Positions 1 through 35,052 of a stretch of DNA of 35,052 nucleotides are shown one piece after another; the stretch's first letter is position 1, and the number at the start of each line of letters is the position of its first letter. Below the pieces are notes generated by a model. It worked only from the letters and a program-made list of their open reading frames with translations, made no database searches and was not told where the DNA came from. Made by a program: the position numbers and the translations under genes. The DNA comes from an uncultured Eubacteriales bacterium (GTDB lineage Bacteria > Bacillota > Clostridia > Christensenellales > Aristaeellaceae), in NCBI GenBank assembly GCA_902785105.1, contig CACZXF010000014.1, positions 1 to 35,052 of the forward strand, in the 5' to 3' direction.

Positions 1-29
1 TTCTTTCCTTCCCCCTCGGTTCATATATT

Positions 30-57
30 ATTATACTCATTTTGTTAGCACTGTCAA
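30..57 (-). promoter_or_regulatory. Sigma-A type promoter firing left out of the window
   Basis: On the minus strand a TTGACA -35 box (52-57) and a TATAAT -10 box (30-35) are separated by 16 nt. They are followed near the left edge by a purine-rich AGGGGGAAGG stretch that looks like a ribosome binding site. The controlled gene therefore begins just outside the window. With a CIRCE site on top of the -35 box, a groES/groEL or hrcA-type heat-shock operon is expected, but no coding part is visible. Confidence 0.8.
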
Positions 58-71
58 GAGGTGAGTGCTAA
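45..71 (-). promoter_or_regulatory. CIRCE element (HrcA operator)
   Basis: TTAGCACTG (45-53), a 9-nt spacer and GAGTGCTAA (63-71) match the CIRCE consensus TTAGCACTC-N9-GAGTGCTAA with a single mismatch at 53. The site covers the -35 box of the leftward promoter, the usual position for HrcA repression of class I heat-shock genes. No second CIRCE was noticed, and none lies in front of the DnaJ/DnaK genes at 12.7-15.3 kb. Confidence 0.88.
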
Positions 72-148
72 TTTGCCAATGAACAATTCATGAACGTTTC
101 TGCAGAGGATTATTCAATCCAGCATAAAACTGTTCATCGAAACAAAAA

Positions 149-181
149 GCCTCCTCTCGCCTGGTAGCCGCGAGAGGAGGC
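149..181 (-). terminator. Rho-independent terminator after the recombinase remnant
   Basis: A perfect 12-bp stem, GCCTCCTCTCGC (149-160) and its complement (170-181), encloses a 9-nt loop. On the minus strand it is followed by TTTTTG. It lies 19 bases past the stop of the minus-strand recombinase fragment. Confidence 0.8.
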
Positions 182-199
182 AAAAAGGGACGTTTTCGT

Positions 200-619
200 T
201 CATTTGACTGTGATACGGTTCTCTCCCCTGAAAATGAACTCTGCGCTGCCGTCGACATGAACCGTCACCTGCGTGACCAGCAGGCACCATGCCTGTTCGT
301 TCCAAACGTCTATGGGCCTCGCTTGGCCACGCAGGTTCTCCACATATTTCTTTACGCCGCATGCCCGCATCAGCCTGTCCTGTTTTTCAGCTTTCAAGCG
401 ATTCAGCTTCGCGTCGGCCTTCCTGAACCGCTCATCGTAGGCTGCGGCCTTCTGGTCGAATTCTTCCTGCGGGACGCCGGTTACGGCATGCTCCCGGATG
501 AGGGCTTTGTTCATCTCCACCACCGTGTCGATCTCCTCCTGGGCGGCAGCGATTTTCGTGTCCAGCGTTAAACCACCCATTGCCTCGATGGATTCCTGTT
601 TATGGTTTACTCTGAACCG
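200..619 (-). pseudogene. C-terminal remnant of a large serine recombinase
   Basis: The open frame gives about 140 residues with no catalytic resolvase domain. It holds a Lys/Glu/Ala-rich coiled-coil (IDTVVEMNKALIREHAV onward) followed by a compact tail containing WNEQAWCLLVTQVTVHVDG. This matches the C-terminal end of large serine recombinases (TnpX/integrase type) found on Firmicutes conjugative and mobilisable elements. The frame is closed by TAA at 620-622. The first ATG in frame is at 580, but codons upstream (VNHKQESIEA) continue the similarity, so the gene was truncated from its 5' side. A terminator follows at 149-181. The residual 3' end suggests that an integrated element once sat here and was deleted. 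The product should be inactive. The family call is confident; which element it came from is unknown. Confidence 0.7.
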
Positions 620-637
620 TTACGACAGATCGCAAAA

Positions 638-671
638 ACAGGCTGCCTCGTTTGAGTTTGAGGCAGCCTGT
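638..671 (-). terminator. Terminator of the flavin reductase gene
   Basis: A 12-bp perfect stem, ACAGGCTGCCTC (638-649) and its complement (660-671), has a 10-nt loop. Read on the minus strand it is followed by TTTTTG. It begins 21 nt beyond the reductase stop codon. Confidence 0.8.
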
Positions 672-691
672 CTTTGCGTTGAGAACAGGTC

Positions 692-2419
692 TTACTTCGC
701 GGCATTCTCGCCAGCGATACGGCCAAATACGATGATGTCCGCGATGGCGCAGCTGCCCAGACGGTTGTTGCCGTGGATGCCGCCGGTGACCTCGCCGGCC
801 GCGTACAGGCCGGGGATCACGTTGCCGTCGGTGTCCAGCACATGGGCGTCGGTGTCGATCACGATGCCGCCCATGGTGTGGTGGATGGCGGGCTTGGAGA
901 CCAGCATGTAGTACGGGCCCTCCTCGGCGATCGGGATCAGGTCGCCGCGCTTGTTGAATTCCTTGTCCTCACCGTCGGCGCAATACTGGTTCCAGTCGGC
1001 CACGGTCTGCTTCAAGTTCTCAGCATCCACGCCGAAATGCTCGCAGCACGCCTCGAGGGTATCAGCCTTCACCAGCTGGCCGCGGGCGAGCAGGTCCTCA
1101 TACTCGGCCTTGTGGGTCTCGGCCACGCCGGACTTCTGCATGGCGTCCTCATCCCAGAACAGGTAAGAGCACGCGCCGGTCTGTTCGGTCACGGCCTTGG
1201 AGATCACGTTGCGGGCCTCCAGCTCCTCGACGAAGCGCTTGCCCTCCTTGTTCACCAGCACGCCGTAGCTGTCCAGGCGCACGTCGGCCACGTACAGCAG
1301 CGCGCCGGTCTCGGCGTCACAGGTGGGATAGGTCTGGATGTACTGCATGTCCACGGTATCCGCGCCGATGGCGGTGGCCATGGTGATGCCGTCGCCGGTG
1401 CTGCCCACTGTGTTGGTGGACAGGATCTTCTCATCCATGGCGGGGTCGTTGGCCTTGCGCATCTCCACATTGGAGCCGAAGCCGCCGGTGGTCAGCACCA
1501 CGTTCTTCGCGCGGAATTCCACGGCCTTGCCGTTGTTCTCGGCCTTCGCGCCGACGACCTTGCCATCCTCCACCATCAGCTCGGTGGCGCGGGTGTTGGT
1601 GAAAACGGTCACGCCCAGGTCCTGGACCTTCGCCCACAGCTTGTTGACCAGCTCCACGGCGGTAGCGCCCTTCGGCACCAGGGAGCGCTCCACGGAGTGG
1701 CCGCCGAAGAACAGCATGTAGTCCTCGAATTCGACATTCACGTCGTCGCGCAGCCACTCGGCCGCGTTCAGGGCGTTGGACGCCAGCACGTGGTCCAGCT
1801 CGGGATTGCCGCCGGCCTTCGCTAGGTCGGCCTCCATCTGCTCCACGCTGTCCACGCCTTCCTGCTGCAGCCAGTTGCCGGGCGCGGCGATCTCGCCACC
1901 GGACAGCAGGGTGTTGCCGCCGATGTTGTTCATCTTTTCGATCAGTATGACGTTCGCGCCGGCCTCCTTGGCCTTGATAGCGGCAGCCATGCCCGCGCCG
2001 CCCGCGCCGATCACCAGCACATCGCAGTCATAGGCGTCCTCCAGCTCCGCCGCTTCGGCGGTCTCGCCGGTGGCGACCAGGCTTTCCGGATCGATGCCGG
2101 CCTGAGACAGGGCGTCCTTCACGGCGGCGATGAACGCGGTAGAGGACAGGGTCGCGCCGGTGACGGCCTCGACGTCCACGGTGTTGCCGGTCAGCATCTG
2201 CTGCTTCAGATCCTCCATGGCCACGTCGCCCAGGCCCTCGGTCTCTTCGTTTTCCAGAATGTTGATGTCCTTGATCGCGCCGCCCTCAACGGTGACCTCG
2301 ACGGAAACATTGCCGGCCTTGCCGCCCTCGCCGACGCCGGTAAAGGTGCCGTCCTCGGCAAACGCGGAAAAGCTCATCGCCATCATCAAAGCGAGCATAA
2401 AACACAGGATCTTCTTCAT
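692..2419 (-). CDS. Exported FMN-binding/FAD-dependent reductase, urocanate reductase-like
   Basis: 575 residues. The start is ATG 2417-2419, with AAAGGAG just upstream and a promoter at 2474-2502. Residues 1-21 form a signal peptide ending AFA. An FMN_bind domain (about 25-105) carries DVEAVTGATLSS, whose Thr90 is the usual covalent flavinylation residue. The flavocytochrome c/fumarate reductase domain starts at VIGAGGAGMAAA (about 136) and ends in NRLGSCAIADIIVFGRIAG. Family active-site residues can be placed: Arg403, the HHTMGG histidines (513/514) and Arg553. At the fumarate-specific His position there is Tyr364, and Asp379 lies 15 residues later. From memory of UrdA work, a Tyr and an Asp 15 residues apart mark urocanate reductases, which make imidazole propionate. 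No heme domain is present, so electrons must come from a membrane donor not encoded nearby. The family is certain; the substrate is inferred. Confidence 0.85.
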   Translation of the reverse strand: MKKILCFMLALMMAMSFSAFAEDGTFTGVGEGGKAGNVSVEVTVEGGAIKDINILENEETEGLGDVAMEDLKQQMLTGNTVDVEAVTGATLSSTAFIAAVKDALSQAGIDPESLVATGETAEAAELEDAYDCDVLVIGAGGAGMAAAIKAKEAGANVILIEKMNNIGGNTLLSGGEIAAPGNWLQQEGVDSVEQMEADLAKAGGNPELDHVLASNALNAAEWLRDDVNVEFEDYMLFFGGHSVERSLVPKGATAVELVNKLWAKVQDLGVTVFTNTRATELMVEDGKVVGAKAENNGKAVEFRAKNVVLTTGGFGSNVEMRKANDPAMDEKILSTNTVGSTGDGITMATAIGADTVDMQYIQTYPTCDAETGALLYVADVRLDSYGVLVNKEGKRFVEELEARNVISKAVTEQTGACSYLFWDEDAMQKSGVAETHKAEYEDLLARGQLVKADTLEACCEHFGVDAENLKQTVADWNQYCADGEDKEFNKRGDLIPIAEEGPYYMLVSKPAIHHTMGGIVIDTDAHVLDTDGNVIPGLYAAGEVTGGIHGNNRLGSCAIADIIVFGRIAGENAAK

Positions 2420-2473
2420 AATTACATCTCCTTTTGCTACGGGCGCAGCGGCGCCCCTCAGATCCCACGTAAT

Positions 2474-2502
2474 GGTATACCACCGATGATGTGGATTGTC
2501 AA
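2474..2502 (-). promoter_or_regulatory. Promoter of the flavin reductase
   Basis: On the minus strand TTGACA (2497-2502) and TATACC (2474-2479) are separated by 17 nt and lie about 55-85 nt upstream of the reductase ATG. Confidence 0.7.
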
Positions 2503-2580
2503 TAGTCAAAGAAGGGAATATGCACAAAAAAGAGATATCTATTCCGAAGGCACAAGCGTCCATTGTATAAGCAATGAAAA

Positions 2581-2623
2581 GCCGGACTTCGGCTCCCAGG
2601 ATCTATGGGGGCCGGAGTCCGGC
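2581..2623 (-). terminator. Hairpin terminator after the radical-SAM remnant
   Basis: GCCGGACT...CGGC...CCC pairs with GGG...GCCG...AGTCCGGC across a 9-nt loop. On the minus strand it is followed by TTTTCATT. It lies about 40 nt beyond the stop of the degenerate gene at 2661-3008. Confidence 0.55.
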
Positions 2624-2660
2624 AATTTGTTCGCGGCAGGTATAGGGCTTAGCCTTGGGC

Positions 2661-3008
2661 TCACTCAGATGCCGGCGGACTTGATGATGAACTGGGTACG
2701 GCCGACCATGCTATCGGCGATGCCGGAGTAGGATCCGTAACCGCGTACCACGTCCACCATGCCGTATGGCCCTTGTTCATGTACTGAAGCGCCGCGTCCA
2801 GGCCGCTCTCCACGCCGATGTCCAGTCCGCCGATGCCGCGCTCGTGCAGGCGTCGAAGCTCGGCGTCCGTCTTGTGCCGGATATTCTGGATGGAGGCATA
2901 CATGGCGATGGTCTTTACCCTGGGCAGCTTTGCGTGGATCGCGTCCGCGATCTGCACCAAACGATCCGCAGACAGCACAAATGCGTCGCCGTGCTCCAGA
3001 AATACCCG
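2661..3008 (-). pseudogene. Radical SAM protein fragment
   Basis: The frame reads RVFLEHGDAFVLSADRLVQ, then AMYASIQNIRHKTDAELRRL and GLDIGVESGLDAALQYMNKGH. These are the middle and the substrate-proximal strands of an Elp3/HemN-type radical SAM barrel. The CxxxCxxC cluster motif is missing because the frame is closed upstream by TAG (3009-3011). After MNKGH (about 2770) the coding-like composition moves to another frame. That second frame (PYGMVDVVRGYGSYSGIADS, ending SAGI at 2665) has strongly GC-rich third positions. So either a frameshift or a join of two gene ends lies near 2770. The product cannot work as an enzyme. Non-coding DNA flanks it upstream and a terminator lies downstream. Confidence 0.65.
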
Positions 3009-3099
3009 CTACACATCGGGGCAAGTATCCTCCTTCACCCACCCGCACCGTGCGGAACTTTGAAAGGGGATCGCCTCTCCGCCCCACAAGCCTCACGCT

Positions 3100-3170
3100 G
3101 CCCCTGTCGCGGGCGCTGCCGCATCAATTGAGTAAATCCCCGACTTCCCCGACCGCGCCGCGACAGGGCC
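3100..3170. repeat. Imperfect inverted repeat
   Basis: GCCCCTGTCGCGGGCGC (3100-3116) pairs with GCGCCGCGACAGGGCC (3155-3170) except for one bulge and one end mismatch, enclosing 38 nt. No poly-T follows on either strand, so it is not an obvious terminator. It may be the end structure of a lost mobile element or intron. Confidence 0.5.
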
Positions 3171-3281
3171 AAACGTGCGGCTCATTCCGCGTTATGTTAA
3201 AGTAAACTTTATGTCAGAAATATGACTGTCAAAATCAGGGGGTATTTACCGGGGATAGTAACAGAAAAGAGCTCAACGAAG

Positions 3282-3329
3282 ACGAAAAATGGGGTCAAAT
3301 TGGTGTGTCAATTCAACCTCATTTTTCGT
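3282..3329. repeat. Long near-perfect hairpin
   Basis: The two arms are about 21 nt and begin ACGAAAAATG and end CATTTTTCGT. They pair almost throughout, with a G-T pair and two or three mismatches, around a 6-nt loop (GTGTGT). The arms are AT-rich, so it could act as a bidirectional terminator or be a small inverted-repeat element. It stands in DNA with no gene within about 150 bp. Confidence 0.55.
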
Positions 3330-3479
3330 GCCAATTCGGAAATGATTCAAGATTCCGGATTGTTAGCAATCAAAATATTCATTTTATGACCTTTTCAATC
3401 CAAAATATGGTCTTTTTTTGACTGATAGCAATTCTAATTATCCATTTCCCACACTTTCAAAATTGTAGCAAATAGAAGG

Positions 3480-4105
3480 TCAAAAGGTGGCGCTATCGGT
3501 CAATTGTGATACAATACCTATTCCCATGACAAACAGAATCAGAAAAGCAAGTCCTCCTGACCACGCCTCCATCGACAATGTGAACCTCACCGAATTCTTC
3601 CCAAAGGTTCCCAACATGGAACGTTCCAGCGAGAGCACCGAAACAACTGTGCTGGCACATGATATATTTCTCAGAGAGATCATAACGGCTGACTTTGCCG
3701 ATGCGCCTTGATTGTGTTTCGTATTGAGAGCGCCACAAATACAAGGGTATAAGCAGCTGTGACGACAGCGACCATCTTGCTTTTCAGAGGATTTCGGTGC
3801 TCCACGATTGTAAGGATCATCAAACCACACTCAATGACGGCAAGGCCAAACATCGCCAGACCATTGTGCCTGAGCAGATCGGCAGCTGTTCTTCTTTTGC
3901 TTTTGGACAGTCTCAAGGTTGACAGCCTCATCAGACCGATAAGCAGATAAAACGCAAACAGCGTCAGATACCAGTAAGACCGGTAGACGATACTGATGAT
4001 ACCGTTTACGATCGCAAAAGTCAGATTCCATCCCATGCTAATCATATGCGACAGAAACGGCTTCCCTCGAATAAACTCTACCGTTTTTTGAACAATTCCG
4101 TTCAT
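3480..4105 (-). pseudogene. Multi-pass membrane protein gene with a frameshift
   Basis: From ATG 4103-4105 (GGAG upstream) the frame gives four likely membrane segments: MGWNLTFAIVNGIISIVYRS, YLTLFAFYLLIGLM, AMFGLAVIECGLMILTIV and MVAVVTAAYTLVFVALSIR. It stops early at 3680 after AHRQSQPL. The frame reached by a -1 shift at CAAAG (3694-3696) continues KSAVMISLRNISCASTVVSV, then a Ser/Leu segment and WSGGLAFLILFVMGIGIV, stopping at 3480. Joining the two gives about 208 residues with a natural end. Loss of one A from an AAAA run explains the break. The function is unknown. It lies downstream of the rhomboid gene on the same strand. A sequencing error or a functional shift cannot be excluded from one read. 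Confidence 0.6.
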
Positions 4106-4155
4106 GTGTTTGCTCCACTCATCCTCTTCTCAAACTGGAACATCCCCTCCGGGAA

Positions 4156-4335
4156 CTAATCATCAGCCTGCTCCGCCGCATCGGGATCGTTCGGATCTGG
4201 ATGATGGCTACTGAAAAACTCCACGATATGAAACCCGCTGCGGTTAACATAAAATTGTATGTTCCGCTTCTCAAAATACGGCGTATCTTAATTGACGGCT
4301 ATCTGCCCTGTCTTGTGCTTATCAATGATCGTCAT
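4156..4335 (-). pseudogene. Remnant of a GNAT-type acetyltransferase
   Basis: After the rhomboid stop, one frame reads MTIIDKHKTGQIAVN, a TAA at 4288-4290, then [32 protein letters not shown] and an acidic tail ending at TAG 4156-4158. The FEKR...[14 protein letters not shown] pattern is the last strand-helix-strand of a GNAT N-acetyltransferase. The acetyl-CoA binding motif is absent and the frame is interrupted, so only the 3' end survives. It lies in the 238-bp gap between the rhomboid gene and the frameshifted membrane-protein gene, which points to deletion inside what was a longer operon. Confidence 0.55.
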
Positions 4336-4343
4336 AGCCACAC

Positions 4344-4895
4344 TCATAGCTTCGTCTCATCGCTCACCACAAGCGCCGTCAACAGACCGGCAATGCCGCC
4401 GCCGATATGCCCCTGCCAGCTCACGCCAGCGCTGAAGCTGTAAATCAGATTGATCACAATGCCGCGCAGCGCATAGGCAGGGTTTATGCCATTTCTGAGG
4501 TTGTAGACCAGTGTCGCTGTCATCAATCCCCAGATCGCGCCGCTGGCTCCTGCGTGAATACCGCTGCCACCGGTATAATTGATGAGCAGGCCCGATCCGA
4601 TAACGCTGACGGCATAGATCAGCGCATACCTCCATCGGGATGTGTGCGTCTCCAGATCCAATCCAAACATGACCAGGCAGGCCATATTGCTGGCGAAATG
4701 CGCATAGCCGAAATGGAGAAAGGCGCTGACGATGAGCCTCGGCCATTCACCGTCCCCAAGAGCGCCCTGATACATGCCGAAGCGATAGATCGCCGTGCTT
4801 TGACCCACAATCAACTCATAGATCAGACCTATGAGATTCAAGATCAGGATAACGATCGTCACAATGGGGAGTTCATGTCTTTTGCTGTAGTTCAT
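4344..4895 (-). CDS. Rhomboid family intramembrane serine protease
   Basis: 183 residues. The start is ATG 4893-4895 preceded by GGAGGG at ideal spacing; the GTG at 4910 would place the ribosome site inside the gene. About six membrane segments are visible. The catalytic serine is in GASGAIWG (Ser118) and the catalytic histidine in WQGHIGGGIAG (His163). HFGYAHFASNMACL supplies the conserved His/Asn (His61, Asn70) of the oxyanion region. Rhomboids cut transmembrane helices within the bilayer, for quality control or for release of signals. Its start lies 12 nt after the end of the MBL gene, in the operon headed by the alarmone synthetase, so it is probably driven by the boxed promoter at 6778-6811. 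It has no extra domains, so it is a minimal rhomboid. Substrates are unknown; the small membrane proteins at 8.8-10 kb are candidates only by proximity. Confidence 0.88.
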   Translation of the reverse strand: MNYSKRHELPIVTIVILILNLIGLIYELIVGQSTAIYRFGMYQGALGDGEWPRLIVSAFLHFGYAHFASNMACLVMFGLDLETHTSRWRYALIYAVSVIGSGLLINYTGGSGIHAGASGAIWGLMTATLVYNLRNGINPAYALRGIVINLIYSFSAGVSWQGHIGGGIAGLLTALVVSDETKL

Positions 4896-4906
4896 TTGCC
4901 CTCCAA

Positions 4907-5746
4907 TCACACTTCAATACTGGTTCCTGGAATCTGCACCAGGCAGTCAATTCCCCTGCCTTCACAGTATCGAGCCAGTCTGAAGAAGGCTACGTCTGTC
5001 TTTTCGATCAGGCGGGGCATGCCTTTGATTGGCTTTGTCAGCGGGGAAAAGAAATTGTCCCAGTGCACAGGGATGACCAGAGTCGGATTCAGTTTTTCGA
5101 CGGTTTCACGAAAGAACATCCTCTCCATTTCCGCGTTTGCTTTCTGAAGCCCCGCTGTACCCAGAAACAGCACGTCGGCTTGATAACCGTCCATCTGTCC
5201 CTCAATGTAATTGAAGCTGGGCCGAATGACATAGCGCTTTCCGCCAGTCTCCACGTAGAAATCATAAGAGCCGCCCTCTTTATAATCCCGCAGTCGCGCG
5301 GGCTGCCTGAGCGGCGCATCGATGGTCTGCCCAAGATCGTTGTTCAGAATTGTCGGCTTTGAGTGCAGAGAGGGAATCACGGTAACGCGATAATCCCCCA
5401 CTTCGTAGGTCTCATTTCCCTTGAATTCTACGAGTCGGGATTCCGGTACATTCCCGCCGCGAGCCACGTTGAGCGCAGATACGCTGCCATAGATCAGAGC
5501 ATTGCATCGATTGGCAATATAAGGCGCATCCATCACATGATCGTGGTGCGAATGAGAAATAAAGATCGCACGGAGCCGGTCTATGCGATGAATGCCCAGC
5601 ATTTCATTGACGACAGTCTGATCCGTCGCCGCGCTTCCGAAGATATATCTCAGCAGCGACGGTCGGGTAAAGTGCGCGTCGAACAAAAGCTGATCCGAGC
5701 CATCGTCAAACAAAAGAGTTGTCGTTCCGAAAAATGTGATTTTCAA
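4907..5746 (-). CDS. Metallo-beta-lactamase-fold hydrolase (UlaG-like)
   Basis: 279 residues. It begins MKITFFGTTTLLFDDG at a TTG codon (5744-5746), with GAGG nine bases upstream; no in-frame ATG fits better. The metal-binding signature HSHHDH is at 65-70, preceded by the beta strand RAIFIS. Later metal ligands are expected around PSLHSKPT and near the C-terminal PVHWDNF, as in the UlaG/NAPE-PLD-like branch of zinc hydrolases. No signal peptide is visible, so it is cytoplasmic. Members of this branch cut phosphoesters, lactones or N-acyl phospholipids. With lipid enzymes throughout the region, a lipid-derived substrate is possible but not shown. It lies between the small gene (5774-5980) and the rhomboid gene and is probably cotranscribed with both. 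Confidence 0.82.
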   Translation of the reverse strand: MKITFFGTTTLLFDDGSDQLLFDAHFTRPSLLRYIFGSAATDQTVVNEMLGIHRIDRLRAIFISHSHHDHVMDAPYIANRCNALIYGSVSALNVARGGNVPESRLVEFKGNETYEVGDYRVTVIPSLHSKPTILNNDLGQTIDAPLRQPARLRDYKEGGSYDFYVETGGKRYVIRPSFNYIEGQMDGYQADVLFLGTAGLQKANAEMERMFFRETVEKLNPTLVIPVHWDNFFSPLTKPIKGMPRLIEKTDVAFFRLARYCEGRGIDCLVQIPGTSIEV

Positions 5747-5773
5747 GCGGATTGTCCTCTCCTCGTTTCACGC

Positions 5774-5980
5774 TCATGCGTCTTCTGAAGAATGCTTTCT
5801 TTGCAGAATCGCCGTTTCATTCTCATTCAAATGCTTTCGGTATTCTCTGTATATCCTTGCCTTGTCAGCGTCGTTCAGCGTCTGCACAAACCTGCCATAG
5901 CTCATCTCAGCCTGGGAGGCGGCCCAAACGATGGCATTAAGCTTTTCCCGATCAGTCATCGGCAGTGTCTTTCCCGCCAT
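5774..5980 (-). CDS. Small cytoplasmic protein of unknown function
   Basis: 68 residues, starting at ATG 5978-5980 with AAGGTGG just upstream. The start overlaps the end of the alarmone synthetase gene by 29 nt, which suggests translational coupling. The sequence (MTDREKLNAIVWAASQAEMS, then DKARIYREYRKHLNENETAI) is charged and looks fully helical, with no membrane segment or cysteine motif. I do not recognise the family. The tight overlap suggests that it works with or is dosed against the ppGpp synthetase. The short length makes a regulator or partner more likely than an enzyme. This is inference from position only. Confidence 0.6.
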   Translation of the reverse strand: MAGKTLPMTDREKLNAIVWAASQAEMSYGRFVQTLNDADKARIYREYRKHLNENETAILQRKHSSEDA

Positions 5981-6752
5981 TTGTACCACCTTCTTCCTCA
6001 AGACCCGGCATAGGGGTCCCACGAAGGGCGCTGATATTCTCCCGAATGATCTCGCGCTCGTCCCGCTGCTCGGAGGATACCTTGACGCGCAGGGCGTCCA
6101 TTCGTTCGTCCAGCTGAGCGCTCAAATCCGCGCAATAGCGCAGCTCCCACTGCATCTTTTCGTCGAATACGACGTCCTTCTTGTACCTCAACTGGTGCTC
6201 CAGGCTGGCCCATGAATCCATGGCGATGGTGCGCAGCTGAATCTCTGCCTTCATGATGCGCTTTTCGCTTTGCAGGAAAATCGGCACAGCCACAATCAGA
6301 TGAAGGCTGCGATAGCCGTTCTTCTTGGGGCTCTTGATATAGTCCTTCTTCTCTATGAGCGTGATGTCGTCCTGCTTGAGCAGCGCTTCCGCCATCATAT
6401 ACACATCGTCTGTGAAGGAGCAGATGACGCGAATCCCGGCAATGTCATTCAGGTTGCTCTCGATACTTTCAACGGACATGGGATAGCCCCGGTCTGCCAG
6501 CTTCTGATGAATGCTGATAGGGCTTTTCAATCGCGCCTTGATGCTGTTGATCGGCTGTCGATCAAACCGCAGCTTGAACTCCTCGTTGAGCACGTTGAAC
6601 TTCGTCTCAATTTCCATCATGGCGCAGCGGTAGTAGGACATGAGCTTGGCAAAATCATAGGTCTTTTGCAGCGCCCACTCCACCATGTCGGTGCTGACCA
6701 TGGATTGGAGCTGATTCAGCTGATTCTCCCTCTGTATAGTCAAATCGGTCAT
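5952..6752 (-). CDS. Small alarmone synthetase (RelA/SpoT domain, RelQ/RelP type)
   Basis: 266 residues from ATG 6750-6752, with GAAGGGAG eight bases upstream. Only the synthetase domain is present: no HD hydrolase and no TGS or ACT domains. Visible motifs are IKARLKSPISIHQK (71-84, ATP-binding Arg/Lys), DIAGIRVICSF (103-113, metal Asp103), YIKSPKKNGYRSLH (138-151, G-loop and stacking Tyr) and AEIQLRTIAMDSW (169-181). A charged helical tail follows and may mediate oligomerisation. The enzyme transfers pyrophosphate from ATP to GDP or GTP to make (p)ppGpp. Small synthetases are usually controlled by transcription, and in Bacillus some are induced by cell-wall stress. Here the gene sits directly behind a boxed promoter (6778-6811) divergent from the two-component system, so envelope-stress induction is a reasonable inference. 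Confidence 0.92.
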   Translation of the reverse strand: MTDLTIQRENQLNQLQSMVSTDMVEWALQKTYDFAKLMSYYRCAMMEIETKFNVLNEEFKLRFDRQPINSIKARLKSPISIHQKLADRGYPMSVESIESNLNDIAGIRVICSFTDDVYMMAEALLKQDDITLIEKKDYIKSPKKNGYRSLHLIVAVPIFLQSEKRIMKAEIQLRTIAMDSWASLEHQLRYKKDVVFDEKMQWELRYCADLSAQLDERMDALRVKVSSEQRDEREIIRENISALRGTPMPGLEEEGGTNGGKDTADD

Positions 6753-6777
6753 GAGAGTACTCCCTTCATTTTTTCAC

Positions 6778-6811
6778 ATCATAACCCATTTTTCTAAACT
6801 GAAAAGAAACT
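6778..6811 (-). promoter_or_regulatory. Boxed promoter, copy 1 (alarmone synthetase operon)
   Basis: On the minus strand AGTTTCTTTTCAGTTTAGA (6793-6811) is followed by TATGAT (6778-6783). The C of the internal CAG begins 18 nt before the -10 box. It matches the eight-copy consensus with one change (T for G at position 7). No TTGACA-like -35 box is present, so an activator is probably needed. Confidence 0.78.
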
Positions 6812-6867
6812 GTATGTTAAGCTGATTTATTGTAAAATAAAACAGAATCGGATTTCCAGTCCCAAAT

Positions 6868-6901
6868 AGTTTCGATTCAGTTTAGATTGCGCCGTTATAA
6901 T
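6868..6901 (+). promoter_or_regulatory. Boxed promoter, copy 2 (two-component system)
   Basis: AGTTTCGATTCAGTTTAGA (6868-6886) precedes TATAAT (6896-6901) with the same 18-nt geometry. It differs from consensus at one base. It lies immediately before the response regulator gene, leaving a leader of only about a dozen bases, so the regulator may control itself. Copy 1 lies back to back 57 bp away. Confidence 0.8.
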
Positions 6902-6920
6902 ATCGGCGAGGTGATCAGCT

Positions 6921-7595
6921 ATGTTCCATATCCTGGTGGTGGACGACGACAAAAATACCCGCAGACTGATGCAGGCGGTTCTGGAGACAGAGAATTATAC
7001 AGTCTCAACGGCGGAAAACGGCGAAGAGGCGCTGGACGTCCTGGAGCGCGAACACATTGACCTCGTCGTGCTGGACATTATGATGCCAAAGATGGACGGG
7101 TATGCCTTCACGAGCGCCATTCGGGAGGCCAACAACGATATGCCCATACTGATGGTTTCCGCCAAGCAGCTGCCGGAGGACCGGCACAAGGGCTTTATCG
7201 TCGGCACGGACGACTACATCGTCAAGCCCATCGACACCGAGGAATTCCTGCTGCGCATTCGCGCTCTTCTGCGAAGGGCGCGCATTGCCAGCGATCATCG
7301 GATCACCGTCGGCGATGTCGTCCTCGATTACGACGCCATGACGGTGTCCCGGGGCGACGAGACGATAGAGCTTCCTCAAAAGGAATTCCTGCTGCTGTTC
7401 AAGCTGCTCTCCTACCCCGGGCGGATATTCACCCGCATCCAGCTGATGGATGAGATCTGGGGTGCGGACAGCGAGACCGGCTGGGAAACCGTCACCGTAC
7501 ACATTGCGAAGCTGCGAAGACGTTTCGAGGGATGGAAGGAATTTGAGATTCAATCCGTGCGCGGGTTGGGATATAAGGCAGTGAAGGACGTATGA
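6921..7595 (+). CDS. OmpR-family response regulator
   Basis: 224 residues from ATG 6921, with GAGGTG seven bases upstream. The receiver domain (1-115) has a complete phosphorylation site: Asp8/Asp9, phosphoacceptor Asp52 in VVLDIMMPKMDGY, Ser80 and Lys102 in YIVKPID. The winged-helix Trans_reg_C domain (about 128-222) includes LPQKEFLLLFKLL and ends TVHIAKLRRRFEG...SVRGLGYKAV. It is transcribed from a boxed promoter, and its last bases overlap the kinase start (ATGA), the typical cognate arrangement. PhoB/OmpR-family regulators bind tandem half-sites about 11 bp apart. The repeated AGTTT(C/A) box has that period, so this is the best candidate for the island's activator. The binding itself is inferred. 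Confidence 0.94.
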   Translation: MFHILVVDDDKNTRRLMQAVLETENYTVSTAENGEEALDVLEREHIDLVVLDIMMPKMDGYAFTSAIREANNDMPILMVSAKQLPEDRHKGFIVGTDDYIVKPIDTEEFLLRIRALLRRARIASDHRITVGDVVLDYDAMTVSRGDETIELPQKEFLLLFKLLSYPGRIFTRIQLMDEIWGADSETGWETVTVHIAKLRRRFEGWKEFEIQSVRGLGYKAVKDV

Positions 7596-8662
7596 ATCAC
7601 AAAAAACCTACGGAAACCCAGAAGCGAAGGCTCGGCCTGACGCTGATGTATTCCGGCGTGACGTTTGTGTTTTTCCTGGCGACCATGCTGATCGTCGGCA
7701 TCGCCATGGCCGTACTGGTCCATCACGGCGTGCTGGTGCCCGGTCCTGTCACACCCAGCGTGAACCGCATCATATGGGGTATGGTGCTGGCAAGCATCGT
7801 CATCGGAACGCTTATGGCCTTTCTCGCCAGCCGTATTCCCCTTCGCCCCATCAATCAGCTGATCAACGCCATGAACCGCCTGGCCAGGGGCGATTACAGG
7901 GCGCGCCTGAAATACGACAGTTTCTTCGGGCGCTATGCCACCGGCCGGGAGATCAGCGCCAGCTTCAACAAGCTGGCGGAGGAGCTGGAGGGCACGGAGA
8001 TGCTGCGCTCCGACTTTATCAACAACTTCTCCCACGAGTTCAAAACGCCCATCGTATCCATCGCGGGCTTCGCGGCGCTCCTGAAGCGCGGCAATCTGTC
8101 AGAGGCGCAAAAGCGGGAGTACATCGACGTGATCGAGGAAGAATCCCTGCGCCTCTCGGCCATGGCGACCAACGTACTCAACCTGACCAAGGTGGAAAAC
8201 CAGAATATACTGACCAACACCAGCCGTTTCAACCTTTCCGAACAGGTCCGCTCATGCGTGCTGCTGTTGGAGCGCAAATGGACGCAAAAGCGTCTGGAGT
8301 TGGAGCTGGACTTTGACGAGCATTTCATCACCGCCAATGAGGAACAGCTCAAGCAGGTGTGGATCAACCTGATCGACAACGCGGTAAAATTCACGCCGGA
8401 ATACGGCCTGGTGCGCATTGACATCACTGAGGCTGGCAAAACGATGGTCATTTCAGTGGCCAATACCGGCAGCATGATTCCCGAAGCCGCCCGGGAGCGC
8501 ATCTTTCAAAAGTTCTATCAGGCCGATGAATCTCACGCCACCCAGGGCAACGGCGTGGGCCTGGCCATCGTCAAAAAGGTGGTGGAGCTCCACGGAGGCG
8601 CGATCCAGGTCACAAGCGAGAGCGACCTGACGACCTTCACCGTCACACTCCCCATAGAATAA
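7592..8662 (+). CDS. Sensor histidine kinase with minimal extracellular loop
   Basis: 356 residues; the ATG at 7592 overlaps the regulator's stop codon. Two membrane helices (about 17-44 and 59-80) are joined by only about 14 residues (HHGVLVPGPVTPSV). The kinase therefore has almost nothing outside the cell, as in the intramembrane-sensing kinases that follow envelope damage or partner transporters. A HAMP linker (RIPLRPINQLINAMNRLARG) follows. The HisKA motif FINNFSHEFKTP places the phosphorylated His at 148. The ATPase domain has the N box (INLIDNAVKFTP, Asn259/Asn263), a D box in NTGSMIP and the G box (GNGVGLAIVKKVV, 319 on). All catalytic motifs are intact. The signal is unknown; membrane state or an interacting small membrane protein is likely. 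A hairpin follows at 8686-8716. Confidence 0.93.
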   Translation: MNHKKPTETQKRRLGLTLMYSGVTFVFFLATMLIVGIAMAVLVHHGVLVPGPVTPSVNRIIWGMVLASIVIGTLMAFLASRIPLRPINQLINAMNRLARGDYRARLKYDSFFGRYATGREISASFNKLAEELEGTEMLRSDFINNFSHEFKTPIVSIAGFAALLKRGNLSEAQKREYIDVIEEESLRLSAMATNVLNLTKVENQNILTNTSRFNLSEQVRSCVLLLERKWTQKRLELELDFDEHFITANEEQLKQVWINLIDNAVKFTPEYGLVRIDITEAGKTMVISVANTGSMIPEAARERIFQKFYQADESHATQGNGVGLAIVKKVVELHGGAIQVTSESDLTTFTVTLPIE

Positions 8663-8685
8663 AGTATCGTTGTTGCGTCAACCGG

Positions 8686-8716
8686 CCGCGGCAGAATAAA
8701 CACTTTTCTGCCGCGG
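8686..8716 (+). terminator. Hairpin ending the two-component operon
   Basis: CCGCGGCAGAA (8686-8696) pairs perfectly with TTCTGCCGCGG (8706-8716) around a 9-nt loop. Only a short T-rich tail (TCAGTTTCGTTT) follows, and that tail is the start of boxed promoter copy 3. The terminator and the next promoter are therefore packed together. Confidence 0.65.
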
Positions 8717-8718
8717 TC

Positions 8719-8752
8719 AGTTTCGTTTCAGTTTATAAACCAAGCATAGAAT
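8719..8752 (+). promoter_or_regulatory. Boxed promoter, copy 3 (small-membrane-protein operon)
   Basis: The exact box AGTTTCGTTTCAGTTTATA lies at 8719-8737, with TAGAAT as -10 at 8747-8752 and the same 18-nt offset. It reads toward the operon 8788-11963. Confidence 0.78.
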
Positions 8753-8787
8753 AACGCAAAACCATCAAAGAATCGAGTGAAATCCAA

Positions 8788-8892
8788 ATGAACCAAACGG
8801 TCGATATTCTGCTTCGAGCCGCCCTGGCGGTCGCTCTGATCTGGCTCGTGATGCATCTCGTGCGCAGGGCGGAGGAGCGGAAGAAGAAATAA
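8788..8892 (+). CDS. 34-residue single-pass membrane peptide
   Basis: ATG 8788 opens MNQTVDILLRAALAVALIWL, then VMHLVRRAEERKKK and TAA. The protein has one hydrophobic helix (about 7-25) and a strongly basic tail, so an N-out/C-in orientation is expected. The ribosome site is modest (GAGTGA eight bases before). It is the first reading frame after boxed promoter copy 3, 36 nt from its -10 box, and it is followed 39 nt later by a membrane-anchored protein. Small basic single-pass peptides often regulate membrane proteases or kinases. The neighbouring loopless kinase, FtsH and rhomboid are possible partners, by proximity only. I know no named family. It is short enough that expression needs proof. 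Confidence 0.5.
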   Translation: MNQTVDILLRAALAVALIWLVMHLVRRAEERKKK

Positions 8893-8931
8893 ATCCTCAC
8901 GATAAACCTGTATGGAAAGAAGGAATGTCCT

Positions 8932-9600
8932 GTGCCGGACACCCAGTTGACATGGCCCAGATTCAGGGAGCACCTGCGCAAGTACGGCTGGATCTATCTC
9001 GTAGGTATCGCCGTTTGTCTTGTCTGCACAAATCTGCTGTGGACGACCACGGCCCCTCGTGTACCCGACGATCAGGCCGTGGTGATCTTCCTGGCCGACG
9101 GCTACTCGAATCCGGATCCTCTGGATGATGTGGCGGAGGCTATGCTGAATCGTACACAGGCGTACGATGAAACTCTGGAGGAGGTTGAATTTCAGAGCCT
9201 GATGTATGCCGATCCCAGCGTCGACTATACCGGCCCAATGGTACTCATGGCCCGTCTGTCCACCGGCGAGGGCGATGCCTTCCTGGCAAGTCAGGTCGTC
9301 ATGGACAGTCTCGTCAACTCTGAGGTCCTCCTGCACCTGGATGAGCCTGTAAAATCAGGATGGATGGCGGATTACGGGCTGGAGCCCTATTATGTCACAG
9401 TCACTGACGAGGAAACCGGTGAACAGGATACCTACCTTGCCGGCCTGAAAATTGACAAGCTGGCAGCGCTGTCGAAAGCACAGGCCTTCAACAACGAAGG
9501 GGCATATCTCGCCGTTACCAGCAACGGCACCAACCAGGAGACGACGCTTCGCGCCCTGGAGGTAATGGTGGATGAGCTCCTGAATTGGAAGGATGAATGA
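8932..9600 (+). CDS. Membrane-anchored extracytoplasmic protein of unknown function
   Basis: 222 residues from GTG 8932, with AAGGAA eight bases upstream. A short cytoplasmic N-terminus (PDTQLTWPRFREHLRKYG) leads into one helix (about 19-39, WIYLVGIAVCLVCTNLLW). The remaining ~180 residues are outside the membrane. That part is acidic (DDQAVVIFLADGYSNPDPLD, YADPSVDYTGPMVLMARL) and has no lipobox or recognisable enzymatic motif. Its alternating strands and helices suggest a compact globular domain. It sits between the 34-residue peptide and a two-helix membrane protein in one operon behind a boxed promoter. An envelope sensor or substrate-presenting role would fit but is not supported by any motif. 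Confidence 0.8.
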   Translation: MPDTQLTWPRFREHLRKYGWIYLVGIAVCLVCTNLLWTTTAPRVPDDQAVVIFLADGYSNPDPLDDVAEAMLNRTQAYDETLEEVEFQSLMYADPSVDYTGPMVLMARLSTGEGDAFLASQVVMDSLVNSEVLLHLDEPVKSGWMADYGLEPYYVTVTDEETGEQDTYLAGLKIDKLAALSKAQAFNNEGAYLAVTSNGTNQETTLRALEVMVDELLNWKDE

Positions 9601-9618
9601 CGCGAGGGAGGCATTGAT

Positions 9619-10074
9619 ATGTACACGGATCGGGATACGATCGAAATCACAAACAAACTCCGAAAAAACTGGGCGGTTCTCACGCCTGCGCTGCTGGTTA
9701 TCCTGGGCTTCTACATCTGGGCGCTGCCGCAGCGCGTGGAATGGCTAGCTATGGTGATGGGGCCGCTGCTGTTTGTCACTGCCTGCTTTGGAATTATCGC
9801 GTATATCTATCCCAACGCGAAGTACAGGCGCTTCCTCCAGGAACTCCAAACCGGCCTCAGCCGGGAAATGCACGGCACCATCGTTTCCGTTTCCGACACC
9901 CCGGAGGAGCAGGACGGCGCGATGGTACTGCCCGTACATCTGCTGCTGACGGAGGAGCAGGATGAGCGCATCGTCTACCTGAACGCCTCCAAGGCCGACC
10001 TGTTCCCAAAGACCGGCACCGAAGTATTGCTGCGCTGCTGCGGTCGACATATCAGGGAAGCAATTCCTACATGA
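9619..10074 (+). CDS. Two-helix membrane protein of unknown function
   Basis: 151 residues from ATG 9619 behind GAGGGAGG. Two adjacent membrane helices (about 19-36, LTPALLVILGFYIWAL, and 42-63, WLAMVMGPLLFVTACFGIIAY) form a hairpin. A cytoplasmic domain of about 85 residues follows (ELQTGLSREMHGTIVSVSDT, then a strand-rich region ending GTEVLLRCCGRHIREAIPT). The last part resembles small beta-barrel domains attached to membrane hairpins (NfeD- or OB-like), but the match is weak. It is encoded 18 nt after the previous gene and 52 nt before the permease, so it is part of the same operon. Confidence 0.75.
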   Translation: MYTDRDTIEITNKLRKNWAVLTPALLVILGFYIWALPQRVEWLAMVMGPLLFVTACFGIIAYIYPNAKYRRFLQELQTGLSREMHGTIVSVSDTPEEQDGAMVLPVHLLLTEEQDERIVYLNASKADLFPKTGTEVLLRCCGRHIREAIPT

Positions 10075-10126
10075 CTGAAGATGAAAGGAATTCCCATTAA
10101 GCTTCACCTGCTTGGAGAGGAAAGAA

Positions 10127-11257
10127 ATGCGTACCAGCTGGAAAAACTGCTTTCGCGTTGGAGCATCCGCTTTTTGCTTCTATCTGCTCATCCATAATTG
10201 GGGCACTATCTCAGCGCATCTGGGCCTGGTTTTGTATGTTGCCAGGCCCCTCGGCATTGGATGCTGCATTGCCTATGTCGCAAACATACTCATGTCTGCC
10301 TTCGAAAGGCATTGGAAAGGCGGGTTCAGATATAAGCGTCAGGTGTGCATTACCCTGTCCCTGTTGACTATTGCCGCGTTGATGTATATTTTCGTAGGAC
10401 TGATTCTGCCCCGGTTTGTATCCTGCGTAAGCACCCTGATCGAGACGCTCCCCGGATTTCTTGAGCGCGCTTATCAATGGCTGAATGAAGCCATCCATTT
10501 GGACGCTTTTCTCAAAGAACACGGCCTGATCTCCACACAGGGCGATCCTGATTGGGCCGTTTGGGCCAAACAAATGGACGAGTGGCTGATCAACGGCTGG
10601 ACCGGGGCGTTGAGCACCGTGGTAAACGCCGCAACCTCAGTGGTCAGCAGCGTCGCTTCTATCTCGATCGGCGTCGTATTTGCCGTATACCTCCTGTCCG
10701 GGAAGGAGAGGCTTGCACAACAGTTTGAGCGGCTTATAAAGCGCATGATCGGAAGCAAGCGACACGACATGCTCCATCACATCCTCTCAATCATCAATAA
10801 GAGCTTCAGAAACTATGTGATCGGGCAGAGCACCGAAGCGCTCATCGTTGGATCGCTTTGCACCATCGGCATGCTCATTCTCAGGATTCCATACGCGCTG
10901 ATGGTCGGTCCATTGGTCGGCCTTTGCGCGCTCATTCCCATCGTTGGGGCTTACATCAGCGCTATATCAGGCGCTGTTATGATTTTCACAGTGTCGACGT
11001 CGAAGGCTCTCATATTTATCGCATTCATTCTGCTGCTGCAATGGACTGAGGGCAACCTCATCTATCCCCATGTCGTCGGCTCAAGAATGGGTCTCCCCGG
11101 CATCTGGATTATCGCGGCAGTCACCATTGGCGGCGGCTGTCTTGGCATCAGGGGGATGCTCATTGCCGTCCCTTTGACGACATCTGTATACTGCCAGTTG
11201 CGGGAATATGCCGTGCAAAATGGCAGAGTATCGACGCTTGATCGCCTATTGCAATAG
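10127..11257 (+). CDS. AI-2E family permease-like membrane protein
   Basis: 376 residues. ATG 10127 is preceded by GGAGAGG; the in-frame TTG at 10112 overlaps that site and is not used. About seven to eight hydrophobic helices are arranged as in the AI-2E transporter family (PF01594). There is an N-terminal pair, a long amphipathic region (ETLPGFLERAYQWLNEAI), then GVVFAVYLLSGKERL. The conserved C-terminal core contains SIINKSFRNYVIGQ, LMVGPLVGLCALIPIVGAYI and GNLIYPHVVGSRMGLPG. Members export signals, peptides or sodium ions, and many have no assigned substrate. Here it is in an operon with unknown membrane proteins under the island box, so a stress-linked efflux role is more likely than quorum sensing. 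This is inference. Confidence 0.85.
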   Translation: MRTSWKNCFRVGASAFCFYLLIHNWGTISAHLGLVLYVARPLGIGCCIAYVANILMSAFERHWKGGFRYKRQVCITLSLLTIAALMYIFVGLILPRFVSCVSTLIETLPGFLERAYQWLNEAIHLDAFLKEHGLISTQGDPDWAVWAKQMDEWLINGWTGALSTVVNAATSVVSSVASISIGVVFAVYLLSGKERLAQQFERLIKRMIGSKRHDMLHHILSIINKSFRNYVIGQSTEALIVGSLCTIGMLILRIPYALMVGPLVGLCALIPIVGAYISAISGAVMIFTVSTSKALIFIAFILLLQWTEGNLIYPHVVGSRMGLPGIWIIAAVTIGGGCLGIRGMLIAVPLTTSVYCQLREYAVQNGRVSTLDRLLQ

Positions 11258-11297
11258 GTTGACTCGTGTTGAGTCCTATCAAAAGAGGAGGATGTGC

Positions 11298-11963
11298 ATG
11301 GAAAAGCCCACTACGCCACGCATCAGCAGCTCGCTTCGCCATGAAATCGTGCGTATGCCCGAGGAGGCTTACTCTGCCAGCGGCATCATCATCAATGGCA
11401 GGCGAATTAAAACGCTGATCTTCACCACCGATCTCGCCATCATCCGCAACTGTGACGCGGACGCTGTATTTGCCGTCTATCCATTCACGCCGCAACAGTC
11501 CATCAGCGACGCCATCATCAAAGCATCCTACATCCCCGTGTTTTGCGGAGTGGGCGGAGGCACTACAAAAGGCCTGCGCACCGTCGGACTGGCAAAGGAT
11601 GTGGAATCGCAGGGAGCGATGGGTGTGGTCTTGAATTCCCCGATATCCAGTCTGAATCTCGCGGCAGTTGCAGCCGCGGTGGATATTCCGGTGGTCATCA
11701 CCATCACAAGGCCGGATACAAATGTGGAGGAGCGAATTCGCGCCGGAGCGGATATCATCAACGTGGCCTGCGGCCTGTCAACCCCAAGTGTTGTTCAGAG
11801 CATTCGAAAGGCTTTTCCGGAGACACCGATCATCGCCAGCGGTGGCCATAGTGGAGAATCGATTCGAGCGACCATTGCCGCCGGAGCGAACGCAATCACC
11901 TATACGCCGCCATCCACAAAGGAGCTGTTCAGTGCGATGATGCAGCGTTATCGAGGCGAATGA
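11298..11963 (+). CDS. TIM-barrel protein with phosphate-binding loop, substrate unknown
   Basis: 221 residues from ATG 11298, six bases after AGGAGG; the ATG at 11292 touches the ribosome site. Alternating strands and helices run through the protein: KTLIFTTDLA, DADAVFAVYPF, YIPVFCGVGGG, AMGVVLNSPIS, DIPVVITITR, ADIINVACG, TPIIASGGHSGESI and ANAITYTPPS. They form a complete (beta/alpha)8 barrel. The GGHSGES turn (182-188) near the end resembles the standard phosphate-binding motif of NanE/IGPS/ThiG-like barrels. No catalytic set could be named. It is last in the operon from 8788, about 40 nt after the permease, so it may act on a phosphorylated metabolite linked to that transport. An annotation as hydrolase would be unsupported. 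Confidence 0.7.
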   Translation: MEKPTTPRISSSLRHEIVRMPEEAYSASGIIINGRRIKTLIFTTDLAIIRNCDADAVFAVYPFTPQQSISDAIIKASYIPVFCGVGGGTTKGLRTVGLAKDVESQGAMGVVLNSPISSLNLAAVAAAVDIPVVITITRPDTNVEERIRAGADIINVACGLSTPSVVQSIRKAFPETPIIASGGHSGESIRATIAAGANAITYTPPSTKELFSAMMQRYRGE

Positions 11964-11999
11964 AAGCCCTGCTCACCCCTCAATCCAGGTTTAACGATG

Positions 12000-12032
12000 G
12001 CTTTCGTTTCAGTTTATAAAGCAAAGTATAAT
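12000..12032 (+). promoter_or_regulatory. Boxed promoter, copy 4 (structured RNA, DnaJ/DnaK operon)
   Basis: GCTTTCGTTTCAGTTTATA (12000-12018) and TATAAT (12027-12032) have an offset of 17 rather than 18. The first two bases deviate (GC for AG). Transcription should start near 12039. A short inverted repeat, GAAAGCC (11962-11968) with GGCTTTC (11999-12005), overlaps the box. Confidence 0.75.
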
Positions 12033-12038
12033 GAGTTA

Positions 12039-12228
12039 CTGTGGGAAGCAACTCACAATCCAGGTGATTCGCTGTCTGGCAGCGTTCACACCGGCAGAGG
12101 GATTATTCCTGCTTTCAAAAACTTCGTTCTTCGAACAACACCGGCTGCACTCCTTCCCGCCTGTAAGGGCAATTAAAATAAGCAGCCACCCTCAAAAAAT
12201 ACCCCTTAATCCCTCTGCCGGTCTTTTT
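12039..12228 (+). ncRNA. Candidate structured RNA or attenuator with a 16-bp closing helix
   Basis: A perfect 16-bp inverted repeat, ACCGGCAGAGGGATTA (12090-12105) and its complement (12207-12222), encloses 101 nt and ends in CTTTTT (12223-12228), like an intrinsic terminator. Smaller helices nest inside: GTTC/GAAC (12126-12136) and GGCTGC/GCAGCC (12143-12148 with 12182-12187). An apical GCC/GGC hairpin lies within the second. The overlapping reading frame 12031-12279 has no ribosome site and a poor composition. The boxed promoter at 12000-12032 would give a transcript of about 190 nt. It could be a small RNA or a leader that terminates before the zinc-ribbon/DnaJ/DnaK genes, 50 nt downstream. 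A MITE with 16-bp terminal repeats is an alternative, but no target duplication is evident. No known RNA family was recognised. Confidence 0.6.
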
Positions 12229-12278
12229 CCGCTGGCGACAGTCGTCGGTTCAAGCTTGCTTAAAGGAAGTGATATATA

Positions 12279-12707
12279 ATGTTGGATAAGCTGAAGAGCG
12301 CATGGAGCAAAGCCAGCAGTGCCGTCGTTCATTGGCTTCGCAGGTGCAACGGCGCGGACAACCTGGGCATGGCGATTATTGTCACATCTCTGATCGCGTT
12401 GATCCTTGCCCGGATAACGGGTCTGGCTCTGCTGGCCTATGCCGCCATTGCCCTGTACCTCTGGGCCATGTTCAGGATGTTCTCACACAACAAGGCCAGG
12501 CGTATGCAGGAAAACAATCGTTTCACCCAAGGTTGGATGAAGGGCAAAACCGAGGCTTCCCAAGCGCTCAATCGTCTGAAGAACAGCAGGAAGTATAAAT
12601 ACTACCGGTGTCCGAATTGCAAAGCGCGGCTGCGAATGCCCCGCGGCATCGGAGAAAAGAACGTGACCTGCTCGCAGTGCAGGCACACATTCAAGCAAAA
12701 GGCATGA
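12279..12707 (+). CDS. Membrane protein with C-terminal zinc ribbon
   Basis: 142 residues from ATG 12279 with AAGGAAGTG upstream. Two hydrophobic helices (about 30-46 and 48-66) follow a short amphipathic start. A basic linker then leads to a zinc ribbon: YRCPNCKARLRMPRG and VTCSQCRHTF, with Cys111, Cys114, Cys131 and Cys134. The ribbon should face the cytoplasm and may bind client protein or nucleic acid. It is the first gene after the structured RNA and directly precedes the J-domain gene (30 nt). A membrane adaptor for the DnaJ/DnaK pair is therefore a reasonable but untested reading. Similar ribbon-plus-J-domain-plus-Hsp70 sets may exist in other Clostridia; I cannot check that here. Confidence 0.78.
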   Translation: MLDKLKSAWSKASSAVVHWLRRCNGADNLGMAIIVTSLIALILARITGLALLAYAAIALYLWAMFRMFSHNKARRMQENNRFTQGWMKGKTEASQALNRLKNSRKYKYYRCPNCKARLRMPRGIGEKNVTCSQCRHTFKQKA

Positions 12708-12737
12708 TGCCGTTATTCAGCGAAAGAAGGTGCGTTC

Positions 12738-13535
12738 ATGGTAAAGGATCCCTATGATGTGCTTGGCGTTTCCCGCGGGGCCAACATGGACGAGATCAAG
12801 CGCGCCTACCGAAAAAAGGCCAAGGAGTGCCATCCCGATCTCCATCCGGATGATCCCCACGCGAAGGAGCGTATGCAGGAGGTCAACGAAGCCTATGACA
12901 TGCTGTGCAACCCTGACAAGCACCGTCAGCAGCAGAGCAGCAAGAATCATTCCAACGCAGATTACCGGCAGTCGGGCACGGGTTACGGCTACGGAAACCA
13001 GTCTTATGGAAGCGGGTCATATAGCGGCTTCCGTCAGGAGGGTGGCCAGGGCTGGGGCGACGGGTTCGGATTCGAGGACTTCTTTGGCTTCGGTCGCCGG
13101 CAATACGCCTATGGTTTTGATCAACCCCATGAAGCGCCCGGCGACAGTCCCGATATTCGCCAGGCGATTCATTACATACAGGCCGGGCAGTTCTCCCAGG
13201 CCATAAACGTGCTGAATGGAATGCCGAGCTACGCCCGCGACGGCAGGTGGTACTATCTCTGCGGCGTGGCGCAGCACGGCATGAACAACGACGCTCAGGC
13301 CATTGAGTATATGCGGCGCGCCGTACAATACGACCCCAACAATGCCCTTTATCACCGGCTGCTGAATCAGTACCGGCAGGCGGATTCCTACGGGCAAACG
13401 CCATTTTCATCCGGAAACAGTCCTGCGCGCAGCCCCCTTCGGATGGTGCTGCGCGGCATTGCCATCTTCATGGTCATACAAATCATCATGAGCATGATGA
13501 TGCGGTTCAGGTTTTTCCCACTATTCTTCTGGTAA
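12738..13535 (+). CDS. Membrane-tethered J-domain protein (DnaJ-like)
   Basis: 265 residues from ATG 12738. The J domain (about 4-65) is complete, with the HPD motif at 32-34 (KECHPDLHPDD) and the basic helix DEIKRAYRKKAK. A Gly/Tyr/Ser-rich linker (about 75-125) follows. Next comes a helical TPR-like region (IRQAIHYIQAGQFSQAINVL, DGRWYYLCGVAQHGM, DAQAIEYMRRAVQYDPNNA). A C-terminal membrane helix (GIAIFMVIQIIMSMMM) closes the protein. The zinc fingers and C-terminal beta domains of canonical DnaJ are absent, so it is a type III co-chaperone. It would recruit Hsp70 to the inner face of the membrane. The DnaK gene follows after 15 nt, so the two are almost surely partners. Confidence 0.9.
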   Translation: MVKDPYDVLGVSRGANMDEIKRAYRKKAKECHPDLHPDDPHAKERMQEVNEAYDMLCNPDKHRQQQSSKNHSNADYRQSGTGYGYGNQSYGSGSYSGFRQEGGQGWGDGFGFEDFFGFGRRQYAYGFDQPHEAPGDSPDIRQAIHYIQAGQFSQAINVLNGMPSYARDGRWYYLCGVAQHGMNNDAQAIEYMRRAVQYDPNNALYHRLLNQYRQADSYGQTPFSSGNSPARSPLRMVLRGIAIFMVIQIIMSMMMRFRFFPLFFW

Positions 13536-13550
13536 ACTGGAGGCAGCATT

Positions 13551-15305
13551 ATGAGTAGAGTTATCGGCATCGACCTGGGCACCACCAACAGCTGCGTCGC
13601 GGTTGTGGAAGGCGGACACCCGGTCATCATACCCAACGACAAGGGGGAGCGCTCCACGCCCAGCGTGGTCGCCTTTACCAACAAAGGCGAACGACTGGTG
13701 GGCAGCGCCGCACGGCGCCAGCAGACCGTAAACGCGGACCGCACCATCAGCTCGGTCAAGCGCCAGATGGGCACCGACTGGAGCGCCAGAATCGACGGCA
13801 AGAAGTGGACGCCCCAGGAGATCAGCGCCCAGATCCTTCGGAAGCTGAAGCAGGACGCGGAGGCCTACCTGGGCGAAACGGTCAGTGACGCCGTGATTAC
13901 GGTGCCCGCCTACTTCAACGATATCCAGCGTCAGGCCACCAAGGATGCCGGGCGCATCGCCGGGCTGAATGTCAAGCGCATCATCAACGAGCCCACCAGC
14001 GCCGCGCTGGCCTATGGGCTGAACAACGGAACGCCGCAAAAGATCATGGTTTACGACTTGGGCGGCGGCACCTTCGACGTTTCCATCATCGAGATTGGCG
14101 ACGGGGTCATCGAGGTGCTGGCCACCTCAGGCGACAACCACCTGGGTGGCGACGATTTTGACGAGCGCGTGGTCAACTACCTGCTGGATGAATTCCAGAA
14201 GGAGAACCACATCGACCTGCGCAGGGACCTGCCCGCCATGGGCCGCTTGCGGGAGGCTGCGGAGCAGGCCAAGAAGGAGCTCTCCGGCATGGATTCAGCC
14301 AGTGTCTCCCTGCCCTTCATCGCCCAGAAGGACGGCCAGCCTGTCCACTTTGAAACCACGCTGACGCGCTCGAAATTCGATCAGCTGACCGCGGATTTGG
14401 TGGAGCGCACCGCCGTTCCCGTACAGAACGCCCTGCGGGACGCCGGCATTTCCGCCTCGGAGCTGGGGCGGGTGCTGCTGGTGGGCGGTTCCACCCGCAT
14501 TCCCGCCGTGCAGGCCAAGGTGCGACAGCTCACCGGCAAGGAGCCCTCCAAAAACATCAACCCGGATGAGTGCGTCGCCCAGGGCGCGGCAGTACAGGGC
14601 GATATCCTGCAGGGCTCCCATGAGCTGGCCACAAAGGGCGATATCCTGCTGCTGGATGTCACGCCGCTGTCGCTGTCCATTGAAACCGTGGGCGGCGTGG
14701 CAACGAGGCTGGTGGAGCGCAATTCCCGCCTGCCCATCCACTACTCCCAGATCTTCTCCACCGCCGCCCCCTTCCAGCGGGCGGTCGAGATCCACGTGCT
14801 CCAGGGCGAGCGGCCCATGGCGAAGGACAACAAGACCATTGGCAAGTTCAAGCTGACCGGCATCGAGCGCGCCATGGCGGGTGTACCTCAGATCGAGGTC
14901 ACCTTCGACATCGACGCCAACGGCATATTGACCGTCTCAGCCCAGGACAAGAAAACCGGGAAGGCGCAGTCTATCACCATCACCGCCAACGACAGGATGT
15001 CCGAGGATGAGATCCAGCAGGCCATACGGGACGCAGAGATGTACGCTGCCTCCGACGGGGTCTACAAGGACAGCATGGAGGCCATGAGCGAGGCACGGAC
15101 GCTGATCCAGAAGGTCGAGCAGGCCCTCAAGGACAAGGGCAAGTCCATCGACAAAGGAGATAAGAAGCAGATCAAGGCCGATGTCGCGGCGCTGAACAAG
15201 GCGCTGTTCAAGTGCAAGCCCGACAAGATGAATGAGAATGACCTGTCCAACCTCCGCGCCGCTATCGGCAAGCTGGAGGGTTCAGCGGCAATCATTTTGA
15301 AATAA
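13551..15305 (+). CDS. dnaK: Hsp70 chaperone, accessory DnaK paralogue
   Basis: 584 residues from ATG 13551 behind GGAGG. The actin-like ATPase domain has [18 protein letters not shown] (phosphate 1), [13 protein letters not shown] (phosphate 2) and [12 protein letters not shown] (adenosine). The linker reads [15 protein letters not shown] (expected DVxPLSLGIE). The substrate-binding beta domain contains [16 protein letters not shown] and a helical lid follows. The protein is shorter than typical DnaK (about 610-640) and lacks the acidic, disordered tail. It has no CIRCE site. Instead it is last in a transcript driven by boxed promoter copy 4 and is paired with a membrane-bound J protein. This suggests a dedicated second Hsp70, with the housekeeping dnaK elsewhere; that copy lies outside the window. 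A strong terminator follows at 15324-15355. Confidence 0.93.
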
Positions 15306-15323
15306 AATACCTGGAAATACTAT

Positions 15324-15355
15324 ACAGCGCGGGTCCAACACCCGCGCTGTCTTTT
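15324..15355 (+). terminator. Terminator of the DnaK operon
   Basis: ACAGCGCGGGT (15324-15334) pairs perfectly with ACCCGCGCTGT (15340-15350) around CCAAC and is followed by CTTTT. It separates the plus-strand chaperone operon from the convergent cyclase-like gene ending at 15355. Confidence 0.88.
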
Positions 15356-16488
15356 CATGGGTCATATTCCCCATACTCGCACCCGATATGGCTGGCCAGG
15401 ATGTCGTCCACGCGCTCCTCCAGGCCGTTTCTCTTATGGAACAGCTGGATTCGCCCGACGCCGTTGCCACCGTTCCACAGGCGGTTGTGCCGCCTGCTGC
15501 CGTCCGGGGCCTCATAATGGATGCACAGCATATCCTTCTTTTCACATCGTACATCCACGATCATTACTGATTGCCGGTTTTCGAGGCGCACATGCCACAC
15601 CAGCTCCGTTTCGCCTTCCATGCACGAAAACTCTGTCTGCGGCTGGGTCCAGAACTTTGAGAAGTTGAATTCGTACTCCTCGCCTTCATAATAGAGCGCC
15701 CCCAGCAGCCTGTCCTTCAGCGGTATGCCGAAAACTCTTGGGCACCCTCCGCCGATAACGAAGGCGCTGTTGTCCAGCATCTTTCCCGATATTTGGCTTG
15801 TGAGGCAGCATGAAGACAGCCATAGCCATGGGCTGGTGAAGTCCGAGCCCCAGTTCTTGTCCGCGTAGCCGAAGCTGGTCTCCGGCCTTACAAGATACCG
15901 TTCGTCGTTGAATATCACCTCGCCGGAATACAGGGCCTTCATGCCCTCGGCATGCCAGTACATTTCAAACGCCTTCAGGCATCTGAACAGACTGCCCGCG
16001 CCATAGCCGACATTGAAGGCGATCTTCTTATCGACCGAAAGGTCCCAGTCCATCTCTCCCGCGTCGCTCATCCATTCGGGGTGAGCCTGCGCGTCCTCGG
16101 GTTTGACATATACGCTTCCGCGAAGCGCGGTCTCCGAAAGATAACAGTCCCAGCAGCCGAGCCTGATGCCGTCCTCATCCCGTATATGCACGTCCTTCCA
16201 GGGATAAAAGGCATGCAGCTGGCAGCGATCCTCGCCCCAGGTTCCGGCCTTGACCATCAGGTAGGAGGGCTTCTTTCCTATCTCCCGGTTTCGTGGAAGC
16301 TGGCCAAGCACTGGTTCATCCTCCGCCAGCGCGGGATTGCAGAGATAGTATTCGATGAAAAATTGCTTTTCCTCGCCTGTGCGCTGGCTGATCCCTGTGA
16401 AGGAATGCCACCACCAGTCATAACCCTGCCTGGCAAAGCGTCCCGTGAGCATCAGTTTATTCCGTGCCCTGTCCGGTATATTGAACAT
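15355..16488 (-). CDS. Tocopherol-cyclase-like protein
   Basis: 377 residues from ATG 16486-16488, with AAAGGAG at ideal spacing. The start overlaps the glycosyltransferase end by 32 nt. The N-terminal signature GYDWWWHSFTGISQRTGEEK, followed by QFFIEYYLCNP (22-52), is the hallmark of the tocopherol cyclase-like family (PF14249, plant VTE1). Repeated aromatic strands (PSYLMVKAGTWGEDRCQLHA, NWGSDFTSPWLWLSSCC, GGGCPRVFGIPLKDRLLGAL) fit its beta-barrel, lipocalin-like fold. No membrane helix or signal peptide is seen. Plant members close the chromanol ring of vitamin E precursors. Anaerobic Firmicutes are not known to make tocopherol, so the ligand is probably another prenylated or lipidic molecule. 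Coupling to a processive glycosyltransferase behind a boxed promoter suggests a role in an envelope lipid or glycan. Confidence 0.82.
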   Translation of the reverse strand: MFNIPDRARNKLMLTGRFARQGYDWWWHSFTGISQRTGEEKQFFIEYYLCNPALAEDEPVLGQLPRNREIGKKPSYLMVKAGTWGEDRCQLHAFYPWKDVHIRDEDGIRLGCWDCYLSETALRGSVYVKPEDAQAHPEWMSDAGEMDWDLSVDKKIAFNVGYGAGSLFRCLKAFEMYWHAEGMKALYSGEVIFNDERYLVRPETSFGYADKNWGSDFTSPWLWLSSCCLTSQISGKMLDNSAFVIGGGCPRVFGIPLKDRLLGALYYEGEEYEFNFSKFWTQPQTEFSCMEGETELVWHVRLENRQSVMIVDVRCEKKDMLCIHYEAPDGSRRHNRLWNGGNGVGRIQLFHKRNGLEERVDDILASHIGCEYGEYDP

Positions 16489-17710
16489 ATTGACTCCTTT
16501 CAGGCCGCCTGCGGGGCATGGCGGCGCTTCGGGTGTGCCGTATGGTTTTCCATCTGGGCGGGCGAGTCAGGCTGGCGAACACATTGATGATCGCCCATGA
16601 CAGCGCGAAGAACGCAAAGCCGAGAATCGTCGGAACGCTCCTGGCGCAGAGCCTTCCCTCCAATCGGAACATGACGACCGCCGCCAGGGCGCACAGCGCC
16701 CAGCAGCCGATGCCATAGGCCAGCAGAAGCGGGACATACCTTGCCAGGTCGAAGCCTTCGCGCAGGGCGTTCAGCAGCGCAACCACCGTGGCCACACCCG
16801 ACAGAATTCCCACATAGTTCAGCAGGTTTCCAAGAAACAGGCAGCCGATATCGAAACTGGCCGCTGTTTTTTTCTCTATGAGGGCTTTCGCGTACCTTCG
16901 CATGCACTGCAGTGATCCGGAGGTCCACCGCCTGCGCTGGACGGCGGAATCCCGAAAGCGCACCGGCTGCTCGTCGAAGATTCGGGCGTTCGGCATCCAA
17001 CTGATCCTGTATCCGCGCAGCGCGCAGAGGGCTGTAAACTCAAGGTCCTCCGTCAGCGTTCCGGTGTTCCAGCCTATGTCCCGAATCAGCGCGTCGCTCA
17101 CCATAAAGCCCGTGCCGTTGAGATGGCAGGAGAGGTTGAGCCGCGCGCGGCTCTCGTTGAAAAACCGGCTCATAAACCAGTAGAACACCGACATGCTGCC
17201 GGAAACCCAGCTGTCAAAGGGATTCTTGCTGTCGCGGAAGCCCTGGGCGACATGACAGCCCGCCTGCCGGGCGTTGTTGACGTGATGGAAAAACATGGGA
17301 TCGACCAGGTTGTCCGCGTCAAATACACAATAGGCGTCATAGCGGTTCATGGCTGTGAGCTGCATGAACGCCTGCTTCAATGCTTCGCCCTTGGAGGACA
17401 CCTTGCCGGTACAACGCAGGATCCTTGCGCCCGCGTCTTGCGCCGCCTGTTCGGTGCCGTCCGTGCAGTTGTTGGGAATGACATAGATATCATATAAATC
17501 GGAGGGATACCGCTGCATTTTCAGTGATCGGACGAGATCGCCGATGACGGCCTCCTCGTTCCGAGCCGCAACAACCGCCGCGATCCTGATTCGGTCTTCA
17601 TATTCCCCTTGCGGCTTGCGCTTTCGCAGCATCCCGCCAAAGCATGTCAAAATATAATACACCGTAAACGCCGTTCCCAGTAGGCCGCATATCGTCAATA
17701 CATATCGCAT
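16457..17710 (-). CDS. Processive family 2 glycosyltransferase, membrane-bound
   Basis: 417 residues. The start is ATG 17708-17710 with AAGGAAG six bases before; upstream codons in frame lie inside the promoter. An N-terminal helix (2-24) is followed by a GT-A domain: AAVVAARNEEAVIGDLVRSL, IPNNCTDGTE, metal-binding FDADN (Asp131, Asp133), the catalytic region TLTEDLEF (Asp222) and the QRRRW motif (258-262). QxxRW marks processive enzymes of the cellulose/hyaluronan/poly-GlcNAc type. Three helices follow (LLNYVGILSGVATVVALL, YVPLLLAYGIGCWALCAL, ILGFAFFALSWAIINVF). It probably adds sugars to a lipid or polymer at the inner leaflet. It is the first gene of a two-gene operon with the cyclase-like protein, under boxed promoter copy 5. 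Acceptor and sugar are unknown. Confidence 0.88.
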   Translation of the reverse strand: MRYVLTICGLLGTAFTVYYILTCFGGMLRKRKPQGEYEDRIRIAAVVAARNEEAVIGDLVRSLKMQRYPSDLYDIYVIPNNCTDGTEQAAQDAGARILRCTGKVSSKGEALKQAFMQLTAMNRYDAYCVFDADNLVDPMFFHHVNNARQAGCHVAQGFRDSKNPFDSWVSGSMSVFYWFMSRFFNESRARLNLSCHLNGTGFMVSDALIRDIGWNTGTLTEDLEFTALCALRGYRISWMPNARIFDEQPVRFRDSAVQRRRWTSGSLQCMRRYAKALIEKKTAASFDIGCLFLGNLLNYVGILSGVATVVALLNALREGFDLARYVPLLLAYGIGCWALCALAAVVMFRLEGRLCARSVPTILGFAFFALSWAIINVFASLTRPPRWKTIRHTRSAAMPRRRPERSQYVQYTGQGTE

Positions 17711-17740
17711 GGTTCTTCCTTCTTTCCCACGGTTATGATA

Positions 17741-17774
17741 AGGATAAGCTGACAATATAAACTGAAACGAAAGT
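17741..17774 (-). promoter_or_regulatory. Boxed promoter, copy 5 (glycosyltransferase operon)
   Basis: On the minus strand ACTTTCGTTTCAGTTTATA (17756-17774) precedes TATCCT (17741-17746) with the standard 18-nt offset. Only the second base departs from consensus. It reads toward the GT2 gene starting at 17710. Confidence 0.72.
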
Positions 17775-17862
17775 GATCGCGGGGCTTTACTCTCAAGGCG
17801 AATGCGCCAATGGGAAATACAATACAATTTTCGGTGATTTTGTTTCACATTTTATAAAACTA

Positions 17863-17891
17863 TTGTTTCATAAATTTGGATTTGGTAAAAT
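17863..17891 (+). promoter_or_regulatory. Promoter of ftsH
   Basis: TTGTTT (17863-17868), a 17-nt spacer and TAAAAT (17886-17891) lie 35 nt before the ftsH ATG. The -35 region extends as TTGTTTCATAAATT. The same word occurs at the cls promoter, and a one-base variant at the DUF1269-like operon promoter. No AGTTTC box of the main type is present. Confidence 0.65.
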
Positions 17892-17926
17892 AAATCAACG
17901 CAAATTAAAGCGAGGAGGTCCCGGAT

Positions 17927-19765
17927 ATGCTATCCAACAACAAGCCCAACAGGAAGCCGCTCATCTACTACGCGCTCATCGCCATGATGACGCTGTTCCT
18001 GCTGAACGCGCTGGTGTTCCCGTCGATGCTGGCACGGCAGGTACAGGAGGTGGGCTACAGTGAATTCCTGAAGATGGTGGACGCCGGCGCGGTCAAGACA
18101 GTTTCCCTGGACCAGGAGGCCGGGCAGATGGTTTTTATCGCCACGGATTCCTCCACCAACCGCGACGTGGTTTGCAAGACCGCGCTGTTTCCCGATGACA
18201 GCCTGCGTCAGCGCCTGGAGGATGCGGGCGTCGAATTCAGCGCGGAGATCCCCACGCAGAACTCACCGCTGCTCAACTTCATCATCAGCTGGATCGTGCC
18301 CATCCTGATGTTCAGCGCGATGGGCATGGCGATGAACAAGATACTCACAAAGCGGGGCATGGGCGGAATGAACGCCATGAGCTTTGGCAAGGCCAACGCC
18401 AAGATCTACGCGGAGAAGGAGACCGGCGTCACCTTCAACGACGTGGCAGGTGAAGAGGAGGCCAAGGAAGCGCTTCAGGAGATCGTCAGCTTCCTGGAAA
18501 CCCCTGAAAAGTACGCCAAGATCGGCGCGAAGCTCCCCAAGGGCGCGCTGCTGGTGGGCCCTCCCGGCACGGGCAAGACCCTGCTGGCCAAGGCCGTGGC
18601 GGGCGAGGCCAAGGTGCCCTTCTTCTCCATATCCGGCTCGGAATTCGTGGAGATGTTCGTGGGCATGGGCGCTGCCAAGGTACGCGACCTGTTCAAGCAG
18701 GCCAATGAAAAGGCTCCCTGTATCGTGTTTATCGACGAGATCGACACCATCGGCAAGAAGCGCGACACCGGCAGCGGACTGGGCGGAAACGACGAGCGTG
18801 AGCAGACCCTGAACCAGCTGCTGACGGAGATGGACGGCTTTGACGGTAAAAAGGGCGTTGTGATCCTTGCCGCCACCAACCGACCCGAAAGTCTGGACCC
18901 CGCGCTCCTGCGTCCCGGCCGCTTTGACCGGCGCATTCCCGTGGAGCTGCCTGACCTGCGGGGGCGCGAGGCCATTCTGCGGGTGCACGCCCGCGGCATC
19001 AAGATGGAGGGCAACGTCGACATGAATGCCATTGCGCGGGCGACCTCCGGCGCAAGCGGCGCGGAGCTTGCCAACATCATCAACGAGGCGGCGCTGCGCG
19101 CCGTGCGGATGGGACGCGATACCGTGACCCAGGATGATCTGATGGAGAGCGTGGAGACCGTCATTGCCGGCTATCAGCGCAAGAACGCGGTGCTCTCGGA
19201 GCATGAGAAGCAGATCGTATCCTACCATGAGATCGGTCACGCGCTGGTGGCCGCGAAGCAATCCAACTCCGCCCCGGTCACCAAGATCACCATCATCCCC
19301 CGCACCTCCGGCGCGCTGGGCTATACCATGCAGGTGGACGAAGGCGAAATGGTGCTGATGAGCAAGGAATATCTGCTCAGCCGCCTGGCGACGCTCACCG
19401 GCGGACAGGCCGCGGAACAGCTGGTGTTCGGCAGCATCACTACCGGCGCGAGCAACGACATCGAAAAAGCCACCAAGCTGGCCCGCGGCATGATCACCCG
19501 CTATGGCATGAGCGAAAACTTCGGCATGGTCGCCCTGGAGACGGTGAATGGCCAATATCTGGGCCAGGATACCTCGCTGGCTTGCAGCCCCGCTTACGCT
19601 GAAAAGATCGACGACCAGGTCGTCGCCCTTGTTGCCTCCGCCCGCGCAAAGGCAGATCAGATTCTCAGGGATAACGAAGCGAAGCTTCACGAGCTGGCAA
19701 AATACCTGCTTGAAAAGGAGACCATCACCGGGGAGGAGTTCATGGCGATACTGAATCGTGAATAA
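17927..19765 (+). CDS. ftsH: FtsH membrane-anchored ATP-dependent zinc metalloprotease
   Basis: 612 residues from ATG 17927 behind GAGGAGG. Two membrane helices (11-33 and 116-134) flank a small extracytoplasmic domain. The AAA+ module has Walker A GPPGTGKT (211-218), Walker B VFIDE (267-271) and the second region of homology [20 protein letters not shown]. The M41 protease domain has the zinc site HEIGH (434-438). FtsH forms hexamers that pull membrane and regulatory proteins from the bilayer and degrade them. The N-terminal periplasmic-type domain matches normal FtsH in size, but the C-terminal tail is short. The gene is not beside tilS/hpt as in the housekeeping locus, so this may be a second, stress-dedicated copy. 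It is 12 nt before a GGDEF gene, so the two are cotranscribed. Confidence 0.95.
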
Positions 19766-19777
19766 GGAGACGCTGAG

Positions 19778-20755
19778 TTGAAGATACAAGAATACAAAGC
19801 CTGTGAGCGAGAAAATGTGCAGCGTATACTGGCTTGGCAAATCGCCCAGATTTTGGGCTATGACAGCGAAGAAACTGCCATGGAACACGCGGTGCTGCTG
19901 CTGGTGGATTATGACGAGGATCGGTATTATCCCCAAATGGTGGGAAAGTATTTCCGAACATCCCTTCTGTCCGATGAATCCGACGGAAGATGGAGCGCCG
20001 CAGTCCGCGTCATCGTGGAGAACTTCGTGGATGAGCGAAGCCGATCCGAAATCATGAAATTCTGGTCTGAGAACGCGGTGCGCCGTAAATATCAAAAGAA
20101 CCGATGCTTTGATTCCGTGGACTATATCTCCCTGACCCGCGACGCGCCGCGATGGACTCACGCAGTGCAATATCTGTTGGAGGATCCGGACAATCATCAC
20201 CTGATGTGTTATTGCTGGATCATTGAGGTGGATCACTTCCTGAAGAATCAGAACGCCATCGACCATATGGCGCACCATGATCAGCTCACGGGCCTGTACA
20301 ACCGGCACAGATTGAACGAGTTTATGGCAGGCTTTCCGCTTCAGCGCATCGGAAACGGAGCGGTGTTCATCATGATGGACATAAATCTGTTCAAGCACAT
20401 CAACGATGATTACGGCCACCATGCCGGCGACATGGCTTTGATGGGTCTTGCCAACAAGCTGGAGAGTGTGTTCTTTCATAAGCAAAGAGATCTGATCTTT
20501 CGACTGGGCGGTGACGAGTTCCTGGTGATCATGCTGGATGCTACGGAAAAACAGGCTCTGGCCTGCATGGACAAGCTCATTGATCCCATGACGATCCATC
20601 TGGACAGCGCAACAGAGTTTGAAATCTCCGTCTCCATGGGCTACTCCATCTGCCACAGCAACACAGAAAACCCGGCGGAGCACCTCAATGCTGCCGACCG
20701 TGCGCTCTATCTGGTAAAGGAGCACGGGCGACATGGATATATGCGCGCAAAGTAA
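19778..20755 (+). CDS. GGDEF domain protein, predicted diguanylate cyclase
   Basis: 325 residues from TTG 19778, nine bases after AAGGAG; no ATG fits. Residues 1-155 form an unrecognised helical, acidic sensor-like region without membrane helices (DYDEDRYYPQMVGKYFRTSL). A short linker leads to a GGDEF domain (about 163-325) containing DHMAHHDQLTGLYNRHRL, metal-site MMDINLFKHINDDYGHHAGD and the signature RLGGDEFL (244-248). Catalytic residues are intact, so c-di-GMP synthesis is expected. The RxxD inhibitory site four residues before GGDEF is absent (QRDL instead), so product inhibition at that site is not expected. It follows ftsH by 12 nt, which ties this cytoplasmic signal to membrane proteolysis. 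The input is unknown. Confidence 0.87.
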   Translation: MKIQEYKACERENVQRILAWQIAQILGYDSEETAMEHAVLLLVDYDEDRYYPQMVGKYFRTSLLSDESDGRWSAAVRVIVENFVDERSRSEIMKFWSENAVRRKYQKNRCFDSVDYISLTRDAPRWTHAVQYLLEDPDNHHLMCYCWIIEVDHFLKNQNAIDHMAHHDQLTGLYNRHRLNEFMAGFPLQRIGNGAVFIMMDINLFKHINDDYGHHAGDMALMGLANKLESVFFHKQRDLIFRLGGDEFLVIMLDATEKQALACMDKLIDPMTIHLDSATEFEISVSMGYSICHSNTENPAEHLNAADRALYLVKEHGRHGYMRAK

Positions 20756-20781
20756 TAAAACTCCATAATGAAACAGAAAAC

Positions 20782-20811
20782 GGCGACAAGGCCTGTGAAA
20801 GCTTTGCCGCC
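20782..20811 (-). terminator. Terminator between the GGDEF and cls genes
   Basis: GGCGACAAGGC (20782-20792) pairs with GCTTTGCCGCC (20801-20811), with two mismatches or wobbles, around an 8-nt loop. On the minus strand it is followed by GTTTTCTGTTTCATT, so it mainly serves cls. It may also stop the convergent ftsH transcript. Confidence 0.55.
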
Positions 20812-20825
20812 ATGAACGATTATAA

Positions 20826-22331
20826 TTACATAAGAGGCGCGAACAGCCTGAGTATCGCCTGCCATAGCCCCTGTATCGGCTTGGGGGTTGCTTCCTGGAT
20901 CGATACGCGATGGGAAACGGCAAAAGCCGCTTCCAGATCTGCTTTTATATCCGCGATGGCGGCCACCTGATACAGGTAGTTACCGCACTCAAAGTGGAGA
21001 TACAGGCTGCGATAGTCCATATTGATGGTACCCACGGTAGCAATCTCGTCATCACAGACAAATACCTTGCTGTGTACAAATCCCGGCGTATAGGTGTAGA
21101 TGGAGACCCCGCCCCGGATCAGCGCTTCGAAGTAGGACTTCGTGACGCCGTAGACCATCTTCTTGTCCGGAATCCCTGGCGCTATGATGCGCACGTCCAC
21201 ACCCCGACTGGCCGCCAGGATCAGGGCATTGATCATATCACTGTCGATGATCAGATAGGGCGTATAGATCCAGACATAGTCTCGCGCCTGATTCAGGATA
21301 TTGAGATAAACGTTCTCACCCACGATTTCATCGTCCAGGGGTGAATCCCCGTAGGGTGCCACAAGGCCGGCTGCTGCCTGGTGTTCAGGGAAGTCGCGGT
21401 AAAACACGGTGTAATCATGGTCCTCCTGCCTCCATGCATTCCACATTGCCAGGAACATTACGGTGTAGTTCCACACCGCGGGGCCCTGGATCATAATGCC
21501 ATTGTCCTTCCATTGCCCATAGGGAGGGTTAATGTTGATATACTCGTCCGCCAGGTTTATACCTCCGGAGAATACGGTTTTCCCATCGATGATGGTCATC
21601 TTTCGATGGTCGCGGTTGTTCATAATGACGCCGCGCACCGGCGTGAGTTTATTGAATGCATAGCACTTGATCCCCTTAGCCTCCAATTGCTTCGGATAGT
21701 CGGTGGGCAGCATGGTAATACAACCCATGTCATCGTAAATCAGACGCACGTCCAGACCGGCCTTTGCTTTGCGCTCCAGGATGTCGAGGATGCCCTGCCA
21801 CATGGAATCCTGCCTTATGATGAAGTATTCCATGAAGATGAATTCTTCCGCACTTTCCAGCTTCTCGAGCATGACGGGATACACATCCTCACCCAGCGCG
21901 TAGTACTTCACTTCGTTGCCTGTCGTAGCGGGATAGCCCGCCTTGTTAGCGATGTATTTGAGCTGGCCCCGCTTGTCCGTATCCACCGATTCAAACAGCG
22001 CCTCGTCCTGTCTGAGATAGCGGCGGCTTTCCTCTGTAGTGGCATGGATGCGCTTGAGCGTGTCGCTCCGCAGATAGCTTCGACCAAGTATGAGATACAA
22101 TAGCGCACCGAACACCGGCACCGCCAGGATCAGTATCACCCAGGGCAAATCAGCACTGAGCCGTTTGCTGCTCTTCACAATGGCCAATACAATCAACACG
22201 CCAATGATTCTGTAGATCGTCTCGATCCATGCCGCCTTGTCGCGGAAGAACAGAAATACTGAAATTGAAAAGGCCAGCTGAAGTATCACTCCAGCAGCCA
22301 CAACGATGCCGCGCTTGATCGCCATCCACAT
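20826..22331 (-). CDS. cls: Cardiolipin synthase (phospholipase D family)
   Basis: 501 residues. ATG 22329-22331 lies seven bases after AGGAGG. Two N-terminal membrane helices (about 7-27 and 34-52) and a third (62-83) precede two phospholipase D domains. HKD motif 1 is NNRDHRKMTIIDG (His242, Lys244) followed by SGGINLADEY. HKD motif 2 is FVHSKVFVCDDEIATVGTIN (His420, Lys422). Length and layout match bacterial cardiolipin synthases, which join two phosphatidylglycerol molecules and release glycerol. Cardiolipin supports curved or stressed membranes, fitting the surrounding genes. The gene stands alone on the minus strand. Its promoter region carries TTGTTTCATAAAATT, almost identical to that of ftsH. 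Confidence 0.94.
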   Translation of the reverse strand: MWMAIKRGIVVAAGVILQLAFSISVFLFFRDKAAWIETIYRIIGVLIVLAIVKSSKRLSADLPWVILILAVPVFGALLYLILGRSYLRSDTLKRIHATTEESRRYLRQDEALFESVDTDKRGQLKYIANKAGYPATTGNEVKYYALGEDVYPVMLEKLESAEEFIFMEYFIIRQDSMWQGILDILERKAKAGLDVRLIYDDMGCITMLPTDYPKQLEAKGIKCYAFNKLTPVRGVIMNNRDHRKMTIIDGKTVFSGGINLADEYININPPYGQWKDNGIMIQGPAVWNYTVMFLAMWNAWRQEDHDYTVFYRDFPEHQAAAGLVAPYGDSPLDDEIVGENVYLNILNQARDYVWIYTPYLIIDSDMINALILAASRGVDVRIIAPGIPDKKMVYGVTKSYFEALIRGGVSIYTYTPGFVHSKVFVCDDEIATVGTINMDYRSLYLHFECGNYLYQVAAIADIKADLEAAFAVSHRVSIQEATPKPIQGLWQAILRLFAPLM

Positions 22332-22386
22332 GGTCATTCCTCCTCGTATTCTTATAACCAGCATAAGCCAAAATGGGTCGTCACAC

Positions 22387-22415
22387 AAGTCAGTTTCTGT
22401 AATTTTATGAAACAA
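22387..22415 (-). promoter_or_regulatory. Probable promoter of cls
   Basis: On the minus strand TTGTTT (22410-22415) is followed after 17 nt by TGACTT (22387-22392), a weak -10. The -35 region extends as TTGTTTCATAAAATT and is shared with ftsH. It lies 56 bp from the cls ATG and 22 bp from the divergent box copy 6. The -10 assignment is uncertain. Confidence 0.4.
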
Positions 22416-22436
22416 ACGTCTTGTTTTGTATGAGTG

Positions 22437-22470
22437 AGTTTCGTTTCAGTTTAGATTTCCGTTGTACGAT
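22437..22470 (+). promoter_or_regulatory. Boxed promoter, copy 6 (acyl ligase operon)
   Basis: The exact consensus AGTTTCGTTTCAGTTTAGA is at 22437-22455, with TACGAT (22465-22470) as -10 and an 18-nt offset. It reads into the three-gene operon 22535-26833. Confidence 0.78.
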
Positions 22471-22534
22471 GGCGAATGAAGAACGAAGCATTCCAACGAC
22501 ACGAACAAATCATTTGCAGGAAGGGGAAATCTTA

Positions 22535-24250
22535 ATGTCGCAAATCACTGCGAAGACGCCGTGGGCCGACCACCTTGGCGGCGTGCCCATGCACCTTGAC
22601 TACTTTGAAGGCTCCATGATCGCCACTGTGGAGGCCGTCGCCGAGAGGTATCCAGACAACGTTGCCTTTGATTTCATGGGCAAATCCACCACCTACAAAG
22701 GCATGGTGCGGGAGATCCATCGCTGTGCCAGAGCGCTGAAGACCATCGGCGTGCGCGAGGGCGACAAGGTGACCATCGCGCTGCCCAACTGCCCACAGGC
22801 CATTTACATGTTCTACGCGGTGAACCTGGTGGGTGGCATCGCCAACATGATCCATCCTCTCTCCGCCGAAAAGGAGATTGAATTCTATTTGAATGAATCT
22901 GAAAGTGTGACCGCCATCACACTGGATCAATTCTACAACAAGTTTGAAAACGTGCGCGAGAACACCAAAGTGGTCAACATCATCATCGCCAGCGTAAAAG
23001 ACGCTCTGTCCACGCCCATCAAGGCAGGATACATGCTGACGGAGGGACGGAAGATCAAGCGCATCCCAAGGGACGCGCCCGTCATTCGCTGGAAGGAATT
23101 CATGGAACTGAGCAAGGCCTGCTTCTATCGCTATCGTGTGGACAGGCAGTCCGACGATCCAGCCGTCATACTGTATTCAGGCGGAACCACCGGCACCACC
23201 AAGGGTATCGTGCTAACCAATAAAAACTTTAATGCCCTTGGGCAGCAGGTGCTCGCCGCCAACCCAATGTTCTCCGTCGGCGACAGGATGCTCGCCGCCA
23301 TGCCGCTTTTCCACGGCTTTGGACTGGGCGTCTGCATCCATACCATGCTCTCCCAGGGCGGTCGCTGCATACTGATCCCGCGCTTTACCGCGGAGAGCTA
23401 TGCCAAGCAGATCGTAAAGTATCATTGCAACTTCATCGCCGGCGTTCCCACGCTTTATGAGGCGCTGCTGCGGCTTCCCTCCATGGACGGCGCGGATCTG
23501 AGCAGCCTGAAAGGAGTGTTCTCCGGCGGCGACAGCCTGTCCATCGAGCTCAAGAAAAAGTTTGACAAATTTCTGGCCGATCACAACGCCTCTATACAGG
23601 TGCGCGAGGGATATGGCACCACCGAAACGGTCACAGCATGTTGCCTGACTCCGCCGCACATGTACAAGGAGGGCTCCATTGGTCTGCCTTTCCCGGATAC
23701 CTACATCAAAATTGTGGAGCCGGGCACCGATCGCGAGCTTCCCTATGGCGAGGAGGGCGAGATCCTGCTGGCCGGCCCCACCGTGATGAAGGAATACGCC
23801 GGCCACCCCGAGGAGACCGCTCAGACTCTGCGTGCCCATGCGGACGGGCTGACCTGGGTCTACACCGGCGACCTCGGCACCATGGACGAGGAGGGCTTCA
23901 TCTTTTTCAAAGGACGTGCAAAGCGCATGATCATCACCTCGGGTTACAATGTGTATCCCGGTCAGTTGGAGAACATTCTGGACGCCCACGAGAAGGTACA
24001 GATGAGCTGCGTGATCGGCATACCCGACCCTTATAAGATACAGAAGGTGAAGGCATTTGTCAAGCTGGTGCCCGGCACCCCGGCGACCGATGCCACGCGA
24101 AACGAGCTGCTGGATTACTGCCGAAAGCACATTGCCAAATATGCCATGCCCTACGACATTGAGTTCCGGGAGGATATGCCCAAGACGCTGGTGGGTAAGG
24201 TTGCCTATCGACAGCTTGAAGAGGAAGAGCTGACGAGACAGGCGAGCTGA
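22535..24250 (+). CDS. AMP-forming acyl ligase (acyl-CoA synthetase family)
   Basis: 571 residues from ATG 22535 behind AAGGGGAAA; upstream in-frame codons overlap the promoter. ANL-superfamily motifs are complete: P-loop YSGGTTGTTKG (214-224), GYGTTET (359-365), YTGDLG (443-448), the hinge/ribose motif KGRAKRMIITSGYNVYP, and catalytic Lys555 in KTLVGKVAYRQ. The enzyme activates a carboxylic acid as acyl-AMP and usually transfers it to CoA. The pocket cannot be read from sequence, but length and motif style suit medium- or long-chain fatty acids. The next gene encodes a CrtO-type acyltransferase fused to a glycolipid glycosyltransferase, so this ligase probably supplies its acyl donor. That is inference from operon order. 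Confidence 0.88.
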   Translation: MSQITAKTPWADHLGGVPMHLDYFEGSMIATVEAVAERYPDNVAFDFMGKSTTYKGMVREIHRCARALKTIGVREGDKVTIALPNCPQAIYMFYAVNLVGGIANMIHPLSAEKEIEFYLNESESVTAITLDQFYNKFENVRENTKVVNIIIASVKDALSTPIKAGYMLTEGRKIKRIPRDAPVIRWKEFMELSKACFYRYRVDRQSDDPAVILYSGGTTGTTKGIVLTNKNFNALGQQVLAANPMFSVGDRMLAAMPLFHGFGLGVCIHTMLSQGGRCILIPRFTAESYAKQIVKYHCNFIAGVPTLYEALLRLPSMDGADLSSLKGVFSGGDSLSIELKKKFDKFLADHNASIQVREGYGTTETVTACCLTPPHMYKEGSIGLPFPDTYIKIVEPGTDRELPYGEEGEILLAGPTVMKEYAGHPEETAQTLRAHADGLTWVYTGDLGTMDEEGFIFFKGRAKRMIITSGYNVYPGQLENILDAHEKVQMSCVIGIPDPYKIQKVKAFVKLVPGTPATDATRNELLDYCRKHIAKYAMPYDIEFREDMPKTLVGKVAYRQLEEEELTRQAS

Positions 24251-24282
24251 CAAAGCGCATTCGAAAGGATTTGAAATGAACT

Positions 24283-25878
24283 ATGATGGTGGTAAAATGC
24301 CTGGTATTTGCCGCCTCGACGGGCCTGTTTGCCTTTTTCCTGGGCAGGCTGTTTCCCAAGCGCCTGTTTCACTACAGCGCCGCACCCTTCCGGGACTATC
24401 GCTGGGAAAAAGGCGGCAGGTTCTACGAGAAGCTTGGAATACGTCGCTGGAAGAACCTGCTTCCGGACATGAGCCGCGTGTTTCCAAAGCTTATGCAGCC
24501 GAAACGCATCGATGCCATGCTGGGCTCCGAGGAGATCCTCTGCATGATTGAGGAAACCTGCGTCGCAGAGGCGGTCCATGTCGTGCTCTGTATCGTGGGA
24601 CTGGTTCTGATCAGGCTGTGGCGAGGCCTGGGTGGCATCGTTGCGTGGCTCTTGTACGCTTTGCTGGGAAACCTGCCTTTTATCATGATCCAGCGCTACA
24701 ATCGCCCGCGATATGTGGAAATGCTGAAAGCCCGTCAGTCCCGTGCAAGGCGGGTTAACGCCTCATCCCGTGAGCGCCGTCTGCTGATACTGAGCTGTGA
24801 TACCGGCGAAGGCCACAATGCCTGCGGGCGTGCCATTCGGGAATGCTATGAGACCCATGGCTGGAAATGTGAACAGCGGGACGCGCTCCGTTTTCTGTCC
24901 CCGCTGCTGTCCCGCGCGGTAGTATTCTGCCATGTGCACGGTTATCGCCACGCACCGGGGTCCTTTCGGGCGGGATATGCCTTTGCGGAAAGACATCCTG
25001 CGCTGCTTGGTGAGAAGTCGCTCGTAGGGCGTCTCATGGCAAGCGGCGCGGAACACCTCTACTGCCATATGCTGGATGGCGGCTACGGTCATGTCATATC
25101 CACCCATGTGATCTCCGCCTATATGCTCAGCGATATGCTCAAGCGTTACTCCCTGAAGCCGCGCACAGGATTCGTGGCTACCGATTATACCTGCAGCCCC
25201 ATCGTGCGGGAGAGCGAGCTGGACTGGTACTTCGTGCCTGACGCTGCCCTCACGCAGGATTTTGTCTGTGACAATATCCCAAAGGAACGCACCGTGCCCT
25301 CCGGCATACCGGTCAATGCCACGTTCTATGCGAGGGGCGACGCTCAAGCCGCGAAGGAAAGCCTTGGTATCCCCAGTGAAGACCGTCACATTCTGATGAT
25401 GGGCGGCAGCATGGGCTGCGGGGACATGCGCGGTATTGCGGCACAGCTGTATCGACGGTTGCCTGACGATGTCACCCTGACCGCCGTCTGCGGCAGCAAT
25501 CGTCGCCTTGAGCGACGCCTCCGGCACAAATATCGGATGGATTTTCGCATTCGTGTCCTGGGCTACGCGAACAATATGTCCCAGCTGATGGACTCCGCCG
25601 ATTTGTTCATCACGAAGCCGGGCGGATTGAGTACGACTGAGGCCGCCGCGAAGGGTCTGCCCATGGTGTTGATCGACGCAGTCGGCGGCTGCGAGGACTA
25701 TAACGCCCGCTTCATGGAACGCGCGGGTATCGCGGTCAGCGCCAGGAAGTCTGTGGAAATCGCACGCATTGCCACGGAGCTGATCCAATCGCCGTGTCTT
25801 TTGAAGCGTATGCGGGTTCCGGCTGCAGTGGTTGATCGCCCGGCTGAAATAATCTATCACTATATGGATGCCGCATAG
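24283..25878 (+). CDS. Fusion: CrtO-type acyltransferase domain and MGDG-synthase-type glycosyltransferase
   Basis: 531 residues. The ATG at 24283 (or 24286) is 32 nt after the ligase stop. AAAGGA is better spaced for an out-of-frame ATG at 24276, so initiation here may be inefficient. Residues 1-150 resemble the glycosyl-4,4'-diaponeurosporenoate acyltransferase CrtO family: LFPKRLFHYSAAPFRDYRWE, LGIRRWKNLLPDMS, IEETCVAEAVH and NLPFIMIQRYNRPR, with membrane helices. Residues 165-531 form an MGDG synthase/UgtP-type GT28 enzyme: LILSCDTGEGHNACGRAI (acceptor-side motif), then the sugar-nucleotide site FITKPGGLSTTEAAAKGLPM. Joined, they could build an acylated glycolipid in one protein: sugar addition by one half, acyl transfer by the other. 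Both halves are normally separate proteins. The product and the acyl and sugar donors are not determined. Confidence 0.82.
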   Translation: MMVVKCLVFAASTGLFAFFLGRLFPKRLFHYSAAPFRDYRWEKGGRFYEKLGIRRWKNLLPDMSRVFPKLMQPKRIDAMLGSEEILCMIEETCVAEAVHVVLCIVGLVLIRLWRGLGGIVAWLLYALLGNLPFIMIQRYNRPRYVEMLKARQSRARRVNASSRERRLLILSCDTGEGHNACGRAIRECYETHGWKCEQRDALRFLSPLLSRAVVFCHVHGYRHAPGSFRAGYAFAERHPALLGEKSLVGRLMASGAEHLYCHMLDGGYGHVISTHVISAYMLSDMLKRYSLKPRTGFVATDYTCSPIVRESELDWYFVPDAALTQDFVCDNIPKERTVPSGIPVNATFYARGDAQAAKESLGIPSEDRHILMMGGSMGCGDMRGIAAQLYRRLPDDVTLTAVCGSNRRLERRLRHKYRMDFRIRVLGYANNMSQLMDSADLFITKPGGLSTTEAAAKGLPMVLIDAVGGCEDYNARFMERAGIAVSARKSVEIARIATELIQSPCLLKRMRVPAAVVDRPAEIIYHYMDAA

Positions 25879-25906
25879 TGGATAAGTTGTGAAGGGAGGA
25901 GCAGCT

Positions 25907-26833
25907 ATGATCATTCTCGCGCTTGCTGTCGGTCTGCTTCTGTTCGTCCAGCTGGCCTTCGCGGCGCTGATGTGGTTCAGCCTTCGCAAGGCAAAGCCGC
26001 CTGATTTGAGCCGCCCGGAAGCGGTGCGCGGTACACGCTGGGAACCCTATGCACTCACGCTGTCCCGCGGCATTGCCTCCATTCGCAATCAGCCCTGGGA
26101 GGACATATGGCTGGATTCGGAGGACGGCCTGAAGCTCCACGCGCGAATGCTGCCCGGAAACTCGGGAAAGACCGTTCTGCTGGCTCACGGCTACCGTTCC
26201 TCCGGGGAAAACGACTTCTGCGGGATATTTGACTATTATCACAGCCGCGACTTCACCATCCTGATGATTGACCAGCGTGCCCATGGCGAGAGCGAAGGCA
26301 GGTTGATCGGCTTCGGCGTTCGGGAATATGAGGACGTCGCCCTTTGGATGCATTACGCCACCGTGAACCTTTCCGGAACAATCTGGCTGCACGGCGTCTC
26401 AATGGGGGCCGTCTCATGTTTGCTGGCGGTCTCCCGAGGCTTTCCTGATCGTCTGAGGGGTATCATCGCGGATAGCGCCTACGATGGAATTGATGAACTC
26501 CTGTTCTACCAGAGCATGCGGAAGTACCGGCTTCCCAGGCGGCTGATTATACCTCTGCTGGCCGTCTCCGGCAGGCTGCTTCTGGGAGGGGGATTCAACA
26601 AACTTTCCCCATCCAAGGCCGCCGCGGAATGTGCCTTGCCGCTGCTGATGATCCACAGGGACAACGACCACACCATACCGCCTGATATGCCCGCCAGATA
26701 TCGTGCGGTATGCGGAGACAGAACAACCTTCGTGACCATCCCCGGCGCACGACACGCCATGTGCTGGCTAAAGAATCCACAGGCCTATGAAGCCGCGCTC
26801 GACGCGTTCTACGAAGAAACGCTGCATCAATAA
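25907..26833 (+). CDS. Membrane-anchored alpha/beta hydrolase
   Basis: 308 residues from ATG 25907, preceded by GGGAGG; the in-frame GTG at 25889 overlaps this site. An N-terminal helix (2-24, IILALAVGLLLFVQLAFAAL) anchors the protein. The alpha/beta fold follows with VLLAHGYRSSG (oxyanion region), IDQRAHGESEG, the nucleophile elbow HGVSMG (Ser165), an acid in RDNDHTIP (Asp252 or Asp254) and GARHAM (His283). The triad is complete. Relatives are lipases, esterases and acyl-peptide-type hydrolases. As third gene of the ligase/fusion operon (28 nt after the fusion), it may trim or recycle the acylated product. The orientation of the catalytic domain is not certain. A terminator follows at 26862-26939. 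Confidence 0.85.
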   Translation: MIILALAVGLLLFVQLAFAALMWFSLRKAKPPDLSRPEAVRGTRWEPYALTLSRGIASIRNQPWEDIWLDSEDGLKLHARMLPGNSGKTVLLAHGYRSSGENDFCGIFDYYHSRDFTILMIDQRAHGESEGRLIGFGVREYEDVALWMHYATVNLSGTIWLHGVSMGAVSCLLAVSRGFPDRLRGIIADSAYDGIDELLFYQSMRKYRLPRRLIIPLLAVSGRLLLGGGFNKLSPSKAAAECALPLLMIHRDNDHTIPPDMPARYRAVCGDRTTFVTIPGARHAMCWLKNPQAYEAALDAFYEETLHQ

Positions 26834-26861
26834 ACAAACCATTATCCGAGAGCAGGCTTTC

Positions 26862-26939
26862 GGAGGCAGTCAGGGGAGCGGCTACGGCGCTGCCTCGGTA
26901 CTGCCTGAAACGTGAAGAGACCAGCTTTTGGCCGGTCTC
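26862..26939 (+). terminator. Tandem hairpins between convergent operons
   Basis: GGAGGCAG (26862-26869) can pair with CTGCCTC (26890-26896). A second hairpin, GAGACC...GGTCTC (26917-26939), follows and leads to CATGTTTTCGGTTTTT on the plus strand. It probably ends the ligase operon. The convergent acidic-repeat gene stops at 26958, within the T-rich tail. Confidence 0.6.
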
Positions 26940-26957
26940 CGTTCATGTTTTCGGTTT

Positions 26958-27404
26958 TTACCTGATGGCGCGGCGAAGCTTGCGCACATTGCGCTCCAGC
27001 TCAGCCAGTCCCACTTCCAGATCCTCACGGATGATCTCCTGCATGTCCAGGATCGCCATGAGATGCGCGGCAGCGTCGAGAATCGCGCCTTCGACCTCGG
27101 GCCCTGCGGCCAGCTCCTCCACCTTGTCCGGCGTCTCCTCGTCGCCCTGCTTTACGACGAATATGCGATCCGGGATGCCGTTCATGTCGTTGTCGTCGAT
27201 GAAGAGGTCGAACCAGCCGTCCTCTGTAATATCGAAGGCAATGCGGTCGATATTGCCGTCGTGATTGATATCCTGGAGCGCGACCTCCGCTTCCTTGTCC
27301 CCGTTGATATCCAACAAGATCTCATTCAAGCTGCCGCGCACCATCATTTTGCGAATATCCTTGTCCTTTTTCATCGAAAGCCTGACCTTCATCAAGGTTC
27401 CCAC
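26958..27404 (-). CDS. Acidic protein with four tandem 13-residue DxNxDG repeats
   Basis: 148 residues from GTG 27402-27404, eight bases after GGAGG; the ATG at 27392 is too far from that site. Residues 32-83 hold four repeats in exact 13-residue register: DINGDKEAEVALQ, DINHDGNIDRIAF, DITEDGWFDLFID and DNDMNGIPDRIFV. The pattern D-x-N-x-D-G-x-x-D resembles calcium loops of EF-hands, dockerins and thrombospondin type 3 repeats. There is no signal peptide, so the protein should be cytoplasmic, where such tandem loops are unusual. The C-terminal half is helical and charged (EGAILDAAAHLMAILDMQEI, then AELERNVRKLRRAIR). It lies 15 nt after the DUF1269-like gene, so the two form an operon. The function is unknown; divalent-metal binding is inferred. 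Confidence 0.72.
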   Translation of the reverse strand: MGTLMKVRLSMKKDKDIRKMMVRGSLNEILLDINGDKEAEVALQDINHDGNIDRIAFDITEDGWFDLFIDDNDMNGIPDRIFVVKQGDEETPDKVEELAAGPEVEGAILDAAAHLMAILDMQEIIREDLEVGLAELERNVRKLRRAIR

Positions 27405-27419
27405 GATTCGCTCCTCCTC

Positions 27420-28043
27420 TTACGCTTTCTTGAACTTCGCCTTGAATGTCTCGAAGTCGGCGCTGATCTTGGCGCGCTTCTCTTCGACGGCCTTTTTGCG
27501 CTCTTCCTTCTTGGTCGCGCGAAGCTGGGCGCGCGCCTGACGCTCCATCTCCTTCTGGAGCTTCTCCGCCTCCTCGACTTCCTCGGCAATCACCGCGGCA
27601 TCATAGCGCAGGATCTCTACATCAAACTTGGAGAGTTTTCGGTCAAGGTCCGATTCAGTGGCCTCTTCGGCCAGGGCGATCAGGGCCACATCGCCATCCT
27701 GGAGCTTGTCCGCCACCGTCTCGATCAGGCTCGCGCTGTTCTTGGCGTCCTTGGCATCGATGGCGCTGCCAATCAGCGCACCTGTGGAGCCGGAGAGCAG
27801 CACACCGATGGGGCCGCCCAGAATGCCCAACAGGCCCCCGATCACGCCGCCGTGCAGGGTATCGTCCGTGGTGTGCGCACCAGAATCGAAGCTGTCGCAA
27901 ATGCTCAGGCCGGTGCCGATCTTCTTCACCAGTGCCATCTGCAAAATGGCGGAATTGTCGGTGACGGGAAGCTGCCTGAGTGTCGTGATGGCCTGGTAGC
28001 CCTCGCTCTCTACCTTGAAGATCGCTGTGATAATGTTCTGCAT
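27420..28043 (-). CDS. DUF1269-like protein with glycine-rich hydrophobic segment and coiled-coil tail
   Basis: 207 residues from ATG 28041-28043 behind AAAGGAG. The N-terminal ~60 residues (MQNIITAIFKVESEGYQAIT, LVKKIGTGLSICDSFDSG) resemble DUF1269-type proteins. A glycine-rich hydrophobic stretch follows (GGVIGGLLGILGGPIGVLLS, then GSTGALIGSAI). Such segments insert in or bind membranes. Residues 100-145 are acidic and mixed (DGDVALIALAEEATESDLDR). The C-terminus is a long Lys/Glu/Ala coiled coil (about 150-207). It is the first gene of a two-gene operon. Its promoter is completely superimposed on the divergent tetR promoter (28094-28123). A short hairpin sits just upstream of the ribosome site. 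Function is unknown; a role at the membrane under TetR control is likely. Confidence 0.68.
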   Translation of the reverse strand: MQNIITAIFKVESEGYQAITTLRQLPVTDNSAILQMALVKKIGTGLSICDSFDSGAHTTDDTLHGGVIGGLLGILGGPIGVLLSGSTGALIGSAIDAKDAKNSASLIETVADKLQDGDVALIALAEEATESDLDRKLSKFDVEILRYDAAVIAEEVEEAEKLQKEMERQARAQLRATKKEERKKAVEEKRAKISADFETFKAKFKKA

Positions 28044-28093
28044 GGTTATCTCCTTTCCATCAAGATCCCTGTCGGGATTTTTTTGATGACCCT

Positions 28094-28123
28094 ATTGTAA
28101 CACGAATTAATTTATGATACAAT
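28094..28123. promoter_or_regulatory. Two face-to-face promoters on the same 30 bp
   Basis: Plus strand: TTGTAA (28095-28100), 17 nt, TACAAT (28118-28123), toward tetR. Minus strand: TTGTAT (28117-28122), 17 nt, TACAAT (28094-28099), toward the DUF1269-like gene. Each -35 box overlaps the other's -10 box, so RNA polymerase cannot use both at once. The segment is itself close to a palindrome (TTGTAWCAYRAATT half-sites) and would suit a dimeric repressor. Confidence 0.75.
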
Positions 28124-28166
28124 TGTTTTATTATCAAGTGATACATGGAGGCGAAAAGATGTATCA
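28115..28166. promoter_or_regulatory. Probable TetR operator half-sites (TGATACA)
   Basis: TGATACA occurs at 28115-28121, within the shared promoter. TGATACAT at 28139-28146 forms an inverted repeat with ATGTATCA at 28159-28166, which contains the tetR start codon. The second pair encloses the ribosome binding site. Binding at these places would block both promoters and tetR itself, a common autoregulation layout. Confidence 0.55.
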
Positions 28167-28713
28167 TATCGTTGACGACCAGCGCTCGCAGAAGTCTGCG
28201 CGAAAGCTGGTGGAGGGGCTGGAAACGTGCCTTGCGCGAAAAAAATACGAAGAGATCAGCATTTCCGAGCTGTGCGAGACAGCGGGCGTCGGACGAGCCA
28301 CCTTTTACCGGCTGTTTGACAACATGACAGATGTGCTGTATTTCCAGTGCAGCGAGGTCATCCGTCTGGTTGCGGACGCGGTGGAGCGAGACGGCATCAT
28401 CTCCCTCCATCAGGCGATGCTGGACTTTATCAATGAATGGATGAAGCGCCGAAAGCTGCTGGAGACGCTGCAAATCACCAACCAGCTTGAGCTCCTGCAC
28501 CGCGCGCACATGGAAAACATCACTTCCCTCCGAAAAATCATTGAAACGGTAGGCCATATGGATGAGATACAGGAGGCCTACGTGGTGGGCCTCCTGACAT
28601 CAGCGCTTCCGGCGCTTATTCGCGTTTGGACTCTGCGGGGCGAAAGGGAATCGGCTGAAGAGCTGTATCTCTGCATGAAATCCAGTGCCTCAATGATCGG
28701 CAATCTACTGTAG
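28159..28713 (+). CDS. TetR family transcriptional regulator
   Basis: 184 residues from ATG 28159, seven bases after GGAGG; an ATG at 28114 lies inside the -10 region and is excluded. The N-terminal helix-turn-helix is clear: RSQKSARKLVEGLETCLARK, YEEISISELCETAGVGRATF, YRLFDNMTDVL. The remaining residues are helical with no named ligand domain (VIRLVADAVERDGIISLHQA, MLDFINEWMKRRKLLETLQI), as usual for TetR sensors. It probably represses itself, the DUF389 gene downstream (29 nt) and the divergent DUF1269-like operon via the TGATACA sites. The effector is unknown. Confidence 0.88.
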   Translation: MYHIVDDQRSQKSARKLVEGLETCLARKKYEEISISELCETAGVGRATFYRLFDNMTDVLYFQCSEVIRLVADAVERDGIISLHQAMLDFINEWMKRRKLLETLQITNQLELLHRAHMENITSLRKIIETVGHMDEIQEAYVVGLLTSALPALIRVWTLRGERESAEELYLCMKSSASMIGNLL

Positions 28714-28742
28714 CACATTCAAAAAAGGGGAGGAATCACAGC

Positions 28743-29510
28743 ATGAAACGCAACAATACCATTGGCATGAAGGCATTGATCGGCTCAATGTTCTCGCTGT
28801 CCGAGGACAAGGCTTCAAACGAGGTCATCCGCGACCGGCTGCTGTCCGGCGGCAAAGTGACCGGTACTAACATGTGTGTGATGATCTGCGCAATGATCAT
28901 CGCCTCCGTGGGCTTGAATACGGGTTCTACTGCCGTCATTATCGGTGCGATGCTGATTTCGCCCCTGATGGGCAGCATACTTGCCATTGCCTACGGTGCT
29001 GTTTCCGCGGATTTTCAACTCGCCAGGCAGCACATCGTGGGCTTCGCCTTCCAGATCGTGGTATCGGTACTGGCATCCATGCTCTATTTTCTGATTTCCC
29101 CGGTCAAAGAACCCACCGCCGAGCTGCTGGCGCGGACAAATCCGGGGTTCTTCGACGTGATCATCGCCATCGCGGGCGGCATTGCCGGCATCATTGGTCA
29201 GACCCGTGAGGACAAAGCCAACAACATCATCCCCGGCGTAGCCATCGCCACCGCGCTGATGCCGCCCCTGTGCACCTGCGGCTATTCCATCGCGAATGGG
29301 AACTGGAGAATGTTGGGCGGAGCCGCCTACCTCTTCATCGTGAACGCCTACTTCATTTTCATGGCCTCCTGCGTCATCCTGAGCGCCCTGCGAATCCCGA
29401 GGGTACAGGAGCTGACGGATCAGGAGTGGAAGCGGCTGCGCGGGCTGATGCTCCGCAACACACTCTTGACCCTGCTTCCCGCCATCGCCGCGCTGCTGAC
29501 TCTGCACTGA
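28743..29510 (+). CDS. DUF389 family membrane protein
   Basis: 255 residues from ATG 28743 behind GGGGAGG. It has about six membrane helices. The family signatures are present: TGSTAVIIGAMLISPLMGSI, GFFDVIIAIAGGIAGIIGQT, NNIIPGVAIATALMPPLCTC and GAAYLFIVNAYFIFMASC. DUF389 proteins are widespread but have no established biochemical role. The protein is in an operon with TetR, and its stop is only 2 nt from the stop of the convergent response regulator. No terminator separates them, so antisense read-through is likely. Confidence 0.87.
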   Translation: MKRNNTIGMKALIGSMFSLSEDKASNEVIRDRLLSGGKVTGTNMCVMICAMIIASVGLNTGSTAVIIGAMLISPLMGSILAIAYGAVSADFQLARQHIVGFAFQIVVSVLASMLYFLISPVKEPTAELLARTNPGFFDVIIAIAGGIAGIIGQTREDKANNIIPGVAIATALMPPLCTCGYSIANGNWRMLGGAAYLFIVNAYFIFMASCVILSALRIPRVQELTDQEWKRLRGLMLRNTLLTLLPAIAALLTLH

Positions 29511-29512
29511 GC

Positions 29513-30202
29513 TTATTTTGATTGATTGAACCGGTAACCTATGCCCCGAACGCTCTGCACCATATCCGCATGCTGCCCCAGTTTCCTTCGTAGATGGCGG
29601 ATATGCACATCTACGGTTCTCGTTTCGCCGAGAAAATCGGGCCCCCAGATCCTGTTAAGAATGAACTCCCGGCTCAATACCCGGCCTCTGTTCTTTGCGA
29701 GCAGCAACAGGAGCTCAAATTCCTTGCGGGTAAAGGCGACGGTTTCATCCTCGATGCGCACCTCATATCGCTCCTCGTCGATCACCAAGTCCCCAAACAT
29801 CAGGGAATTGTCAGCCGGCTCTGACTTCGCTCGTCGTCGGAGCTGTGCCTTGATCCTTGCAAGCAATTCGCGCTGCGAGTACGGCTTTACAATGTAGTCG
29901 TCAGCTCCCGCGTCGAGGACATCCACAATGCGCAGCTCATCCGCGTTTGAGGACAGGCAGATGACTGGCAGCGTCTCCGTCGCCGGAATGAATCGGATTG
30001 ATTGACAAAACGCCATGCCGTCTGTATCCGGTGAATCCGTATTGACCAGGATCAGGTCAGGCTTTCCCGTCCTGGCCGTTCGGATACCCTCCCATCCTTC
30101 GTTGGCGGCAATGGCTTTGTAGCCCTCCTGTCTCATCAGGCCGATCAGGCGTTCCTGAGAATCCGAATCGCCATCAACAATAAGAATCAGTTGACTTGAC
30201 AA
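29513..30202 (-). CDS. Orphan OmpR-family regulator with a degenerate receiver
   Basis: 229 residues from ATG 30200-30202. The receiver domain (1-115) keeps Ser84 and Lys106 (YIVKPYS). However, the phosphoacceptor position is Asn54 (LILVNTDSPDTDG, where LILLDxxxPxxDG is expected), and one Asp of the acid pair is Gly11 (IVDGDSD). Aligned with the regulator at 6921, Asp52 corresponds to Asn54 and Asp9 to Gly11. Standard phosphorylation is therefore unlikely, although Asp56 lies two residues on. The winged-helix domain (about 130-225) is intact (AFTRKEFELLLLLAKNRGRV, TVDVHIRHLRRKLG, VQSVRGIGYRF). No kinase gene adjoins. Its promoter carries box copy 7. It may bind the same box without phosphorylation or respond to a ligand, like other pseudo-receiver regulators. 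Confidence 0.9.
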   Translation of the reverse strand: MSSQLILIVDGDSDSQERLIGLMRQEGYKAIAANEGWEGIRTARTGKPDLILVNTDSPDTDGMAFCQSIRFIPATETLPVICLSSNADELRIVDVLDAGADDYIVKPYSQRELLARIKAQLRRRAKSEPADNSLMFGDLVIDEERYEVRIEDETVAFTRKEFELLLLLAKNRGRVLSREFILNRIWGPDFLGETRTVDVHIRHLRRKLGQHADMVQSVRGIGYRFNQSK

Positions 30203-30251
30203 AGCTGTCTCCCCTTTCCTCGCTAAAGCGCATCCTCATTGCCTTTAACTC

Positions 30252-30285
30252 ATCATAATCCGCTTTTCTAAACTGAAACGAAACT
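30252..30285 (-). promoter_or_regulatory. Boxed promoter, copy 7 (atypical regulator)
   Basis: On the minus strand the exact consensus AGTTTCGTTTCAGTTTAGA (30267-30285) precedes TATGAT (30252-30257) with an 18-nt offset, 50 bp upstream of the regulator ATG. Confidence 0.8.
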
Positions 30286-30346
30286 TCTGCGTCTCACATG
30301 AACAAATACTTGCACAGAAGCCTGGATATAGCCTTGTGTGTCCTGC

Positions 30347-30380
30347 AGTTTCGTTTCAGTTTAGAATTAGCCTGTATAAT
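30347..30380 (+). promoter_or_regulatory. Boxed promoter, copy 8 (patatin)
   Basis: The exact consensus AGTTTCGTTTCAGTTTAGA (30347-30365) precedes TATAAT (30375-30380) with an 18-nt offset. It lies back to back with copy 7, about 60 bp apart. The 226-bp intergenic region 30203-30428 holds nothing else recognisable. Confidence 0.82.
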
Positions 30381-30428
30381 TGCAAATAGCACAAAGGCAA
30401 TTAATAATCGATCAGGTGGAAGTAAAAC

Positions 30429-31322
30429 ATGAAAACATATAAGGACATTGACAAGATTCCCTCCGGCTGTGCTTCCGAACTGCTTACGCCCGGAGCGCTT
30501 GTGCTGGAGGGTGGCGGATGGAAGGGCCTGTACACCGCCGGAGTACTGGACGCCATGATGGAAGAACATGTCAACCTGTCGTCCGTCGTCGGCGTGTCTG
30601 CCGGAGCGCTGTGCTCCCTTTGCTATGTAGCCGGACAAATCGGCTGGAGCGCCCGGATCAACCTGAGTTACCGGCATGACACGAATTACTGCGGCTTGGG
30701 GGCATTCAGGCGGGATCATGGCATCACCGGCTTTTCATACCTGTTTGACACCATCCTGAAAGTGATGCCGCTGGATGAGGACAGGCTATTCTCGCCAAAA
30801 CGGCGATTGGCTGTATCGGCGACAAATCTTCAGACCGGAAAGGCGGTTTACTTTGAGAAGGGACATTGCGATCTGTACCGGGCGGTTCAGGCCTCCGCAA
30901 GCGTTCCGTACATCTCAGAGCCGGTCCTCATCGACGGTGTGCCTTACCTCGATGGCGGCTGCGCTGAAAAGATCCCCTATCCATGGGCCGAACAGTGTGG
31001 TGAGAAAAAGATCGTCGTCGTTCGCACACGCGATGCGGCCTTCCGGCGAAAGTCAGGTGCGCCGAGCCTTGCCGAGAAGGCGAACAGGAATTACCCCGAA
31101 TCTGTCCGAAGCCTGAAATCGGCAAATGATAATTATAACACCATGGCAGACGCCCTCCAGGCAGATGCCGACAGCGGGAAGATCTATATGATCTCTCCCT
31201 CCAGGCACATCAACGTCAAACGCTTTGACGGCAATATGGAAAAGCTGGGGGAGCTGTATTGGTTGGGATACCATGATGCGCACAGTCAGATGAAAGATTT
31301 GAAGGCCTTCCTTAAATTCTGA
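30429..31322 (+). CDS. Patatin-like phospholipase
   Basis: 297 residues from ATG 30429, with AGGTGGAAG upstream. Patatin features are complete: oxyanion glycine loop LVLEGGGWKGLYTAGVLDAM, nucleophile elbow GVSAG (Ser57) and catalytic Asp175 in LDGGCAEKIPY. Together they form the Ser-Asp dyad of bacterial patatins (YlbK/YchK-like subgroup). No signal peptide is seen, so it should act on the inner leaflet, releasing fatty acids from phospholipids or glycolipids. Those fatty acids could feed the acyl ligase encoded at 22535, which has the same box. It is monocistronic, behind box copy 8, and ends in a bidirectional hairpin at 31344-31377. Confidence 0.9.
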   Translation: MKTYKDIDKIPSGCASELLTPGALVLEGGGWKGLYTAGVLDAMMEEHVNLSSVVGVSAGALCSLCYVAGQIGWSARINLSYRHDTNYCGLGAFRRDHGITGFSYLFDTILKVMPLDEDRLFSPKRRLAVSATNLQTGKAVYFEKGHCDLYRAVQASASVPYISEPVLIDGVPYLDGGCAEKIPYPWAEQCGEKKIVVVRTRDAAFRRKSGAPSLAEKANRNYPESVRSLKSANDNYNTMADALQADADSGKIYMISPSRHINVKRFDGNMEKLGELYWLGYHDAHSQMKDLKAFLKF

Positions 31323-31343
31323 CCAGTTACGCTTTTGCTCATT

Positions 31344-31377
31344 AAACAGCCAGCCCGATTGCTTAGGCTGGCTGTTT
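31344..31377. terminator. Bidirectional terminator
   Basis: AAACAGCCAGCC (31344-31355) pairs perfectly with GGCTGGCTGTTT (31366-31377) around a 10-nt loop, with T-rich tails on both strands. It lies between the convergent patatin and ABC exporter genes. Confidence 0.8.
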
Positions 31378-31388
31378 CCTATGATGAT

Positions 31389-33182
31389 CTACGCCGCCAG
31401 AAACTGACTGTTGTACAATTCAGCATAGCAGCCGTTCTTTGCAATCAGCTCATCATGGGTACCGACCTCTTTGATGTCGCCGTCGCTGATGTAGATGATT
31501 ACGTCGGCGTCCCGGATGGTGGAGAGCCTGTGCGCAATGACAAAGCTGGTGCGGTTCTCCGTCAACCTGTCCATTGCGCGCTGGATCTTGATCTCGGTCC
31601 GCGTATCCACCGAGGAGGTCGCTTCATCCAGGATCAGCATCGGCGCGTCCTCCACCATCGCCCGCGCGATGGTCAACAGCTGCTTCTGCCCTGCCGAAAT
31701 TGTCACGTTGTCATTCAGAACAGTGTCCAGGCCGTCAGGCAGTGTTCGTATGAAATGACCGAGACCACACTGCTTGCAGATATCCAACAGCCTGTCATCG
31801 GAGACGCCCGTTCTGCCATAGGCCAGGTTTTCCCGTACCGTTCCTTCAAACAGCCAGGTATCCTGAAGCACCATGCCAAAGAGCGCGTGCACGTTGTCGC
31901 GGCGCAGCTCCGAGAGCGGCACGCCGTCCACCCTGATCGAGCCCCCGTTCAATTCGTAAAAGCGCATCAGGAGGTTGACGATGGTCGTTTTGCCCGCGCC
32001 GGTGGGGCCTACGATGGCTACCTTCTGGCCTTGTCTGATCCTGGCAGAGAAATCATGGATGATCGTCTTCTCCGGCATATATCCGAATCGGACGTGATCG
32101 AACTCAACCGCTCCCTGCACATCGCTCAGGGTTCTGCTCTTGGTGGATTCGTCGATCATCTCCTCCTCGTTCAGGAACACCGCCACGCGCTCGCTGGCCG
32201 CCAGCGCAGACTGAATCTGCGCAAAGCCCTGGCCGATCTGGCCCAGAGGCGACGTGAACAGGCGAATGTAGATCATAAACGCTACCACCACGGAAAACTC
32301 GATGCTGCCCGCAAATGCCATGGCAGCGCCCACGACGCACACCGCCACGTACCCGAAATTCCCGATGAAGCCCATCAACGGATGCATGAGCCCCGCCAAA
32401 AACTCAGCCTTGAGGGTGTTCTGTCGAAGCCTCTCGTTGCTCTGCCTGAATGCTTCAAGGCCGTCCGGCTCTGCGTTGTAGGCGCGGACAATGGTCTGGC
32501 CCGCATAATACTCTTCCACATGGCTGTTGACCTCCGCAAGGCTTTGCTGCCTTGCGTTGAAGTACTTCTGGGATCTTCCCATGATGAGACCCATGCCGAT
32601 GAACCCGATCAGCGAAGCGCCGATGGCGGTCAAAGCCATGTGCCATTCGGTGATGAACATCATTACCACGCATCCCACCAGTGTCGCCACCGCGGATACC
32701 AGCGTTCCGATGCTCATGTTCAGCGATTGAGAGATCATGTCGACGTCGTTGGTGACGCGGGACAATGTGTCGCCATAGTTGTGCGTATCAAAGTAGTTCA
32801 GCGGCACGCGATTGATCTTGGCGGATATATCCGAGCGCATGCGCTGGCCGACATGGGTGGAGACGTGATTCATGATGAAAGACTGGAGATAATTCAGCAC
32901 CATGCTGCACCCATAGATGGCAATCAGAATGCCGCCGATCCGGGCGATTTCACCCATGTCTATATGTACGCCCAATATTGATATGCCCCTCTGAATCACT
33001 GCTGTCAGCTCGGAGATGTAATCCGGTCCAATCACAGCCAGTATTGCGCTTCCGGCTGCGCAGCACACGGCAACGACGATGATGGGGAAATACTTCCGGC
33101 AGTAGGTCACCAGTGCGCCGAAAGCCTTCCTTTTGTCCTTGGCTCCCGTCATGGAGGGGGCGTCCATTCCCGGCTTAGGCAT
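31389..33182 (-). CDS. ABC exporter half-transporter, catalytic subunit
   Basis: 597 residues; ATG 33180-33182 overlaps the preceding gene by 8 nt. An N-terminal six-helix exporter domain (about 30-330) is followed by an ATPase domain with Walker A GPTGAGKTT, a Q-loop in FGMVLQDTWLF, signature ISAGQKQLL, Walker B MLILDEATSSVD (catalytic Glu present) and H-loop VIAHRLST. It resembles the BmrD/LmrD-type partner of heterodimeric multidrug exporters. It carries the intact Walker B Glu and H-loop, while its own signature is slightly altered (SAGQ). Substrates may be drugs, lipids or peptides. The operon has no AGTTTC box in view, so it may be outside the regulon. Confidence 0.93.
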   Translation of the reverse strand: MPKPGMDAPSMTGAKDKRKAFGALVTYCRKYFPIIVVAVCCAAGSAILAVIGPDYISELTAVIQRGISILGVHIDMGEIARIGGILIAIYGCSMVLNYLQSFIMNHVSTHVGQRMRSDISAKINRVPLNYFDTHNYGDTLSRVTNDVDMISQSLNMSIGTLVSAVATLVGCVVMMFITEWHMALTAIGASLIGFIGMGLIMGRSQKYFNARQQSLAEVNSHVEEYYAGQTIVRAYNAEPDGLEAFRQSNERLRQNTLKAEFLAGLMHPLMGFIGNFGYVAVCVVGAAMAFAGSIEFSVVVAFMIYIRLFTSPLGQIGQGFAQIQSALAASERVAVFLNEEEMIDESTKSRTLSDVQGAVEFDHVRFGYMPEKTIIHDFSARIRQGQKVAIVGPTGAGKTTIVNLLMRFYELNGGSIRVDGVPLSELRRDNVHALFGMVLQDTWLFEGTVRENLAYGRTGVSDDRLLDICKQCGLGHFIRTLPDGLDTVLNDNVTISAGQKQLLTIARAMVEDAPMLILDEATSSVDTRTEIKIQRAMDRLTENRTSFVIAHRLSTIRDADVIIYISDGDIKEVGTHDELIAKNGCYAELYNSQFLAA

Positions 33183-34947
33183 GCTTCAATTCCTCCTCGC
33201 TCATCTGGCTTTTTGCGATTTCCCGATAGGTCTCGCAGTTCTCAAGCAACTCCCCATGGGTGCCCTGTCCGACGACCCTGCCCTCGTCCAGCACAAGAAT
33301 GAGGTCGGCATCTTTGATGGTGCCGATGCGCTGGCCGACGATCAGGCAAGTACTGTCCTTCATCTCATCCTTCAATGCCGCGCGCAGTGCCCGATCCGTC
33401 TTGAAATCCAGAGCGGAGAAGGTATCGTCGAAAATATAGATCTCCGCATTTCTGGCAATCGCGCGGGCAATGGACAGCCGCTGTTTCTGTCCTCCTGAAA
33501 AATTTGAGCCGTTCTGCGCCACATGGCCCTCGATACCGCCCTCCTGCGCGTTGACAAAATCCGCGCTCTGGGCAATGTCGATCGCCCGGCGCACGGTATC
33601 CTCATCCGCGCGATTATCGCCGAAGTTGACATTGGCCCAAATGTCTCCGCTGAAGAGCACCGCTTTCTGGGAAACATAGCCGATCCTGCGTGAAAGCTCC
33701 TCCTTTCCATATTCGCGCACATCATGGCCGTCCACCAGAACCGTGCCTTCCGTAGCATCGTAGAATCGGGAAACAAGATGCGTCACGGTGGATTTACCGC
33801 AGCCCGTCGCCCCGATAAAGGCCACCGTCTGCCCGCGCTCCGCCCTGAAGCTCACATGCTCCAGCACATTGTTCTGCCCATCGGGATATTTAAAGGAAAC
33901 GTCTCTGAATTCCACTGTGCCTTTCTCTCGCGTCTCGCCAACGCCCTTGCCCGGCGCGATCTGCTCAGGTGTATCCAGCACCTCGTTGATGCGCTTCACG
34001 GAAACCATGGCTCGCGGCGCGATCATGAAGATCATGGCCAGCATCATGAAGGATGCGATGATCTGCATGCCGTAGGACATGAACACGATCATCTCTCCGA
34101 ACAACCCGGGAACCTCCACGATATTGGCCCGGTTGATGATCACTGCCCCGATCCAATAGATGGCCAGGGATATGCCGTTCATGACCATTGACATCACAGG
34201 ATTGAGCAGCGCCATGACCCGACCCGCAAACAGCTGCGTGCGGGTGAATTCATCATTGACCTGTTCAAACTTCTGCTGCTGGAACCCCTCGGCGTTGAAG
34301 GCTCGGATCACCCGAATACCCGTCAGGTTCTCCCGCGTCACCCGGTTCAGGCTATCCGTAAGGCGCTGCATCACCTTGAACTTCGGGGAGACAAGAAGCA
34401 TGATGGTGATAATTGCCGCAAGCAGCGCCACAACCGCCGCGGCTACTGCCGCCGTCCACTGCCACTGCTTTCCCGAGATCTTGACTATGCCCCAGGCCGC
34501 GGTGATAGGGGCTTTGATCATCATCTGCAGGCCCATGGTCAGCAGCATCTGAACCTGCTGAACATCGTTGGTCGAACGCGTAATCAAGGACGCGGTGCTG
34601 AATCGGTTGATCTCTGCCATGGAAAACCGCTGCACCTTGGTGTATAGGGTTTCGCGCAGTCGAGCCGAATAGTTTGCGGCAATGTTCACCACAAACCAGC
34701 TGGTCAGTATGGAGCAAGCCATGCTTCCCAGCGCGCACAACAGCATATAGCCACCGTTTTTCCATATGTCGCTCATCTGGCCAGAGACTCTTCCCTGAAT
34801 GCCGGAGGAGCCAGACGCGATCTGAGTAATGGCGTTCATATAATCCGGCATCTTCAAATCGAGCCACACCTGTGCGACAATCAGCACCAGCACACAGAAG
34901 GCAAACCGCCATTCGCGTTTTGTCAGGTGCTTCAACAGCTTGATCAT
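33175..34947 (-). CDS. ABC exporter half-transporter, degenerate-site subunit
   Basis: 590 residues from ATG 34945-34947, with a weak AGGG site. Six membrane helices (about 15-310) precede an ATPase domain with Walker A GATGCGKST, signature FSGGQKQR and Walker B IYIFDDTFSALD, where the catalytic Glu is Asp. The H-loop reads LIVGQRIGT, with Gln for His. These two changes mark the non-hydrolysing site of heterodimeric exporters (BmrC/LmrC type). The neighbouring gene supplies the intact site, and the 8-nt overlap indicates coupled synthesis in equal amounts. It is the first gene of the operon. Its promoter must lie within or beyond 34948-35052. Confidence 0.93.
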   Translation of the reverse strand: MIKLLKHLTKREWRFAFCVLVLIVAQVWLDLKMPDYMNAITQIASGSSGIQGRVSGQMSDIWKNGGYMLLCALGSMACSILTSWFVVNIAANYSARLRETLYTKVQRFSMAEINRFSTASLITRSTNDVQQVQMLLTMGLQMMIKAPITAAWGIVKISGKQWQWTAAVAAAVVALLAAIITIMLLVSPKFKVMQRLTDSLNRVTRENLTGIRVIRAFNAEGFQQQKFEQVNDEFTRTQLFAGRVMALLNPVMSMVMNGISLAIYWIGAVIINRANIVEVPGLFGEMIVFMSYGMQIIASFMMLAMIFMIAPRAMVSVKRINEVLDTPEQIAPGKGVGETREKGTVEFRDVSFKYPDGQNNVLEHVSFRAERGQTVAFIGATGCGKSTVTHLVSRFYDATEGTVLVDGHDVREYGKEELSRRIGYVSQKAVLFSGDIWANVNFGDNRADEDTVRRAIDIAQSADFVNAQEGGIEGHVAQNGSNFSGGQKQRLSIARAIARNAEIYIFDDTFSALDFKTDRALRAALKDEMKDSTCLIVGQRIGTIKDADLILVLDEGRVVGQGTHGELLENCETYREIAKSQMSEEELKHA

Positions 34948-35015
34948 GCCCTGTGACGGTGTAAAATAGATCTGGGGAAAAGTGAGAGAGGAAGAGCGCG
35001 AAGCGCCAACAGGGG

Positions 35016-35031
35016 CGCCCCCTAGGGGGCG
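35016..35031. repeat. GC palindrome upstream of the exporter operon
   Basis: CGCCCCCTAGGGGGCG is a perfect 16-bp palindrome about 70 bp before the exporter start. A second small hairpin (GCGCGAAGCGC) lies nearby. Both could be in the mRNA leader or be the terminator stem of a gene beyond the right edge. No clear promoter was found in 34948-35052. Confidence 0.45.
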
Positions 35032-35052
35032 GCGAAAGTTAAGAATATATTA

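Follow-up and report, generated by a model that had tools for sequence, protein, structure and literature searches.

In the promoters controlled by PhoB of Escherichia coli, the Pho box stands in place of the -35 element. This box is described as a 22-bp site composed of two 11-bp direct repeats (PMC3978041). In the SaeRS system of Staphylococcus aureus the kinase is reported to be of the intramembrane-sensing type with a predicted linker of nine residues and the regulator to bind GTTAA-N6-GTTAA (PMC5083920); the activity of this system is described as requiring fatty acid kinase (PMC5539427). HitRS is tied in its description to envelope stress, the direct repeat of HitR preceding an ABC transporter as well as the system's own genes (PMC3968170).

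The stretch of DNA analysed here (35,052 nucleotides, hereafter the window) harbors eight copies of a repeat-containing box, all within one 24-kb cluster of a Clostridia-like genome and situated before genes for stress responses and membrane lipids. In relatives this box goes with a two-component regulator encoded in the cluster, and therefore we consider it the mark of a real, apparently undescribed regulon. Most probably (we estimate the probability at about 0.8), the response regulator RR1 is the reader of the box and an activator whose repeats replace the -35 element, it is fed by an intramembrane-type kinase (HK), and the genes behind the boxes form its putative regulon. The features of the cluster are as follows.

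5952..6752, minus strand: small RelA/SpoT-type (p)ppGpp synthetase, putative target (Pfam PF04607; NCBIfam GTPPhKinYjbM below cut-off)
6778..6811, minus strand: box AGTTTCTTTTCAGTTTA (6795-6811) with -10 TATGAT at +11, promoter of the RelA-like gene
6868..6901, plus strand: box AGTTTCGATTCAGTTTA (6868-6884) with -10 TATAAT, promoter of RR1-HK (putative autoregulation)
6921..7595, plus strand: RR1, OmpR/PhoB-family response regulator, proposed box reader (Pfam; co-occurrence; recognition helix)
7592..8662, plus strand: cognate histidine kinase, HAMP-HisKA-HATPase, two hydrophobic segments with a very short linker (Pfam; hydropathy)
8719..8752, plus strand: perfect box with -10 TAGAAT
8788..11963, plus strand: 34-aa ORF, 8932-9600, 9619-10074, AI-2E-family transporter 10112-11257 and 11298-11963, presumably a single operon
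12000..12032, plus strand: box (2 mismatches) with -10 TATAAT at +10
12279..15305, plus strand: small protein 12279-12707 (no Pfam match above cut-off), DnaJ-TPR 12738-13535 and DnaK 13551-15305; similar order behind a box of relative G210
16457..17710, minus strand: GT2 glycosyltransferase, 417 aa from ATG 17710, followed by tocopherol-cyclase-like 15355-16488
17741..17774, minus strand: box ACTTTCGTTTCAGTTTA (17758-17774) with -10 TATCCT
22437..22470, plus strand: perfect box with -10 TACGAT
22535..26833, plus strand: AMP-binding acyl ligase 22535-24250, CrtO-like/MGDG-type glycosyltransferase fusion 24283-25878 and alpha/beta hydrolase 25889-26833, presumably a single operon
29513..30202, minus strand: RR2, orphan OmpR-type regulator with Asn in the phospho-Asp column, putative target
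30252..30285, minus strand: perfect box with -10 TATGAT, promoter of RR2
30347..30380, plus strand: perfect box with -10 TATAAT
30429..31322, plus strand: patatin-like phospholipase, putative target (Pfam PF01734, PF19890)
31389..34947, minus strand: ABC exporter gene pair, its upstream region reaching the contig end (35052)

No box was seen before the ABC exporter pair, whose upstream region ends with the contig. Relatives of this pair (57-79% identical) lie near RR1-HK in two other genomes (G158 and G132).

The search with AGTTTCGTTTCAGTTTA at up to three mismatches returned exactly eight matches in the window, at the coordinates and on the strands originally claimed; four of them have no mismatch, three have one and the copy at 12000 has two. 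Shuffled windows gave 0.04 matches on average and one at most. The box is formed by the repeats AGTTTC-N5-AGTTTA placed 11 bp apart, so that its conserved part is a 17-bp double repeat, and it is followed by GA (five copies) or TA (three copies). The predicted -10 boxes were all found; GTTTA is separated from the -10 by 10 nt at 12000 and by 11 nt in the other seven copies. TTGACA is indeed absent from all eight promoters, with the best -35-like hexamer reaching 3/6 in seven of them and 4/6 in one. The statement that every copy points at a gene start applies directly to six copies, where the ORF of the RelA-like protein, RR1, GT2, acyl ligase, RR2 or patatin begins 36-81 nt past the box. It does not apply in this form to the other two: box 8719 is followed by a 34-codon ORF (8788-8892) and then by the ORF at 8932, and box 12000 is separated by 262 nt from the gene 12279-12707, behind which DnaJ and DnaK are located. 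Alignment of the leader between box 12000 and this gene with that of G210 is gappy and displays nothing clearly conserved.

A matrix built from the 34 non-window sites, i.e. from other genomes only, gives these eight copies the top eight ranks in the window, with scores from 47.0 down to 12.0 bits (following match 2.8 bits, best of 10 shuffled windows 6.8 bits). None of the additional weak boxes found by the matrix scan of the window (for example, before FtsH) exceeds the shuffle level. For this genome the regulon is local, as was proposed: matches with up to two mismatches in the 3.44-Mb draft (131 contigs, 91.9% complete, which leaves room for sites in the missing parts) are these eight only. 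At three mismatches one more match appears (contig C9) versus nine in the reversed control, and the degenerate pattern AGTTTMNNTTYAGTTTA at up to two mismatches yields the eight copies and six others versus 15 control matches.

The scan of related genomes for the box with its fixed -10, suggested by the original prediction, shows that the spacing is kept and that RR1 co-occurs with the box. Among 308 genomes of the family, the box with its -10 (at most one mismatch) is present in 17 of the 18 genomes whose RR1 is at least 68% identical versus 16 of the 290 others (Fisher p = 5e-18, a value which overstates the evidence because the genomes are related). The total number of matches at this threshold is 54, versus three in the reversed control. 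A stricter pattern is matched in 8 of the 308 genomes and never in the control; seven of these genomes contain RR1, and the remaining one (G240) has the box before an ORF beginning like RR1. The -10 is found at +11 in 39 of 42 sites of the set which unites the window and its relatives (24 loci of 22 genomes, sites in 20; L070, L078 and L201 were omitted, as was L082, which lies on the same contig as L071). As the window and 8 of the 24 loci came from the box pattern itself, the test was repeated on 16 loci (229 kb) picked by protein similarity to RR1. It gave 15 sites in 12 loci, all 15 with the -10 at +11, versus 0-1 sites in each of 20 shuffles.

The correspondence is not complete. One genome (G131) possesses RR1 and no box by the patterns used, and in several relatives no box is found upstream of the RR1 gene. 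Sixteen genomes without RR1 at the 68% level carry a one-mismatch match; a few of these matches adjoin a sister regulator, but five same-genus matches (AGTTTATATTCAGTTGA) do not fit the correspondence. Same-genus genomes (n = 27) were unsuitable as comparators: their best RR1 matches listed are 60-65% paralogues (five genomes have no match at the cut-off), and at two mismatches the box is matched in G005 only. In the order as a whole the one-mismatch pattern gives 40 matches in 27 of 396 genomes. Since the reversed control gives 11, matches outside the family were counted as meaningful only beside RR1/HK-like or Fak-type genes (G045, G361, G656, G566 and, more weakly, G444).

RR1 comprises a receiver domain (PF00072) and a winged-helix Trans_reg_C domain (PF00486), both above the Pfam cut-off, and its predicted model has mean pLDDT of 86 and pTM of 0.55. 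The phospho-acceptor Asp52 and the active-site Lys102 are invariant in RR1 and five orthologues. In a quick tree of 54 rows (SH-aLRT only; L184, a duplicate of L206, and L082 omitted) the RR1 clade consists of 23 rows with SH-aLRT of 99. The recognition-helix signature, situated within predicted helix 189-201 of RR1, occurs in all 23 rows of the clade and in 0 of 31 outside it. By a loose criterion (up to two mismatches) a box is nearby in 19 rows of the clade and absent within 2.6 kb in four; the loose box also occurs in 16 of 31 rows outside and is therefore by itself no marker of the clade. Two related regulator groups have variant repeats, for which +11 is again the most frequent position of the -10 (6 of 10 repeats in one group and 8 of 26 in the other, versus 0-2 in shuffles, counted without requiring this spacing). 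Thus the fixed -10 spacing elsewhere, the co-occurrence with RR1 and the clade-specific recognition helix support the earlier proposal of a shared cis-element read by a regulator of the OmpR/PhoB type. The kinase exhibits two hydrophobic stretches close together in the window copy and 10 of 11 orthologues (the L197 row was misread in frame), so that by hydropathy it has the two TM helices and the linker too short for a ligand domain that characterize intramembrane-sensing kinases.

From this we infer the following scheme. As the kinase has two membrane segments and hardly any external domain, its probable stimulus is a disturbance within or at the membrane (stress on membrane lipids or the envelope), upon which it would phosphorylate RR1. 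Phosphorylated RR1 would bind the two 11-bp-spaced repeats as a tandem dimer in the place of the -35, 11 nt from the TATAAT-type -10, and recruit the housekeeping RNA polymerase. It would thereby turn on RR1-HK itself, creating positive feedback, as well as RR2, the (p)ppGpp synthetase, the DnaJ/DnaK group, the lipid and glycan genes and the phospholipase, with downstream genes probably sharing transcripts.

The nature of the signal is suggested by the genes behind the box in relatives, the commonest being RR1 itself (8 of 42 sites precede RR1 or its G240 form) and DegV/fatty-acid-kinase genes, the latter pointing to membrane-lipid stress. The next gene is DegV in nine sites, FakA-like in two and ABC in three (labels from a simple ORF rule and clustering, with Pfam on eight representatives only). 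The DegV/FakA-like genes thus follow 11 of 42 sites, and the six DegV matches of the present genome are all located outside the contig of the window (C14). In G210 a box is placed 220 nt before a gene similar to 12279-12707, again with DnaJ and DnaK behind it. Tentatively, RR1-HK may be an undescribed membrane-lipid stress system of Clostridia whose ancestral targets were genes of the fatty-acid-kinase (DegV/FakA) type and exporters, and in which the regulator and the letters of its box changed in step. In this species it may have been rewired into a self-contained stress island in which (p)ppGpp synthesis, Hsp70 chaperones and lipid remodelling all answer to a single kinase, with a second regulatory tier via the unphosphorylatable orphan RR2. 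It is possible, though doubtful, that the same regulator and mechanism respond instead to an antimicrobial or other toxic compound, as in HitRS-like detoxification. ABC exporter genes lie near RR1-HK or follow boxes in several genomes, and in HitRS, with its reported link to envelope stress, a direct repeat is described before an ABC transporter (PMC3968170). Behind the box, however, DegV and FakA-like genes are commoner than ABC genes, and the window itself adds a phospholipase and an acyl ligase.

Activation by RR1 is deduced from promoter geometry, and a site adjoining the -10 could also block the polymerase, so that RR1 would repress or fine-tune these genes. This is unlikely: the eight promoters have no consensus -35, and over the sites of the window and its relatives the box keeps its position 11 nt from the -10, as a -35-replacing activator needs. 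Two repeats spaced by ~11 bp in the place of the -35 and at a fixed distance from a housekeeping -10 are the layout of OmpR/PhoB-type activator promoters.

RR2, being located in the cluster with an OmpR-type DNA-binding domain and its own box, might seem to be the reader instead of RR1, but this is very improbable. Its matches are at most 46% identical among those listed in 60 genomes and at most 44% in the 18 RR1-bearing genomes, 17 of which have the box; 19 loci of homologues of RR2, 68 kb in total, contain no boxes, and in RR2 itself Asn occupies the phospho-Asp column and Gly replaces one Asp of the acidic pocket. RR2 was therefore set aside, and the comparison favours RR1 as the predicted box reader. 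Two elements at a fixed spacing also resemble a sigma promoter, with the box as the -35 and the TATAAT-like motif as the -10 of a dedicated sigma factor; we regard this as highly improbable, for the -10 is of housekeeping type, the 17-bp double repeat is longer than a usual -35, the box co-occurs with a response regulator, and no sigma family is among the Pfam matches listed for the 30 proteins of the window that were scanned. That the box is a chance resemblance or a dispersed repeat can be dismissed in view of the shuffle expectation, the matrix ranking, the flanks of the eight copies, which appear unrelated by eye, and the presence of the box with its -10 in other genera.

Returning to RR1 as a -35-replacing activator, the class of mechanism is known and the regulon seems to be new. 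In a literature search that covered a minority of subscription journals, we recognised no description of the box or the regulator, and none of the named NCBIfam regulators (MtrA, PhoB, VanR, YycF and others) exceeds its cut-off among the best 25 of 98 rows (MtrA: 181 bits, cut-off 300); the two-component system is apparently unnamed. For these Clostridia, which are known chiefly through metagenome assemblies, the analysis provides a regulator with its putative binding site, the geometry of its promoters and a list of putative targets. The groups of regulators that have repeat variants of their own form a natural series in which to study how DNA specificity changes in the OmpR family.

With PhoB and its Pho box RR1 shares the layout of 11-bp direct repeats. 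The letters of the two boxes differ, and the score of RR1 with the NCBIfam PhoB model is below the cut-off (180 versus 296 bits), therefore RR1 does not qualify as PhoB. The -10 spacing is also the same for the TGTTCATA-type repeats of some Bacilli regulators, whose identity to RR1 is 42-50%. Systems of the HssRS/HitRS type from Bacillus and Staphylococcus likewise are described as employing a response regulator acting via a direct repeat, but their targets are unlike those of RR1, and the likeness is a lead only, because it is drawn from descriptions and not from comparison of RR1 with HssR/HitR sequences or repeats. SaeRS, as described, combines a short-linker membrane kinase with a repeat-binding regulator, as proposed here for RR1-HK; there fatty acid kinase influences a system that regulates virulence, whereas in the relatives studied here the Fak-type genes are themselves putative targets. 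Should this DegV/FakA link be borne out, a membrane-type kinase would be tied to the use of fatty acids, which would complement the report that SaeRS depends on fatty acid kinase (PMC5539427).

The eight boxes of the window are real. A scan with AGTTTCGTTTCAGTTTA allowing up to 3 mismatches gives exactly eight sites (0.04 expected from shuffles), namely the copies listed in the original prediction and none extra. The -10 boxes quoted there are present beside the copies and begin 11 nt past the GTTTA of the box (position +11) in 7 of 8 copies and 10 nt past it in the 12000 copy. In these eight promoters the hexamer closest to a -35 agrees with TTGACA at only 3 or 4 of 6 positions, in line with the claimed lack of such a -35. 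The statement that every copy points at a gene start holds for six copies (ORF start 36–81 nt downstream of the box); the copy at 8719 is followed by a 34-codon ORF, and the gene of the copy at 12000 starts 262 nt downstream. The flanks of the eight copies appear unrelated. Across the draft genome, which comprises 3.44 Mb in 131 contigs at 91.9% completeness, all matches with up to 2 mismatches are the eight window boxes. At 3 mismatches there is one further match, on contig C9, with 9 in the reversed control; a degenerate form of the box gives 6 extra matches versus 15 in the control, so nothing beyond the window stands out.

The features of the window discussed here are:

6921–7595 (+): RR1, response regulator of the OmpR/PhoB family

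7592–8662 (+): HK, partner histidine kinase

12033–12278 (+): long leader separating the promoter at 12000 from its gene

15355–16488 (-): weak but above-cut-off tocopherol-cyclase match, adjoining the GT2 gene

24283–25878 (+): CrtO-like domain fused with an MGDG-type glycosyltransferase

29513–30202 (-): RR2, orphan OmpR-type regulator

A long leader is also found in the relative G210, and its alignment with the leader at 12000 displays no clear conserved structure. In several relatives, as well as on contig C75 of the window's genome, the matches to the CrtO-like and MGDG-type parts are two distinct stretches next to one another.

The reader of the box is likely RR1, which we propose with good confidence from comparison of sequences. 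The strict pattern joining the box to the -10 (TTTCNNTTCAGTTTANAN{8,10}TANNNT) occurs at 18 places in 8 of 308 same-family genomes; its reversed control has zero matches across the 308. In G299, G158, G196, G210 and G142 RR1 (68–76% identical) and its kinase lie near boxes on the box contigs; G159 has its box on a short contig and carries RR1 on a different one. RR1 orthologues (at least 68% identity, nearly full length; G119, whose 70% match is partial, is not included) are found in 18 of the 308 genomes. The relaxed pattern (up to 1 mismatch), with 54 matches versus 3 in the control (counted by hand, 308 genomes), is present in 33 genomes: 17 of the 18 with RR1 and 16 of the 290 others (Fisher p = 5e-18). 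The strict-pattern table (7, 1, 11, 289) gives p = 5e-9. Kinship of the genomes makes both p-values too small; the contrast is nonetheless large, and the box accompanies RR1 in the scan of relatives that had been suggested.

Among the 16 exceptions, G110, G112 and G116 have a box match close to a regulator 62–64% identical to RR1, and G160 has one just upstream of a partial 61% RR1 match. In G240 the box precedes a single 266-aa ORF with an RR1-like start and a kinase as its remainder. This ORF (L076, G240:C63, from about 786, box at 735) runs in frame into the kinase core; it may be a fusion, a deletion or an assembly artefact. Five exceptions are same-genus genomes with AGTTTATATTCAGTTGA, perhaps a site of another regulator. 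It has the -10 at +11 in all five (G008, G013, G014, G025, G026), and in 4 of 5 the RR1 paralogue is on a different contig. In L211 (G267:C25) a variant box (944–977, -) also stands directly in front of an FtsH-like gene; the RR1 matches listed for G267 reach 51% identity at best.

Because several earlier loci had been found via the box, the spacing was tested again on 16 loci picked for a protein similar to RR1. Twelve of these contain boxes, 15 in total, all 15 with a -10 (at least 4 of 6 matching) at exactly +11, compared with 0 or 1 box per shuffle in 20 dinucleotide shuffles. When the eight window sites are pooled with 34 from relatives, 39 of 42 have the -10 at +11. When a matrix is trained on those 34 sites alone, the eight highest-scoring positions of the window are its eight boxes (47.0 to 12.0 bits); the position ranked ninth scores 2.8 bits and the best among ten shuffled windows 6.8.

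A quick maximum-likelihood tree covering 54 regulators places RR1 within a 23-row clade (SH-aLRT 99), and a box lies within 2.6 kb in 19 of these rows. The loose box rule is also met by 16 of the 31 rows beyond the clade, mostly with 1–2-mismatch variants. The motif GWE[TS][VI]TVH is present in 23/23 clade members and 0/31 outside rows, which carry DERTVDVH in 15 and TTVNVH in 5 cases (hand count). It falls in the region of helix 189–201 in the AlphaFold model of RR1, which we take to be the recognition helix from the known fold of the family. The TTVNVH group has repeats AGTTTACGCTGAGTTTA or AGTTCATGTTGAGTTTA, and several Bacilli have TGTTCATA-type repeats. When no distance is required, the commonest -10 position is +11 both in the TTVNVH group (6/10 repeats) and in the Bacilli (8/26), versus 0–2 in ten shuffles; in the DER group 3/6 have it there (shuffles 0–1). 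This suggests that the repeat letters drift along with the regulator at constant geometry.

The other candidate reader, RR2, is more likely a target, with its level set by transcription, than the protein that reads the box. No box was found around its homologues in 19 loci (68 kb, a smaller set than that for RR1). Among the matches listed, RR2 is at most 46% identical in at least 60 genomes, its own included, and at most 44% in the 18 RR1-bearing ones. In the alignment RR2 has Asn in the phospho-acceptor column and Gly for one Asp of the acidic pocket; it therefore probably acts independently of phosphorylation.

The putative targets in the window are a RelA-like synthetase, RR1-HK, a group with an AI-2E-family transporter, the DnaJ/DnaK group, GT2, an acyl ligase with a lipid glycosyltransferase and a hydrolase, RR2 and a patatin; the gene classes originally predicted indeed lie behind boxes. 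By hand count under our ORF rule, the next ORF of the 42 sites is DegV in 9, RR1 or its G240 form in 8, ABC in 3, and FakA-like, a 12279-like gene and radical SAM in 2 each, with two more pairs of related small proteins, 9 single cases and 3 sites without an ORF. Pfam searches on representatives upheld DegV on 3 and FakA, radical SAM and ABC on 1 each. Outside the family the order is kinase-box-FakA-like in G045 and kinase-box-DegV-FakA-like in G361. All six DegV matches of the window's genome are off the box-bearing contig, which means that this genome does not display the Fak link.

PhoB-type sites stand in place of a -35. In the simplest model phosphorylated RR1 would occupy this position and activate, and the box at the RR1-HK promoter would provide positive feedback; here binding, phosphorylation, activation and signal are all inferred. 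Membrane-lipid stress is the favoured signal because DegV/FakA, phospholipase and acyl-ligase genes lie behind boxes.

Two-component systems with repeat-box promoters are already known as a kind; this regulon was not recognised in the open-licence papers searched. The main rival for the putative signal of RR1-HK, by analogy, would be envelope-drug detoxification as in HitRS (excerpt of PMC3968170). In the window kinase and 10 of 11 orthologues hydropathy gives two hydrophobic stretches close together, and a similar closely spaced pair, likewise predicted, is described for the intramembrane-sensing kinase SaeS in the excerpt of PMC5083920. The OmpR/PhoB-type geometry originally ascribed to the box agrees with the PhoB site as stated in the excerpt of PMC3978041, each consisting of two 11-bp repeats.
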